DNA of 64,000 nucleotides from Anaeroplasmataceae bacterium. GTDB taxonomy: Bacteria; Bacillota_I; Bacilli_A; Acholeplasmatales; Anaeroplasmataceae. Location of the stretch: positions 1-64,000 of the forward strand of contig JAIDZC010000038.1 in the NCBI GenBank assembly GCA_029057785.1. Direction: 5' to 3'. A program made the translations under genes and the position numbers. The notes below the pieces were generated by a model that ran no database searches, was not told where the DNA came from, and was given only the letters and a program-made list of their open reading frames with translations. Numbering within the stretch: the first letter of the stretch is position 1; every line of letters starts with the position of its first letter. This document shows positions 1 through 64,000 of this stretch, one piece after another.

Positions 1-1
1 T

Positions 2-3000
2 AAGATTCCTGAAACAGTTGCAACTATAGGAAATTATGCATTCTTACGTAATAGAAAGTTAGATAACCGTTTATATGATTACACTATGGCTATTCCAGCA
101 AGTGTTACAAGAATTGGAAACTGGGCGTTCTATGAAAACTTCTTAATGCGTCATTTTGTTGTAGAAGAAGAGATTGCTGAAGATGGCTCTGTTGTTGAAT
201 CATTAACATATGTCGGCAGAGGTATTCTTGCAGGATGTAGTAGTCTAGAGGATATGGTTATTCCTTATGTTGGTGAATACATTACAAGCTCAGCTGCAAA
301 TGATTCTACATTAGAATGGTACTTTGTAGATTTAGAAACTACTACATGGTCTTATCTTGATACAAACAATCGTACAACATGGTTATATAGTGTATCTTAT
401 GGTTACTGGCATGTAGTGGCTCCTTATTCCTTAAGAGAAGTTACATTAACTAGAGCAACTGCGCTTATGCCAAATGCCTTTAGAGCATTTACTTCCTTAG
501 AGGAGGTACACCTACCAGGTACAACTGAAGAGTTCCCAGTAAAAACTCTTACAACAATTAATAATTATGCATTTTATGATTGTTGTTCATTACAAAATAT
601 TATACTTCCTGATAGTGTAACCTATATTGGTCTTCAAGCCTTCTGGAATTGTGTAACCTTTACAGATATTACAGTTCCAACAAGCGTTGAGACTATGGGT
701 CAACATATCTTTGGATATTGTTCAAATTTAACGAACTTAACCCTTCCATTTATTGGAAATACTGATGCTTCTACTGGTGTCAATGCTACATTTGCATATA
801 TGTTCTATAATAATGCACGTGTTGCGGGTACACATACTTATACAACAGTAGAATTTGCAGATGATGCTAATGGTGGATTTACTCGTACTAAGGTAACAAA
901 ATCTGTTCCTTATGGCTCTTTGACAAGTGTTACTCAATATGCATCTATAGGTGTTAGTGATAAGAAGGTAAGCTTAAATAAGTATACAATTCATACTTAT
1001 ACTACACCAGAAGATATCTTAGAAGAAACTTATGAGACAACTTTAAATTTCACTAATGGTATTACAAGCTGCGTTCCTGCAACTTTGAAATCTCTTACTA
1101 TAACAAATGCATCTAAGATTGGTGTAGGTGCATTAATGAATGTCCCTATGATTGAAACTCTAGATCTTAAGGACAATAGTGATGATCCAGAAGGAGCATT
1201 ACGTAGATTAACTACAATTGATAATGGTGCATTCTATCATATGGGTACAGTTAAGGATTTATTTGTTCCTTCAACTGTGACTACTTTAGGACATTTCTTG
1301 ACTAAGGATTCTTCCTTTGAAAACTTAGTTCTTCCAGCATCCCTTCGTAATGTTGCTGACCATGCATTTGAGAATTCTGATGCATTAAAGAATGTTACTC
1401 TTAAGGGTGAATACCTTTCAGCAGATGACTTTACAGTTATGGGTGCATTTATGTTCCGTGATTGTGATCTACTTGAAAAGGTTACTCAAGAAGGACCAAT
1501 GGAGATTATTCGTACTTATGCATTCTATGATTGTCCTAATTTGAAGTGGTTCAATGGTACTGAAGAAGAAATTGAGAATGACATTTATATTATTCGTATT
1601 GTTGGTGCTGAAACCCTAGAGGATGGTACGAGAGTTCCAGGAACTCAAGTTATTGAACCATATGCATTCAGCTTTAATCCAAATTCTACAGTAACTCCTC
1701 AAATTCAAAGAATTGAAATCAACAAGAGTGTAGTTGCTGAAATTGGTAAATTTGCATTTGCATATCAAACAAATGTAAGTGGTCCTGATGGATTGAAATT
1801 AAATACAAATGTATTAGGTGCATTTGCATTTAAGGGTTGTACAGGCTTGACAAATGTAACTTTCCCTAAGGCAATTCACGTTATAAATGCTGGTGCATTC
1901 TACAACTGTATTAATTTGGAAATTGTAAATTTTGCAGATGATACTGAGGCTTGTAGGCTAATTGATGACTATGCATTCTACAACTGTTCTAAGCTAAGAG
2001 TATTAATCATGCCTGATACAATTGAAGAATTAGGTCAAAATGTATTTGCTAAGTGTTATGAATTATTCTATGTAAAATTCTCTAATAATATTTATAATAT
2101 TAATGACTATGCATTCTATCAGTGTGTTAAGTTAGCTGTAGTTGTTCTACCTTCTGAGTTAAGAGCAATTGGTGCTTATGCGTTTGCAGAATGTATTCAT
2201 TTGGGATATTTAGATGAAGAACAAAAGGATTACTTAAATATTAATCATATTTCTTATGATGAAGAAAAGGTTAAGAAATTTGTTATCCCTGCTAAGGTTG
2301 GAGATCCATTCCCAGAGGATTATCGTCTAGAAGAAAATACAATAGGTATTCGTCCATATGCATTTGCATATTGTACAAACTTAACTTATGTTGATGTACA
2401 ATGTAAGATTTTAGGAGACTATATTTTCGATCATTGTATTAGTCTTGAAACTGCAAATCTTGCTGATGGTTTAACTACAATCAATGTTGCAGCATTTAAC
2501 CATTGTGAATCTTTAGTCAATATTAATAACAATAATGTTGGTGGAGATCCAGTATTAACTATCCCTACAACTGTATTAAATATTGAAGACTTCGCATTTA
2601 ACTATTGTTTAAGTGCAATCGAAGTTATCGTTCCTGAAAATGTTGAACAAATTGGTAAATATGTATTTGCTTATAATAAGCATTTAGAGACAGCTACTGT
2701 AAAATGTGATATTTTAGGAGCTTATATGTTTGCTTATGATGGTGAGTTTAGAGACATTGCAATTAGTAATGAAATCCGTATTATACCAGAAGGTTGCTTC
2801 TATAAATGTAGCAGCTTAAGCAGCATGGTCAACATCGGTAATACAGATATAAGTGATGGTAATACCATAATTCTACCTACAAGTGTACGTGTTATTGAGA
2901 AGGAAGCATTCCGTTATTGTACATCTATCAAGAATTTGATAACACCTAATACTTTAGGCGCAACAGAAGTAGGATTTGAATATGATGGTCCATATCTTGC

Positions 3001-6000
3001 AGATTACATTTTCGCAAACTGTGAAAACTTGCTTGAAGCAGATATTCAAGGTGCTTATCTAGGAAATTATATGTTTGCAAATTGTTATAGCTTAGAGCGT
3101 GTAACGATTGGTGGTATTGCTGATGATCCTGATCAAGTGATTACAAAGATTCCTGCAGGTGCATTCTATCGTTGTTCTAGCTTGACAACTGTAAATACTG
3201 AGGATGAATTAAATGTAAATCCTAGTGTTCAGACAATTGAAGAATATGCTTTTGCACAATGTTCTTCAATTACAGAATTGTATTTACCAATATCTTTACA
3301 ATACATTGAAAGCTCAGCATTCAGTGGCTGTAAATCTCTAATTTCTGTTCATATTCCTTTTGTTGGTGCAGAACGTGGAGACATTACTGAATATGCTGAA
3401 GAACAAGGCTTATTTGGATGGATCTTTGGTGAAACAGATTATTATATCTTAGAAAATTATACAGCAACAACCTATAAGGCTTCTTATGGTCAAATGACAC
3501 AAGAAGAAAAAGATGATACAATTGAAGAACAAATCATATCTGCAATGAAGGCATACTTTGCTGGTATTGCAGGATTTGATGCAACAGTTGAACCTACTGT
3601 AACCACTAAGAATTCTGTAACAACTTATGTACTTACTTTCGGTGATTATACAGTAACTGCTGTAGCTACTTCTGTTAAAAAGAATACAACTACAACAATC
3701 ACTGTAGAAATTAGTGGAGTTCAAGAGGTTGAAGAACAAGAAGAACGTTTCACACCTTCTGGTGCTACTACAAAACTTGTTTATGTTGTCAATTCATTTG
3801 ATGTAACTACAACTCCTGATGTTGAAGGTGGTTCTATAATTGTAACTACATATTATAAGGTTGATATTTATGAATCAGTTTGTGCAGATTCTGATTTGAC
3901 ATATTCTATGAAGGATATCGAAGATTATATTAAGGAAAAATCATTCGATATGATGTATGATTATTTACCTGATATTAGTGCTTCTGAGATTAGTATCCTT
4001 CCTGAAGTGTTTGATGAAGAAGGAAAATTAGTCGTTCGTTATGGTATATCCACACGTAACCTTGTTGCAGAAGCAGCTATAGTAGATTACTATGAGCTAT
4101 TTGCTGAAATCACTCGTGTATTTGATGAGGCAACAAAGAAGGTTAATGTTAAGATTGTTATTAATTCTAAGCATCATTATCAAAGAATTGATGAAGGTGA
4201 TTTAGAAGAAACTATAACAGACTATTATCCAGTTGGCGTATTAACAGAATATCAATTATCTTATATTCCTGATACTGCCTATACTGCATCAGAAATCTAC
4301 TATGCAGAGGGTAATACTATTTCATACGTTTTCCCTAATTCATTAGTAAATGTAACAATTTATGATGAAAGCATTATTGATTTTGGTGCATTCATGAACA
4401 TGTCTTATTTAACTCATGTTTCTATTAATCCTGAAATTCTACAAATTCGTGATTATGCATTCTATATGAATTATAATCTAAAAGAATTCAATGGAGATTA
4501 TGTATTTACAGGTGCATCACCATTTGCAGAGCTTCCAGCTTCCTTAGTTGCAGCTATGCCAGAAGAATTGTTATACATCGGTGACTATGCATTCTACATT
4601 GAACCATCAAAGCATAAGAGTTATTTCTTAGAACTTGCATTAAATGACAAAGTAGAATATTTAGGTTCTTATGCATTCTATGGTTGGAATTCCATAACTA
4701 CACTTGATGTTCCTGCATCAGTGAATGAAATTGGAACTCATACATTTGCATATAATACTGACTTAGTGACAGTAAGAAATCATAGTAATGTCTTTGGTGC
4801 ATATATGTTCTCTCATGATGAGGCTCTAACAACATTCAACTCATCAGTAGATGATATTATTGTTATAGGATCTCAATACCTTGAGGAAAATATGCCAAAG
4901 CATATCTTTGAGTTCTGTGATAGTATTACAGCTTTAGATATTCAAAATGGGTATATTGCAGACTATATGTTCTATCAATGTAGAAATATACCTGAAGTTT
5001 ATATTCGTCCAAGTGTAACTAAGATTGGTACTGGTGCATTTGCAAAGAATGTTTCCTTGACAGATGTATACTATACAGCCGCATTTGATTATAATACATA
5101 TCTTAATCCTAAGACTGATGCAGATGGTAAGCTTGTAAGCATTCTTGATGCTGAGGCTCTTAAGAATGCAAATATATTAACTTATTATTCTGTAGATGAT
5201 ACAACATTTATCCTTGAAGGCTATAAGACATATACTTATGGTGGTATGGCCCAAAATACAGATAAATCAAATGTTGAATCTATTGGTGCATTTGCATTCC
5301 AAGAAACCTTAATTTCTGCTTTCGATGTTCCACAAACTACTACATATATTGGTGAAGGTGCAATTAAGGGTTGTAGAAACATTACATTCATCTATATGCC
5401 ATTCATTGGTAGTAGTATTGGTAACCAAAATGTACTTGATGCTACATTTGGTTGGATCTTTGGACGCTTGTTCTTAGATGGAGAAACCCTATCTCATCCA
5501 AAGGCTACTCTTGTATCTGAAGGTATTGATAATGGATATGATGATAAAGAAACTTATGATCTATTAACAGATACCTCTCTATTCTATCCAATTACACAAT
5601 CCTATACGAACGTTCATACAGCAACCTTCTTCCTACCAGTTGGATTAAAGACAGTTATTATAACAAAAGAAACAATTGTTGGACGTGGTGCATTCTATAA
5701 CTGTACAGAATTAGACCATATTTGGTTACCACAGGATTCCTTAAGACAAATTCAACATGAGGCATTCTATAACTGTACAAATTTAAGAGAAATGCTAATT
5801 CCTAACCAGATCAGTTCAATTTTGGAAAATACTTTTGCTAAGTGTGCTTCATTAGAATTTATTCAAGTACCATATGTTGGTAAATCTGCTAGTGCTAATG
5901 GTATTGATAGCGTATTTGGTGTATTATTTGGTACAGAAGAATACGATGGAAGTTATCCAGCATTACAGTTATATCAAAAAGAGGATAAGCAAGAGCAATC

Positions 6001-9000
6001 TACTGAGTATGAATATGGAGTAATTCGTTACTATATTCCAGAAACATTAAAGATGGTTGTCATTCCTAATACAAGAATGAATACAATTCCATTTGGTGCT
6101 TTTAGTAATTGTAGTCAAATTGAAAGAATTGAAATTAGTGGTAATGTACGTTATATTGGTGCATATGCATTCTTCAACTGTACAAATTTATATGATTACA
6201 AGAAGGATGAAGATGAAAACCATCCAATTGGTTTCCCTGAAACAATCCTTGAAATCGGTGAATTTGCATTCAGTGGCTGTGTAAGTATGCCAGATATGAT
6301 TTTATCTCCAGTTCTTCAAAAGATTGGTAGATATGCATTCCAAGATATGACAATTACTGAATTATATGTTCCTAATACTACAATAGAGATTGGTGAAAAT
6401 ATCTTAAAGGGTTGTTATAACCTTGAAACTCTTTCTGTTCCATTTATAGCAGATCGTTTAGTTGAACCAACTGTTGAGACAGAAGTTTTAGGTCATTTCT
6501 TCGGTACAAGTAAAGAATATCTAGAAAATCTATATCAATATCTTCAATTCCATCAATATCTATACTTTGATGTATATGGAGAAAAATTAAATGAAAAGCA
6601 GATTGCAACATTATTCGGTATCCCTACTGATGTTACTGACATTATTTTCAATAACTATATGACAGCGGATATTAAATATAGACAATATGTCCAAATCCTA
6701 TTGACTGGAATTTATGAAGAGGAATTCTTCAATGAATATTATTATTTCGCAGAAGAATTAGGTGTAGAGTATGCTTTACCTAAATCATTAAAGAACTTAT
6801 ACATTACCAACGCTCCACACATTGCTGATGAAGCATGTGCTAATGCTAAGGAACTTGTAAATGTAGATTTATCTTACTCTAATGAATTAGTTTACATTGG
6901 TAATGGCGCATTCATCAATAATACAGCGCTTGTAAATGTATACTTACCTGCTGATGTTACAATGGATGAAGATGGAGAAAGATATGCATTAAATAAGGAA
7001 GAAAATCCTTCCACTGTTCTTGATTGGATTGGTGATGATGCATTTAGAAATTGTACAAATCTTTCTCATATTCAATTAGATACATGTAGCGAATTAGAAA
7101 GCATTGGTTCTTATGCATTTGCTGGTTCTGATGAGGTTAGAAGTACATTATCATATGTAACAATTCCAGTATCTGTAACTGAGGTCGGAGAATATGCATT
7201 CGCATATAATGGCCTAAAGGATATTGAAATCTTAAATAACTATATTGGTGACCATATGTTCTATGAAAATGATCAATTAGTAGAATTAGTGGTTCCAACC
7301 CTACAAATCCCTGGACGTGTATCCTTTATTGGTGACTATGCGTTTGCAGAATGTGATCTATTAGAGGATTTAACGTTAACTGAGGGTCTAGATCGTTTAG
7401 GAAATTACATGTTCTATAATGATGACTCTTTAAGAGTGGTTGTTGTTCCACAATCAATTAATAAGGATAGTGGTTCTTGTGCAGATTATGTATTTGCAGA
7501 ATGTAGCGGTCTAGAAAAGGCAACAATCTTAAATAATAAGATTGGTAATTATATGTTTGCTCATGCGGCAGAACCTGGTGAAGAATTAACTGAAGAAGAC
7601 TCTCACTTAAGAGTGGTAATTTGGGATGTTGATTCAATTGAACAACTAGGTACTGGTGCATTTATGAACTGTACATTATTAGATTATCTTGCATCTGTTG
7701 GCGATGATGCTGGAGAGCTTGATGAATCTAAGAGAGGAATTCTTAAAGCTCCAACAAGCAGTATGGTTGATGCTATCGGAGATAAGACATTCTATAATTG
7801 TAAGGCATTTACATCTATTGTTATTCCAGGAAATATTGCAACAATTGGTATTTCTGCATTTGAAGGCTGTCGTGGTGTATTAACGATTACCTTCGATGAA
7901 AATGGACAATTAACTGATATTAAACAAAATGCATTTAAGGATAACTGGTTAGTTAAGGAAATTGTAATTCCTGAAACTGTTAAGCATATTGGCTATGGTG
8001 CATTAAATGGAGAAAGTATGCTAGAAAGCTTAACTTTACCATTCATTGGTGCTCAAGAAAGCCTTAATGTGACAACAGAAGGGTTATTCGGTTATATCTT
8101 CGCTGGACCAGAATATTACAATAGCTATGAAATTAGACAGCACTTTATTAATAATGAGGGTGACTTGGATGATTCTGTTGTTGTGACATATATTCCAAAA
8201 GGTCTAAAGAAAGTTATCATTGCCGATGATGAGGTTATTTCTTATGGTGCATTCAATGGTTGCTCTTCTTTAGAGGAGGTTCTATTACCAGATAATGTTA
8301 AACATATTTATAAGAATGCATTCCTAGATTGTTCTGGATTAACTCACATTGAGATTCCAGCTTCAGTTGAGACAATTGGCGATTCTGCATTTGAAAATTG
8401 TTATGATCTACAAAAGATTACCTTCTTAACTGAGTCTGATGGTAAGACTGCATTAAGAACTATGGGAAATCGTCTATTTACAAATTGTCGTTCACTTACA
8501 GAACTTACTATTCCAAATACACTTCAAACCTTTGGTTCTTATGAGGATGAAAACCATGTTGGTGGAGAAATGTTCAGTGGATGTATTAATCTACAATCTT
8601 TAACTCTACCATTCATTGGAAGTAAGGCTGGAAACTCAGGTACTGAAGATTCCCTATTCGGATGGATGTTTGGTACTACTCCAATTCCATTCTATAAGGA
8701 TGTTAAAAATGAGTGGGTATATAATACATTAAATACTCCATATACTTCTCATGAAGAGGCAATTGCAGCTGCAATAGAAGCAGGTAAAACTTCAGAAGAT
8801 GTATTTGAATATAAGGGTAACTATTATGTTCAAGGATATCAAACTCGTTCTTTAGCTGACTTCATGCTTACAACTGCTGGTATTTATAAGGATACAGAAT
8901 CTAATACAATCTATGCTTATCGCAAAGATTATGGCTATGATACTGTTGCAGAATTGAGAGCTAGATGGGGAAATCGTTTATATCTTCAAATTGATGGCAA

Positions 9001-12000
9001 GTATTATGCACGTTATGTTGTAACTCTTGAGACTTCAACAACAGCATTTGATTCTTTAACAGAATTACAAGAAGCATATGGTGAGGATGCATTATATGTT
9101 CTTGAGGCAGGTAAATATTATGTACAATATCCAACCTCATTGAACTTCTTATCTGATCATTGTTACATTATGAATCATTATAAGATGGATAACTATCTAC
9201 AGGTTACTGGTAATAATGCAGATTACATCAATTTCTATGTTGCATCTCAAAGATATAGTGATGAAACTATTGAAAAGAATTATATCCTTCCAACATCTTT
9301 AACATATGTTAATTTCACAATGGAAACAGTTGTTGGTTATGGAGCTTTAATGCGTTGTGACTCTCTTACAACTGTAAACTTCTATGAAACTCTTACTAAG
9401 GCGTATGTTGATGATTCAGGCAATGTCTTTGAAATCGTTGTAGATGCAGATGGTAATGAAATTACAGCTTCTAACCCAATGAGTAAGACAAATCTATTAG
9501 AAATTCATGATTATGGTTTCTATGAAAATAGAGAACGTATTATTCGTTATTTAGAAGAGGATGTTCAAAAGACCAAGACACTTAGTGGTCTAATGTATAT
9601 CAATTCTATTGATGTATTATATGAAGGTAATATGGAAACTATCAATGTATGTATTCCAGAAAATGTTTACTACATTGGTAATCATGCGTTTGATCAGTGT
9701 GATTCTATTATATCCTTGTATATTCCAGTTGCTGTAACTGATATTGAAGCATATTCCTTTGCAAATGAGGATGGTCTAAGACGTATTGTATTAGCTAATG
9801 ATATATTAGGTGAATATCAATTCTTCAACTGTGATGGATTAGAGGAACTTATTGTTCCAGCAAATATCACTGAGATTAGAACTCATGCATTCTACGATTG
9901 TGATGCATTAATTGACATTACAATTCGTACAGCATATTTAGGTCAATATATGTTTGCACATTGTGATGCATTAGAGACAATTGTTATTCCTGAATGTGTA
10001 ACAATAAGTGAGTTCGAAGGTGCTCCTGTTGGTGAATATGCATTTGCATACTCACATATGTTACATGATATTACGATTGAAAATGCATTCATCACAAACT
10101 ATATGTTCTATGACTGTACTAACCTTAAGTATATGGATGTAACTAATAATAGTTCTAATGAATTAACAACTATTGGTTATGCAGCATTTGGTTCTTGTGA
10201 TACTTTAGAAACTTTAATCGTTCCATTCGTTGGTGCACATATTTATACAGGTGATTCTAAGGAATCTCTATTTGGATGGATATTCGGTGAGGATCCTAAG
10301 AATAATCATGGTATGATTAAGGATAGCTATCATGTAGATACTCTAAATCCATATGATGAATCACAGGATAGTGAAGAAAACGAAAAGAGTATTCTTGTAC
10401 GTCAAGGCTTTAAGGTTGCAACACCATCAGAAGATGAGGATACATTTGAATTTGAATCTGTTTACTATGATTTCTACATCCCAATGTCTTTAAGAAATGT
10501 TAAGATCATTAACAATAAGAAGATTAAGGAAACTATTGTAGGAACAGGTGCAATGATGAACTTAAAGCAAATTGAAAATGCTTGGTTCGAACAAATTGTT
10601 GAGGTTAAGGATTATGGATTCTACGGATGTCTTAACTTTGTAAATGCAAACCATGGTACTCTAACACATAATGGATTCGATGAAACATCTGTATTAGAAA
10701 ATGCCTTTGATTTTGAAACAGCTATCAATAAGATTGGTCATTATGGATTTGCAAGATGTATTTCTTTAGAAAACTTAATTATTCCAAAGAATGTTCGTTC
10801 TATCGGTACATATGCATTTGCATATTGTAAGGAATTAGAAAACATCGTATTTAAGGATGCTGCAAACATTCGTGATGGAATTGAAATCTCTGATTATATG
10901 TTCTACTTTGACTATTCTTTAGTTAATGTAGATTGTACAGAATATGTATCAAGTATTGGATATGCAGCATTTGGTAGATGTTTAGAATTAACTGAATTAT
11001 CTATACCATTTGTTGGTGCACATCGCTTTGTATCAAATTCTAAAGAATCTTTATATGGTTATATCTTCGGTGAAGAGTTATTAACTCTTGATAAGGATGA
11101 AGAGGGCAACTATATAGCTCTTAAAGAATTTGATGAGGCATATGCTGATTATCTAATTGATTATGCTGAACAGATTTCTGAATTAACAGAAGATGAGAAG
11201 AGAGTATATGGTATTACTGACATTGTTCAATCTTATGACAATGGAATTCATAACTATACATTCTATATTCCATCTAAGTTGGCTACAGTAAACATTTTAG
11301 TTGATACTACTATAGGTGTAGGTGCATTTATGAATACATCTATGTTAAGAAATGTTAATTATCAAACTGTAGAAAGAATCTTAGATTATGCATTTATGAA
11401 TAGTGGAATTAAGAATATTAATTATACACCTGATGTAAAATTAAGCTTTACAGAGGATGCAATTGATTCTGCAATCAAACTAGGAGATTCTGTATACTAT
11501 GTTGGTAACTATGCATTCTATAACTGTGATAATATCATTAATGTAATTATTCCTGAATCTATTGATAGATACAATCCTGAGAATTTAGGAACCCATGTAT
11601 TTGCCAATAGTTCAAGTGTTGAAAATGTTGATTTCTTGAATAATTTAATTGGAGCATATATGTTTGCTCAAGATGAATTTGAAACAGAAACATCAGCTCT
11701 TACTAATTTAACTATTAACGCAAGTGTTTCTCAAAGCACAAGTGTTCAATCTATTCGTCCATATGCATTTATGAATAATGATAATTTAAAGAATATTACA
11801 TTCTTAAATAACATCATTGGTGAGTATATGTTCTATGATTGTGATGGATTAGAAACTGTAGACACTACAAATGGCAATACAAATGCGATGAAGGAAATCA
11901 ATTATGCTGCATTTGGCTCATGTGATACTTTAGATACAATTTATATTCCATTTGTTGGTAAACATAAATATGAGGGTGATTCTAAGGAATCCTTATTCGG

Positions 12001-15000
12001 ATGGATATTCGGAGAAGAATCAGATTCAATTGATGCTTTAGCAGAAGCTGTCTATAATACTCTATACGAAAAAGAAATTGAGGAAGTATTAATTCCACAA
12101 TTAAGAGAGGAATTTAGCGGAGTAATTACAGATATTACTCAATTAAGAGCTGTTGCAATCAGTCGTTTAGATAGAGATACTGCAAGATTGGCAGAATTAA
12201 GAGAACAGAGTAAGAAAGAAGTTGTGTTTGATGATGACTCATTAACTAGAGCACATCAATCCTACGATGGAACTCATTACTATGATTTCTATATTCCAAC
12301 ATCTTTAAAGCACGTTATCTTAACCGGTGATACAACAATTGGATTTGGTGCTTTCATGGATTGTACTACATTAGAAAGTGTATTACTTCCAGAAACTCTA
12401 GAGGTAATTATGCCTTATGCATTTGATGGATGTACTTCATTACTTAGAATTGTTGTTCCTGGTAATGTATATGAAATCGGTCAATATGCATTCAATAATA
12501 ATATTAGTATGCTAACTGCTGAGATTGAAGCGGCAAAGGCAGGTCAACAAAAACTATTACAAATTATCAACCGTGGCACATTTAGAAACTGCTACAAGCT
12601 TGATGATTTCTTAATCCCAGTTACTATTAAGACTGTAGGACGTTATGCATTTGAAAATTGTATCTCTTTAAGTTCAATTGAATTCCCAGAGAGTGTAACA
12701 ACAATTGATGATGATGCATTCTATGGTTGTCGTAGCTTAACTGAGGTAGTAGTTCCAAATACAGTAACTAAGATTGGTTATGCAGCATTTGGTCAATGTA
12801 CTGGCTTGACAGCCCTATCATTACCATTTGTCGGTTCATATCAATATCAAGTTGGACATGATGGATTTGAAAACCTTTATGGATACATCTTTGGCGATGG
12901 ATCTAATAGAGAAACAAATTCTGATGGTTCAATAGCAACAGAAATTAAGAACTTTACTCCAGCTGGTAAGAGTGTCGCATACTCTTATGAAAATGGTTTA
13001 GATGAAACTTTAGGTACTCCAGTTATGATGACTGAAGCAGATCTTAAGGCTTATATCAAAGCGAATACAAATGCCGAACTTGATGGTTTGACTGATGTAT
13101 ATAGCGATACAAATCTATTCCGTATTCCAACAGCTTTAGTTAAGGTGACTGTAACATTAGATACAGTTATTGCGGATTACGCATTTGAAAATGTATCTAT
13201 GCTAAAAACATTTGATTCAGAGACTGTAACAAGTATTCACAATTATGCATTCCATAACTGTACTTCCTTAGTATCTATGAATGCAAATGGTGATAAGGTT
13301 ATCAATATTCATGATGGCTTAACTGAAATTAAGGATCATGCATTTGATGGATGTAGTTCAATCGTATCTTTGGTAATTCCACAATCTGTTGGTAAAGAAA
13401 CAGAGATTGGTTCATATATCTTTGCATATTGTACTGGCTTAAAGGAAATTGACTTCCAAAATGGTATTATAGGAGAGTATATGTTTAGCCATTGTACTGG
13501 CTTAGAACATTTAACTATTCCAAATACAATTGAAACTGTAGAAGACTATGCGTTTGAATATTGTACTGGTTTAGGTACAAAGGATTATAGCGATGAAGAC
13601 TTCTTAGAGGATAAGCTAATTTGGGAAAATGGCGAAGATGGAAGAGCAACTGATTCTGTATATAAGAAGTGTTCTATTAAGCTAGAAAATAAGGTAATTG
13701 GTACTGGTATGTTCAGACATTGCTATGGCATTAAGGTTATGAACATTCCTGATAATATTGAAGAAGTTGGTTATGGTGCATTCGATGCATGTATGAATAT
13801 GCTATCTATGCGTATTCCATTTGCAGGTAAGCAAAGATTAACAGTTACAACAACTCTTAACTCAGATGGTGAAACTTACACTGCTGTTCAAAATTCAATG
13901 GGTAAAGAATACTTATTCGGTTGGATTTTTGGTGAAACTCTTGAAAATCTTGATACATTAGAGTTTAACCAAACAGATACAGAGTACATTGTTAAGCAAT
14001 GCTACTATATGACTACTAAGACAGGAAACTTAACAGCTGATGAAATTCCATTCACTTCAGAATGTAAGAGGGATCAGGGTGTTGATGAAAATGGATTCTT
14101 CACTTTCCGTATTCCAAATTGCTTAAAGCAAATCTATATTTCTGATAACTGTGATGTTATTGGCCATGGTGCATTCATGTTCAATAAGAATGTTGAAACA
14201 TTCCATGTTCCAAAGGGCAATGTATATATTGGTATGTATGCATTCTATATGAGTGGTATCAATAGCGTTGATTTACCTGAGTCTAATATCAGTATTGGTG
14301 ATGGTGCATTCCAAGGAACTGATTTAGTTGAGATCATTATCAAGAATGGTATCATCTCTCCATATCAGTTTGCAGATAGTACTAAGCTAAGAAAGGTAAC
14401 TATTCTTTCTAAGATTATCAATATTGGTGAGGGTGCATTTGCTGGATGTATTTCTATGGAAGAATTAGTATTGCCATTTGTTGGTAAAAACTATAATGAT
14501 AGATCAGGATTATCTGCAACAGATAAGCATCTAGGATATCTATTCGGTTCTATCACTGAAGCCGATGGCTCTCCAGTAGAGGGAACTTATAAGGTTGAAC
14601 AGCATTATAGTACAACTCAAACAAGAGCATACTATGTTCCAAAGACCTTGAAGAAGGTTGAAATTACAAATGATACTCAGATTAGTATGGGTGCATTTGA
14701 AGGATGTGAATCTATCGAATGTGTCATCTTACCTGAGTATAGAGAATTGAATGGTCAAAAGCTACCATTTACAACAATTGGTGCTTATGCATTTGCAAAT
14801 TGTCTAAACCTTAAGGGTGCACATTATCGTAACCATGATAATGCAAATGGTGTAGCTGGTACTGTTGTAAATCATTATGATTACTATGCTAGATATAATA
14901 ATTTAATTGAATTAGCTGCTGCTTATCGAGTATTTACTTATGTAGATGTAGTAGATAATAAGTACCATGTAAGAGGTCCTGAAATTATATTAAATCCAGG

Positions 15001-18000
15001 TGAAGAAGAACCATCAATTTCATCTTATGTGAAGGTTGAACAATCTGATGGTACATTCAAGTTCTATGAAACTACAGAGACTGCTTATGAGACTCTTGAA
15101 GATTTACTTTCAGCTCAAGAAAGTACTAAAGATATCGTTTGGGATATTCATGAAGAGAATGGTGCACAATACATTTATGAACCATCTAAGAAATTTATAA
15201 CCCTATACGATTTACAGATTGCTTATGGTGAACAAGTAGTTTACTTCCGTGTTGAAAATGAGGAATTATATGATGAGAATACTATTCAATATTTAAGAAT
15301 TCCTACTTACACAAGTACTATTGGTAATTATGCATTTGCAAACTGCAAGGCTTTAGAGACTGTATTATTTATGGGAACTTCAACACTTCCTACAAATGCT
15401 ATGGGAAATAAGTGGATCTTTGAAGGTGAAGAAGTAGATATACTTACTTCAATGTCAAATAGTGTATTTAGACATTGTAGTTCTTTAGCAAATCTTGTTT
15501 GGGGTTATGATAATTTAGAATACGATAATGGATTTGTAAATAACTCTTATGGTATTAAGTTCGATAATCATATTACATCATTAGGTGAGTATTCCTTCTA
15601 TAACACAGGTGGAACTACAGTTACAATTCATGAGAATATTGAATCTATTGCAACACATGCATTTGCAAGTAGTGCAAAGGTTCAAAAGATTGTATTGGAA
15701 AATGAACTAATCGGTGCACATATGTTTGATAACTGTGATACATTAGAAGAGGTAACTATTCCAGTTCAAATCACAACTGTTGGAAATTATGCCTTTGCAA
15801 ATTGTGATATGTTAACAAGAGTAGATGTTCAAAATGCAGTTATCGGTAATTATATGTTCTACAAGTGCTTGAAACTAAAGAATGTAGATACAGAATATAT
15901 TTCAAACAATGGTGTTAAATACACTGAAAAGTTAGAAGAAATAGGCTATGGAGCATTTAGTGGATGCAGCAATCTTGAAAGTATGACATTACCATTTATT
16001 GGTAAGAGTGCTTCTTCAAATGATACATTTGAGGGATTATTCGGTTATATTTTTGGACATACTCAAGTGGCTGGTTCTTATGCGGCTAAACAAACTTATA
16101 CTTTAGGTGCTGTTTCAAAGACAGTTCCTGTATGTAAGAATGATATTTGTACAACAGAGACTATTTCTGCTTCAGGAGTACAGAACGGATTTACATTCTA
16201 TATTCCTACAAAGTTAAAGAGATTACATATTACAACAATCACTTCATTAGGCTTTGGTTGTTTAATGGATGTTCAAATTGCAAGTATATCTTGGGATGCA
16301 ATTACTGAAATTGGTGATTACGCATTCTATGATGCTGACGGTGTTCAATACATCAATAGTGGTTCTAATTTAATCAATGAAATTTTGATTGAAAATGTAA
16401 CAGCTGTTGGTAATTATGCATTTGCAAATATGGATAGAATTGATAAGGTAACCTTACCAGTTAGTCTTTCTGATGCAAGTCAAATTGGCGACTATGTATT
16501 TGCTTACAATGGTCAGCTAGACACAATCGACATTCAAAACAAGATCTTGGGCGATCATATGTTTGATAGCTGTGCTACATTAGAGGAAATCAATATTCCA
16601 GCAGATGTAGATACAATTGGCACACATGCCTTTGCAAATTGTGCTACATTAAATGTCTTGAATTTAAATAACCATCTAGTTGGTGAATATATGTTCTTCA
16701 ACTGTGATTCCTTAGTTAATGTTGAGATTCCAAATAATATTTTAACAATTGGTTATGGTGCATTTGGTGCATCTAACAACATTACATCTATGAAGCTTCC
16801 ATTCACTGGTAAGCATGCATATGATGCTAATGGAAATAAGTTTGAACATCTATTTGGATATATCTTCGGTCATAAGGATGATGCAGTAGAAAGTATGTAT
16901 AAGATTTATCAAACCTATGGTTCATCTGCAGTTTCTCAAACTGTAAATGTTGATGTGGATGCAACAACAACATTAAATCCACAATATACATTCTATTTAC
17001 CAAAGGGATTATCTCGTGTAGAAATTACAAATGGTACAATTCTTGGTGAATATGCATTTGTTAATGTAGATGTTCATAGTGATGATGAAGAATCTAAGTT
17101 AGATACAATTATTCTTCCTGAGGGTCTTCTAGAAATTAAGGAATATGCATTTGATAATTGTAACTTACTAGCTAGCATTAATATTCCTAAGTCTGTTGGT
17201 TCTATAGAAAGATACGCATTCAAGGACTGCTTGTCTATGAAGACAATCAACTATAACCCACAAACTGTAGGACAACAAAATTATAAGTTAACTTCAATTT
17301 CTGAAGGTACATTCTATAACTGCTATAGCTTAGAAGAATTAGAGATTTTACCTACTATTCGTGTAATTGGCGATTATGCGTTCTACAATTGTAAGAATGA
17401 AATGGTAACTGATGTAGTTGTTCATGAGCTTGTAAAAGAGATTGGTTATGGTGCATTTGGTGGCTGTATTAACCTTGAAAATATCACTTTACCATTCGTT
17501 GGTAAGCGTGCTTATACTGAGGATAAGACAGAAAAAGAAGAATTATTTGGCTGGATCTTTGGCGAGAAGAGAACCATCTTCCCTATCTTATATACTTCTA
17601 ATACAAATAATTATCCTGAATACAATGCAGTAACTCAAAATGATAGTGATTTAAATCGTTATATCTTCTACATTCCTAAGAAGTTAAAGACTGTAACCTT
17701 AACAAACGCAGAAACGATTGGTGCTTATGCATTTATTAATGTTTCTCAATTGACAAATGTATATCTACCTGATAACTTAATTAAGATTAAGGAACATGCA
17801 TTTGAAAATTGTCAAGGATTATTAGAAATAACAATTCCTTCTAAGGTTACAACTATCCTAACAGAAGCATTTAAGAATTGTACTTCATTAGGTACTGTAA
17901 ATTTCAAAACAAATGTAATAGAAGAAATTTCAAAACGTCTATTCTATAATTGTACTTCATTAACTACAGTAAATAGCGTAGATAATAATGGAAATAATCT

Positions 18001-21000
18001 TCAACAACAGTTCCCACAAAGCGTTACAAAGATTAGTGAACAAGCTATGTTCAATTGTAAGTCTTTACCTAACTTCATTGTTGGTGAGCATATTGAATCC
18101 TTAGAAGCTGGCATCTTTGGTGGCTGTATTGAGTTAACTGAGCTTACTCTTCCATTCATAGGCGCAACTAGAACAGCTGCTCCTAAGGCAGGAGAACCTA
18201 CTGATGAAACATTTGGATATATCTTCGGATACTATGTTACTGAATTAGGTGAATTAAATAACTTTACAAATATTCAAAATTATACGAGTCTATATGTTGC
18301 AAATCAAAATGGTAATGCTTACTATATTCCTACTAAGCTTGCTAAGGTGACTGTAACAGATGACAGTGATATTCGTGCATATGGCTTTGCAAATGTAAAC
18401 AAGCTTCAAACAATTGTTTTACCAAATGATGGTTACCATTCTGTTACTGGAGCTGAAGAAGCATTTACAGAGATAGGAGCACATGCCTTTGAAAGCTGCA
18501 GCGAATTGGTTCGAGTTGTTAATACTAACTCTGACTTAACTAAAGCTGAAATTGAGCTTCCAGAGACAATAACAACAATTGGTGATTATGCATTTAATGA
18601 ATGTGTAAAATTACCTTATATGATTTTCCCTTCTGAAATTACTACAGTAGGCAGCTATGCATTTAGAAACTGTGTAGAGCTTCAAGAAGCAATTTTTGAG
18701 GGTAATAAGATTGATACTTTATCTGAAGGAGTATTCTATAACTGTATTGAGTTAAATGAATTCAACTTCCCTACAAGTATTCTACATGTTAAATCATATG
18801 CATTCTATAACTGTATTGATTTAGATGAAATTACAGTTCCAAAGAATGTTCTTGATATTGACTATGCAGCATTTGGTGGATGTCATAACTTAGTAGAAAT
18901 GACTATCCCATTCGTAGGACAAGATAGAGAAGACGATCAGAATAGTAATGCAACGGCCTTTGGTTGGATCTTTGGTGGTGTAGTTGTTGGTCATTCAATC
19001 AATACTCCAAGTGCTCTATATGAGGTTAGACAGAATACTAGAACTCATCTAGTGCCTACTAAGCTAACTAAGGTTACCATTACTGACGTTGACACTATTG
19101 TAGACAATGCATTTATTAATGTATCTAAGTTAGAAACTGTAATTCTACCTAAGGGATATGGTTATGCTCCACATCCAGCAGTTACAGATGCTGCTGATCA
19201 AAAACCATTCGTTAGAATTGGTTCATCCGCATTTGAAAACTGTACATCTCTAACTGTTATTACAGATGGAGAAACATTAGCAGATGGTAGCTACATTAAT
19301 CAGTTCCCTGTAACTACAACGACAATTGAAAGTGGTGCATTTAGAAACTGTTCATCTTTACCTACAATTATCATTACAGAGAATGTAGAAGAGATTGGTG
19401 ATTATGCATTTGAAAAGTGTAGTGTCTTAAATAATGTATTATTCAAGACAAGAGAACTTGAAGCAATTAATGAGGGCGTATTCTATGATTGTTGTGCATT
19501 AACAACAATGACATATTTAAATGAATCTGGTCTAGAAGTAGGAGATGAGAATGTTATTACAATTCTTGATACTATAACTAGTCTTGGTTCTGTAGCATTC
19601 TATAATTGTTCAAGTGCTACTACAATCATTGTTCCTGAAAATGTAGATACAGTAGGATATAAGGTATTTGGTAGATGTATTAATTTGAATAGCTTAACTA
19701 TCCCATTTGTAGGTGATGTCAATACACATCCTTGTGATTATACGGATAAGGCACTTACTTATGATGGATCTAATAAGGTATTAGGTTACCTATTCGGATT
19801 TACTTCTGAACCACAAGAGGGTATGCATGAAATTAGACAGTATTACAATGCTACTCAGTATGTTGATGCTTATATACCTACAAACTTAACTGAAATGGCA
19901 TTAACGAATACAGAAGTAATTCATTATGGTACATTCTATAATGTAGATACAATTACAACAATTACTCTTCCAAGCAACTTGAAGGTTATTGAAGGATATG
20001 CGTTCTACAATGATAATGTTGACCATATTAGCAGTCTTACTACAGTAATAGGAGATATGAATGAATCTCTAACTACTATTGGTGAGCATGCATTTGAAAA
20101 CAATATCGTATTAAAGCAATTCAACTCTGATGAGGATAGAGTGATTATTCCTAATAAGGTTATTACTTTAAATGATTATGCTTTCAATAATTGTAACGCA
20201 ATCACTTATCTTGAAATTCCTGAATCTGTTGGTACAGGTGATGGTGTTGTAGGTGAGTATGTATTTGCTGGTACAGACAGTCTAGCAGAACTTGTGATTA
20301 AGAATCATTGGATTGGTGCTCACATGTTTGATAACTTAGATAATTTCCCTGATGATTTCAGATATGAAAATGTCTATGAATATCCAAAACTAGCTGAAGT
20401 AACAATTCCAGCTTGTGTAACAAGAATTGATGAGTATGCCTTTGCAAATAATGAAAAACTATCTAAGGTTAATATTTATAACAAGGTTCTTGGTGATTAT
20501 CAGTTCTATAACTGTCCAAGATTAACTTCTATTCAAATTCCTGATAAAGTTGAACACATTGGTGAAGGTGCATTAGGAGATTGTATTAGTCTAGTTGAAA
20601 TTTGGATTCCATTTGTTGGTGAGCATGCATATACAGCTGATGGCAGAAATGCAGTATTAGGTTATATCTTTGGTACTAAGTCAAAATATAGTGATGCTGT
20701 TTCTGAACAAGGTGCATATGTTGTTGCAACAGAACAAATGATTGGTTCAGGTTCAACAGAGACATTCTATATTCCAACAGCATTAAAGATTGTTCATGTA
20801 ACAAACGATAAGGCAATTGGTTATGGTGCATTTAGTAACTGTGCAGGTTTAACTACAATTACATTAAGTGAAGAGCGTATTAGTGATGATGCAACTTCTG
20901 GTTACTTTGAAAGTATTGGAGATTATGCATTTGCTAATTGTGAAAGCTTAGGTATGAAGGTGTTAGACCCAACTCAATATACTGAGCTTGGTTACTTTGA

Positions 21001-24000
21001 ACTTCCAAATTCTACATCTTACCTAGGAGCATATGCATTCAAGGATGCTCATGCTTTACCGATGGTAATTTATGGTGGTAGTGCACTTAAAGAAATTCAA
21101 GAGGGTACCTTCTATAATGCTTACAGTTTAGATACTCTTGCAAGAAATGATTCTAACCCTGCAAAGATTGTAGATGTTTGGGATTCTATTGAAAATATTG
21201 GTGCTAAGGCATTCTTCAACTGTGAATCAATCACTGAAATTAGTGTTGGTATTAAGAATGTTATGATGGTTAATACAATTGGTTATGCAGCCTTTGCTGG
21301 ATGTATAAGCCTAGAAAAAATGACTATTCCATTTGTTGGTAAACAAAGAGTAGCAGTAGAAGAGTCAGCACATTCTGAGGAAACAATCTTCGGTTGGTTC
21401 TTCGGTTCAACTTCAATTGCATCAGAATTGAAGAATAAGATAACTCCTATTACACAACATTATAGTGAGTTAGGTACTTATAATGCTTATATACCTACTT
21501 CAATTAAGGAAGTTAATATTACAAACTCTTTGATTATTCATTATGGTGCATTCTATGATGTTGATTCTATTACAACAATTACTCTTCCTGTAAATATTGA
21601 ACGTATTGATGATTATGCATTCTATAGTATGAATCGTCTTGCTAAAGTAAATTATGGTGAAGATATAGTAGCTAAGAAGCTTGCTCATATTGGTGCTTAT
21701 GCATTCTCTAGATGTATTAGTTTAGAAGGCTTCACTCTTCCAAAGGCACTTACATATCTAGGAGAAGCAGCATTTGCTGAAGATAGAAGTTTAGTTTATG
21801 CAAACTTCGAAGATTACAATGATGTAATGCTACCTTCTATTTTAGATAAGACATTCTATAAGTGTACTGCGTTAAATGAAATGAATTCTAGTGCAGATTA
21901 TACAGTTCGTATTCCAGCTGCAATTAAGCTTATTGGAGAATCTGCATTTGAAGAGTGTACTGCAATTGAAAGTGTATATATCAATACAGTAGAAAGAATT
22001 TTAGACCGTGCATTCTATAAGTGTACTGCTATGGAACAATTAACTCTAACTGCTGATATTGATAATCCAGTGTTATACGCTATTGGTGAGGAAGCATTTA
22101 GATATTGTACTTCCTTAGAGGCTGTAATCGTTCCAGCAAGTGTTGGTGATCCAACAAAACCATTAGCCTTCACAGGAGACTACGCATTTGCAAACAACAT
22201 TAGTCTTACATCTTTAGAATTACGCAATATTGAGTTGAGTAGTCATATGTTTGATACAGCTTCAAGCTTAACACATGTTGTAATCCCAGCTTCAATTGAA
22301 AAGGTTGGTACACATGTATTTGCAAACAGTGGTATTGTGAGCATTGCTGCTTCAGATTTACTAAACAAAGAGATTGGAGAATATATGTTCTACAATAATA
22401 ATGATTTAGTATCTGTTGAAGTTCCTGCACACATTACTAAAATTGACTATGCGGCATTCGGTGGTTGTGCAAGCATTGAAGAAATGACATTACCATTTGT
22501 TGGTGCACGTGCATATACAGCAGATTCTATTGAATCATTATTCGGATATATCTTCGGTCATAATGTTGAATCAGATATGATGCTTGTATATCAAAATCAT
22601 TCAGATAAGGCTGGTGTAAAAGCTACAGTTCGTGATAAGAATTCTAGAACAGTAGAAATATTAAGTGCATATGGATTCTATCTACCATTTGGTTTAAAGA
22701 GTGTTACTCTTCTAAATACAGTGAATACAATTGGTTATGGTGCATTTGAAAATATGGAAATGCTTGAAAATGTAATCTTCAGTGAACAGGGAAGTTCTAC
22801 AAATTCTGGTATAACACTTGAGACTATTAAAGATAAAGCATTTAAGCACACAGGATTATTATCTGTGATTCTTCCAGCAACAGTGAATGTATTAGGTGCA
22901 GAAGCATTTATGAATTGTAGCGATTTAGCTACAGTAAGCTTTGCAGGAAAGAATATCATAGTAATTAATGATTCAACATTTGAAAACTGTACATCATTAA
23001 AATATTGTGATGGTACAAATGAATTTGTATTACATGATGAGATTGCTCGTCTTGGTAATAAAGCATTTAAGAATACAGGTATAGAAACAATTGTTGTTCC
23101 AGCAAGTGTATTATCTGTTGGTGAATCTGTATTCGAGCATTGTCAAGATTTAGTAATTGCTACAATACTAAATGATGTAAATGGTAAAGCAATGTTTAAG
23201 GATTGTATCAGCTTAGATACAGTTACCTTCCATAAGGCTACTACTGTAAACATCATCAGTGAAGAAATGTTTATGAATTGTGAATCCTTAACAGAAATTC
23301 AAATTCCAGTAACTGTTGAACTGATTGATTCTTATGCATTCTATGGTGCAAGCCTAGAATCTCTTGATATACCTGAAAATGTTGAGACAATTGAATCTTA
23401 CGCTTTAGGTTATAATAATTTCAAAGAATTAGTTATTCCTACAAATGTTAAGAAGATTGGTTATTCAGCATTAACAGGATGTGGTGATTTATTGAAGTTA
23501 AAGCTTCCATTCATTGGAACAAATGCTCCAGATACTATAGCTTATAGCACACAATCTGATTCAGAATCACTATTCGGATATATCTTCGGTAGAACTCCTT
23601 ATGATAAGGGTGTTAAAGTTCACCAATTCATGGAAAGATATGTTGAAGCTTCTTTGAATGATCCTGCTGGTCATACTGAAAAGATTCCATTCTTAAATGA
23701 ATTTGGTCAAACTGCTACTTATGAAGAAGAAGGACAAACAATTTATGGTGAAACCTTCTATATTCCATTCGGATTAGCTAAGATTGAGTTCTTTGATAAT
23801 TTCGATAAGATTACAAATGGTGCTATGTCCGGTTTAACAACAGTTTATGATGTTAAGCTACCATACCACATTAAAGAGATTGAAACTGCTGCGTTCAGTG
23901 GTGGTATCAACCTAAGATATATTGATATGCCTAAACCAGCTATCATCTTACATGAAGCAGTATTTGAAAATATGTATGAAAACCCTGAAGAAAATGAAGA

Positions 24001-27000
24001 GTTCTTCATCACAGCAAGCTATGATGTAAATGGTGATAATTTCCCTGAGGGTTGGGTAACAGGTAAAACTATTCCAGTACCTAAGAGATGGCATACTAAG
24101 TATCTAGTAATTTATGAAGAATATGCAGATATCTTCACATATGATTATGATTATGAACATAAGACCTTCCGTATCACTGGTTATACAGAAAATATGCCAG
24201 AGCATGTATTAACACATCGTGATTCTACAGGTAGATTCATTCTTCGTATTCCAGAGACAAAGAATCTACGTCCAATTGTAGAAATTACAGATGAAGCATT
24301 CCTAGATTACTTTGATAATATTCCTGAATATCTTGCTGAATTCAGTAAGAAGTATTCTGATGTCAAATCAGCAGAGCAATTCATGATGAATGGTATTATG
24401 ATTGCAAGAAATGTATCTAGAATTGGTGATAATATTATTACTGGTGGAGATGGTTTCCAAGTATTTGTTTGCAGAACTTCTGAAACAGAAATTTCTTTAA
24501 ATGAAATTGGCAATGGAGTTGAACAAGAAAACAACTACATTGGAGATGAAGCTCGCTGGATGCAAAAAGGTCTAGTGTACTATGGAGAAGATAAAACTTG
24601 GACACTTGCCGATAGAGAAATGTTCCAAATTCTATTGAGTTCTACAGCTATCAGTTTAGACTTGAATAGTCAAGCAGGATTAGAATACAATGAGGATGAA
24701 GGATATTACATCATCTATGCTGGTGAGGACTTCACTCCAAATCCAGTAATTGAATTTGATGTGAATAATCCAAATACTGTTCAAGTTGCAGGAGCAGCTC
24801 TTCCTGAGTATGCATTAACTGTTCCTGGTAAATATGGCGATTTCCGTTCATATTACTGGAATAACCAAAATGTATCCTATGATGCAGATGGAAATGTTAT
24901 TTCCAATGCATGGGTATATGTATTTACAAACAATACAACTATATTTACAAATCGTCCAGTAGCATCATTAGATGTTGATGCAGACTTATGGTGTTCTGAG
25001 ATTATGAATTATGGTTGGGGCTTTGGCTATGTTGAGGATGGAGCAAAGATTTCCTTCAAGATTGTTCAAAGAGAATTAATTGTTAATGTAACTGATTCTC
25101 AAGAATTTGAAGAAGGAGAAATTTGGGAAAATACTGACTGGTCAAGCAATAATACAGCTGTTAAAATTGAAAACTTTGCAACAGCTGGAGAAATGTTCAA
25201 TGGTGATATGCGTCTTAATGCATTAAACCCAACAAAGTCTGAGGTATTGGTTGATGAAGAAACAGGTGAAGTTATTGCTTACACTGATGCTGCAAATCAA
25301 TTTACTTGGGCAGAAAAGTATACGATTACAAAGAATGGTATAGATTTAACAAGTAACTATTATGTAACATTTAATATGGCTGTTACAATCACACCAAAAA
25401 CTGTAATGGTTGCATGGGCAAGAATGAATACAGAATTCGATCTAAGTCGTAGATTTGTATTACCTATCGCTTCAGTAACCTTGAAGCCAGGCTATGATGC
25501 ATATGAGTTATGTCCATTAACTGTTGACCTAATTAGCCGTGGTGAAACAATTTATTCATATCAATGTACATCAAATTATATGACTGCACAAATTGAATTT
25601 GCTACTGCAGGTAGTTATTTGGTTGTAGCTTCTACAACATCTAAGAACTACACATTGATTAATGAAAGAAATGTATTTATCATCGAATTAATCACTGTAG
25701 ATACACCAGTTGTATTTGATCAACTTGTATTTAATCAATTTGAATACATAAATGTAACAATTAGTAATCTATTTGACTACTTTGCTGATCCAGAATGTAC
25801 AGATAGAATTGCATATGTTGAAGATGGCGCTTCTGAAGAGGAAATCGTTGCAAGCTTCCACAATGCAATTTATGAAACAATCTTAGGTGATAAGGAAAGA
25901 CTAGAAGTTGGTGTTTACACTGTCTTTGCAAGACTAAGAGATCAAAACAATTATCAATGGCGTGATTATCGTGCTCCATTATATAGAGAAGATATTTACG
26001 AAATGAAGATAAGAGTTGTTGAAGCTCCAGTTAGAGTGGATTTAACTGATGCAGAATTGACATATCAATTCGATAAGGATGAGTTAAGCTACTCTGTTGC
26101 AGAAACTGTTGATGATGTATACAATGTTGCATTTAATATTACAGTTCCAAATGTTAAGGGGCAATATTCTTACACTGATTTTGCAAGTCTAATTGGTACA
26201 ATTAATGGTGAGGACATTGAATTGAAAGAAGATGGCTTCTATTATACAAAGAATTATCGTTTAGTATTAAGTGGTAATATCAATGTAGTTTATCCATCTT
26301 TAGACAATATGATTGTTTCAGATACTCAAGGTGCTACTTATGATAGTACTATTGAAATTGTTGATGAGGCTGAAATTGAAACAGGCTCTATTATAGATAC
26401 ATATGTAGAGTCAAGAGCTCATGATATTCAGATTATAACTGGTAATCCACAAACTCAAATTCAATTCAGCTTAGATAACGAAATTTGGACTCCAGCTGTA
26501 GCTGGTACTGCCACAACAGAATATGGCTTCACTGAAGCAGGCATTTATACAATTTACTTCAAGGTAACTTGTCCTAACTTTAAGGATCGTATTGGTACTA
26601 TTACATTACGTATCAACCGTGCTCAAACAAGTATAGAACTTGAAAATGCTGATGACTTAAGTAAAGTTTATGATGGCTATGCAGTTGAACCAAAATATAC
26701 TGTAACTGGTAGTCAAAATGATGCAATAGTAACATATCATAAGGAAATTTCAGCAGATGATTCATCAGCTGCTGGAGCAATCCAATATAATGGCAAGTTA
26801 TATAGCTTTGCTGGATTTGAAGCAGCTGTTAACGCAGGAAGCTGGTTAGTTCGTGTATTAGTTGATACAGATGATAACTACCAAGGCTCTGTTGTTTATG
26901 CAAACTTCATTATTGAACAAAAGCATGTTGATATTACATTCAATGAAGAATATAAGTATTCTATTCATAATAAATATGATTATAGTACGACTATTCAATT

Positions 27001-30000
27001 AAATGAGGAAGAAGCTACATATTCCTTCTCATTCGAACTTATTCCAAATACTGCAGGACAATCTTATTCTCTTGCAGCAAATGATTTACGTATCATTGCT
27101 GAAACTCGTAAGGTACTTTTAGGAGAACAAGTACTTGGTCTTGAAAACTTCGATATCAATTATGATATTACAGCAGTTATTCTTAAGGCTGAAGCTGATA
27201 TCCTATTAATTCCTGATGATAAGGCAAAGGATAAAGAATTTGATGGTGCTGAATATGCTAATCCATCTATTAGCACAAATTCAACAGCAGAACCAAGCTT
27301 TGATTACTATACAGTAAATGAATATGGTGTTAGAACTCATATAAATGGTAATCCAGTAGATGCAGGTAGTTATGTATTAGTAATTTCCTTCGAAGAAACA
27401 GAAAATACTTTAGCTGTATCTAAGGAATACACATTTGAGATTACTCCTAAGAAGTTATATATCCAATCTGGTTCACTAAGCCTAGATTATACAGGAGATG
27501 TTGTTCTTCCTGAATTCAAGGTGACTGGTGATATATTAGGTCAATATGAATTAATTGTTGAACTTGCAGATGGTTATGATGGTATTACTGTTGGAAATCA
27601 AATGGTAAATATTCAATTAAAAGAAAATGCATCTAATTATCTTCTTAATATGTATTCAAGAGAATATAAGATTGTGAAGAAAACAGTAGCAATCAGATAT
27701 TCTGAGCGTATGCCTATTAGTGGAGAAAATTGGTATAAGGATTTATCTGACTTCAATAGTTTATTACCTGAGGGTATGACATTTGTTGGTCATTTAGAGA
27801 CAGTAAATAGCACAGTGGGTACTTATACAAGAGTTCCACAGCATATTAGAGTTGTTGATTTAGACATTCTAGATGCAACTGGCACAAGTGTATTGAGCAA
27901 CTTCACAGTAAGCTATGCATTAACTATCAATATTACAAATCCATTAATTGAACATGAAGTTAAGGATGCAACATTAGTTGATGGTGTATGGGAACTTTCA
28001 GTTCCTTACGATACAGAACTTCATTATGCAATTGTTGAACCAGCAATTGAAAATGCTTCAGTTCTATATATCGTTCAAGGTACAAGAACTACAAACCCTG
28101 CTTCCTTCCGCAATACTGTAGATACAGAGATTACTTATATCATTACAGCTCCTAATTATGAAACTACAACTGGTACAATTCACTTTGTGATTTCTCCAGT
28201 TCAACTAGAATTAGAGTTTAAGAATGTAGAAGTAAATGAAGAAGGAAATCCAACAGGTAGATTATATGATGGATACAATACATACTTAGAGTATACTATT
28301 ACTCCATTCTCTGTACCTTCTATCTTGACATTCTACAGAAATGGTAAGATAGCATTTAATACAACTGAAATAGGTGTTTATACAGTAGAAATTGTTGTAA
28401 AAGATACAATGAACTATTTCGGATTTGTAAGAACATTCGAATATGAGATTTCTAGAAATGAAATGCCTTTAGATATTCTTGCTTCTTACGCTATACAACC
28501 ATTTACAGGTAGACCTGTTGAGAATCCTAAAGTATTAGCTCCAATCGAAATAAATGAAGATAATGCAACATTTACATATTATGATGCAGCAGGTAATGAA
28601 TTACCTTCTAAGCCTGTAAATGTAGGTAAGTACTCTGTAACAATCTCTGTAGAGGGTAATGAATATTACTTACCAACAACAAAGAACTTTGCATTTGAAA
28701 TTATTGAATCCTCATTAGTTGTATTCTGGGAAGGTGAGTCAACCTATTACTATAATGGCCTAGCTCAACATCCAACAGCTTATACATTTGATTTGAATAA
28801 TCATCGTATTGAATTAGAAATCACATATGATTCTCTAGGTCAACCAATATTAGCTAAGAATTATGTAGCTACAGCTGTTCTTCCAGAAGGCTTTGAAAAC
28901 TATAAGGTAGTAAATAATTCATTTGAATTCAAGATTTTACCTCGTAATATCAATGTATTAATCTTCAATGATTACGTATTAGTTGCTGATACTGATTATA
29001 CAGCACAGATTACTGAAGCAAGTAATTTAGCTTCAGGAGATATCATTACTCTTGAATATCGTCTAGCAGCTGCTAAGCGTATTCGTGGTAGTGTATATAA
29101 TAGCATTAATGATATCATAATTGATCACTTAGCAATTTTATCAGGTGATGAAGATGTTACAGATTCTTATGCAATTCATTATAGTGTTCATTTAGAAGTA
29201 TATCTACCTAGAATTGAGTATCAATTTGTTGGTGCTGAATTTGATGGTCTAGAATATGTATATAAGAAGGATTATGATGGAATTGCACTTACTCCAGAGC
29301 TAGAGGTATTCACTGAGGCAGCTGAAGGAGAAGAATTAATCATTGAATTTAATCCAGTTGACTTTATTGATTCTGGTAAGTATTCTCTTCCTTATAGAAT
29401 CCGTATCGGATATTATGAGGATGATCAATTCATTCTTACTCATGAACCAGTTATGGGTACAGTTCGTGTTAATATCGATCGTATTGAATACAAGATTGAA
29501 GTAACAGAAGAATTGTCTAAGCCTTATGATGGAGTACAAGTATTCCCTAAGATTTCTGTAAATGACATTATGAGAAGTGATGCTGAATTCCACTTCCCAT
29601 GCTTCATTGACTTCTATCAAAGTGATATATTGTTAGATGGAGCTCCTGTAAATGCAGGTAAGTATACAATCGTTATCACAGTTTATTCTTCTGGTAACTA
29701 TAAGACAACACAATACTCATTAGAATTTGAAATTTCAAAGGCTATGAGTGGAATTACATTAAATAATGATGAAACCAGTCTATATGATTATACTAAGCAA
29801 TATAATGGTGAAGCATTCACTCATGCAGTTAGAGGTACAAACAACTCTGCTAACCTACAATATGAGGTTATCGGTGATGGACATGTTGAAGTATGCTACT
29901 TTGATGCAAATGGTCAACGTATTTCTGCTCCTGTAAATGCTGGTATCTACTATGTTCAATTTGTTGTTGATGAGACCTTAAGCTATCAAGCTTATGTATC

Positions 30001-32044
30001 TCCAAAATATACAATTGAAATCACAAAGATTTTCATCTTCGTAGGTACTACAGATTATCATTACACTAAGTATTATGATGGTGAGAGAGTATCTGTTGAT
30101 GTAAGCCAGTTCACAATTCTAAAACAAGAGTTCATTATGGAACAGCTTGGACAAACAGACTTCTTTAACATCGTAGGTACTACACTTGTTGAAGATGTAA
30201 ATTCTCGTTTCGCATTATCTGGATTCATTTATACTGCATCAGCTAGTCAAGGTGTATATTCCTTCGGTCCTGATTTTGATACAACTCATATCATAATTAC
30301 AGATGCAGAAACAGGTGAGGATTTAACAAAGAATTACCAAATCTATGCATTATGTGATATAGAGATTAAGGCAGAACAGGTTGAAGTAACTTGTGATGAT
30401 GTTGTTGTTGATTATGATGGCAATGCTTATACAATTGATCCACGTCCAGCTAAAAACATTAAGGACTATGAGGTTCTATATAGCTATGATGGTGTATTGT
30501 ATCAACATACTCCAATCCGCTATGCAGATTGTGGTGAATATACAATTTACTATAAGCTTGTATTTGAGAACTATGAGGATGTAGAGGGATCTGCAACATT
30601 GACAATCAATAAAGTAGATACTGCTACACTTCAAATCATTGGTTCTTTAGATAGTATTTATACTGGATTTGCAGTTAAAGATCCTATGTATAGTTCAAAT
30701 ACAATTGGTGAAGTAACTTATACTTGGTATCAACTTGTAAATGGCGACTATGTAGAGGTTGAATCTGCAATTCATGTTGGACATTATAAAGTTAAGGTTA
30801 CTCTTGCAGAAACTCAAAATTACTTTGGTACAGATGCAGAGTTAGCATTTGAAATTACACCTAAAGAAGTATCAATTGGTTGGGTAAATACAGAGTTAAC
30901 ATACACTGGTTCTGCTCAATATCCAATTCCATATTTCGTTGGTGGTATTGCTGATGATCTAGAGATAGTAGTAACTGTTGATGGTGATGCTACTCAAAGA
31001 GGTACATATACAGCTCATGCTAGAATTAATGATATGTATGGTGATTATATAGTTGATGAAGCTAGTGCTCAAACAACTTATACAATCTCTCATAAGCTTG
31101 TTGATGTTCTTGCAACTATGGAAAGAGATTATACTGGCCGTGATATTCAAATTAATGTTAACAAATACTATACTGCTAGTCAGTCAAGTGTTCGTAATGT
31201 TGGTGAATATGAAATTACAGTAGCTCTATTAGATAAGGACAACTACAAGTGGAAGGTAATTTCTGCCGATGGTACTTATGAGATTACAGATTCAGAGGAT
31301 ATGACAATAGTAATGACAGTATTACCTGCTGATATCAACAATGCTGTATTTGCTGCAATTGCTGATCAACCTTATACTGGTAAGGCAATTACACCTAAGA
31401 CAACAGTATCCTTCAATGGTATTAACTTAGTTCAAGGTGTTGACTACGAGTATAGTTATGAAAATAATATAGAAATCGGCACAGAAGCTATCGTTAGAAT
31501 TACTGCTTGTGAAGGTGGTAATTTCAAGAATAGCCATGATGTATTCTTCACAATTGAGAAGACTACAATCGGTGTTGCAGAAGGCTCTGGATATGAGTTC
31601 ATCTATGCAAAGACTTCAACAACATTTGAGGCTGATGAACATAAGATCTATTCTGCTTCTCGTAGAATCATCATTAACAATGTTTCTGCCAATACAACAA
31701 TTGAAGACTTCCTAAATAACCTAACTAAGAAGGATAATCAAGAATTTGTGGTATATAATGCAAGTGGTACTCTTGTAAGAGATACGCAATATAAGATCCA
31801 ATTAGTAGGTACTGGATTTAGAATTCAATTAAAAGAAGGTAACTATGTTAAGGATAATGTTTATGTATCTGTAATCGGTGATTTAACTGGTGATGGTTTA
31901 ATCAATGCAAATGATACAACAAGAATCCAAAGACATTTATTAGGTACTTCAAAATTAACAAATGAAAATCTATTAGCAGCCGATGTAAATCGTGATGGTA
32001 AAGTAGATTCTGCTGACCAAGCTGCTCTTAGACAGTTATATTAA
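2..32044 (+). CDS. Giant BspA-type LRR_5 / MBG-repeat surface protein with C-terminal dockerin (5'-partial)
   Basis: The reading frame is open from base 2 to a TAA at 32042-32044, giving 10,680 residues without the missing N-terminus. The ATG at 86 lies inside a leucine-rich repeat and is not the start. Residues 1 to about 8000 are LRR_5 (BspA-like) repeats built on IGxYAFxxCxxLxxVxIP, broken about 24 times by a PFxG...FGWIFG module and by several non-LRR inserts. A junction module follows (about 8000-8340), then MBG/YDG-type Ig-like repeats (about 8340-10520), a pre-dockerin module (about 10540-10626) and a dockerin whose two calcium loops start at D10627 and D10661. LRR_5 proteins of this family are extracellular and often linked to adhesion, and dockerins bind cohesins. 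Role here, inferred: a secreted fibre-like adhesin or structural protein docked non-covalently to the cell. No LPxTG motif, C-terminal membrane helix or catalytic domain was seen. Its promoter and signal peptide lie outside the window. Confidence 0.93.
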   Translation, partial: KIPETVATIGNYAFLRNRKLDNRLYDYTMAIPASVTRIGNWAFYENFLMRHFVVEEEIAEDGSVVESLTYVGRGILAGCSSLEDMVIPYVGEYITSSAANDSTLEWYFVDLETTTWSYLDTNNRTTWLYSVSYGYWHVVAPYSLREVTLTRATALMPNAFRAFTSLEEVHLPGTTEEFPVKTLTTINNYAFYDCCSLQNIILPDSVTYIGLQAFWNCVTFTDITVPTSVETMGQHIFGYCSNLTNLTLPFIGNTDASTGVNATFAYMFYNNARVAGTHTYTTVEFADDANGGFTRTKVTKSVPYGSLTSVTQYASIGVSDKKVSLNKYTIHTYTTPEDILEETYETTLNFTNGITSCVPATLKSLTITNASKIGVGALMNVPMIETLDLKDNSDDPEGALRRLTTIDNGAFYHMGTVKDLFVPSTVTTLGHFLTKDSSFENLVLPASLRNVADHAFENSDALKNVTLKGEYLSADDFTVMGAFMFRDCDLLEKVTQEGPMEIIRTYAFYDCPNLKWFNGTEEEIENDIYIIRIVGAETLEDGTRVPGTQVIEPYAFSFNPNSTVTPQIQRIEINKSVVAEIGKFAFAYQTNVSGPDGLKLNTNVLGAFAFKGCTGLTNVTFPKAIHVINAGAFYNCINLEIVNFADDTEACRLIDDYAFYNCSKLRVLIMPDTIEELGQNVFAKCYELFYVKFSNNIYNINDYAFYQCVKLAVVVLPSELRAIGAYAFAECIHLGYLDEEQKDYLNINHISYDEEKVKKFVIPAKVGDPFPEDYRLEENTIGIRPYAFAYCTNLTYVDVQCKILGDYIFDHCISLETANLADGLTTINVAAFNHCESLVNINNNNVGGDPVLTIPTTVLNIEDFAFNYCLSAIEVIVPENVEQIGKYVFAYNKHLETATVKCDILGAYMFAYDGEFRDIAISNEIRIIPEGCFYKCSSLSSMVNIGNTDISDGNTIILPTSVRVIEKEAFRYCTSIKNLITPNTLGATEVGFEYDGPYLADYIFANCENLLEADIQGAYLGNYMFANCYSLERVTIGGIADDPDQVITKIPAGAFYRCSSLTTVNTEDELNVNPSVQTIEEYAFAQCSSITELYLPISLQYIESSAFSGCKSLISVHIPFVGAERGDITEYAEEQGLFGWIFGETDYYILENYTATTYKASYGQMTQEEKDDTIEEQIISAMKAYFAGIAGFDATVEPTVTTKNSVTTYVLTFGDYTVTAVATSVKKNTTTTITVEISGVQEVEEQEERFTPSGATTKLVYVVNSFDVTTTPDVEGGSIIVTTYYKVDIYESVCADSDLTYSMKDIEDYIKEKSFDMMYDYLPDISASEISILPEVFDEEGKLVVRYGISTRNLVAEAAIVDYYELFAEITRVFDEATKKVNVKIVINSKHHYQRIDEGDLEETITDYYPVGVLTEYQLSYIPDTAYTASEIYYAEGNTISYVFPNSLVNVTIYDESIIDFGAFMNMSYLTHVSINPEILQIRDYAFYMNYNLKEFNGDYVFTGASPFAELPASLVAAMPEELLYIGDYAFYIEPSKHKSYFLELALNDKVEYLGSYAFYGWNSITTLDVPASVNEIGTHTFAYNTDLVTVRNHSNVFGAYMFSHDEALTTFNSSVDDIIVIGSQYLEENMPKHIFEFCDSITALDIQNGYIADYMFYQCRNIPEVYIRPSVTKIGTGAFAKNVSLTDVYYTAAFDYNTYLNPKTDADGKLVSILDAEALKNANILTYYSVDDTTFILEGYKTYTYGGMAQNTDKSNVESIGAFAFQETLISAFDVPQTTTYIGEGAIKGCRNITFIYMPFIGSSIGNQNVLDATFGWIFGRLFLDGETLSHPKATLVSEGIDNGYDDKETYDLLTDTSLFYPITQSYTNVHTATFFLPVGLKTVIITKETIVGRGAFYNCTELDHIWLPQDSLRQIQHEAFYNCTNLREMLIPNQISSILENTFAKCASLEFIQVPYVGKSASANGIDSVFGVLFGTEEYDGSYPALQLYQKEDKQEQSTEYEYGVIRYYIPETLKMVVIPNTRMNTIPFGAFSNCSQIERIEISGNVRYIGAYAFFNCTNLYDYKKDEDENHPIGFPETILEIGEFAFSGCVSMPDMILSPVLQKIGRYAFQDMTITELYVPNTTIEIGENILKGCYNLETLSVPFIADRLVEPTVETEVLGHFFGTSKEYLENLYQYLQFHQYLYFDVYGEKLNEKQIATLFGIPTDVTDIIFNNYMTADIKYRQYVQILLTGIYEEEFFNEYYYFAEELGVEYALPKSLKNLYITNAPHIADEACANAKELVNVDLSYSNELVYIGNGAFINNTALVNVYLPADVTMDEDGERYALNKEENPSTVLDWIGDDAFRNCTNLSHIQLDTCSELESIGSYAFAGSDEVRSTLSYVTIPVSVTEVGEYAFAYNGLKDIEILNNYIGDHMFYENDQLVELVVPTLQIPGRVSFIGDYAFAECDLLEDLTLTEGLDRLGNYMFYNDDSLRVVVVPQSINKDSGSCADYVFAECSGLEKATILNNKIGNYMFAHAAEPGEELTEEDSHLRVVIWDVDSIEQLGTGAFMNCTLLDYLASVGDDAGELDESKRGILKAPTSSMVDAIGDKTFYNCKAFTSIVIPGNIATIGISAFEGCRGVLTITFDENGQLTDIKQNAFKDNWLVKEIVIPETVKHIGYGALNGESMLESLTLPFIGAQESLNVTTEGLFGYIFAGPEYYNSYEIRQHFINNEGDLDDSVVVTYIPKGLKKVIIADDEVISYGAFNGCSSLEEVLLPDNVKHIYKNAFLDCSGLTHIEIPASVETIGDSAFENCYDLQKITFLTESDGKTALRTMGNRLFTNCRSLTELTIPNTLQTFGSYEDENHVGGEMFSGCINLQSLTLPFIGSKAGNSGTEDSLFGWMFGTTPIPFYKDVKNEWVYNTLNTPYTSHEEAIAAAIEAGKTSEDVFEYKGNYYVQGYQTRSLADFMLTTAGIYKDTESNTIYAYRKDYGYDTVAELRARWGNRLYLQIDGKYYARYVVTLETSTTAFDSLTELQEAYGEDALYVLEAGKYYVQYPTSLNFLSDHCYIMNHYKMDNYLQVTGNNADYINFYVASQRYSDETIEKNYILPTSLTYVNFTMETVVGYGALMRCDSLTTVNFYETLTKAYVDDSGNVFEIVVDADGNEITASNPMSKTNLLEIHDYGFYENRERIIRYLEEDVQKTKTLSGLMYINSIDVLYEGNMETINVCIPENVYYIGNHAFDQCDSIISLYIPVAVTDIEAYSFANEDGLRRIVLANDILGEYQFFNCDGLEELIVPANITEIRTHAFYDCDALIDITIRTAYLGQYMFAHCDALETIVIPECVTISEFEGAPVGEYAFAYSHMLHDITIENAFITNYMFYDCTNLKYMDVTNNSSNELTTIGYAAFGSCDTLETLIVPFVGAHIYTGDSKESLFGWIFGEDPKNNHGMIKDSYHVDTLNPYDESQDSEENEKSILVRQGFKVATPSEDEDTFEFESVYYDFYIPMSLRNVKIINNKKIKETIVGTGAMMNLKQIENAWFEQIVEVKDYGFYGCLNFVNANHGTLTHNGFDETSVLENAFDFETAINKIGHYGFARCISLENLIIPKNVRSIGTYAFAYCKELENIVFKDAANIRDGIEISDYMFYFDYSLVNVDCTEYVSSIGYAAFGRCLELTELSIPFVGAHRFVSNSKESLYGYIFGEELLTLDKDEEGNYIALKEFDEAYADYLIDYAEQISELTEDEKRVYGITDIVQSYDNGIHNYTFYIPSKLATVNILVDTTIGVGAFMNTSMLRNVNYQTVERILDYAFMNSGIKNINYTPDVKLSFTEDAIDSAIKLGDSVYYVGNYAFYNCDNIINVIIPESIDRYNPENLGTHVFANSSSVENVDFLNNLIGAYMFAQDEFETETSALTNLTINASVSQSTSVQSIRPYAFMNNDNLKNITFLNNIIGEYMFYDCDGLETVDTTNGNTNAMKEINYAAFGSCDTLDTIYIPFVGKHKYEGDSKESLFGWIFGEESDSIDALAEAVYNTLYEKEIEEVLIPQLREEFSGVITDITQLRAVAISRLDRDTARLAELREQSKKEVVFDDDSLTRAHQSYDGTHYYDFYIPTSLKHVILTGDTTIGFGAFMDCTTLESVLLPETLEVIMPYAFDGCTSLLRIVVPGNVYEIGQYAFNNNISMLTAEIEAAKAGQQKLLQIINRGTFRNCYKLDDFLIPVTIKTVGRYAFENCISLSSIEFPESVTTIDDDAFYGCRSLTEVVVPNTVTKIGYAAFGQCTGLTALSLPFVGSYQYQVGHDGFENLYGYIFGDGSNRETNSDGSIATEIKNFTPAGKSVAYSYENGLDETLGTPVMMTEADLKAYIKANTNAELDGLTDVYSDTNLFRIPTALVKVTVTLDTVIADYAFENVSMLKTFDSETVTSIHNYAFHNCTSLVSMNANGDKVINIHDGLTEIKDHAFDGCSSIVSLVIPQSVGKETEIGSYIFAYCTGLKEIDFQNGIIGEYMFSHCTGLEHLTIPNTIETVEDYAFEYCTGLGTKDYSDEDFLEDKLIWENGEDGRATDSVYKKCSIKLENKVIGTGMFRHCYGIKVMNIPDNIEEVGYGAFDACMNMLSMRIPFAGKQRLTVTTTLNSDGETYTAVQNSMGKEYLFGWIFGETLENLDTLEFNQTDTEYIVKQCYYMTTKTGNLTADEIPFTSECKRDQGVDENGFFTFRIPNCLKQIYISDNCDVIGHGAFMFNKNVETFHVPKGNVYIGMYAFYMSGINSVDLPESNISIGDGAFQGTDLVEIIIKNGIISPYQFADSTKLRKVTILSKIINIGEGAFAGCISMEELVLPFVGKNYNDRSGLSATDKHLGYLFGSITEADGSPVEGTYKVEQHYSTTQTRAYYVPKTLKKVEITNDTQISMGAFEGCESIECVILPEYRELNGQKLPFTTIGAYAFANCLNLKGAHYRNHDNANGVAGTVVNHYDYYARYNNLIELAAAYRVFTYVDVVDNKYHVRGPEIILNPGEEEPSISSYVKVEQSDGTFKFYETTETAYETLEDLLSAQESTKDIVWDIHEENGAQYIYEPSKKFITLYDLQIAYGEQVVYFRVENEELYDENTIQYLRIPTYTSTIGNYAFANCKALETVLFMGTSTLPTNAMGNKWIFEGEEVDILTSMSNSVFRHCSSLANLVWGYDNLEYDNGFVNNSYGIKFDNHITSLGEYSFYNTGGTTVTIHENIESIATHAFASSAKVQKIVLENELIGAHMFDNCDTLEEVTIPVQITTVGNYAFANCDMLTRVDVQNAVIGNYMFYKCLKLKNVDTEYISNNGVKYTEKLEEIGYGAFSGCSNLESMTLPFIGKSASSNDTFEGLFGYIFGHTQVAGSYAAKQTYTLGAVSKTVPVCKNDICTTETISASGVQNGFTFYIPTKLKRLHITTITSLGFGCLMDVQIASISWDAITEIGDYAFYDADGVQYINSGSNLINEILIENVTAVGNYAFANMDRIDKVTLPVSLSDASQIGDYVFAYNGQLDTIDIQNKILGDHMFDSCATLEEINIPADVDTIGTHAFANCATLNVLNLNNHLVGEYMFFNCDSLVNVEIPNNILTIGYGAFGASNNITSMKLPFTGKHAYDANGNKFEHLFGYIFGHKDDAVESMYKIYQTYGSSAVSQTVNVDVDATTTLNPQYTFYLPKGLSRVEITNGTILGEYAFVNVDVHSDDEESKLDTIILPEGLLEIKEYAFDNCNLLASINIPKSVGSIERYAFKDCLSMKTINYNPQTVGQQNYKLTSISEGTFYNCYSLEELEILPTIRVIGDYAFYNCKNEMVTDVVVHELVKEIGYGAFGGCINLENITLPFVGKRAYTEDKTEKEELFGWIFGEKRTIFPILYTSNTNNYPEYNAVTQNDSDLNRYIFYIPKKLKTVTLTNAETIGAYAFINVSQLTNVYLPDNLIKIKEHAFENCQGLLEITIPSKVTTILTEAFKNCTSLGTVNFKTNVIEEISKRLFYNCTSLTTVNSVDNNGNNLQQQFPQSVTKISEQAMFNCKSLPNFIVGEHIESLEAGIFGGCIELTELTLPFIGATRTAAPKAGEPTDETFGYIFGYYVTELGELNNFTNIQNYTSLYVANQNGNAYYIPTKLAKVTVTDDSDIRAYGFANVNKLQTIVLPNDGYHSVTGAEEAFTEIGAHAFESCSELVRVVNTNSDLTKAEIELPETITTIGDYAFNECVKLPYMIFPSEITTVGSYAFRNCVELQEAIFEGNKIDTLSEGVFYNCIELNEFNFPTSILHVKSYAFYNCIDLDEITVPKNVLDIDYAAFGGCHNLVEMTIPFVGQDREDDQNSNATAFGWIFGGVVVGHSINTPSALYEVRQNTRTHLVPTKLTKVTITDVDTIVDNAFINVSKLETVILPKGYGYAPHPAVTDAADQKPFVRIGSSAFENCTSLTVITDGETLADGSYINQFPVTTTTIESGAFRNCSSLPTIIITENVEEIGDYAFEKCSVLNNVLFKTRELEAINEGVFYDCCALTTMTYLNESGLEVGDENVITILDTITSLGSVAFYNCSSATTIIVPENVDTVGYKVFGRCINLNSLTIPFVGDVNTHPCDYTDKALTYDGSNKVLGYLFGFTSEPQEGMHEIRQYYNATQYVDAYIPTNLTEMALTNTEVIHYGTFYNVDTITTITLPSNLKVIEGYAFYNDNVDHISSLTTVIGDMNESLTTIGEHAFENNIVLKQFNSDEDRVIIPNKVITLNDYAFNNCNAITYLEIPESVGTGDGVVGEYVFAGTDSLAELVIKNHWIGAHMFDNLDNFPDDFRYENVYEYPKLAEVTIPACVTRIDEYAFANNEKLSKVNIYNKVLGDYQFYNCPRLTSIQIPDKVEHIGEGALGDCISLVEIWIPFVGEHAYTADGRNAVLGYIFGTKSKYSDAVSEQGAYVVATEQMIGSGSTETFYIPTALKIVHVTNDKAIGYGAFSNCAGLTTITLSEERISDDATSGYFESIGDYAFANCESLGMKVLDPTQYTELGYFELPNSTSYLGAYAFKDAHALPMVIYGGSALKEIQEGTFYNAYSLDTLARNDSNPAKIVDVWDSIENIGAKAFFNCESITEISVGIKNVMMVNTIGYAAFAGCISLEKMTIPFVGKQRVAVEESAHSEETIFGWFFGSTSIASELKNKITPITQHYSELGTYNAYIPTSIKEVNITNSLIIHYGAFYDVDSITTITLPVNIERIDDYAFYSMNRLAKVNYGEDIVAKKLAHIGAYAFSRCISLEGFTLPKALTYLGEAAFAEDRSLVYANFEDYNDVMLPSILDKTFYKCTALNEMNSSADYTVRIPAAIKLIGESAFEECTAIESVYINTVERILDRAFYKCTAMEQLTLTADIDNPVLYAIGEEAFRYCTSLEAVIVPASVGDPTKPLAFTGDYAFANNISLTSLELRNIELSSHMFDTASSLTHVVIPASIEKVGTHVFANSGIVSIAASDLLNKEIGEYMFYNNNDLVSVEVPAHITKIDYAAFGGCASIEEMTLPFVGARAYTADSIESLFGYIFGHNVESDMMLVYQNHSDKAGVKATVRDKNSRTVEILSAYGFYLPFGLKSVTLLNTVNTIGYGAFENMEMLENVIFSEQGSSTNSGITLETIKDKAFKHTGLLSVILPATVNVLGAEAFMNCSDLATVSFAGKNIIVINDSTFENCTSLKYCDGTNEFVLHDEIARLGNKAFKNTGIETIVVPASVLSVGESVFEHCQDLVIATILNDVNGKAMFKDCISLDTVTFHKATTVNIISEEMFMNCESLTEIQIPVTVELIDSYAFYGASLESLDIPENVETIESYALGYNNFKELVIPTNVKKIGYSALTGCGDLLKLKLPFIGTNAPDTIAYSTQSDSESLFGYIFGRTPYDKGVKVHQFMERYVEASLNDPAGHTEKIPFLNEFGQTATYEEEGQTIYGETFYIPFGLAKIEFFDNFDKITNGAMSGLTTVYDVKLPYHIKEIETAAFSGGINLRYIDMPKPAIILHEAVFENMYENPEENEEFFITASYDVNGDNFPEGWVTGKTIPVPKRWHTKYLVIYEEYADIFTYDYDYEHKTFRITGYTENMPEHVLTHRDSTGRFILRIPETKNLRPIVEITDEAFLDYFDNIPEYLAEFSKKYSDVKSAEQFMMNGIMIARNVSRIGDNIITGGDGFQVFVCRTSETEISLNEIGNGVEQENNYIGDEARWMQKGLVYYGEDKTWTLADREMFQILLSSTAISLDLNSQAGLEYNEDEGYYIIYAGEDFTPNPVIEFDVNNPNTVQVAGAALPEYALTVPGKYGDFRSYYWNNQNVSYDADGNVISNAWVYVFTNNTTIFTNRPVASLDVDADLWCSEIMNYGWGFGYVEDGAKISFKIVQRELIVNVTDSQEFEEGEIWENTDWSSNNTAVKIENFATAGEMFNGDMRLNALNPTKSEVLVDEETGEVIAYTDAANQFTWAEKYTITKNGIDLTSNYYVTFNMAVTITPKTVMVAWARMNTEFDLSRRFVLPIASVTLKPGYDAYELCPLTVDLISRGETIYSYQCTSNYMTAQIEFATAGSYLVVASTTSKNYTLINERNVFIIELITVDTPVVFDQLVFNQFEYINVTISNLFDYFADPECTDRIAYVEDGASEEEIVASFHNAIYETILGDKERLEVGVYTVFARLRDQNNYQWRDYRAPLYREDIYEMKIRVVEAPVRVDLTDAELTYQFDKDELSYSVAETVDDVYNVAFNITVPNVKGQYSYTDFASLIGTINGEDIELKEDGFYYTKNYRLVLSGNINVVYPSLDNMIVSDTQGATYDSTIEIVDEAEIETGSIIDTYVESRAHDIQIITGNPQTQIQFSLDNEIWTPAVAGTATTEYGFTEAGIYTIYFKVTCPNFKDRIGTITLRINRAQTSIELENADDLSKVYDGYAVEPKYTVTGSQNDAIVTYHKEISADDSSAAGAIQYNGKLYSFAGFEAAVNAGSWLVRVLVDTDDNYQGSVVYANFIIEQKHVDITFNEEYKYSIHNKYDYSTTIQLNEEEATYSFSFELIPNTAGQSYSLAANDLRIIAETRKVLLGEQVLGLENFDINYDITAVILKAEADILLIPDDKAKDKEFDGAEYANPSISTNSTAEPSFDYYTVNEYGVRTHINGNPVDAGSYVLVISFEETENTLAVSKEYTFEITPKKLYIQSGSLSLDYTGDVVLPEFKVTGDILGQYELIVELADGYDGITVGNQMVNIQLKENASNYLLNMYSREYKIVKKTVAIRYSERMPISGENWYKDLSDFNSLLPEGMTFVGHLETVNSTVGTYTRVPQHIRVVDLDILDATGTSVLSNFTVSYALTINITNPLIEHEVKDATLVDGVWELSVPYDTELHYAIVEPAIENASVLYIVQGTRTTNPASFRNTVDTEITYIITAPNYETTTGTIHFVISPVQLELEFKNVEVNEEGNPTGRLYDGYNTYLEYTITPFSVPSILTFYRNGKIAFNTTEIGVYTVEIVVKDTMNYFGFVRTFEYEISRNEMPLDILASYAIQPFTGRPVENPKVLAPIEINEDNATFTYYDAAGNELPSKPVNVGKYSVTISVEGNEYYLPTTKNFAFEIIESSLVVFWEGESTYYYNGLAQHPTAYTFDLNNHRIELEITYDSLGQPILAKNYVATAVLPEGFENYKVVNNSFEFKILPRNINVLIFNDYVLVADTDYTAQITEASNLASGDIITLEYRLAAAKRIRGSVYNSINDIIIDHLAILSGDEDVTDSYAIHYSVHLEVYLPRIEYQFVGAEFDGLEYVYKKDYDGIALTPELEVFTEAAEGEELIIEFNPVDFIDSGKYSLPYRIRIGYYEDDQFILTHEPVMGTVRVNIDRIEYKIEVTEELSKPYDGVQVFPKISVNDIMRSDAEFHFPCFIDFYQSDILLDGAPVNAGKYTIVITVYSSGNYKTTQYSLEFEISKAMSGITLNNDETSLYDYTKQYNGEAFTHAVRGTNNSANLQYEVIGDGHVEVCYFDANGQRISAPVNAGIYYVQFVVDETLSYQAYVSPKYTIEITKIFIFVGTTDYHYTKYYDGERVSVDVSQFTILKQEFIMEQLGQTDFFNIVGTTLVEDVNSRFALSGFIYTASASQGVYSFGPDFDTTHIIITDAETGEDLTKNYQIYALCDIEIKAEQVEVTCDDVVVDYDGNAYTIDPRPAKNIKDYEVLYSYDGVLYQHTPIRYADCGEYTIYYKLVFENYEDVEGSATLTINKVDTATLQIIGSLDSIYTGFAVKDPMYSSNTIGEVTYTWYQLVNGDYVEVESAIHVGHYKVKVTLAETQNYFGTDAELAFEITPKEVSIGWVNTELTYTGSAQYPIPYFVGGIADDLEIVVTVDGDATQRGTYTAHARINDMYGDYIVDEASAQTTYTISHKLVDVLATMERDYTGRDIQINVNKYYTASQSSVRNVGEYEITVALLDKDNYKWKVISADGTYEITDSEDMTIVMTVLPADINNAVFAAIADQPYTGKAITPKTTVSFNGINLVQGVDYEYSYENNIEIGTEAIVRITACEGGNFKNSHDVFFTIEKTTIGVAEGSGYEFIYAKTSTTFEADEHKIYSASRRIIINNVSANTTIEDFLNNLTKKDNQEFVVYNASGTLVRDTQYKIQLVGTGFRIQLKEGNYVKDNVYVSVIGDLTGDGLINANDTTRIQRHLLGTSKLTNENLLAADVNRDGKVDSADQAALRQLY
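3430..4330 (+). other. Non-LRR insert of about 300 residues inside the LRR array, possibly a tandem alpha/beta module
   Basis: The LRR pattern stops after the FGWIFGET motif near 3420 and resumes at the VNVTIYDESIIDFGAF segment near 4350. The two most similar-looking segments (about 3500-3745 and 3895-4175) each start with an amphipathic helix and continue with three or four beta strands. No known family was recognised. The helix-then-strands order is reminiscent of PepSY-like or cystatin-like folds, but that is only an impression. Confidence 0.5.
8690..9290 (+). other. Non-LRR insert A with four short alpha-beta mini-repeats
   Basis: After the FGWMFGTT motif the LRR pattern gives way to about 200 residues carrying a unit of 30-40 residues four times. 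Each unit has a short helix of the type SLxELxxAYG followed by a strand ending GKYYVxY. Examples are DSLTELQEAYG, TVAELRARWG with IDGKYYARYV, and SLADFMLTTAG. The LRR pattern resumes at the ILPTSLTYVNFTMET segment near 9290. The same unit occurs in insert B at 14870-15300. Confidence 0.55.
12016..12250 (+). other. Helical insert inside the LRR array
   Basis: About 78 charged residues follow an FGWIFGEES motif and precede the next FYIPTSLKHV segment. They are rich in Glu, Arg, Leu and Ala in heptad-like spacing (for example RLDRDTARLAELREQSKKE), which suggests helix or short coiled coil in an otherwise beta-solenoid region. No family was recognised. Confidence 0.5.
14870..15300 (+). other. Non-LRR insert B with three alpha-beta mini-repeats
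   Basis: This interruption of the LRR array holds three copies of the mini-repeat also seen in insert A: NLIELAAAYR followed by NKYHVRG, TLEDLLSAQE followed by AQYIYEP, and TLYDLQIAYG followed by a VYFRVE strand. A Glu/Pro-containing linker separates the first two. LRRs resume with the TSTIGNYAFANC segment near 15310. Confidence 0.5.
24000..25020 (+). other. Junction module between LRR and MBG/YDG parts of the megaprotein
   Basis: The first part (about 24055-24280) contains DIFTYDYDYEHKTFRITGYT followed by an LRIP strand. It matches in order and spacing the DVFTYTYVITEKRYYITGIT then LRIP segment of the second giant protein at about 35926-36135. The rest has LRR-like remnants and beta-rich sequence of no known family. 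Because both paralogues carry it at the same place, it is probably a structural adaptor between the solenoid and the Ig-like string. Confidence 0.55.
25020..31560 (+). repeat. MBG/YDG-type Ig-like repeats of the megaprotein
   Basis: About 14-18 diverged units of 80-130 residues each begin with a YDG-like element and Pro (for example VYDGYAVEPKY, FTGRPVENPKV, TYTGSAQYPIP, PYTGKAITPK). They continue with a YYxxDG strand, an AGxYxVxV strand and a closing FxIxPxxIxxxW strand. This is the pattern of MBG/YDG bacterial Ig-like domains, which act as spacers in surface proteins. Copies differ enough that no recent expansion is evident. Confidence 0.8.
31620..32041 (+). other. Pre-dockerin module and dockerin of the megaprotein
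   Basis: A small alpha/beta module (TTIEDFLNNL, then VGTGFRIQL and a VYVSVIGD strand) leads directly into a dockerin. Loop 1 is DLTGDGLINAND (residues 10627-10638) and loop 2 is DVNRDGKVDSAD (from residue 10661). Both keep the Asp/Asn calcium ligands at positions 1, 3, 5, 9 and 12, with Thr at position 3 of loop 1. The protein ends with RQLY straight after the second helix. Type I dockerins bind cohesin domains in a calcium-dependent way. Confidence 0.85.
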
Positions 32045-32102
32045 TTAATACTTTTGATGTCCCAAAATGTCAAAAGAAGAGGTGCTTAATTCCTAAAGAA
32101 GG

Positions 32103-32140
32103 GGTCCGTCGGAACATTATGTTTCGATGGACCTTTTTTT
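32103..32140 (+). terminator. Strong intrinsic terminator after the megaprotein gene
   Basis: Arms GGTCCGTCGGAAC (32103-32115) and GTTTCGATGGACC (32121-32133) form a 13-bp stem with two G-U pairs and an ATTAT loop, followed by seven T residues. It lies 58 bases after the stop codon, so the next gene should need its own promoter. Confidence 0.92.
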
Positions 32141-32310
32141 CTGCTTTTTATAATTATTTTCCTATGTTTTTATATTTTTTGTAAGTTCTTTAAAATAAAG
32201 CGTTTTACTCTTATACTGGTAATATCTGTAATTCCTAATAAGAAAATCTAATATTTTAGAGAAAAAATGGGATAAAATTAGAAAAAATATGCACTTTATT
32301 GACGTTTTTG

Positions 32311-32338
32311 TTGAAAAGTTTATTGAATATCTTTTCAA
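32311..32338 (+). promoter_or_regulatory. Operator-like inverted repeat around the -35 box
   Basis: Perfect 8-bp arms TTGAAAAG (32311-32318) and CTTTTCAA (32331-32338) flank a 12-base spacer that contains the -35 box. The right arm falls between the -35 and -10 boxes. The arm centres are 20 bp apart, close to two helical turns, which would suit a dimeric regulator. In such AT-rich DNA an 8-bp palindrome can also occur by chance. Confidence 0.4.
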
Positions 32339-32351
32339 AATAAAGTATAAT
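32323..32351 (+). promoter_or_regulatory. Sigma-A type promoter of the second giant gene
   Basis: A -35 box TTGAAT (32323-32328) and a perfect -10 box TATAAT (32346-32351) are exactly 17 bases apart. Transcription would begin near 32358, leaving a leader of about 94 bases before the ATG. The upstream terminator makes an independent promoter here necessary. Confidence 0.75.
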
Positions 32352-32371
32352 TAATGATGGACTAGTGCGCC

Positions 32372-32405
32372 AAATTTACAAAAAGTATAAAATTTTTGCA
32401 AATTT
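32372..32405 (+). promoter_or_regulatory. Hairpin in the leader of the second giant gene
   Basis: Arms AAATTTACAAAAA (32372-32384) and TTTTTGCAAATTT (32393-32405) pair at 12 of 13 positions around an 8-base loop. It would start about 14 bases into the predicted transcript and end about 30 bases before the Shine-Dalgarno site. It is AT-rich and not followed by a T tract, so mRNA protection at the 5' end is more likely than termination. No riboswitch class was recognised. Confidence 0.4.
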
Positions 32406-32451
32406 TAATGTTGTTTTATAGATTTAGTTTTCTAAAAAGGAGGCTGTAAAA

Positions 32452-35400
32452 ATGAGAAAAATATGGAAAGGATTAATGCAAAGTAAGATTAAATTACTCT
32501 CTGTTCTTTTTGCTACAGTGGCAGTAGTATGTCTTACTACAGTTTTGGTACTGAATTTGACAGTTCAGCCAGGGGACCCAGGCAGTACGCCTATTGCCGG
32601 GAATACAGAAGAATACTATGACAATTTAGCAGAAAATAATGCGATTGAAATGAAGTATCTTATGTTTGAAACCCATACTGCTGATAATGCCCCTAGCAAT
32701 AGTAAGGTTGCAGGTGTTTGGTGCAAAGGTATAGATATTCAGCAAATTTATCTGGATTGCGGGAGTAATAATTCTGCGCTTGTTGCTTATTTTTCAACTC
32801 ACACTGCTTTGATTATCCCTTCAACTACAGATGGCTACGATACAGTAGTGGGTATAGATTTTTCTAACGTTGGTTGGAATAATCCAGTATATAGGGGTGG
32901 AGTTACTTCAGGAAACACCTTTTTACAACTTGTTTCATATATTGAAGTAGTTAAAATTCCAAAGTCAGTGCAATATATCAGTGCATATTCTTTTAATAGT
33001 TTTACTAAACTAGGATATTTTGAAACACCTTTCATTGGTACTTCAAGAGGATCTTCAGCACGTGGTATCAATATGACTGCATATGATATTAGAGAATTTG
33101 AAAATACTAATGGTCATATTCCTACTAGTGATCCATTTGGTTCTATGTTTGGTAGACATAATCCATTGTACCCAATGAGAACTGAAAGAACAGGTCAAGG
33201 AGATACAGACACTTGGTTTAATTCCTTTGGTATAGAATATGAGCCAAGATATATGGAATGGAAAGAATTGGATGAAAATAGTGTCAAGTCTGAAGCATTT
33301 GGATTCTATCTTCCTAACAAGATTGACTATTTATACATAACAGATGAAAAGGCATTAGGAAATTATTCTCTTGCTATGACATCTGCAAGACATGTGGAAG
33401 TTACTGCTCAAGGTTCAGTCTTCTCTTTTGGTGCTTATGCCTTTGCAGAAAGTGGAAAACTAGGAGATCAGTTCTCTGATGCACAACAAGGTCTTGAAAC
33501 AATAAAGCTTAATATGAGTGGCTCTATTTCAATGAAGACTGGTACATTCAATACATGTCAAACATTACAGAGCATTATTATTCCTCGTGCAAGCACAAAT
33601 ATTGAAATTCCAGATGCGTTCTTATATAACAACTTAAGCTTAAAAACAGTGTATATGCCTGGTACAGTTACCTCAATTGGTAAAGGTTCTTTTATGGGCT
33701 GTGAGCAATTGGAAAGAATTGCAGTCTACACTGGAGATTCAGCCAATTTAACTGGAGATTACGACACAGATGTAGCAAATGGTTTAGTCGTTAATCATGA
33801 ATATAAATTTGATTTACCTACACAATTAAAGTCTATTGGTGCAGATGCATTTAGAGATTGTAAGTCCTTTGATGTAATTTATGTACCAAATGCTGTAGAA
33901 AGCATTGGTTATGCTGCATATAGTGGTTGTTCAAGTGTTGAAAGAGCAATTTTACCATTTGTTGGTGCACACGTTGGAAGATGTACAAATTCTTGTGTAA
34001 ACGAAGAAGGTAAGAAGGTACACCATGGATTATCTGGTTGGATTTTTGGAGATGTATCTGGTAACACAACCAATTGCTATGATGCAAAACAAAGCTTCAT
34101 AGATGAAACGGGCTCTATATCTACAAAGCCATTTACAATTCCAAAGAAATTGAAAGATATCACTTTAACTAAAGAAACTCATTTAACTACAGGCTGTTTC
34201 CAAGGCTTAGCTAGTTTGGAAAGTATCACAATTAATGATGCTGTAGGTTCAAATATAGTAGAAGGCTGTTTTGACCAATGTGGATCCTTAAAGAGCATGT
34301 CTATACCAACGATTGTTGGTGGAAACCTTGGAGCTTTCTTCAAGGGCTCAGAGAAGTTTGATGGAAGTGCTGTTACAATCGGTTCATGTCGTGTTCCTAC
34401 GACCTTAAAAATTGTTCGTATCACAAATATGCCAAGTGCATCAGGACAATTATTCCATAATTGTTCAAATATTGAAACGGTAGAATTTTCTAATGTTACT
34501 ACCTATTTTGGTAATGCAATTTTCTATAACAACCAATCTTTAAAGAATTTAACTGTACCTATTATAGGTATGCAACGTGGCGAATTTAATCCAAACTACT
34601 ATATGTGGTGGAGAGATATTCGTTATAGAAACTCATTAATGTGGTTATTTAGTGAATCTTTACAAACAGATGCTTATCGAAATACATCTCAATATTATCA
34701 ACCATATTCTGCGGTTTATTATTCACCTTATATTCCAAATTCATTAAAGAGTGTTACAGTTACAAACGAATATGAAATTGATTATCATGCATTCCGTGGC
34801 TTCACTGGATTAGAAAACATATCTATTACGAATGTACCAGATCATATTGATGAAGGCTCATTCTGGAACTGTGGTAGTCTTCAATCTTTACAATTGCCAT
34901 ATATTGGTAATAACTTAAACAGAAGTGGAGATGCAGGCTGGTCTCATGTTTTAGGTTTCATTTTTGGTAGAAATGCCTCATATAGCAATTCTTATGCTGT
35001 ATCTCAATATTCAACATATTATATTCCAAATGGATTGGAAACTGTTGAAATCGGAACATCTAGTACAGAAGTTGCATCTTTATCTACTAAGGTTTTTGAT
35101 TATGCTTTCAGTGGATGTTCATCTATAAGATCAATTGATTTCAAGCATGCAGATATCCAAACTTTAGGTACTTATGCATTTGCAAATTGTTCTAAGCTAG
35201 AAGATGTTAATTATCCTAATGCACGTTATTCTCATGTAGGTAATTATGCCTTCTATAATTGTAAGACTTTAAAGAGAATGAAGAAGGCTGGCGACGCTCC
35301 AGACGAGAAGGGATTTATTCCAGATACTGTTAGGACTATCGGAAGCCATGCTTTTGATGGAACCTCTGTAGGTTATTTAGATTCAGGGTCTTATGCAAAT

Positions 35401-38400
35401 AATAGACTTGATTTGACATCTTATACTTCAGTAGGTGACTATGCATTTGCGAACTGTTTACAAATCGATGAAGTTGTTGTTCCTGAAAATCTAATCATTG
35501 GTTCAGGTTTATTTTCAGGTTGTTCTTATTTGACAAGTGCAACACTTCCTACAAATAATAAAATGGTTACTCCATATATGTTCCAAAACTGTGTAAGTCT
35601 GCCAGGTGTAGATATTACAGGTATAACAAATATACCAGCAGGTATATTCTCAGGCTGTACAAATCTATCTTTTGCGAATGGATTGATTTTAAACCCTTCT
35701 ATTAATAGTATTGGTGCATATGCATTTGCAAAATGTAGCAGTTTAGAGCATTTTGAGTTACCAGCAGGTTTATACAGCATTGATGAAGGAGCATTCCAAG
35801 GCTGTAAGAACTTAGAATATTTAACTATTCCTCGTGAAACAAAGATTATTAATCCTTATGGATGGAATAATTGTGATGATAACTTCTATTTCTATGTTTA
35901 TGAACCAGAAGAGAAGTGGCCAAGCACTTGGGTATATAACTGGAACTGCTATTATCCTGTTTATGTATTAGGTGATGTTGGTGAGGATGTATTTACTTAT
36001 ACTTATGTAATTACTGAAAAGAGATATTATATTACAGGTATTACTAGAAAAGGATATGAGATGGGCTTAAGTGGTACTCTACGTATCCCTTCAAGACATG
36101 ATGGTGTTGATGTTGTTGGTATTGATGAATCCTTACTTTCTGATATAGATAAGGCTGAAGGTGCTCAAAAAATTTCAACGCAAACAGGAATTACTCGTGT
36201 AATTCTACCTAAGGGTGTTACAAAAATTGTAGGAAGCCCATTCCAAACTGGCCAACGTGTTGATATTTATACAGAATACACTAAGGCGGAAATTCTTAAG
36301 ATTTATAATGATAGTAAGGCAGCTATTGAGCAGGAATTCTTAGATTGGGAGAAAACCCAAGTTCAGCCAATTCCAGAAGATACTATCGAAAATAAGAGAA
36401 TAGATTTATATCGTAAATTAGTTGGTTGGAAGCCATTTGCTGAAAATGAAGATGGCATTGCTATGTCTGATGGTTCTGGAGATACTTGGGATACTCGTAA
36501 CTGGACTTCTGGCGGTATGCTTTATTATAAGGATTACTGGCAATATGGTACAGAAACAGGCACTTCATCTTTAGTTCCATATTTAAAAATTGATACTTTT
36601 AAGTATATCTTTGATGAATATGAAGTAGAAAATACTTCTTATACAGGTTCTGCTATAAAGGTACGTGTTGTAAGAATTCAGTTACCTGGTGAAATATTTA
36701 TAAATGAAGGCTTAGATATCACTATAGATGAAATTATGTATATCTATGAAAGTGATGTTAAGATTCTTAATTATGCATATTCAAATAATGTGAATGTTGG
36801 AACAGCAAATGTTGCTGTTAGCATTAATCGTGATGAATTAGAATATTATAATGAAAATCAATGGGGCGCAAGAGCTAAGCATCCATTGTATTTAACCGGA
36901 ACAACTACGCTTCATTATCAGATTTTGCCGATAGAAATATTACTACTAGCTACTGCAAATGATGGACTTTATTATGAAAAAGAATACGATGGTAATGTAT
37001 TCTCATACTATCAGTGGCAATCTGGTCAGATTTCTGGTCTAGAGGGTTATCCAGGAGCTTCATTTAGTGGTACTCTTTCTTCAAATTCTGCTAATGCTGG
37101 TGAATATTATCCATCTGATTTAGTATGGACTACACCATGGCGTGTTATGTTGAATAATATTGATGTAACTAATAACTTTAGAGTTACTGTACAATTCCTT
37201 GTGATTATCAATCCTATGGAGGTTGAGGTTGTTTGGACTAGAGCAAAAGAACCAGTGGATGGACAATATCTTCTAGCTAGCCTTGCAGATGCTACAAGAC
37301 CTGATGGTTCTCCAATCTATTTATATCCATACATCGGTGGTGAAATTCAACCTACTGCAGTTGCAAAGAAGTATGGTACCGATGCCGAATATGTTCCAGA
37401 CTGTGATTTACTTGTAACCCATATTAGTAATGCGGGTATTTATCCATATGAAAAAGATGGTTTCCAAAATACATATCATATGTATGCTTATGTAGCACCT
37501 TATGATGCAAATAATTATGTAATTCGTGCTACAGATAGAGATACAGGAGAAAAATATATTCCAACTGTCATTCTAGATGCTACTACAAGAATTGTAGCGA
37601 TGGAGGGTTGGTATCGTGTTACAAAAGGAAGAATTGTTATTTCCTTCGATTTGTCAGAAAAAAATGCATATTTGATTTCTCCATATGAGAATGAATGGAG
37701 CTATACATGGGGTTCAAAATACCTAGGTGATGGCAAGTATGAAGATATGAACAATCGTTTGTATATTTCAGGATTAGGTGAGAATTCTCGTTTTGTTGGT
37801 AAAATGGCAACTTCATCAGATTCAAAGGCTACATACGATTACAATAATACTTTAACAGGCGATATTTTGTTTGAAGAAAGTGGTACAGGTGTATATGTAC
37901 TTAGCTGGCAAACAGTTTCCTTTGCACATAGTTGGAATGGAAAGACAGTTAATTTTACTGCAACACAAGATATGCCATTCTTGATTTGGAATCCAATTTT
38001 GGATATTGAAAATGAAAATGATTGTTATGATGTGGTTGTAAATGGACGTGTTCAAATCATTTACAATCAGTTTGAACCAACCTACTTTATTGGTTTAAAT
38101 ACAGATGATTATGAAACAATTAAGAATCCAAATTATATTACAGTTCCTGACGGAACAAAATATAAGGATGTATCTAATGAAGGAGGAAGCGAATCTCAAC
38201 GTGAATACTTATACTGGGAGTATGAAGTAGATGGTTCTGAATATCGTTTCTCTGCTGAGGATTTAGATGTTTTAGATAAGAATGTTCCTGGCTATACAAA
38301 GCTTTACCATAGTGATAATGGTGCAAGTTTATCTGCGGACGAAGTTAAATTTGTTTCTCTGGGAGATCATGTATTCTCTGTTACATTTAGTGCAAGACAC

Positions 38401-41400
38401 TATGATGATGTTCAATATAACATTTGGATTAATGCGGTTAGAAGCCATGTTAAATTTGCAGATTTAAGCAAGACTTATGATCGTAATCCTGTTGATATTG
38501 ATTCAAAGATTATAAAAATGGGTACAGATCAGCGCCCATTAATGACAGTTACTTATATGGATCAATATGGTACAGAACTTTCTGAGCCACCAGTTAATGT
38601 TGGTAAATATAAGGCTCATATTGTAGTGCCTGAGGGCGAATTCTTCCACCCATTTGACGAGATTATTGATTTTGAAATTTATGCTCGTGTTGTTACAATC
38701 GATGTAACAGGAGATAAAGTATTTGATAATCAGCCTCATCAAATTGATACTTTAACTTTAGACAATCTAAGTACATCTGTTCAAGGTCCAGATAAGGGAT
38801 TATTAGATGGAGATCGTATGCAAGGTATTTTACAGACGACTTCGTTTGTACCAAAAGTTTATGATTCGCTTTTGAATAATACCTTTAAGTGGGCTGTTCC
38901 ATGGACAGTAATTTATATTGGTACTTATGATGATGTAAGTAGAAATTATAGGGTTGAATTGACTGGCTCATTTGAGATTAAACCATTACAGTTCAAGTAT
39001 AATGTTCGTGATGAAAGAGGAAATTATATTACAGATTTGGATGATGAGGGTCATTTAATTCAAACTTTATTCTATGATTCAACATTCCATTCTATTTCAA
39101 TTAATTTAACATTCCCAGTGCCAGGAAACTATGCTCCTGCACCTACTTCAGATGTTATCATTCGCTATAGTGATATTTCATTGGCAGAAAATTCAGGCTC
39201 ATGGTTGACAAGCCCATCTCCAGTAACTACACCAGGAGAGCATAAGATTTACTTTATGCTTAAGGCAGATTACTTTGAGACAATCATAGATTATGTTACA
39301 ATTCATATTAAAGAATTAGAGATTATTTATGATGATCCTGCATGGAATGATGGCGATGGCTTTGATGAGCGTTATACAATAGAATATTCAGGAAGCAATC
39401 AGACTTATATGATTACTGTAATAAAGCCAAGCTTTAGTGCAACAGTTTATTATAGTGTAGATGGTGGTCCTGAAACTGAAGAAGCGCCAATGTTTAAAGA
39501 GGTTGGAGAATATACGGTAAAATATCGTATTACTGCTCCTAACTATGAAGAAGTTATAAAAACTGTTGTTGTCCATGTGGTACAACCAGGAGAAGAAATA
39601 CCATCAGAGTATTATGAATTCGATTACTTTAATGGTGTTTATGATGGAAATTCACATTCTGTTACTGCAAACTTTAAGTCAAGCTTTATTAATAGTCAGC
39701 CTGCTGGTTTCTGGTATAAGGTTTTATTCTCAGTAGATCAAGGTGAAAACTGGACTGAAGTAGCTCCTTTATATACAGAAGTAGGTAAATATCGTGTAGA
39801 TATTAAATATCAGGCTAAGGGTTATAAGGATGTTGTTATTGCAGGACAAATCATTATTAAAGGAAAACCTTTATATTTAGAAACAACAGAGTATAGAGGT
39901 GTATTTGATGGTAAGTATCATAATGCAGGCTTAACTACAAATCATGCTGGCTGCAGTGTTACTTATAATGAGGATACAAATAAGTATACATATACAGACG
40001 CCTCTGGTTCTGTTGAATTAAATTTACTTTATTCTTTAAATGCAAATGTTGCTGCAACTGATTCAGAAGAAGGATGGATTTCTGGTCCAGGATTTAAGGA
40101 TGTAGGTCTTTACACAGTTTATGTAAAGGTTGAGGCTGATAATTATGAGCCAATCATCTTCGAGACATATACTCCAGTAGTAATTGAATTCTTGGAAAAT
40201 CCATCTGCAAGCATGGAAAGTCCACAAACATTTGAATATAGTAAGGCTCCATTAGATGTAGACCAAATTGTTATTGATACTGTTGCTGATGGTGTAAGAA
40301 CTGCTTACTGGTATTCTGCACATTATGGTCTTGATGGTAATCCTGTTCAAGATATGCCTGAAGAAAGAATAACTGCACCACAAGAATTAGGTGTTTATTA
40401 TGTGAAGATTCATATTTCTCCAACAAAGAATACTGGTTCTGCTGATGTAGAAGGCTTTGTTGAGATTGTTCCTCGTAAACTTACTGTTACTTGGGATTCT
40501 CCACAATACTATGATGGAAATATAAAGAATCCAAATGCAACTGTTGAAACAGGAACTTCAGATGAAATTTCCTTAATGGTTGAAGTTACTGGTGGTATAC
40601 CTCCAATTGAAGTTGGTAGCTATGTCTTCAATGTTTGGATGGCTTATCCAAATCCTAACTATGTATTAGATAGAGATCAATTCACTTTAGAAATTATTAA
40701 GCGTAATGTATTGTTTAACTTACATGAGGATTTTGTAGTTAAAGAAGACTTTAGTAAGTGGGTTTATACAGATTCTGCTTCCTATGATAAGTCTGATCAA
40801 TGTCCTGGTGATGACCATTGGCATTTATTAGGTGACCTTCATGGAACTGCTGAAAAATACGTTGATAATGAGCTTGTTGAGATAACATATTCTGGTTTAA
40901 GTCCAAATCACTTATTCTATATTGAAATGGAAACCTCTTCAGGTCAACGTGGACAATATCACTATTCTACAATCACAAATGATTTCTATATTAATAGTGT
41001 TCGTGTTATCAAATGGGATATTTACGAAAAGGATGAAAATAACAGAATTAGAGAGCTATATGGCCAACCTGTTTCTGTTAAGGAATTCTATGATGTTGAT
41101 TTTGATATTTTAATCAACTTGACTTATCCACAAATTGATTTATCTACATTAGAAATTATTACAGATTATGTTTATGATGGTCTTGCCCATACAATTTATA
41201 TCAATATTCCTACAAGATATGGTAGTGCTTTTGTATACTACAAGGATGAAACAACAGGAAGATATACAACAACACCACCAAGACGTACATTAGTAGGTGA
41301 ATATACTATTGAGTTCTATGTAGGTGCAACTGGCTATGAGGATACTTATGGTGAGGCAACTCTAAAGATCACTCCTGCTGATTTGTATATCACGATAGGC

Positions 41401-44400
41401 GATCTATATAAAGTATCAGATTCAACTAAGACGCTTCATGAAAAATATGATGCAACGACACATATTAATTCTTATGGAGTGACTAATATTCTGACAACAA
41501 CACCTCCTGTTCCTACACATATTCGCTACTATGATGCTAAAGTATATAAGGAACAAGATATTCTGAAATTATATCGCAACTTTGATATTACGGATCCTAT
41601 TTATTCAAAGGGAATTTCCAACCTTGTTGATGCTGGCAAGTATTATTGTGTTGTATATTATGAAGAGGATGACAATAGATGGCATGAATCATTTGCAATG
41701 AAGTATGTTGAGCTAAAGCCAAGAGATATTTTGGTTGAATTTGCTCCAGGTACTGTTCCAGATATTACGATTACCTATAATGGTAAGCCTGTTGTAATCC
41801 CTCTAACAAATGCAACCATTGACACTACTCCAGCAGCTCCAGGAGATACAGATGGTTTATTACCAATTCATAGCATTACTACAACTGCAGATCGTATGAA
41901 AGAGTACTATGTACAAACCAATAGTGCGAATGCAGGTGTATATCCATTAGATACGGGATTTGAATTCCTTGCTATTGATATTTATGAAATTGCCGGACAT
42001 AAGTCTGTTAAAGCATCTAACTATCATCCAGTATTAATTGGTGATTTCCATGTTGAAATTTTAAAGAAATATTTAGAAGACGATGAATTCTATTTGTTGT
42101 TAAATGAATATACAAAGACATATGATGGTAAGGTTCATACTCCTGATTATTTCCCTAAGGATACATATGTATGTGCATCTGATGGTGAAATGAATATGAC
42201 ATTCTATCAAATTGACAATGAAGGTACACAAACTTATGTTCCTGGTGATCAGAAGAATGCAGGTACTTACCTAGTCATTTTGGGAATAGATGAAGGTACT
42301 AACTATTATTCATCTTATGCTTCTAATGCCCAATTAAAGGGTGATGGTACGCCATATTTGTCTTATCCAAGTGTTCAATATACAGCAAGAGTTAATAAAA
42401 AGACTGTAGATGTACACTGGGAAGGATTAGAGCAAACCTTCAATGGTGAAATTCTATATCCAAGACCAACATTTATTGATGCTGAAACTGAACCAGGTAC
42501 CGAAGTAGAAGTAGATTTAATGACACTTTACTATGATTCTGAAGTATTTGATTTCATTCCAAAGAATGTAATCAATGCTGGCGATTTTATGGTAGCTGCT
42601 AAATTTGATACTTCTACAATGGCTGGTAAAGAGTATGAAAAGAACTATACTTTAAGTAGAGAAACTGTTTCTACGATGTTCATTGTACATAAGTTGGTGT
42701 TGGCACTTCAACTTGGTGATGGTGGTAATTCTAATAAGATTACACATTATTCATCACAATCACCATGGCAATCTATTGTATATACAACTCCAACAGCAGG
42801 TGCAGCAGAGTTTATTGCTGAAGGCGATGTTGATATTCAGGCATGGATTAATAATATGAAAATTAGTTCTTTAGCAGATGATAATTTACCTGCTAGAATT
42901 AGTACGATTTCTTATGCGGAAACAACATATATGGATCCAGCTGATTTCTACTATGACATTAGAATTCGCAATAAGGCAGGATTAGATGTAACTGACTCCA
43001 TTGACTACAAGATTTTAGGTAGTGTAACTATTGTTGCAGATGAAATTGTCTATGATTTGAAAGATCATGTTACTGTAATGTATCGTGAGGTCAAGGGAAC
43101 AAGCTCCGTTGTTGGTTACAATTTAAATGAATTGAACTGCTTAACGGTATATAACCCTGCAAGATATAATATTGTTAACTATAGAATTAATGGTGAAATC
43201 CATAGTGAGAATGATCGTATTTCTCAAGCTGGAGATTATGTGTTAACATTCGATATTACTGCAGAAAATCGTATTACACGTTCTTGTACAGTTTATGTTA
43301 CAATTCAAAAACGTGCAGCATATATGATTTTCAAAGAGGAATTGACAAAGACATATGATGGTGTTCCAGTGGATGTTGCTAAATTAATTAATTCAAATCT
43401 TTCTGGTTTCAATGGAACTATGAGTGATCTTCAGTTCCAGTATGTTGAAATTATTGATTCTCTAAACGAAGTACCTCTAAATGAGGCTCCTAAGGCTGCA
43501 GGTAACTATAGAGTAGATATTATTTCTAAAGCAGATAATGATACATCAGCTGAACATAATTATACTGCTTTAGAGGTTAGCCAAACCTTCTCAATTTACC
43601 CAAGAGAAATCAATATCAATTATGAAAAGGATTTAGAGTTGTTAGATGACTCACTTCTTGGACAACCTTGGCGTGATGCTTTCGAAGCTTTATCTGGTGA
43701 TATTACAGATATCGTTTCAGGAGATAAACTATTCTATGAATTTAATTTAGCAAGCTTAGCAAGAGGAGAATTCGTTGCTAGAAGAACATTCAAGGATAGC
43801 AAGAATGAAACACAACAATCCTTTACATCTGATAATGCGGTTGAATTTACCTTCGCATGGGCTGTTAAACAGACTGATGATAAAGGTAATGTTATATATG
43901 AAACTTTTGAATCTCCAGCAGGATCTGGAAATATGGTTCAACAGGCTGTCGATATTTCTAAGAACTATACTATAAATTTAGCATTTAGATTATTAGTACA
44001 CTATCCATATATTCCAGCAAATGTTATCGGTGAAACTGTAACTTATGATGGAAATCCTCATCATGGTACTATAACCTTTGAGGCTGATAAAGCTGGACGT
44101 TATTCTAGAGATTGGTATGAAAATAATGTTCTTCAAACTTATTCAACAGATTTGAATACATTGTCTACTTCAACAATTCATAACATTAATGATTTATCTT
44201 TCACAGAACCAGGAAGCTATACAGTTTATTATAAGTTGACTATTGATCCATCTCTTACTCCTGTTAAGTATGAGGATATGGAAGGTTCATTTAACATTGT
44301 TATTAGTAAGCTTGAACGTAATCTTTCAATTACACAACAAGCTAAGGAATACGATGGTGAACCTGCTGGTATTAAATTATCTGGTACAACTACAGAGCGT

Positions 44401-47400
44401 TGGTTCCCTGAGCATACATTGACTCTACCAATGCCAACGGTTCCTGATAATTATGATCTAGATGATGTTATATTAACTTATTCTCTAGGTGGAAAAGAAT
44501 CTGTAGATCCAACTATTGGATGTATAGAGGCTGGTGTGTATGAGTTTACACTGATATTCCCAGAAACTGCTTATTATAAACAAACAAAGATTTCTTCTAG
44601 TTTCCAAATTAGAAAGATCAAGATTTATATTGAGGATGACTCCTTACTTGGTGGAGCTAGATTTAAGTATGATAATCTTGTGAAGACTTATGATTTCACA
44701 TTCAATAAGGCAAATGCCCAACAATCTGAGCATAGTAATTATATCCTTTATACAATGAAGGATGATATAATGACTGAGCTTCAAGATCAAAACTTATTGT
44801 TTAGAGCTACTTTAATTACAAATGGTAAAGAAGTAGGTTCTTATCATGGTAATGATGGTACATTGACTGTATTTGCATATGAATATGAAGTATATAGTAC
44901 TGCATTAGATAAAGATATGACAAATAACTATATGCTCGATTTTGCAAAGGCAAGTATTTCTATTGACAACATTGATATGGTATGGTCAACTACACCTGCT
45001 GAATATGTTTACGATGGTCAATTACATGGATTTAATATTTCTTTTGCAGCTCCAAGCAAGAATCAAGTAACAATCAAGTATAAGAATGACGCTACGGGCG
45101 ACTTCCAGCTTACTCCAGTTCAGTACAGAGATTGTGGTGAGTATGAAGTAGAGGTTGAATTGTCAGCTAAGAATTACAATACAACATATGCAACATTGAA
45201 GTTAACAATCACCCGTGCTGCAACTGAGATTATTTATGTAACTAACTTAGGTAAAATCTATGATGGTGCAGAAGTAACGCTACCAGATAGAGTGTTTACA
45301 AATCGTGATTTAGCAGACGAAGAGAATTTAAGAAATACGTATACCTATGAATACTATTACTATAACGAGGATGGCGATCTTGTTGCTAACCCTATGTACA
45401 AGCAAGAGTATAAGGATGGTGTCGTTATTTCTAATGGTACACGTCCAATTGATGTGGGTAAATATAAGATTAAGATTACTATCCCAGCAGTTAAGAATTT
45501 TGATGAAGTTACATGGGAAACAGATTTTAGAATTTCTCAACGCGATGCTACATTGAACTGGAAGGGGTCAGAGTTTACCTATGATGGTACTGCAAAGAGC
45601 CCAGAAGCTCATATGGTATTAACTGCTGACGATGTTAAGAATGGTGTAGTTATTGCATTAAAGATTACAATTACTCCAAATGGGGATCCTAATGATCCTG
45701 AACATAAATCTGTAGGATTCTATACCGCTACTGCAACAATTGATTACAATGAAAGTTCAGAAAAGGCAAAGAATTACAAGATTGATAAGGCATCTGAAAC
45801 ATTCCCATTCCGTATTAATTATCGTCGTATTGCAGTTGTATTCTCTAGAAAAGATGTATTAGATACAGATCCATTACATCAATACAATATAAGATATAAG
45901 AATTCAACTTCTTATAATCCAGATACAAAATATTCATTTGATGTACAAAATCTTGTTTCAACTCATGAAATGAAGGATTATTTACAATTGAAATATTCTG
46001 GAACTAAGACATATTTCAATATTACAGACTTCCAGTGGATGGACTTCCAAACTAATAATCCTATTAATGGCAATCCAAAGATTTATGATGAGAATAACAA
46101 TGAAGTACAAAATAACTACTTAATTGAGACTTATCAAGTATTATTTGGCTTGACTACTGATGAATCAGCAATTGAGCGTGAAATTAGAGAAAACGTTGTA
46201 CCTTATGATGGTGAACTTCATACATTCATTTTCGAAATGGAAAATAAAGATGACTTCCTTATCTTCTATAAGGTTGGTGGAAAACTAGGTACAGGAAATA
46301 ACTATGTAATTTCTTCAGACTTCCCTGGTGGTCAACCTTCATTTAGAGAAGTTGGATATTATCCTGTAAATGTTTCTATTCGTGATTTATCTAATAAAGA
46401 GATCGTAAATGATTTGACTTATGTTCAAATTTATGCTGCTGATCCACATCTAGAACCAGCTGATCTTGACTTTAGATTAGGTAAGGTTTATGATGGTAAG
46501 CCAGTAGAAAATCCTGAAATGACTTATGATGGTAAGGTTGCAGGAGAAAATATTTTAAAATATATCTACTATAAGATAAATGAAGATGATCCAGATCATC
46601 CTATTGAGTTAGCAGAGGCTCCAAAAGAAGTGGGCAGATATAAGCTAGTTGTAAAGATACCTGAAAGAGGTAATTATGCAGCCGCATCATATAGCGAAAG
46701 CTTTATATTCGATATTACACCAAGAAATATCAAGGTGGTAATTCCTGCTAACATTGGTAGAAAACTATACGATGGTCTACCTTGGACAGCCACAATGACT
46801 GATGATAATATTGATGGTTCTGGTGATGAGGGCTTAGCTCCAAATCAAACAATTCGTACACAAGAATTACGTTTGAATGCCGTAAATGCTAAGCAATATA
46901 ATCCAAATGGAACTGACCATAATTTATTCCAATGGTCTCCAGCAGGAACAGATATTTGTAAGATTTACGACGAGAATGGTAGAGAGGTACAATCAAACTA
47001 TACAATTGAGTATTCTGGATATGTTGATATTCAGCAACGTCAATTTGCATTTGAATTTGATCCACTAGTTTCTAAGTATGATGTTACGAATACTACAGGC
47101 TACTTCGTTGCCGTAAAAATATTAGGTACTTACGATGAAAATGGTAAGGTTGTTCCAACATATATCCAAAATGATGATATTCAAATTATCTATTCATTTA
47201 ATAGTGATTTCTCTAATCCATCTACTACACCACTTCCTGTGAAGAAATTAGGTCATACTCTAGTATGGGCTAAGATTGTAGATAAGAGTGGTAATATTGC
47301 CACAGCTACAACTTACACTATGGTTTACTTATATGAGGATAATGGTGGAGAAGATGATCCTGATGAACCACTTGAGGGACCAGATGATGCAGAGAAAGAT

Positions 47401-49779
47401 CCAGAGCATATTAAATTTGAAAAATTCAAGGTTTATAATGCTCAAGAATATGAATGGCCAGAGTGGCTTGGTACAACAGAAGGTAGATCATTTGAACTTC
47501 ACTTCTATACTTTAGAGTATTGGAAACAATGCGATGCGGCTAATGTTGAATTAGATCCTGCTCAAGCTATTTCACGTCCAATTGATATAGGCGAATATGT
47601 ATTCGACTATAAAGTTGGTAAGGATCCAAATGATCCTGAGGATGTCGATAGAAGATATAAACAGGCATTCCGTGTAAAGCCTAAATATGTTTCTGCTGTT
47701 TGGTCAAACTTAATGGTATATATTCCAGATGGAGAAGACCAATTAGAAAATCCTACTTTACCTACAGCAACCTTTATTGATGCTGGAGGTAAGCTACAAC
47801 ATCTAGAAGTAGGACCACTTCCAGGATATGTAAGTGAAGGTGTTTATACAGTAAATGCTACAATTAAGGACAATGAAAAGGGCAACTATGTTCTAAAGAA
47901 TCCAGGTAATATTTTCGAAATTACTAGTGATAAGGATAAAAAGCCTAAGCCAAATGATGCAGAATTAAGAGGAGACATCGACTTCCAAAAGGATAAGGAA
48001 TATGATACAGAAAAATATCCAGATCCAGTATTTAAAGGTCATAATTATGAAAAGCGTCCTACAACTGTAAAATATTATGACTGGGATTATTATCAAGAAC
48101 ATTATCCTGATTTAGATCCAGAAAAGGCAATTACTGCTCCAACAGATACAGGTAAGTATGTATTTGTTATGGATATCCCTGAAGATCCTGATGATCCGGA
48201 TAATTATCCACCAGAGAAAGTATATCAATACTTCACAGTTAGTCCACATGCAGTGGAAGTTACTTGGAGTGACCTTGAACATAACTTTGATGGTACGATG
48301 AAATATGCTCATGCTGAATTTAAGGGTATAGGCAAAGAAGCAGACCAAATTTTCCAATGTGAAGTAGTGCCTGGATATGATTATGTTGGTGATAAATTAC
48401 CAGTATTGGCTAAGAGCCCTAGTAAGAACTATACTATTTCTAATCCAAATGCAAATATGAGAATTACAGGCAATGTGGTTGAAGATATAGTTATAGCTCC
48501 AGGTCAAGAGTTCAAATATCAAGATCCTATTATTCTTGAGGATACATCTCCAACTACAAATTACTATGTATCAAAGGATGATTATGAGAAGAATAATTCT
48601 ATCTTAGATGCATTAGGAGATTTATCTCATGTCTTCTTAGTAGATAATGATGGTATTATTTACAAATGGGATGCTGTCTATGGAAGATGGGAAGAAGCTG
48701 ATGTTCCATATAAGATGCATATCGATGTGAACAGAGATGCTGGTACTCATAAGGTAACAACAGAATTAAAGGATAAGAAGCAATATTCTTGGAAGAACCA
48801 TGGTACTGATGATATTGAAGAAACTTATAAGATTAATGCTTTAGTTCTACCTGATGCTGATTATGACCTTGAATATAATTATGAAAAGGTATGGCAGTAT
48901 AATGATGGAAAACCAATTGAGCCACCAGTAGAAGTTTATCTTGTGGATCGTGTAACTAAGATTAGAACTCAACTTGCTTCTGATCAATACAAGCTATCTT
49001 ATAACAATAATACTGACCCAACTACAGAAGCAGAAATTATCATTGAAGGTCAAGGAAACTATTCTTTCAATACAGTTCAATTGTTTACAATAACTAAGAC
49101 ATTACGAATTCTTGAATTATTAGATGATGCTTTAGTTCAATGGACAACAATAAAATATGAGGATAAGATGGTAACAACTATGGGTGAAACTACTGACCCA
49201 GAAGATAAGGTTGAACATAAATCCACTGCTGATATGGATCTATATTTAGGATGTATTCATCATCAGACTACAATTGAAGATATTTTGAAACAATTTAAGA
49301 ATTATGCTGAGCATCCTGAATGGTTCGTTGTTAGACGTTTTGCTTATACAGATGAAGAACCAGATTATGTTGACAAGAATGATCCAACAAAGCAATATGT
49401 TGATATTGATCCTACATTCTATCAAGGATTCTTTGGATCCGGATATACAATCTTCTTAATCGATGAAGAAACTGATGATGTTCTAGACCAAGTGGCTGGT
49501 GTAGTATATGGCGACTTGGATGGTGACGGATTAATCACAGCTTCAGATGCTGATAAGATTGATACATTCGTAAAACTTGGTGATGGTACTATAGATGACT
49601 TTGATCAACCTTGTTTCTATTTTGCCGGAATAATGCCAAGAGATGTTGGTTTCATTACTGCAGCAGCTTCAGATTTAATTACTTCATATTTGGCAAATAT
49701 TGAAAATGCCTTAAAGGGTGATGGAAATCCTGAAGATTATGACTTTAATACGTTTGGAGGTAAATACCAAGCAAGCTAA
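32452..49779 (+). CDS. Giant LRR_5 / MBG-repeat surface protein with C-terminal dockerin (complete)
   Basis: This 5,775-residue protein starts at the ATG at 32452, eight bases after AAGGAGG. A basic N-terminus and a hydrophobic stretch (residues about 13-37) give a signal peptide or uncleaved signal anchor; no clear AxA cleavage site is visible. LRR_5 repeats fill residues about 140-1140, with four PFxG/FGWIFG-type modules. A junction module follows (about 1150-1230), then a region of unknown type, then about 25 MBG/YDG-type Ig-like units (about 1490-5540), a pre-dockerin module (about 5603-5686) and a dockerin from D5688. The order of parts matches the upstream megaprotein, so the two are paralogues with opposite emphasis: long LRR versus long Ig-like string. 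Inferred role: a secreted, extended surface protein docked to a cohesin partner. It is the only giant gene here with a visible promoter of its own. Confidence 0.93.
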   Translation: MRKIWKGLMQSKIKLLSVLFATVAVVCLTTVLVLNLTVQPGDPGSTPIAGNTEEYYDNLAENNAIEMKYLMFETHTADNAPSNSKVAGVWCKGIDIQQIYLDCGSNNSALVAYFSTHTALIIPSTTDGYDTVVGIDFSNVGWNNPVYRGGVTSGNTFLQLVSYIEVVKIPKSVQYISAYSFNSFTKLGYFETPFIGTSRGSSARGINMTAYDIREFENTNGHIPTSDPFGSMFGRHNPLYPMRTERTGQGDTDTWFNSFGIEYEPRYMEWKELDENSVKSEAFGFYLPNKIDYLYITDEKALGNYSLAMTSARHVEVTAQGSVFSFGAYAFAESGKLGDQFSDAQQGLETIKLNMSGSISMKTGTFNTCQTLQSIIIPRASTNIEIPDAFLYNNLSLKTVYMPGTVTSIGKGSFMGCEQLERIAVYTGDSANLTGDYDTDVANGLVVNHEYKFDLPTQLKSIGADAFRDCKSFDVIYVPNAVESIGYAAYSGCSSVERAILPFVGAHVGRCTNSCVNEEGKKVHHGLSGWIFGDVSGNTTNCYDAKQSFIDETGSISTKPFTIPKKLKDITLTKETHLTTGCFQGLASLESITINDAVGSNIVEGCFDQCGSLKSMSIPTIVGGNLGAFFKGSEKFDGSAVTIGSCRVPTTLKIVRITNMPSASGQLFHNCSNIETVEFSNVTTYFGNAIFYNNQSLKNLTVPIIGMQRGEFNPNYYMWWRDIRYRNSLMWLFSESLQTDAYRNTSQYYQPYSAVYYSPYIPNSLKSVTVTNEYEIDYHAFRGFTGLENISITNVPDHIDEGSFWNCGSLQSLQLPYIGNNLNRSGDAGWSHVLGFIFGRNASYSNSYAVSQYSTYYIPNGLETVEIGTSSTEVASLSTKVFDYAFSGCSSIRSIDFKHADIQTLGTYAFANCSKLEDVNYPNARYSHVGNYAFYNCKTLKRMKKAGDAPDEKGFIPDTVRTIGSHAFDGTSVGYLDSGSYANNRLDLTSYTSVGDYAFANCLQIDEVVVPENLIIGSGLFSGCSYLTSATLPTNNKMVTPYMFQNCVSLPGVDITGITNIPAGIFSGCTNLSFANGLILNPSINSIGAYAFAKCSSLEHFELPAGLYSIDEGAFQGCKNLEYLTIPRETKIINPYGWNNCDDNFYFYVYEPEEKWPSTWVYNWNCYYPVYVLGDVGEDVFTYTYVITEKRYYITGITRKGYEMGLSGTLRIPSRHDGVDVVGIDESLLSDIDKAEGAQKISTQTGITRVILPKGVTKIVGSPFQTGQRVDIYTEYTKAEILKIYNDSKAAIEQEFLDWEKTQVQPIPEDTIENKRIDLYRKLVGWKPFAENEDGIAMSDGSGDTWDTRNWTSGGMLYYKDYWQYGTETGTSSLVPYLKIDTFKYIFDEYEVENTSYTGSAIKVRVVRIQLPGEIFINEGLDITIDEIMYIYESDVKILNYAYSNNVNVGTANVAVSINRDELEYYNENQWGARAKHPLYLTGTTTLHYQILPIEILLLATANDGLYYEKEYDGNVFSYYQWQSGQISGLEGYPGASFSGTLSSNSANAGEYYPSDLVWTTPWRVMLNNIDVTNNFRVTVQFLVIINPMEVEVVWTRAKEPVDGQYLLASLADATRPDGSPIYLYPYIGGEIQPTAVAKKYGTDAEYVPDCDLLVTHISNAGIYPYEKDGFQNTYHMYAYVAPYDANNYVIRATDRDTGEKYIPTVILDATTRIVAMEGWYRVTKGRIVISFDLSEKNAYLISPYENEWSYTWGSKYLGDGKYEDMNNRLYISGLGENSRFVGKMATSSDSKATYDYNNTLTGDILFEESGTGVYVLSWQTVSFAHSWNGKTVNFTATQDMPFLIWNPILDIENENDCYDVVVNGRVQIIYNQFEPTYFIGLNTDDYETIKNPNYITVPDGTKYKDVSNEGGSESQREYLYWEYEVDGSEYRFSAEDLDVLDKNVPGYTKLYHSDNGASLSADEVKFVSLGDHVFSVTFSARHYDDVQYNIWINAVRSHVKFADLSKTYDRNPVDIDSKIIKMGTDQRPLMTVTYMDQYGTELSEPPVNVGKYKAHIVVPEGEFFHPFDEIIDFEIYARVVTIDVTGDKVFDNQPHQIDTLTLDNLSTSVQGPDKGLLDGDRMQGILQTTSFVPKVYDSLLNNTFKWAVPWTVIYIGTYDDVSRNYRVELTGSFEIKPLQFKYNVRDERGNYITDLDDEGHLIQTLFYDSTFHSISINLTFPVPGNYAPAPTSDVIIRYSDISLAENSGSWLTSPSPVTTPGEHKIYFMLKADYFETIIDYVTIHIKELEIIYDDPAWNDGDGFDERYTIEYSGSNQTYMITVIKPSFSATVYYSVDGGPETEEAPMFKEVGEYTVKYRITAPNYEEVIKTVVVHVVQPGEEIPSEYYEFDYFNGVYDGNSHSVTANFKSSFINSQPAGFWYKVLFSVDQGENWTEVAPLYTEVGKYRVDIKYQAKGYKDVVIAGQIIIKGKPLYLETTEYRGVFDGKYHNAGLTTNHAGCSVTYNEDTNKYTYTDASGSVELNLLYSLNANVAATDSEEGWISGPGFKDVGLYTVYVKVEADNYEPIIFETYTPVVIEFLENPSASMESPQTFEYSKAPLDVDQIVIDTVADGVRTAYWYSAHYGLDGNPVQDMPEERITAPQELGVYYVKIHISPTKNTGSADVEGFVEIVPRKLTVTWDSPQYYDGNIKNPNATVETGTSDEISLMVEVTGGIPPIEVGSYVFNVWMAYPNPNYVLDRDQFTLEIIKRNVLFNLHEDFVVKEDFSKWVYTDSASYDKSDQCPGDDHWHLLGDLHGTAEKYVDNELVEITYSGLSPNHLFYIEMETSSGQRGQYHYSTITNDFYINSVRVIKWDIYEKDENNRIRELYGQPVSVKEFYDVDFDILINLTYPQIDLSTLEIITDYVYDGLAHTIYINIPTRYGSAFVYYKDETTGRYTTTPPRRTLVGEYTIEFYVGATGYEDTYGEATLKITPADLYITIGDLYKVSDSTKTLHEKYDATTHINSYGVTNILTTTPPVPTHIRYYDAKVYKEQDILKLYRNFDITDPIYSKGISNLVDAGKYYCVVYYEEDDNRWHESFAMKYVELKPRDILVEFAPGTVPDITITYNGKPVVIPLTNATIDTTPAAPGDTDGLLPIHSITTTADRMKEYYVQTNSANAGVYPLDTGFEFLAIDIYEIAGHKSVKASNYHPVLIGDFHVEILKKYLEDDEFYLLLNEYTKTYDGKVHTPDYFPKDTYVCASDGEMNMTFYQIDNEGTQTYVPGDQKNAGTYLVILGIDEGTNYYSSYASNAQLKGDGTPYLSYPSVQYTARVNKKTVDVHWEGLEQTFNGEILYPRPTFIDAETEPGTEVEVDLMTLYYDSEVFDFIPKNVINAGDFMVAAKFDTSTMAGKEYEKNYTLSRETVSTMFIVHKLVLALQLGDGGNSNKITHYSSQSPWQSIVYTTPTAGAAEFIAEGDVDIQAWINNMKISSLADDNLPARISTISYAETTYMDPADFYYDIRIRNKAGLDVTDSIDYKILGSVTIVADEIVYDLKDHVTVMYREVKGTSSVVGYNLNELNCLTVYNPARYNIVNYRINGEIHSENDRISQAGDYVLTFDITAENRITRSCTVYVTIQKRAAYMIFKEELTKTYDGVPVDVAKLINSNLSGFNGTMSDLQFQYVEIIDSLNEVPLNEAPKAAGNYRVDIISKADNDTSAEHNYTALEVSQTFSIYPREININYEKDLELLDDSLLGQPWRDAFEALSGDITDIVSGDKLFYEFNLASLARGEFVARRTFKDSKNETQQSFTSDNAVEFTFAWAVKQTDDKGNVIYETFESPAGSGNMVQQAVDISKNYTINLAFRLLVHYPYIPANVIGETVTYDGNPHHGTITFEADKAGRYSRDWYENNVLQTYSTDLNTLSTSTIHNINDLSFTEPGSYTVYYKLTIDPSLTPVKYEDMEGSFNIVISKLERNLSITQQAKEYDGEPAGIKLSGTTTERWFPEHTLTLPMPTVPDNYDLDDVILTYSLGGKESVDPTIGCIEAGVYEFTLIFPETAYYKQTKISSSFQIRKIKIYIEDDSLLGGARFKYDNLVKTYDFTFNKANAQQSEHSNYILYTMKDDIMTELQDQNLLFRATLITNGKEVGSYHGNDGTLTVFAYEYEVYSTALDKDMTNNYMLDFAKASISIDNIDMVWSTTPAEYVYDGQLHGFNISFAAPSKNQVTIKYKNDATGDFQLTPVQYRDCGEYEVEVELSAKNYNTTYATLKLTITRAATEIIYVTNLGKIYDGAEVTLPDRVFTNRDLADEENLRNTYTYEYYYYNEDGDLVANPMYKQEYKDGVVISNGTRPIDVGKYKIKITIPAVKNFDEVTWETDFRISQRDATLNWKGSEFTYDGTAKSPEAHMVLTADDVKNGVVIALKITITPNGDPNDPEHKSVGFYTATATIDYNESSEKAKNYKIDKASETFPFRINYRRIAVVFSRKDVLDTDPLHQYNIRYKNSTSYNPDTKYSFDVQNLVSTHEMKDYLQLKYSGTKTYFNITDFQWMDFQTNNPINGNPKIYDENNNEVQNNYLIETYQVLFGLTTDESAIEREIRENVVPYDGELHTFIFEMENKDDFLIFYKVGGKLGTGNNYVISSDFPGGQPSFREVGYYPVNVSIRDLSNKEIVNDLTYVQIYAADPHLEPADLDFRLGKVYDGKPVENPEMTYDGKVAGENILKYIYYKINEDDPDHPIELAEAPKEVGRYKLVVKIPERGNYAAASYSESFIFDITPRNIKVVIPANIGRKLYDGLPWTATMTDDNIDGSGDEGLAPNQTIRTQELRLNAVNAKQYNPNGTDHNLFQWSPAGTDICKIYDENGREVQSNYTIEYSGYVDIQQRQFAFEFDPLVSKYDVTNTTGYFVAVKILGTYDENGKVVPTYIQNDDIQIIYSFNSDFSNPSTTPLPVKKLGHTLVWAKIVDKSGNIATATTYTMVYLYEDNGGEDDPDEPLEGPDDAEKDPEHIKFEKFKVYNAQEYEWPEWLGTTEGRSFELHFYTLEYWKQCDAANVELDPAQAISRPIDIGEYVFDYKVGKDPNDPEDVDRRYKQAFRVKPKYVSAVWSNLMVYIPDGEDQLENPTLPTATFIDAGGKLQHLEVGPLPGYVSEGVYTVNATIKDNEKGNYVLKNPGNIFEITSDKDKKPKPNDAELRGDIDFQKDKEYDTEKYPDPVFKGHNYEKRPTTVKYYDWDYYQEHYPDLDPEKAITAPTDTGKYVFVMDIPEDPDDPDNYPPEKVYQYFTVSPHAVEVTWSDLEHNFDGTMKYAHAEFKGIGKEADQIFQCEVVPGYDYVGDKLPVLAKSPSKNYTISNPNANMRITGNVVEDIVIAPGQEFKYQDPIILEDTSPTTNYYVSKDDYEKNNSILDALGDLSHVFLVDNDGIIYKWDAVYGRWEEADVPYKMHIDVNRDAGTHKVTTELKDKKQYSWKNHGTDDIEETYKINALVLPDADYDLEYNYEKVWQYNDGKPIEPPVEVYLVDRVTKIRTQLASDQYKLSYNNNTDPTTEAEIIIEGQGNYSFNTVQLFTITKTLRILELLDDALVQWTTIKYEDKMVTTMGETTDPEDKVEHKSTADMDLYLGCIHHQTTIEDILKQFKNYAEHPEWFVVRRFAYTDEEPDYVDKNDPTKQYVDIDPTFYQGFFGSGYTIFLIDEETDDVLDQVAGVVYGDLDGDGLITASDADKIDTFVKLGDGTIDDFDQPCFYFAGIMPRDVGFITAAASDLITSYLANIENALKGDGNPEDYDFNTFGGKYQAS
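36900..49090 (+). repeat. MBG/YDG-type Ig-like repeats of the second giant protein
   Basis: About 25 units of 90-180 residues recur, marked by YDG-like elements such as EYDGNVF, VYDGNSH, TYDGKVH, EYDGEPA, IYDGAEV, VYDGKPV and LYDGLPW. Each is followed by an AGxYxVxV-like strand and a closing FxIxxRxIxV strand. Extra strand-rich insertions make unit length uneven. Near 47340-47400 and 48180-48220 there are acidic Asp/Glu/Pro linkers. Confidence 0.8.
49258..49776 (+). other. Pre-dockerin module and divergent dockerin of the second giant protein
   Basis: The module TTIEDILKQF, then FGSGYTIFL and GVVYGD, matches the pre-dockerin module of the megaprotein. Calcium loop 1, DLDGDGLITASD (residues 5688-5699), has all ligand positions. 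The second loop region, around MPRDVGFITAAASDL (from residue 5728), has lost Asp at the expected positions, although the following helix LITSYLANI resembles a dockerin helix. A 31-residue tail follows. It may bind calcium at only one site. Confidence 0.7.
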
Positions 49780-49850
49780 AAGATAATTAATTTATACATA
49801 GGTAGAATGTCTATCTGTGCAACAAAACTAAAGATATTCTACCTTGTATT

Positions 49851-49874
49851 CATTAAATGTTTCGGCATTTAATG
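49851..49874 (+). promoter_or_regulatory. Hairpin between the second giant gene and the membrane-anchored gene
   Basis: A perfect 9-bp inverted repeat, CATTAAATG and CATTTAATG, encloses the loop TTTCGG. It is followed by AGATATCTTTT and ends 30 bases before the ATG at 49905. It could be a weak terminator, an RNA processing site or a stabiliser of the downstream mRNA. A wider repeat, GGTAGAAT (49801-49808) and ATTCTACC (49836-49843), lies just upstream. No convincing promoter was found in 49780-49904, so the downstream genes may depend on read-through. Confidence 0.45.
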
Positions 49875-49894
49875 AGATATCTTTTAAAATTGGT

Positions 49895-49899
49895 GGAGG
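49895..49899 (+). promoter_or_regulatory. Ribosome binding site deciding the start of the membrane-anchored gene
   Basis: GGAGG lies five bases before the ATG at 49905. The in-frame ATG at 49857 has no such site, lies inside a hairpin arm and would add 16 residues (MFRHLMRYLLKLVEEI) before a typical Lys-rich signal peptide. The ATG at 49905 is therefore preferred. Confidence 0.8.
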
Positions 49900-49904
49900 A
49901 AATT

Positions 49905-52900
49905 ATGAAAAAAATAAAAGGAATTAAAAAAATATTAATAATGGTTCTACTGAGTGTTGCCTTGGTCTTTACAATTGGTGGATTTAAAAACACCTTCCAA
50001 GCACAAGCTGCAGGAGAAACATGTACATATACTTATGCTGCTTACTCAAAAGAAGGCTATGAGACTTTACAAAACGCTAGAATTATAGATGAGGATGGCG
50101 ATTGTTCTACTACAATTGATGACTTAAAGGCTTTGATAGCAACTTACGAGGCGTTAAAGACTACCGGTTCGGAAGGTAATAAGAAAAAGAAGTTCTGGAC
50201 TGATGGTGATGGTAAAAGATTTAGAGGATATATTGACATTCCACAACTCCCTGATGGAAGTTATAATGAAGATGATGAAAATATAGACTGGGATACTATA
50301 ATTCCTCGTGGTGATGGAACAAATGAAGGCATATATAATGCATTAAAGGCAGAATTAGCTGCTTGGGAAGCAAAGAACCCACCTCTAACTGCTATTACTC
50401 CTGGACAAGAGATAGTAGTAGAAATCTATGCTGAACTTTCTACTAGTGGTCAAATTCGTGCGGTTGCTGCAACATTGGATTTAGAAGGAGCTATTGATTC
50501 TACAGCTGGTATAACTCCTTATTACAATAAAACAGAAACTGCAAATGGAGCTACTACAACTTTACAAGGTATAAGTTCTACTAGTCCTACAATTGGTTGG
50601 CAGTATTCTGCAGCAACAGGAAAAGCTGCAGCAGCAGGTAAGGTTTTTGTAGGTGCATTTGGTGTTACTACATCCTCAACAGGTTCAGGATTTACAGTCA
50701 CTCTTGCTGATGCTGCTACAAATAACAACTCTGGTAAGACATTGTTTATCCCACATGCAACTGGTGAGCAAGTAAACGACTCTTTTAATACACCTTCTAA
50801 AAACAGTAGATTCCTAGATGAGCCATTAGAGCTCGCAGGAGCTACAATTTCTGATGATACATCTTTAATGGTATTGACTGTGGATGGGAAATCTATATTA
50901 ACTGGAACTGGTCCTCAGTATGCTGCTTCTGATGAAATCACAGGAAATAAAGCCGCTGTCTTTGCTCAAGTTAAAGATAATGGTACAATTGAAAATACGG
51001 GATATGTTTATAAAACAAATCCAACATTACCTGCAACCGGAACTGCTAATGCACCTTCTGGAAGTACTGGTACAGTGTCTATTGCTGCTGGAAACTTTGA
51101 CGTTGATATGTCAGGTGTTTCTGCAGGTGATAGCGTATGGGTAGTATTTAGAGCAATTGCTTCTGATACAGTTGCAAAGAAATGGTACTCCGTACAGGTA
51201 ACAAAAGCAAAAGATACAAATTGTGATCTTGAGGCTGTAGAAATTAAGGCTACAGTAAGTGGTACAAGTACACCTTTATTGACTGAAACTTCATCCCTTA
51301 CTAGTCAAACAGAATTTAATGTTTACTATCCAAAGGGAACGACAACTTCTAATAGCTTTACTATAAAGCCAACATTTACGGCTCCTAAGACTGCAACACT
51401 TAATGGTGCTACAGCTACATCAAATGCTGTTACACCATTAACGTCTATCTCTAATGGTAGTGTTGTAACTATTGTCGTAAAAGCTCAAGATACTTCAAAA
51501 ACAAAAACATATAAATTTACTTTCTATGAAGCAGATACTAAGCCTATTAGTGTTACTGGTTATTCTGGACCTAGTTCAAATGTACAGTCTCAAACAGGTG
51601 AGTATGCTACAGCTTCTAAGAAGTTTACCTTAAATAATATGGCTTTAGGCCGTGATGGCTTCTGGTTAAATATAGTTTTACCAACAAACGCTTCAGCAGA
51701 ATTATTTGATACAAACAAGACAACAAGTCTTGGAACGATAACTTCTGGTACAAATACTTCAACTATAAGTTATCCTACTACTGCAAATGATGCTGCAAGT
51801 ACAAAAACTGTATGGATAAAGGTTACAAACAATGGCTATACAGATTGGTATGAAGTAGAAGTAAATAGACCAAAAGCTGATAATGATAAATCAGGTGTAA
51901 CTATTACAGCAATGGGATATGTTGATGCGAATAATGCAAATCAAACATATACATTGCCTAGTGCACTTCCAACAAATAATTCTACGAACATTACAAATAC
52001 TCCGAAGTTGACTTATAACTCTAAGACTGCTTCCTTTGTAATTAATGTTCCATCAGGTTCTAAGACTAAGATTTTAAATGCATCAGGTGTTGATATTACA
52101 GGACAAACTCAGACATTAACTTTAGATGCTGGGAAGACCAACCTTCAAAAAACATTTAATTTCTATGTTCAAACAGAATATGATAGAACACAATCACAGC
52201 CACAGAGCAATGGTACGCAATATACAATTGTAATTGAAGAAGAGCCAGCAAATGGAACTAAGACTCTAGATAAACTAGAGGTTAAGAATTCTTCTGGTGC
52301 AACTCTTCCTAAGCCTGCTCCAACTATGAGCGGTGGCGTTACGATTTATAATTATGACATTGATACTGATTTGAATGGTAATACATTTACTGTTGATTTA
52401 GCATGGAGCCCTGCAACAACTAAGGCATATGTTGGTAAAACTGTAAATCCATCAACTGAATACAATGCATCAACAACATATGATGTTGGCGATACTGTAT
52501 ACGTTAGACTTGTAGCAGAAGATGAAACAGTCTCAGAATATCGTATTGTGACTACTAAGGCAAAGAGCTCAAACAATAAGATTATAAGTATTATGCTAGA
52601 ATATGAAGCAGAAGATGGTTCTAAGGTTACTGTTTTCCCGGCTTCAGCATTTAATCAAGGAACTACTACCTATAATACTAATCAAGTTTCATCACTTACT
52701 GTACCTTATTCAGTAAAGAGTGTTAACTATACAGTAGTATTAGACGATGCTAAGTCATCTTTAAGTGTTGGTGGTGTCAATAATAACCAATCCAATATAA
52801 CAACTAGAACAGGAACATATACATTATCTTCAACACTAAATAATCTGTGTATCGTCTATGCTACTGCTGAAAATGGAACAAGAGGTACACAATATACAAT

Positions 52901-55900
52901 CACTATTTATCGTCAAACTGCTAAGTCAGGTAATTATATTGAATCTATTTCTATTGGTGGAGTAGATTGTACTGTTGCTAATGCAAATTACTTTAAAGAT
53001 GGAATTCCATTTAATTTGAATCAGAGAGGGGCATCATATCATTTATATTTGCCATGTACTCAATCTTTAAATGGAGTAGAATTCACAATAAGTGATGGAG
53101 CAACAGCAACATGGACTGCTGCACTTTCTTCTGGTAATACTTTAACCTTCCCATTTGTAAGTAATGTTACTCATAATCTGAATTATACATTTACAATTAG
53201 AGTTGTTTCTGAACAGCAAAGAATAGACAATCCTACTAATCCACAGAGCAATACATATACATTCAATGTACATGTAGCTGATCAAGATCATTCTCTTACA
53301 GATTTAGAATTACAGGATTCATCTGGCAATATAGTTCCTAGTACATCTAATGTTTATTTAGATCTTACAAATATTGCTTCATATAGTAATCAGAATACTC
53401 CATTTGAAGTTCCATATGAAGTGGATAGTATTGTGGTTGATGCTAAAAATACAAAACCTTCATTCCATGGTAAGATAAATGTAGAATATGGTGGAAATAG
53501 TAATGCACTTAATGCTGGTGCAACAAAGAAGGTTACAATTACTGTAACATCTGAAATGGCTGCTCTTGATACATCACGTACAGATTTAATTACAACATAT
53601 ACCTTATATGTAAGACGTAAAGATTGTGATCACGATCAAACCTTAAAGACACTTACTGTTTCTATTGATGGAACTCCTGTTGGTGTTGCACTAGAGAATA
53701 ATAAATATACATATGTTATTGATAGTTTAACAGCAGGTGATACTGTAGACATTCAAGCTACTGTAAATGATTCATCTTCAACGATTACTGGTCAAACAGG
53801 ACAACATACTATCACTGGATTACTTGATTATACAGGTAAGGATTCTACAAAGAGAGAATTGACATATCATATCTATGTATCTTGTAAGTGTGGAACTAAG
53901 ACAGCTCAAGATTATGTAATCAAATTACAGACAGATGAATATAAACCAGATACAACTCCTGGTGCAATTACTGCAATTACTGCAGAAACTAAAGAATCAG
54001 GTGGTTTGAATCCATCATATTCAACAGGGACTACTAGTTATGAAGTAAATCTATCAAATAAAGATGGTGATGACTATGTTAAGTTTACAATTACTAAAGC
54101 CAATCCTTTATCATCACTACATTTTAGTATAGATGGCCAAGTTCAATCTCCTGTTTCAAAGGATGCTACTCAAATCTTTACAGTTTCTAATATTGCTTTA
54201 GCTTCTTCAAAAGAAATTAAAGTATGGACTGTTGCAGAAGATGGAACTACACTTGGAACAGTTTACACAATTACTATAAAGCGTGCAGAAGCTGCTAGTA
54301 CAGCTAATGAAGCTACTATGATTTATTATAATGGAACAAACCAAGTGCCAAACTTTAATAAGTCAAGTGGTGGACCTTATACTATTAATTTAGGAAATCA
54401 AAAAGAAATTTATTTCACAGTTGATTTAACTGGCGTTAAGAATGCAACCGTTAAGCAAAATGTTCATGATAGTTATGCAAATCGTTATCAATTTGCTGAT
54501 GGCGTATTTACTGAAACCTTTACAATTATTGTAAAAGCTGAAAGTGGAGATGAAAAGAACTATAACATCATCGTAAATCGTGATGGTGATAAGGTACTTG
54601 ATGGTTTAACTGCTACAATTGATTCAGATTCTACAGATAAATTAACACCTACGTTCAGTGTGGCTACACTAAAATATAAGGTTACTTTAACTTCTACACA
54701 AAAGAGTGTTACATTAACTTACGTACCAAAGGCTAACAATGGTGCTACTACAGTATCTTTCATTGATCCTAGTGGTACTCCAATTGCTTTACCTGCTGGA
54801 ACTACGATGTATACTATTTCTAATATAATGCCTACATTTAATGCTGCTGGTGTAGATACACCATTAGTATATAAGGTTCGTGTTACTGCAGTAAGTGGTG
54901 CATACGAAGATTATGTAATAGAAATTAGTAAGGAAAGAGGTAGTGACACTGTATATATTGATTCATATACATATAAGGAAAATACTACTGATGCTGCTGA
55001 AAAGCCATTAGATGGTTTAAGTCCTGCAGTTACTACTTATAGTTATCGTGTTGATAGAAATACTTTATATTTCAATCCAACAATTACATTAAATGATCCA
55101 AATGGTAAGGTTGTTTGGCCAACTAATAGATCAATGATTGCTGGTCAAAGAAATGCTATGACAGTAAAGGTTATCCCAGCAAGTGGTGTTGGAAGCAAAC
55201 CAGATGGTTCAGATGATGAATCAAACGCTGTTTATTATACATTCAATGTATATCCTTGTGATATTACATATGAGATTGATGATATCTTTGCATTATTAAG
55301 TGATCAAAGTGCTAATCTATTAGATAAGGATGAAATAACTTATATCGATTATAGAAATAATGTTTTAGAAATCACAGTTCCATATGGTAAATCACCACAA
55401 TTGGATACATATTTAGATATTAAATCTACTGCTGACAACTATACTATCTTCTTAAATGGCAATCCTATGACTAGTGCTAAACAAAGTCTAACGGTTGGAA
55501 GAAATGAATTTAAGATTCAAATTAAGAGTGATTATGCTACAGCATATGATAAGGTAAATACAACTCCTATCACAGGATATAAATCTAATGTTATAACTGT
55601 AATTATTAATCGTGATACACAAAATGATGATGCAACACTTAAAGATTTATGGGTAACTTATATAGATGCTAATGGTCAAGAACAAACTATTCATTGTTCT
55701 ACATTACCTGGTAATGATACATTTGCCGTTCCATATCTTGGTGATGGTGTAACAGTTGTATCTGTTGGTGCAACTCCAAATGCTCAAACATCAACTGTTT
55801 CTGGAACAGGTACTATATCCTTATCTGGAACAGGTACTACAGGACAGACCTTTAACATTTCTGTAACTTGTACAGCTGAATCTGGTAAGAAGATAACATA

Positions 55901-57650
55901 TCCTATTACAATTGCTCGTGGTGCTATTGATTTCGACAAGGATAATTCTATTTTGGAAATCATTGTAGAAGCTGATGGAAAAACTTATCTTGCCCAACCT
56001 GATTCAAATCCACAAACTAACTTCGATAAGGATGTATTTGATTATGGTGTATTTAAGATTCCATTCTCAGCTAAAGACTACAAGATTACTGTAGTAAGAC
56101 CAGATGGTACATATTCAACTACTTGGATTGATGGCTCACCTCGTACATCTAACACATTAACTACTACAATCACATCTGCAATGAGAGGCGGTAGTAAGGA
56201 TGTTGTTGTATATTGTGTTGCTAAAGATCCAGAAGTAGGCAAAGGTAATGAATATACAATTCATTTAGAATTTGAATCAGCATCTACTGATTCAACACTA
56301 TCTAACTTAAAGGCTGATGGTACTACAGTTCCTGGATTTAGTCCAAATATAACTGAGTATACACTACCTTCAAGACCAAATACTACAGAAGTTATTGATA
56401 TTGAATATGTGACAACTGATCCAAAAGCTAAGGTTTCTGGTGATATCGGTAGACAAGCATTGAAGCAAGGATTGAATACATTTGCAGTAACAGTTACTGC
56501 AGAAGATGGTTCATCTACAACTTATAAGATTAATGTTATTAGAGATTATCCATTACCTTATTTAACTGATTTAGGTGCTATTGGTGAAAAATTATTAGAT
56601 GCTAACTATAAGACAACTACATTTGATAAGGAAGTTTATACTTATACAACAATTGTAAGCTATATGACTTTATATGCAACAATCAAAGCTGAAGTTGATA
56701 ATCCTGATTTCGTTGTTTCTTGTAGTAATTCAACTCTAAATTCAAAGACTGATTTAGTAAGAATGTTTGATGTTAATCTAGCTGAAGGCAAGAATGAATT
56801 TACATTAACTGTAACTTCTAAGGAAGGTAAAACAGTAGAGTATACTTTAATCATTAAGCGTCGTGGATTAGCTTCTACAAATACTGAAGTTGAATTCATT
56901 GATATTCTTCAAATTCCAGAATTCAAGGAAGCTTATACAGATGATGAAAGATATTATTCTTATGAAGTTCCAAATGGAATTAAGACATTAGATGTTAAGG
57001 TTACTCCAGCTCAAGGTCCAACTGAGGATGGAGATGGTGCTACTTTCAAGATTATCAATGGTAGAGAAAGTGGAGTATTAACTGATCAAAATGTTACCTT
57101 AAGAGTTGGTAAGAATACTTTAGTAATTTTAATCATTGCTGAAGATGGAGAATCTACTCGTGCAATCGTAGTAGAAGTTACAAGAGCTCCTATGACCTTC
57201 TCTGTAGATACAGAAGCTTATTCTGAATATACATGTGAAAAGAAGGAAAATGGTGAGTATGCTTACAAGATTAATTTGGTTGATAAGAGAGCTGCTGATA
57301 TCCAAGATTATACTAAGTATATCGTATTTGATGAAGAGTACTATGACTCTACAAATCAATACGTTGAAAAGCCTGAAGTAACAGTTATTTCTGATACTTC
57401 AAATAGAATGTGTACAGAAGTAATCGTACGTATCTATGATGGCGATGAAGAAATCTTTGTTACCTTCGAGCTTGAATCAAAGGCATTACAGGGTGGAAAC
57501 ACAATTCCTGAAATTTTACAAATCATTATGCCTTGGATTTTACTTGCAATTGCAATTATCATCTTAATTATTATCTTAATTTGTGTTAATAGAGATAAGT
57601 TCGGTGCTATTAACAAGAAAAGAAAAAAAGATGACGAACAAGAAGCATAA
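49905..57650 (+). CDS. Membrane-anchored cadherin-like beta-sandwich protein with possible N-terminal cohesin
   Basis: This 2,581-residue protein has a signal peptide with a plausible AQA cleavage site at residues 33-35. An EF-hand/dockerin-like loop DEDGDCSTTIDD (62-73) with a following helix comes next. A beta-rich domain (about 165-285) opens with TPGQEIVVEIYAEL and ends with a FTVTLADA strand; its PGxxVxVxV start and strand order resemble a cohesin, which is tentative. About 19 units of 95-120 residues follow to residue 2430. They show the cadherin-like beta-sandwich pattern (PF12733 type): LxxLxVxG, then FxPxxxxYxV, then an EDGxxxxYxIxIxR strand. A transmembrane helix (about 2540-2562) and a basic cytoplasmic tail end the protein. 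Inferred role: a long stalk fixed in the membrane that displays a binding domain far from the surface, perhaps as receptor for the dockerins of the two genes upstream. Confidence 0.85.
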   Translation: MKKIKGIKKILIMVLLSVALVFTIGGFKNTFQAQAAGETCTYTYAAYSKEGYETLQNARIIDEDGDCSTTIDDLKALIATYEALKTTGSEGNKKKKFWTDGDGKRFRGYIDIPQLPDGSYNEDDENIDWDTIIPRGDGTNEGIYNALKAELAAWEAKNPPLTAITPGQEIVVEIYAELSTSGQIRAVAATLDLEGAIDSTAGITPYYNKTETANGATTTLQGISSTSPTIGWQYSAATGKAAAAGKVFVGAFGVTTSSTGSGFTVTLADAATNNNSGKTLFIPHATGEQVNDSFNTPSKNSRFLDEPLELAGATISDDTSLMVLTVDGKSILTGTGPQYAASDEITGNKAAVFAQVKDNGTIENTGYVYKTNPTLPATGTANAPSGSTGTVSIAAGNFDVDMSGVSAGDSVWVVFRAIASDTVAKKWYSVQVTKAKDTNCDLEAVEIKATVSGTSTPLLTETSSLTSQTEFNVYYPKGTTTSNSFTIKPTFTAPKTATLNGATATSNAVTPLTSISNGSVVTIVVKAQDTSKTKTYKFTFYEADTKPISVTGYSGPSSNVQSQTGEYATASKKFTLNNMALGRDGFWLNIVLPTNASAELFDTNKTTSLGTITSGTNTSTISYPTTANDAASTKTVWIKVTNNGYTDWYEVEVNRPKADNDKSGVTITAMGYVDANNANQTYTLPSALPTNNSTNITNTPKLTYNSKTASFVINVPSGSKTKILNASGVDITGQTQTLTLDAGKTNLQKTFNFYVQTEYDRTQSQPQSNGTQYTIVIEEEPANGTKTLDKLEVKNSSGATLPKPAPTMSGGVTIYNYDIDTDLNGNTFTVDLAWSPATTKAYVGKTVNPSTEYNASTTYDVGDTVYVRLVAEDETVSEYRIVTTKAKSSNNKIISIMLEYEAEDGSKVTVFPASAFNQGTTTYNTNQVSSLTVPYSVKSVNYTVVLDDAKSSLSVGGVNNNQSNITTRTGTYTLSSTLNNLCIVYATAENGTRGTQYTITIYRQTAKSGNYIESISIGGVDCTVANANYFKDGIPFNLNQRGASYHLYLPCTQSLNGVEFTISDGATATWTAALSSGNTLTFPFVSNVTHNLNYTFTIRVVSEQQRIDNPTNPQSNTYTFNVHVADQDHSLTDLELQDSSGNIVPSTSNVYLDLTNIASYSNQNTPFEVPYEVDSIVVDAKNTKPSFHGKINVEYGGNSNALNAGATKKVTITVTSEMAALDTSRTDLITTYTLYVRRKDCDHDQTLKTLTVSIDGTPVGVALENNKYTYVIDSLTAGDTVDIQATVNDSSSTITGQTGQHTITGLLDYTGKDSTKRELTYHIYVSCKCGTKTAQDYVIKLQTDEYKPDTTPGAITAITAETKESGGLNPSYSTGTTSYEVNLSNKDGDDYVKFTITKANPLSSLHFSIDGQVQSPVSKDATQIFTVSNIALASSKEIKVWTVAEDGTTLGTVYTITIKRAEAASTANEATMIYYNGTNQVPNFNKSSGGPYTINLGNQKEIYFTVDLTGVKNATVKQNVHDSYANRYQFADGVFTETFTIIVKAESGDEKNYNIIVNRDGDKVLDGLTATIDSDSTDKLTPTFSVATLKYKVTLTSTQKSVTLTYVPKANNGATTVSFIDPSGTPIALPAGTTMYTISNIMPTFNAAGVDTPLVYKVRVTAVSGAYEDYVIEISKERGSDTVYIDSYTYKENTTDAAEKPLDGLSPAVTTYSYRVDRNTLYFNPTITLNDPNGKVVWPTNRSMIAGQRNAMTVKVIPASGVGSKPDGSDDESNAVYYTFNVYPCDITYEIDDIFALLSDQSANLLDKDEITYIDYRNNVLEITVPYGKSPQLDTYLDIKSTADNYTIFLNGNPMTSAKQSLTVGRNEFKIQIKSDYATAYDKVNTTPITGYKSNVITVIINRDTQNDDATLKDLWVTYIDANGQEQTIHCSTLPGNDTFAVPYLGDGVTVVSVGATPNAQTSTVSGTGTISLSGTGTTGQTFNISVTCTAESGKKITYPITIARGAIDFDKDNSILEIIVEADGKTYLAQPDSNPQTNFDKDVFDYGVFKIPFSAKDYKITVVRPDGTYSTTWIDGSPRTSNTLTTTITSAMRGGSKDVVVYCVAKDPEVGKGNEYTIHLEFESASTDSTLSNLKADGTTVPGFSPNITEYTLPSRPNTTEVIDIEYVTTDPKAKVSGDIGRQALKQGLNTFAVTVTAEDGSSTTYKINVIRDYPLPYLTDLGAIGEKLLDANYKTTTFDKEVYTYTTIVSYMTLYATIKAEVDNPDFVVSCSNSTLNSKTDLVRMFDVNLAEGKNEFTLTVTSKEGKTVEYTLIIKRRGLASTNTEVEFIDILQIPEFKEAYTDDERYYSYEVPNGIKTLDVKVTPAQGPTEDGDGATFKIINGRESGVLTDQNVTLRVGKNTLVILIIAEDGESTRAIVVEVTRAPMTFSVDTEAYSEYTCEKKENGEYAYKINLVDKRAADIQDYTKYIVFDEEYYDSTNQYVEKPEVTVISDTSNRMCTEVIVRIYDGDEEIFVTFELESKALQGGNTIPEILQIIMPWILLAIAIIILIIILICVNRDKFGAINKKRKKDDEQEA

Positions 57651-57664
57651 GAGGAGTTAAAAAA

Positions 57665-60664
57665 ATGAATTTATTTAAAATTGGCGACTTTCAGGTTACT
57701 ATAATTCATCTCATTTTGCTTTTGATAATTATCATCTTGATTGTCGGCATTATTGCTTATCGATTTAACCATCGTAAGCAAACTAAAGCAAGTCAATATA
57801 TGGATAATGAATGTATGATTTACAACAAAAAGGGAATTCTTAAATTTCTCGCCCGCAAGGGTGGGAAATTTACCAACCCTACTGTTGTGGTTGTCGAAAT
57901 CAGAAATTTAAGTTATTTATATATCAATTATGCCAAAAGAAATAAATTGCTTTATCAAATTTCAGATCATTTAACTAAGGGATTAACCAAAAGAGAAACC
58001 ATAAGTAGAATTGAATTTGATAAATTCTTAATTGTATTTAATGACAGAAGTAAAGAAGAAGTAAAGGCACAATGCCAAATTATGGAAAAACGTTTAGACG
58101 AAATGACCATTGATGGCTATGGAATGTATGACTTCTATGTTTACTATGGTATATATGAACAGGCTCCACTAGAGGACCCAGAGTTAATCTATGTTGCAGC
58201 TGCAATTACTACTTTTTCTAAACTTATCGAGGATAATAACCAATATTTCTATACTGGTGAAGTAAGAGATATTTTAAATAAGTTTAGAAGAATGAATAGT
58301 GAAAAGGATGGAGATTTTGAACAAAATCGTTTCATCCCTTATATTCAGCCAAAGGTAGATTTGAAAACTGGTAAGGTTGTCGGTGGTGAAATTCTATGTC
58401 GTTGGATGGATGATTCTAATGGATTTAAATTTAGTCCAGCAGACTTTATTCCAATTTTTGAAAAGACAGGATTTATTCGTTTTATTGATGAAGCTATGCT
58501 AAAGGCTGCTTGTCAGTTTATGCAAGAGCTAATACAACGTGGTAGAAGTGATTTAATCATTTCTGTAAATATATCTAAGATTCAATTTATGACTCCTAAT
58601 TTTGAAAATAGAGTTATGGAGATTGTAAATCAATATCAAATTAATCCAAAGAATATCGAGTTAGAAATTTCTGAAGATACCTTCATGGAGAATACACATT
58701 ATATTTCTAGTTGCATTATGAAACTACGTCAATTTGGATTTAGTGTTGCTATGGATGATTTTGGTAAGGAACATTCTTCTATGGATTACATCTCAACTAA
58801 TCCTTTTGATGTTGTTAAGCTAGACTTATTATTCTTTAAAAATAGATTATCAACAGACAAGGATATGGCGATTGTTAAAAATATGCTTGATATGCTTGCA
58901 AAATTGAATTATGTTATGGTATGTGAGGGTGTATCTGATCGTCAAACTTTAGAGGCACTTGCTTCTATTCGACGTGATGTAATTGTACAAGGTTATGTAA
59001 TTTCTCAACCAATACCATTACCTCAATTTGAAGCATTTGCTGGTACGATTTTTGACTTTAAACTTCCACCTCTTGAAGAGGAAGAAGATGAAGAAATCTC
59101 CACTAAGAGTAAAAAGATTATTGAAACAGAAACGATTGAAGCAACTATTGGCAATACACCAAATGGTGGAACATCAATCAATATTTCAGGTTTAGGTGGA
59201 ACGACTGTTGTTCCTGAGCATGATAAGGAATTAGAAGAAATGCGTCGTCAGATGGATGAAATGCGTCATCAATTCCAGTTAACTATTGAAGAACAAAAAC
59301 GTCTTGCTCATGAAGAAGAAGTAAAACGCCTAAAAGAACAAATGGAACGTATGCAGCATCAACCTCAACAACAACCTACTACGGTTACTATTAAGCAAAA
59401 TGATGAGGAAATCAATGCATTACGACTTGAAATTGAACGTTTGAAAAATCAAAAGAATCCAAATAGTTCTGAGATAGATGCTTTACGTTTAGAAATTGAA
59501 CGTTTGAAGCTTCAACAACAGAATACTACAAATACTACAACTTATATTCAAAGAGATTATCGTGATCGTGGTGAATTCTATGGATATCGTGATGATGAGG
59601 TCTCTCGTTTAAGACGTGAAGTGGATGATTTAAGATATTCTACACGAGACAGACGTTTCTATGATTATGATCGTTATCAAATTCATGTTTCTGATAATCG
59701 TGATAGAGAATTTGAGATTCTCCAAAAGCAAATTGATGATTTGAAGGAAAATCAAAGAAATCAACCTGTATTTAATATTGATGAATTGATTGAAAAGCTA
59801 TCTAAGACTCAAGATAATTCAAGATATGAAATTGAAAAGGCTCAAGCTGAAGCTAAGAGTTTAAGAGAGCGCTTAGAGCATGAACGTAAAGAGCGCTTAG
59901 AATTAGAGGCTTTAATTGATGAACTTCAAACGGCTCAAGCTGAAGAGGAAAAGGAAGAAGAAGTTGTTCCTGATGAAGCAGCACAAGCAAGAGAACAAGA
60001 AGAAGCAGATATGAATCTAAATCTAGATTTATCTACTCTATCTAAATCTGATGCTGGTGATGATGATGAAGAAGACGATGACGAAGATGAAAAACTAGTT
60101 AAACCTACCTTATCCTTAGAGGAATTAGAGGCAATCATTCAATCATATCGTGATAAGTATGATGATGAATGGAATCAACATGCTAAGGAAGAATTACAGG
60201 ATGGTTACTATGAAATCATTGATGGTTTAAATTACTATCGACGTGCACGTTTGACATTTACAGAAAAGATTAGAAAAGCATCACCTGAGGTAAAGCAACT
60301 ATTTAATATTGTAAAAAATGAATTGATGAAATATAAGGGTGTAAACAACCGTTTAACAAATTATTATGATTGTTTCTATTTAGGAAGAAAACAGATTTGT
60401 AAGTTATCATTAACTTCTAAGAAGCTTAAGGTATATCTTGCTGCTGATCCTTCTAATTATCCTGATCGTCAATTCCCACATAAGGATGTTTCTGATAAGA
60501 AGGCTCATCAAAGAACACCTTATTATACAATGGTAAAATCTCAGCTTTCTGTTCGCCGTATCAATAAGGTTATTGCAGACGTTATGGAAGAAGGTAATTC
60601 TTCTGTAAATGAAAGCTATAAACCTGTAGATTATGCAACAAAGTTGAAATACCAGAAAAACTAA
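57665..60664 (+). CDS. Membrane-tethered degenerate-GGDEF/EAL cyclic-di-GMP protein with coiled coil and conserved C-terminal domain
   Basis: This 999-residue protein starts at an ATG eight bases after GAGGAG and only 14 bases after the previous stop, so the two genes are almost certainly co-transcribed. One transmembrane helix (about 11-35) is followed by Arg/Lys, placing the rest in the cytoplasm. The GGDEF domain (about 45-200) is inactive by sequence: the signature reads EFDKF (117-121). The EAL domain (about 225-470) keeps E242 (in EIL), N302, the ExSE pair (E334, E337), D364-D365, K385, E421 and Q442, so phosphodiesterase activity or cyclic-di-GMP binding is plausible. Loop 6 is unusual (DDFGKEHSS instead of DDFGTGYSS). 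A Gln/Glu-rich coiled coil (about 515-780), an acidic run (about 797-815) and a C-terminal domain (about 815-999, with YLGRKQICKLSL and LKVYLAADP) follow. That last domain resembles one recurring in Firmicutes proteins of unknown function. Confidence 0.9.
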   Translation: MNLFKIGDFQVTIIHLILLLIIIILIVGIIAYRFNHRKQTKASQYMDNECMIYNKKGILKFLARKGGKFTNPTVVVVEIRNLSYLYINYAKRNKLLYQISDHLTKGLTKRETISRIEFDKFLIVFNDRSKEEVKAQCQIMEKRLDEMTIDGYGMYDFYVYYGIYEQAPLEDPELIYVAAAITTFSKLIEDNNQYFYTGEVRDILNKFRRMNSEKDGDFEQNRFIPYIQPKVDLKTGKVVGGEILCRWMDDSNGFKFSPADFIPIFEKTGFIRFIDEAMLKAACQFMQELIQRGRSDLIISVNISKIQFMTPNFENRVMEIVNQYQINPKNIELEISEDTFMENTHYISSCIMKLRQFGFSVAMDDFGKEHSSMDYISTNPFDVVKLDLLFFKNRLSTDKDMAIVKNMLDMLAKLNYVMVCEGVSDRQTLEALASIRRDVIVQGYVISQPIPLPQFEAFAGTIFDFKLPPLEEEEDEEISTKSKKIIETETIEATIGNTPNGGTSINISGLGGTTVVPEHDKELEEMRRQMDEMRHQFQLTIEEQKRLAHEEEVKRLKEQMERMQHQPQQQPTTVTIKQNDEEINALRLEIERLKNQKNPNSSEIDALRLEIERLKLQQQNTTNTTTYIQRDYRDRGEFYGYRDDEVSRLRREVDDLRYSTRDRRFYDYDRYQIHVSDNRDREFEILQKQIDDLKENQRNQPVFNIDELIEKLSKTQDNSRYEIEKAQAEAKSLRERLEHERKERLELEALIDELQTAQAEEEKEEEVVPDEAAQAREQEEADMNLNLDLSTLSKSDAGDDDEEDDDEDEKLVKPTLSLEELEAIIQSYRDKYDDEWNQHAKEELQDGYYEIIDGLNYYRRARLTFTEKIRKASPEVKQLFNIVKNELMKYKGVNNRLTNYYDCFYLGRKQICKLSLTSKKLKVYLAADPSNYPDRQFPHKDVSDKKAHQRTPYYTMVKSQLSVRRINKVIADVMEEGNSSVNESYKPVDYATKLKYQKN

Positions 60665-60675
60665 AAAAATCTCAC

Positions 60676-60699
60676 AAGACTATCTTTCGGGATAGTCTT
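60676..60699 (+). terminator. First hairpin after the EAL gene
   Basis: A perfect 9-bp stem, AAGACTATC and GATAGTCTT, with the loop TTTCGG starts 12 bases after the stop codon. The following AGGTTTTAAG has only four T residues in a row, so termination here alone is probably partial. The loop matches that of the hairpin at 49851-49874. Confidence 0.6.
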
Positions 60700-60706
60700 A
60701 GGTTTT

Positions 60707-60738
60707 AAGTGAAAGAGATTAAAAAATTTCTTTTACTT
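60707..60738 (+). terminator. Second hairpin after the EAL gene
   Basis: Arms AAGTGAAAGAGATT (60707-60720) and AATTTCTTTTACTT (60725-60738) form a 14-bp stem with two G-U pairs around AAAA. The right arm is T-rich. Together with the first hairpin it probably ends most transcription of the preceding operon. No convincing promoter was found between it and the lipoprotein start at 60773, so some read-through is likely. Confidence 0.55.
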
Positions 60739-60772
60739 AGAAGCTAAGGCATTATACAAAGGAAGGATATCT

Positions 60773-61888
60773 ATGAAAAAAATTTGGATATTACTAATCG
60801 TTTCATTCCTTTTTGTTCTTGCAGGTTGCAAAACAAATCAAGAGGATACGGATAAAATTTTATCCATCGAATTAAAGAACATAGAAAATATAGATGTATA
60901 TCAAGGAGATGTTTATTCTCCTAGAAATGTGATTGTATATGCAGTATATGAGAAGAAAAAGGTTGATGTAACTATAGATGCAAATTTTTCTGAAATAAGT
61001 ACAGAAAACTTAGGTTATCAGACAGTTACAGTCACCTATTTGGAGTTTCGCGCAGACTATTCTGTAAGAGTAATAGAAAGGCCATATGAAATATCTTTAT
61101 CATTACGCATAAAAGCTTTACCTGAAAAGATTGAATACTATTCAGGAGAAGAATTAAGTATTTCTGGAATTCATGTTGTGATTGTTGAAAACGAGGAAGA
61201 ACTTGGAAGAGTAGATTTATTCTCATTAAAAGTTTCTATAAAGTATTTTGGCACTATTGTATCTGGATTTTCAGAGATTGGACCTTATGAAATTATTGTT
61301 TCAACAGAATATAAATCGAAAACCTTGACAACTAGTTTTTTTGTTGAAGTTGTTACGAATCCAAGTACTCAGCCAAGAGAACAATTAAGGGTGACCACAG
61401 ATAATGTTAAAAAAGAATTTTTATTACATGAAGAATTTAACACAGATGGCTTAGTTATTTATATCCAAGATGAGACAGAAAATATTACGGAAATTAAACA
61501 GAATTTATGTAAAATAGAGCTTTCTTTAAATGGTGTAATTAAAGAGGCATTAGATGAAGAAGGTGTTTATTCGGTTCATGTTTCTTTTGGGGACATGGAT
61601 GCATATTATGGAATTACTGTTTTATATCGTGAGCCTGTAAAAAAGATTGTTGTAGATTATTCTGCTGCTAGACTTCAGTTTAATGTAGGAGAAGCCTATT
61701 CTTCAACTGGATTAGATATTTTATATTATGAAGATGATGTTTTGAAAAGACATATTCTTCCTGCTAATTGTAGAATTAGATTTGAACTAAGAGGAGTAGA
61801 AGTATATAATTTTGATTACGCTACAACATATACAATTATTATTGAATATGAAGGGCTTAAAGACAGCTATCGCATTTCTGTGGTTTAG
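60773..61888 (+). CDS. Lipoprotein with four Big_3-like Ig domains
   Basis: This 371-residue protein starts at an ATG six bases after GGAAGG. Its signal peptide ends in the lipobox LAGC, so Cys19 would be lipidated and the protein anchored to the outer face of the membrane. Four domains of about 70-90 residues (about 29-98, 104-192, 202-283 and 288-371) follow the Big_3 pattern: a YxxGExxxxxGLxV strand pair and a closing GxYxVxVxY strand. There is no catalytic signature. The next gene starts 20 bases downstream and encodes a lipoprotein of similar build, so the two form a unit. Being next to the giant surface genes suggests a part in the same cell-surface layer, but this is only context. The function is unknown. 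Confidence 0.85.
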   Translation: MKKIWILLIVSFLFVLAGCKTNQEDTDKILSIELKNIENIDVYQGDVYSPRNVIVYAVYEKKKVDVTIDANFSEISTENLGYQTVTVTYLEFRADYSVRVIERPYEISLSLRIKALPEKIEYYSGEELSISGIHVVIVENEEELGRVDLFSLKVSIKYFGTIVSGFSEIGPYEIIVSTEYKSKTLTTSFFVEVVTNPSTQPREQLRVTTDNVKKEFLLHEEFNTDGLVIYIQDETENITEIKQNLCKIELSLNGVIKEALDEEGVYSVHVSFGDMDAYYGITVLYREPVKKIVVDYSAARLQFNVGEAYSSTGLDILYYEDDVLKRHILPANCRIRFELRGVEVYNFDYATTYTIIIEYEGLKDSYRISVV

Positions 61889-61908
61889 TGAAAAGGAAGT
61901 GATATTCT

Positions 61909-64000
61909 ATGAAAAAAATTATGATTGGATTATCCTTGATCGTTTTGATATTCCTTGTGGGTTGTAAGAAGAAAGTTGATCCAACCCCACCAGGACCAGG
62001 TCCAACACCAACAGTTGTTGAGGAGAGTATTTGTGTTACAAATCGAGCTGGTACTGTGATTGAATCCGATTCAGTTTATCAAAGTGATACGAGAACATAC
62101 TCTCATCAAGAATTGTTTGTCTGGGTTATTTATAGTGATAAATCTATGAAAAATATAACTCTTCATGCAACATTTTCGGATGTTTCCATCCTTGAACCAG
62201 GGGATGTAGTAGTAACTGTGTCCTATAAGGAATTTACTACTACCTATACGGTTAAGGTTTTACCTAACGTAGTAAAGAGCATTTCTATAGATGAAACAAA
62301 TTGTAAAATTTTATATCCAGTGGGTGCAATTTTTGATCCATCTGGATTAGTGGTTCGTGGAAGTCTTGCAGACGGACAAGAGATAACTCTAACAGAATAT
62401 GATTTATCCTTGAAGGATGAGGATTTAACACAGCCTTTATCAACGCCAGGAAAGAAGAACATTATTGTTTCTTATGGCGAAAGCATAACTGCAACATTTG
62501 AAATTATGGTATATGATCAAAGTTCTACAAATAGTTATGTATATAAAATAGATTATTTAATGGATGAACTAAATCTAGATGAACAAGGCAACTATGAATT
62601 TACAACTTCCTATGAAGCAATGAATAACTCTGTTGCTAAAATCAAAGTGAATTCAACCATTTTAAAAACAAAAGAAGAAAATGGCAGTTCAGTAGAGCAT
62701 ACCTATAACACCGAAACTTACCATTCTTATATCTCTATACCAACTACAGAAGGAATAGAAATTACTATCCCGTATCAAACGGATATCTTTATGGTAGTTG
62801 CAGATTTACATGAGACTACAGTTTCTTTTAAAAAGGATGGTCAAACCTATGAGGCTTTTGGTCATAAGAGTAATTATACCTCTATCTTGTATTGTAGATT
62901 GGAGGCAGGTACCTATCAGCTAATCTCTAGTAATGCATCTAATCGGTTATATAGTATTGCTTTTGAATCAAGTCGTGCAACCGCTAGTGGAGTGGAGATT
63001 GATACAACAGATGTGAAAAAAACCTATGCAATAGGGGATACTTTAGATACTAGAGGATTAAAGGCATATTACATATGGGAAGATGGGGCGAAGTCGTTAG
63101 CCTCTATTAGCAATATTAGCTATCGTATTACAGATGAAAATAACAAGAATGTTACAGTTTTTGAAAAAGAAGGAACATATACTGTTACTATCACTCTTGC
63201 TTCTTTCAGTGAGTCTTTTCGTGTTGAAGTTACGGATAGCCGTAGTTTTACAGGAATTGAATTAGACACGACAAATGTGACCAAGGAATTTTATGGTACA
63301 ACCTTTAATTTTGATAACTTAAAGGTCTATGGTATTGGAGCTACAGGTAGAGAATTATTAGTAGAAGGTACAGATTATCAAGTGACCTTATCTTATAATA
63401 ATAAGGTGGTTTCAGGATTTTCAGAAGTGGGAACATACACTGTAACAATAACCTTTTTAGGTCCAAGCTGTGAAAATAATAAAAGCTTTTATACAGTAAA
63501 ATTTATGAAGGAAGTATCTAGGATGTCTCTAGATACTTCTCTTGTAAAAAGCAATTATATTGTTGGAGAAAATTTAGATATTTCTAATTTAGGAGTTATA
63601 TTAGAATATAAAGATAATACAACTGGTACACTTTCTCTTTCTCAAATCAAAAGAGAACTTTTGAGAAATGGTGTAGTCGTAAATTCTTTATCCGAGGTTG
63701 GAGAGTATCAAGTAAAAATTATTTATGACACTTTTGAGAGAACTTTCTCAATTTTTGTTTCAGCAGCAAGGCAATATCTAGGTCTTGAATTAGATACTAC
63801 CAAAGTAGCAAAGACCTTCAATGGAACTCAATTCAATAGCAATCAGTTAAAGGTTTATGGATTAGATACAGGCGGCAACAGAACAGAATTTTCTATGGGT
63901 GATTTGAAAATAGAGCTAACCTTTAATGGAGAAGAAGTAAGCGCCTTTTCTCTTTCAGGTACTTACGTTGTAAAGATAACCTACATTGGAAGCCTAGATA
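61909..64000 (+). CDS. Lipoprotein with Big_3-like Ig domains and a central carbohydrate-binding-like module (3'-partial)
   Basis: The frame starts at an ATG nine bases after GGAAG and stays open to the right edge (697 codons), so the C-terminus is missing. A signal peptide with lipobox LVGC puts the lipidated Cys at residue 19, followed by a Pro-rich linker (PTPPGPGPTPT). Two Ig-like domains (about 40-122 and 123-205) come first. A different beta-rich module (about 206-358) follows, ending in EAGTYQLISSNASNRLYSI; such strands are common in beta-sandwich carbohydrate-binding modules attached to polysaccharide lyases, a weak resemblance. Then come at least four Big_3-like repeats, several opening with the phrase LDTTxVxKxF. 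Role inferred: a cell-surface binding or structural lipoprotein, paired with the gene just upstream. Confidence 0.85.
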   Translation, partial: MKKIMIGLSLIVLIFLVGCKKKVDPTPPGPGPTPTVVEESICVTNRAGTVIESDSVYQSDTRTYSHQELFVWVIYSDKSMKNITLHATFSDVSILEPGDVVVTVSYKEFTTTYTVKVLPNVVKSISIDETNCKILYPVGAIFDPSGLVVRGSLADGQEITLTEYDLSLKDEDLTQPLSTPGKKNIIVSYGESITATFEIMVYDQSSTNSYVYKIDYLMDELNLDEQGNYEFTTSYEAMNNSVAKIKVNSTILKTKEENGSSVEHTYNTETYHSYISIPTTEGIEITIPYQTDIFMVVADLHETTVSFKKDGQTYEAFGHKSNYTSILYCRLEAGTYQLISSNASNRLYSIAFESSRATASGVEIDTTDVKKTYAIGDTLDTRGLKAYYIWEDGAKSLASISNISYRITDENNKNVTVFEKEGTYTVTITLASFSESFRVEVTDSRSFTGIELDTTNVTKEFYGTTFNFDNLKVYGIGATGRELLVEGTDYQVTLSYNNKVVSGFSEVGTYTVTITFLGPSCENNKSFYTVKFMKEVSRMSLDTSLVKSNYIVGENLDISNLGVILEYKDNTTGTLSLSQIKRELLRNGVVVNSLSEVGEYQVKIIYDTFERTFSIFVSAARQYLGLELDTTKVAKTFNGTQFNSNQLKVYGLDTGGNRTEFSMGDLKIELTFNGEEVSAFSLSGTYVVKITYIGSLD

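Follow-up and report, generated by a model that had tools for sequence, protein, structure and literature searches.

The largest known bacterial proteins come from Omnitrophota and Chlorobium, and known leucine-rich repeat (LRR) proteins of the BspA type are far shorter than the giant of approximately 16,317 residues described here. Giant adhesins of the LapA type are under c-di-GMP control through LapD. The cohesin fold and the dockerin are parts of cellulosomes, and clostridial cohesin-dockerin pairs link enzymes. BspA proteins, those of Mollicutes among them, are described as lying on the cell surface and serving cell-cell adhesion (PMC10557491). In Apilactobacillus kunkeei, the proteins Giant1-5 (3,000-8,000 aa) carry an N-terminal beta-solenoid and have diversified mostly by intragenic recombination (PMC12863079). 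A survey of huge proteins notes Dockerin_1 among them, in higher proportion in Planctomycetota (PMC11573180), so giant surface proteins as such are already known from these two sources. A dockerin has been recorded in an Acholeplasma single-cell genome, and that source names cohesin only in another lineage (PMC10266427). The open-licence literature searched holds no description of the giant reported below, or of a cohesin partner in this order.

The window, meaning the whole stretch of DNA analysed (64,000 nucleotides), opens contig C32 (109,931 bp) in the genome of an Anaeroplasmataceae gut bacterium (1.757 Mb in 44 contigs, 97.7% complete). On its forward strand, which carries all features given below, one frame is free of stops from base 2 to the stop codon ending at 32044, a run of 10,680 codons. 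The longest stop-free runs in the other five frames over the same stretch are 54-135 codons; with the other frames so soon closed and GC at 33%, the long frame is not an effect of a composition poor in stops. The window starts where its contig starts, at base 1, and for this reason the frame lacks its 5' end there; the visible part of the giant surface protein (2..32044) accounts for 10,680 of about 16,317 codons. The sequence-only reading had described a 32-kb open frame with a missing N-terminus, not of low complexity and with diverged repeats. Both points hold: the 5' part sits on contig C7, and Tandem Repeats Finder reports no more than two short arrays, of 35 and 33 bases, across the window, so the repeats of the giant have indeed diverged.

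A Pfam search of the same genome yields a second long LRR_5 frame, about 5,610 codons, that runs off the end of C7. The reverse strand of that contig shows, in order, a tRNA-Asn, a Shine-Dalgarno-like sequence, an ATG and a basic, hydrophobic start; the start codon and signal-peptide-like sequence that the earlier reading proposed to seek upstream are thus both located. A basic start with a hydrophobic stretch, resembling a signal peptide, is found at the N-terminus of the giant in six genomes. Joining C7 to C32 with no gap, a join at which frame and repeat phase fit by chance, was ruled out: the orthologue in genome G003 has 27 extra residues where the two contigs would meet, and a contig of genome G008 (approximately 90% DNA identity) reads through the break in frame, its two alignments lying 81 bp apart when measured from the precise ends of C7 and C32. 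The 16,290 residues seen (1,815 kDa) plus these 27 give a full protein of approximately 16,317 residues, about 1.8 MDa. The visible part had been put above 1.1 MDa, and the full length is half again as long. The placing among the largest class of bacterial proteins needs care: this is not the largest kind, as larger proteins are reported in Omnitrophota (a remark in PMC11573180).

Independent copies occur in related genomes. The C-terminal 681 residues, used as a query, match in 6 of 10 relatives of the same genus; the other four give no match to this query, so the giant is not essential to the genus. Complete frames on single contigs are present in three genomes of the genus, G003 (16,336 aa), G007 (16,497 aa) and G005 (16,204 aa), and in G052, from another genus of the family (17,165 aa). 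The copy in G006 is shorter (12,479 aa), and those in G002 and G008 are fragments. Of the 65 segments of 250 aa into which the protein was divided, 65 are matched in G003, 64 in G007, 64 in G005, 62 in G052 and 55 in G006, with rank correlations of position of 1.000, 0.999, 0.981, 0.984 and 0.777 and median segment identities of 80, 36, 36, 35 and 30%, respectively. These colinear matches mean that the order and number of modules are conserved, G006 excepted. Comparison with G008 gives dS 0.322, dN 0.037 and dN/dS 0.116 over 11,740 aligned codons, out of 16,290 seen; residues from about 9,570 to 14,135 fall outside the G008 contigs used. The value of dN/dS is 0.051-0.224 in all 24 windows (up to about 500 codons each), which bears out, in each of them, the earlier suggestion that selection keeps the whole frame open. 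That the gene is real, and encodes one protein of about 16,300 aa, is strongly supported; the protein is probably secreted. As a separate observation, dS against G008 is not even along the gene: about 0.5 where the protein begins, it drops to 0.14-0.23 towards the C-terminal end, a pattern that an exchange of part of the gene with a nearer strain might leave.

The whole protein comprises approximately 13,600 residues of BspA-type LRR, approximately 2,500 residues without clear Pfam assignment, and a Dockerin_1 tail. The LRR region (LRR_5, PF13306) takes up 2..23971, residues 1 to about 7,990 in the window, as recurring modules whose spacing is kept in relatives. Two 5,000-aa pieces score 1410 and 1091 bits with PF13306, above the Pfam cut-off, and a loose LRR-core motif, counted 177 times up to residue 13,650 of the giant vs 37 in shuffles, is absent beyond it. 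Repeated beta-rich domains follow (23972..31591), which on our own reading are probably Ig-like; the Pfam scan of this stretch gives no family above cut-off, the best being WxLIP_HBD, below cut-off at E 9e-4. The protein closes with an X-dockerin tail (31592..32041), supported by alignment A6 and an order-wide search, in which a conserved domain of approximately 85 residues precedes a two-loop dockerin. A well-formed dockerin had been noticed here from the letters, and the Dockerin_1 match (PF00404; 31877..32032, E 3.4e-13, 2.6e-14 and 1.7e-14 in separate scans, 54.2 bits vs a cut-off of 22.9) agrees. The calcium-loop aspartates of both loops are invariant in the sequences of nine tails from three families. 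At E 1, PF00404 finds one match in the genome. Further LRR_5 proteins of the genome are L020 (on C10) and L091 (on C28), in frames of 1,525-2,463 codons.

Downstream of the giant gene lie a hairpin with a T run resembling an intrinsic terminator (32096..32140; three such found in the region, 0.6 expected) and a weak promoter-like TTGAAT-17-TATAAT (32323..32351; 8 found, 5 expected), ahead of a second giant of 5,775 aa with a signal-peptide-like start (32452..49779). The second giant has LRR_5 in its N-terminal fifth (to 35874) and, beyond that, repeats without Pfam assignment. Its dockerin-like tail (49249..49776) has no Pfam match of its own, and the corresponding tails in three relatives match profile A6 (E 6.6e-14, 1.7e-13 and 6.5e-11). 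Next comes a protein of 2,597 aa with a signal-like start (49857..57650; the start is likelier at 49905, after GGAGG), here called the partner. It consists of a cohesin-like domain (50013..50847) with a helical insert of approximately 110 residues predicted by the model after the first strand, a beta-sandwich stalk (50850..57500) in which four stretches pass as Cadherin-like PF12733, and, by sequence, a C-terminal transmembrane helix with a basic cytoplasmic tail (57504..57647). The following gene (57665..60664) encodes a membrane protein with GGDEF and EAL domains (EAL E 1.2e-55); its GGDEF motif is degenerate, EAL residues that look catalytic are kept, and the coiled-coil-like stretch behind them gives a CEP63 match below cut-off. 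Two lipoprotein-like proteins complete the window, one with a single Big_3 match (60773..61888) and one with Big_3 domains (61909..63999) that continues beyond the window end to 1,497 aa in all. In G007 and G005, the EAL gene and a small protein are followed by a secreted membrane protein of 3.1 kaa (L075, L076); a Big_3 lipoprotein-like gene stands at that place in the present genome.

Assignment of the partner's first domain depends on structure. Its model has a mean pLDDT of 69, low in the middle and <50 in much of the domain. The top two Foldseek hits in the PDB are both cohesins, a C. perfringens cohesin-FN3 construct and a C. thermocellum scaffoldin (E 2.0e-5 and 1.7e-4). VIA-align, with the same low-pLDDT model, places cohesins at eight of the nine chains with Z of 8 or more, seven of the eight at rmsd 3.1-3.6 over 131-145 residues. 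Non-cohesin rows stand just below the cohesins (PrgB at 8.3, integrin up to 7.9), and a best Z of 7-8 commonly occurs with this method, so the call of a cohesin fold is moderate. A model of the homologue L081 reached a pLDDT of 43 and was discarded. PF00963, the Pfam cohesin, does not match the domain even at E 10, and therefore the partner is named cohesin-like only; in the whole genome PF00963 finds nothing at E 1. No cohesin came up among PDB sequences searched with profiles of this domain, and hhalign gave no link between profiles A5 and A7 and, for A7 with A8 (made from two G107 Pfam cohesins and a cohesin-like stretch of G104), 21%. The modelled fold suggests that the domain may be a cohesin in function.

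At E 1e-8, profile A6 of the tail matches in 29 of 160 genomes of the order, or 20 of 88 when good genomes alone are counted; the longest frames that carry it have 17,173 codons within the family and 6,771 outside it. The downstream genes were read at 16 further dockerin genes (dockerin sites outside this reading include G061, G071, G080, G105, G038, G040, G048 and G075 C64). In families f3 and f5, a same-strand secreted protein comes next after the dockerin gene in 13 of 13 loci with a separate readable gene (G064, G066, G068, G069, G073, G075, G083, G086, G089, G095, G100, G101 and G107). The downstream protein ends in a membrane helix and basic tail in G073, G068 and G069 and does not in G107, the ends of the remaining ones lying beyond the stretch read. 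In G104 a single frame holds the dockerin together with a stretch that is cohesin-like at E 0.008, below the cut-off; in G002 the second giant comes next, as in the present genome; and a short dockerin gene on G006 C70 is followed by a secreted protein of 913 aa. By BLASTP, 12 of 14 downstream proteins match the partner at E 1e-3 or better, through its stalk repeats and not its first domain. The first domain of the G107 downstream protein is a Pfam cohesin (PF00963, E 1.4e-9, 38.7 bits, cut-off 24.1); eight other proteins of the same scan and six more gave no PF00963 match over cut-off. In this G107 protein (L103), two Pfam cohesins precede cadherin-like repeats, and the C-terminus is unlike the repeats and has no membrane helix, perhaps through a frameshift. 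A GGDEF protein follows in G068 (E 2e-7) and G069 (E 9.5e-6), as an EAL protein does here. Beside the largest giant of G052 there is no partner, and a dockerin/partner pair is on another contig. Contig C26 of that genome (L086-L088) encodes a further LRR protein, of 12,863 aa, in which no dockerin was seen and which ends in a membrane helix of its own, another way of anchoring a giant.

Sortase (PF04203) has no match in the genome, in a search that was positive in three Gram-positive controls, and is found in 1 of 100 relatives (G018). Sortase is reported as largely lost in bacteria of this order, and peptidoglycan genes as present in 40-60% of Anaeroplasmataceae genomes (PMC10868615). The idea that a wall-less cell is the reason for a membrane anchor was dropped, since the genome has peptidoglycan gene matches over cut-off, three to transpeptidases and six to Mur ligases.

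It would appear, and we consider it probable, that the locus encodes secreted giant adhesins that stay on the cell through cohesin-dockerin pairing with a membrane-anchored partner. The giant would consist of a signal peptide, a long BspA-type LRR solenoid offering binding surfaces, an Ig-like stalk and a C-terminal dockerin. With calcium, that dockerin would bind the partner, the product of the second gene downstream (49857-57650), at its cohesin-like first domain, and the partner's stalk and transmembrane helix would fix the complex to the membrane. The second giant (32452-49779), with its related tail, may dock likewise, and giant adhesins could in this manner be displayed without sortase. 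The adjacent GGDEF/EAL protein may couple display to c-di-GMP, as gene order suggests. Membership of the BspA family points to the role in adhesion, while pairing and anchoring are consistent with the dockerin, the gene order, the fold match and the absence of sortase together. It is likely the neighbouring anchor, to which the sequence-only reading had drawn no link, that gives the dockerin its meaning.

Four other explanations compete with this docking model. A frame this long, in a metagenome-style bin of 44 contigs with a contig break inside the gene itself, might be an artefact of assembly or binning, through repeat collapse, chimera or genes run together. We regard that as extremely improbable, because complete single-contig copies exist in three genomes of the genus and in G052, their 250-aa segments are colinear with ours (65/65, 64/65, 64/65 and 62/65), and the G008 contig crosses the break in frame; the independent copies in effect refute it. 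A real giant might still be a polyprotein from which cleavage after export releases many LRR adhesins, and the recurrence of LRR modules with spacers would suit this. The Pfam scans show no protease domain, however, and a polyprotein has no need of a module order and number fixed over long divergence, which makes the proposal very improbable.

The dockerin is open to two further interpretations. Dockerin and cohesin fold are what cellulosomes are made of, and the giant might serve mainly to bind substrate for digestion in a reduced complex of that kind. This we find improbable: Pfam scans of the window proteins show no glycoside hydrolase or CBM, and where a cellulosome has several dockerin enzymes and a cohesin scaffoldin, the genome has a single dockerin match at E 1 (PF00404) and none to PF00963. 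It is less far-fetched, though still unlikely, that the giant is released or loosely held, its dockerin being a relic or binding some cohesin-like protein other than the neighbour. The genome has no cohesin at sequence level, and in G052 the partner and the largest giant are unlinked, both of which fit this view; but calcium-loop residues invariant in nine tails from three families, dN/dS that stays low right to the end of the giant, and an anchor-like neighbour of the dockerin gene kept across families all speak for docking to the partner.

Three features are new, as far as the literature searched allows: such a length in a BspA protein, a module order that is conserved, and an anchor paired with the giant. 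The colinearity of a 16,000-residue repeat protein from one genus to another, with purifying selection in every part measured, argues that such giant genes are neither idle nor unstable. In an order largely without sortase, docking is a concrete and testable answer to the question of how large surface proteins are held, and if true it would give cohesin-dockerin pairing, a means of enzyme assembly, a new place in the display of adhesins. Tentatively, and with less confidence than in the docking itself, we suggest that sortase-free docking display may be old in the order, beside a c-di-GMP protein, and that the position of each module in the solenoid of 16,300 residues may carry function.

Several described systems resemble this one in part. 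As with LapA and LapD, a giant adhesin gene lies near a membrane protein with degenerate GGDEF-EAL, but the phylum is another and the anchor different. The best structural matches of the partner domain are the C. perfringens GH84C cohesin (2w1n) and clostridial cohesin-dockerin pairs (6kgc, 4fl4), and as in those pairs the dockerin is on the other member; unlike them, a giant LRR adhesin would here be joined to a membrane anchor, and the likeness has no sequence match. BspA-type proteins (PF13306), as described from Trichomonas and Mycoplasma (PMC10557491), share the repeat family and the setting at the surface of host-associated microbes, whereas here the module order is fixed over genera and a dockerin tail is added. 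Giant1-5 of A. kunkeei (PMC12863079) are likewise consecutive giant extracellular genes, several percent of a small genome, with a signal peptide and long repeats; in contrast to the recombination described there, the modules of the Anaeroplasmataceae giant stay colinear.

Follow-up and report, generated by a model that had tools for sequence, protein, structure and literature searches.

In this study, we describe a locus from an uncultured member of the Anaeroplasmataceae in which giant, non-enzymatic surface fibres are probably docked by a cohesin-dockerin pair to a membrane stalk, in place of sortase anchoring. The window, i.e. the whole stretch of 64,000 nucleotides analysed here, is the start of a contig of 109,931 bp (C32) in a genome of 1.76 Mb (98% complete). 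It is filled by six open reading frames (ORFs), all on the plus strand, and ORFs 1-3 are three consecutive huge frames. ORF1 and ORF2 encode LRR_5/Ig-like proteins, ORF3 the membrane-anchored stalk and ORF4 a GGDEF/EAL protein. The remaining two, ORF5 (60773..61888) and ORF6 (61909..64000; 1,497 aa, extending beyond the window), are Big_3 lipoprotein-like neighbours.

Results

A giant protein with a canonical dockerin

ORF1 (2..32044, plus strand) is truncated at its 5' end by the contig edge and encodes 10,680 aa in the window. With the N-terminal sequence of its homologue in genome G003 as query, the 5' part (5,609 aa) was located on contig C7. The two pieces are 78 and 79% identical to the intact G003 homologue of 16,336 aa and lack about 28 aa between them, so that the full protein should comprise about 16.3 kaa. 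Homologues of similar size are encoded by G005 (16,204 aa) and G007 (about 16,500 aa), and the N-termini of the homologues resemble cleavable signal peptides as judged by eye. LRR_5 arrays are followed by Ig-like strings, which were assigned by sequence judgement and carry no confident Pfam name, and finally by a canonical type-I dockerin at the C-terminus (31877..32032, plus strand). This dockerin has two Ca-loop repeats, both canonical, and matches PF00404 (Dockerin_1) with 46.5 bits (E 4e-12). In the search of the genome, where it is the sole Dockerin_1 match at E<=0.001, it reaches E 2.6e-14 over positions 2-53 of the 57 profile positions. The module preceding it (31652..31876, plus strand) resembles its counterpart in ORF2 by sequence comparison and may, by analogy, be comparable to the X-module of X-dockerins.

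ORF2 (32452..49779, plus strand; 5,775 aa) starts with LRR_5 arrays as well and ends, after the similar module, in a conserved degenerate half-dockerin (49510..49692, plus strand). One canonical Ca loop, GDLDGDGLITASD, is intact, and the second half has decayed. An alignment reveals this state in its homologues throughout the genus. Concerning the sequence-only reading that both giants end in dockerins, the claim thus holds in its canonical form for ORF1, whereas the ORF2 C-terminus has no Pfam dockerin match. The N-terminal hydrophobic segment of ORF2 is less clear as a signal than in the ORF1 homologues; it may stay uncleaved and hold the protein in the membrane.

The same reading had the giants carry neither a catalytic domain nor a C-terminal anchor, and both statements were confirmed. 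Pfam searches of ORF1 including its upstream part and of ORF2 found no catalytic domain, nor did NCBIfam searches of the C-terminal halves of both proteins. A C-terminal hydrophobic anchor or sorting motif is absent from both. With LRR_5 arrays and export signals recognised by eye, ORF1 and ORF2 correspond to BspA-type LRR surface proteins.

A membrane stalk with a cohesin-like N-terminal domain

ORF3 (49857..57650, plus strand; 2,597 aa) starts with a cleavable-looking signal peptide (49857-50009). Its N-terminal domain (about 295 residues, 52-346; 50010..50894, plus strand) is followed by a string of Cadherin-like beta-sandwich repeats (50895..57500, plus strand; PF12733, E 5e-34), of which five stretches pass PF12733 on their own and the remainder is inferred. 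A single C-terminal transmembrane (TM) helix (residues 2549-2585; 57501..57611, plus strand) precedes a conserved basic cytosolic tail. Judged from its length, the stalk would comprise about 20 or more beta-sandwich repeats and measure in the order of 90 nm.

The AlphaFold2 model of the N-terminal domain, built from five sequences of the genus, is of modest confidence (pLDDT 65) and poor in its last quarter. It places a first strand at residues 56-64 approximately, a helical insert up to about residue 170 and a core up to about residue 345. When this model was compared by Foldseek with 350,542 PDB chains, the best eight hits were cohesins (E about 1e-3), which points to a jelly-roll of the cohesin type. 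A cohesin-like domain had been proposed for residues 165-285; the predicted fold agrees with it, but the domain is larger than that. Sequence methods gave another picture. The HMM search against cohesin families which had been suggested as a check returned no match (PF00963), and Pfam, phmmer against PDB and a PDB profile search were equally without a cohesin match. Comparison by hhalign with Pfam-positive cohesins of relatives was negative or not significant. We therefore dropped the naming of this domain as a cohesin at the sequence level, and its membership in the cohesin family is suggested by the predicted fold. In the proposed membrane stalk with a cohesin-like N-terminus, signal peptide, repeats, TM helix and predicted fold are accordingly in place, and the sequence match is missing.

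Gene order and the same-position domain in other families

As the model of the ORF3 domain is weak, a second model was built for the equivalently placed domain of other families in the order (13 sequences, pLDDT 77, pTM 0.79). The best 16 PDB chains of its fold search were cohesins, as were 18 of the 19 chains at E<=0.001. CBM, integrin and pilin domains appear lower down in the fold lists. No profile-level alignment was obtained between the two domain groups, so that the second model backs the arrangement and not the domain in the window directly.

Dockerins are present in 38 of the 160 genomes searched within the order. Among loci with readable neighbours, to which the adjacency counts refer, about 16 have a dockerin-terminated protein whose gene is separated by no more than about 240 bp from the next gene, or slightly overlaps it, and this next gene encodes a stalk or a protein with cohesin-like N-terminal domains. 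In five further loci, all from genomes of the genus, ORF2 lies between dockerin giant and stalk. A bridge between the groups is found in G074, where a gene 2 bp after the dockerin giant encodes two Pfam-positive cohesins and 11 Cadherin-like repeats. In G139, the TM protein beside the dockerin protein has three cohesin-like domains according to profiles. An exception is G143, in which a dockerin giant of 17,173 aa is encoded away from any stalk and an ORF2-like gene still adjoins the stalk. Several smaller dockerin proteins have neighbours other than a stalk. As read from these sequences, the recurrence of giant and stalk across the order would be more than chance, because random adjacency should be rare with few stalks per genome. 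The idea of a cohesin-like stalk beside non-enzymatic dockerin giants is hence supported by two fold models, the gene order and the G074 locus, but not by a sequence match in the window.

Further arrangements were observed in the order. At L110 (G143:C1:56000-75999), from another genus of the same family, positions 2-2398 are the end of the dockerin-terminated 17,173-aa frame. A second type of cohesin/dockerin pair occurs at L058 (G050:C1, 2630-15680) and L059 (G052:C30, 3497-14433), consisting, one after the other, of a protein that combines three Pfam cohesins with a C-terminal TM, of a small lipoprotein and of an LRR-type dockerin lipoprotein of about 2,400 aa. At L057 (G042:C1, 7208-10453, minus strand) and L122 (G128:C197, 1693-2388), a cohesin-like domain and a dockerin seem to be combined in one protein, a possible chain link. 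Near dnaA, L040 (G006:C70, 8156-15351) has a second dockerin protein and then a secreted protein, the N-terminus of which is possibly cohesin-like.

The gene after the stalk

ORF4 (57665..60664, plus strand) encodes a membrane protein with a TM segment, a degenerate GGDEF domain, an EAL domain (58313-59011) that keeps its usual catalytic residues, a coiled coil and an unnamed C-terminal domain. The C-terminal part (60200-60664) is strongly conserved in the genus and has no Pfam or NCBIfam name. ORF4 is also conserved as the gene after the stalk. In other families, this place is taken by a smaller membrane protein that has lost the EAL catalytic residues and, in the one example scanned, gives a weak GGDEF/EAL match. 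At L112 (G064, 13297-16592), also from other families, the stalk and the GGDEF/EAL-like gene are succeeded by two more genes (about 500 and 600 aa), the first of these with a weak AAA match. Other GGDEF proteins in the genome make c-di-GMP signalling plausible, and the gene order suggests that ORF4 might control the ORF3 stalk. As in the LapA/LapD system (PMC3032545, PMC3032553), the gene of a giant surface protein lies near that of a membrane GGDEF/EAL protein. A role of ORF4 as LapD-type c-di-GMP receptor was nevertheless rejected: unlike LapD, it has a single TM near the N-terminus, lacks a large extracytoplasmic domain and keeps the EAL catalytic residues, and the LapD model scores 55 of 1020 bits, far below the cut-off.

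Sortase and cell wall

Sortase was not detected in this genome, which contains three PBP transpeptidase genes (G000:C16:57707-58630, C23:27758-28597 and C44:13323-13988). Anaeroplasmataceae are usually described as wall-less; an explanation by wall-less cells was dropped here because of the three transpeptidases. According to a published analysis, sortases were lost close to the base of the order, and 40-60% of Anaeroplasmataceae genomes have peptidoglycan genes (PMC10868615). Taken together with the PBPs and the undetected sortase of this genome, a non-sortase anchor makes sense.

Discussion

We propose that ORF1 would leave the cell as a very long fibre of LRR and Ig-like units, itself anchored neither in the membrane nor in a wall. 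Through the dockerin at its C-terminus it would plug into the cohesin-like domain that ORF3 presents on the outer tip of the stalk. The repeat string of ORF3 would serve as a spacer that keeps the docking site beyond any wall, and the C-terminal helix of ORF3 would fix the assembly in the membrane. ORF2 could be a second or competing cargo or be retained via its N-terminal segment. The outcome would be a calcium-dependent, non-covalent and non-enzymatic surface display that does the job of sortase anchoring without a sortase. Binding of ORF1 to ORF3, its calcium dependence, the geometry and an adhesive function are what we infer from this arrangement.

One visible cohesin-like domain faces two candidate dockerin ligands, and the partners might be paired differently. 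In an arrangement we regard as unlikely, the ORF3 domain docks the half-dockerin of ORF2 and the ORF1 dockerin has a different partner, located on the same cell or on neighbouring ones. The direct adjacency of ORF2 and ORF3 in the genus would fit, as would the conservation of the half-dockerin and the G143 locus with its ORF2-like gene beside the stalk and the giant elsewhere. However, the canonical dockerin is that of ORF1, the canonical dockerin giant directly adjoins the stalk in other families, and a search of ORFs 1-3, 5 and 6 with three profiles gave no further cryptic cohesin.

Still less probable is that the ORF3 domain is a jelly-roll or beta-sandwich adhesin domain of another kind which does not receive dockerins, the dockerin-like repeats being merely Ca-stabilised C-terminal caps. 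The negative cohesin sequence searches and the CBM, integrin and pilin domains in the fold lists speak in its favour, but cohesins outrank all other beta-sandwiches in both lists, the gene adjacency has been conserved, and Pfam-positive cohesins occupy this place in one relative. Dockerin and cohesin-like domain could also belong to an enzyme-carrying complex such as a cellulosome, with only its structural parts in the window. This we consider very improbable, as the only Dockerin_1 protein of the genome is the giant itself and a catalytic domain was not found; neither dockerin-borne enzymes nor a multi-cohesin scaffoldin came to light.

Docking of the giant to the stalk, the reading we prefer, invites a more speculative extension. 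In this branch of Bacilli, for which sortase loss is reported, an order-conserved, dedicated cohesin-dockerin gene pair may have replaced sortase anchoring of giant adhesive fibres, with the adjacent membrane GGDEF/EAL protein coupling c-di-GMP to the cytosolic tail of the stalk and so setting display or release; we put this forward tentatively and think it rather doubtful as a whole. The docking model itself offers a testable answer to the question of how sortase-less bacteria hold very large surface proteins, and gene order links such a display system to c-di-GMP proteins. Moreover, a dockerin may seem to be an orphan when its cohesin is missed by sequence profiles. Here a candidate partner, encoded by the adjacent gene, is supplied for such dockerins, and the combination of fold search and gene order could find more.

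The C-terminal type-I dockerin and a cohesin-like fold on the cell-bound partner are shared with the cellulosomes of C. thermocellum (CipA), C. cellulolyticum and R. flavefaciens (scaffoldins). In contrast to these, the cargo is enzyme-free, a single cohesin-like domain replaces the array, a TM stalk replaces SLH or sortase anchoring, and the cohesin is missed by sequence profiles. LRR cargo with dockerin is known from Ruminococcus flavefaciens FD-1, and a possible role in organising the cell surface has been suggested for some of the dockerins in that study (PMC2930009). Those proteins are part of a large many-cohesin cellulosome, whereas in the present locus a single giant (about 16 kaa) is combined with a dedicated neighbouring stalk. 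Non-cellulosomal cohesin and dockerin proteins, including those of ANME archaea, are probably located at the cell surface (PMC9012536, citing Peer et al. 2009); the accessible part of that report describes no pair of giant cargo and stalk whose gene order is conserved across an order. Dockerin_1 is known in proteins above 5,000 aa, mostly of Planctomycetota, for which the accessible part of the source (PMC11573180) describes no partner cohesin. In a literature search for dockerins of Acholeplasma or Anaeroplasma, none of the papers listed contains the term. Cohesin-dockerin pairs outside cellulosomes, dockerins on LRR proteins and dockerins on giant proteins have thus each been recorded separately. 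What looks new is the dedicated pair of giant and stalk, its conserved gene order across the order and a putative, profile-invisible cohesin in the genus of the window.
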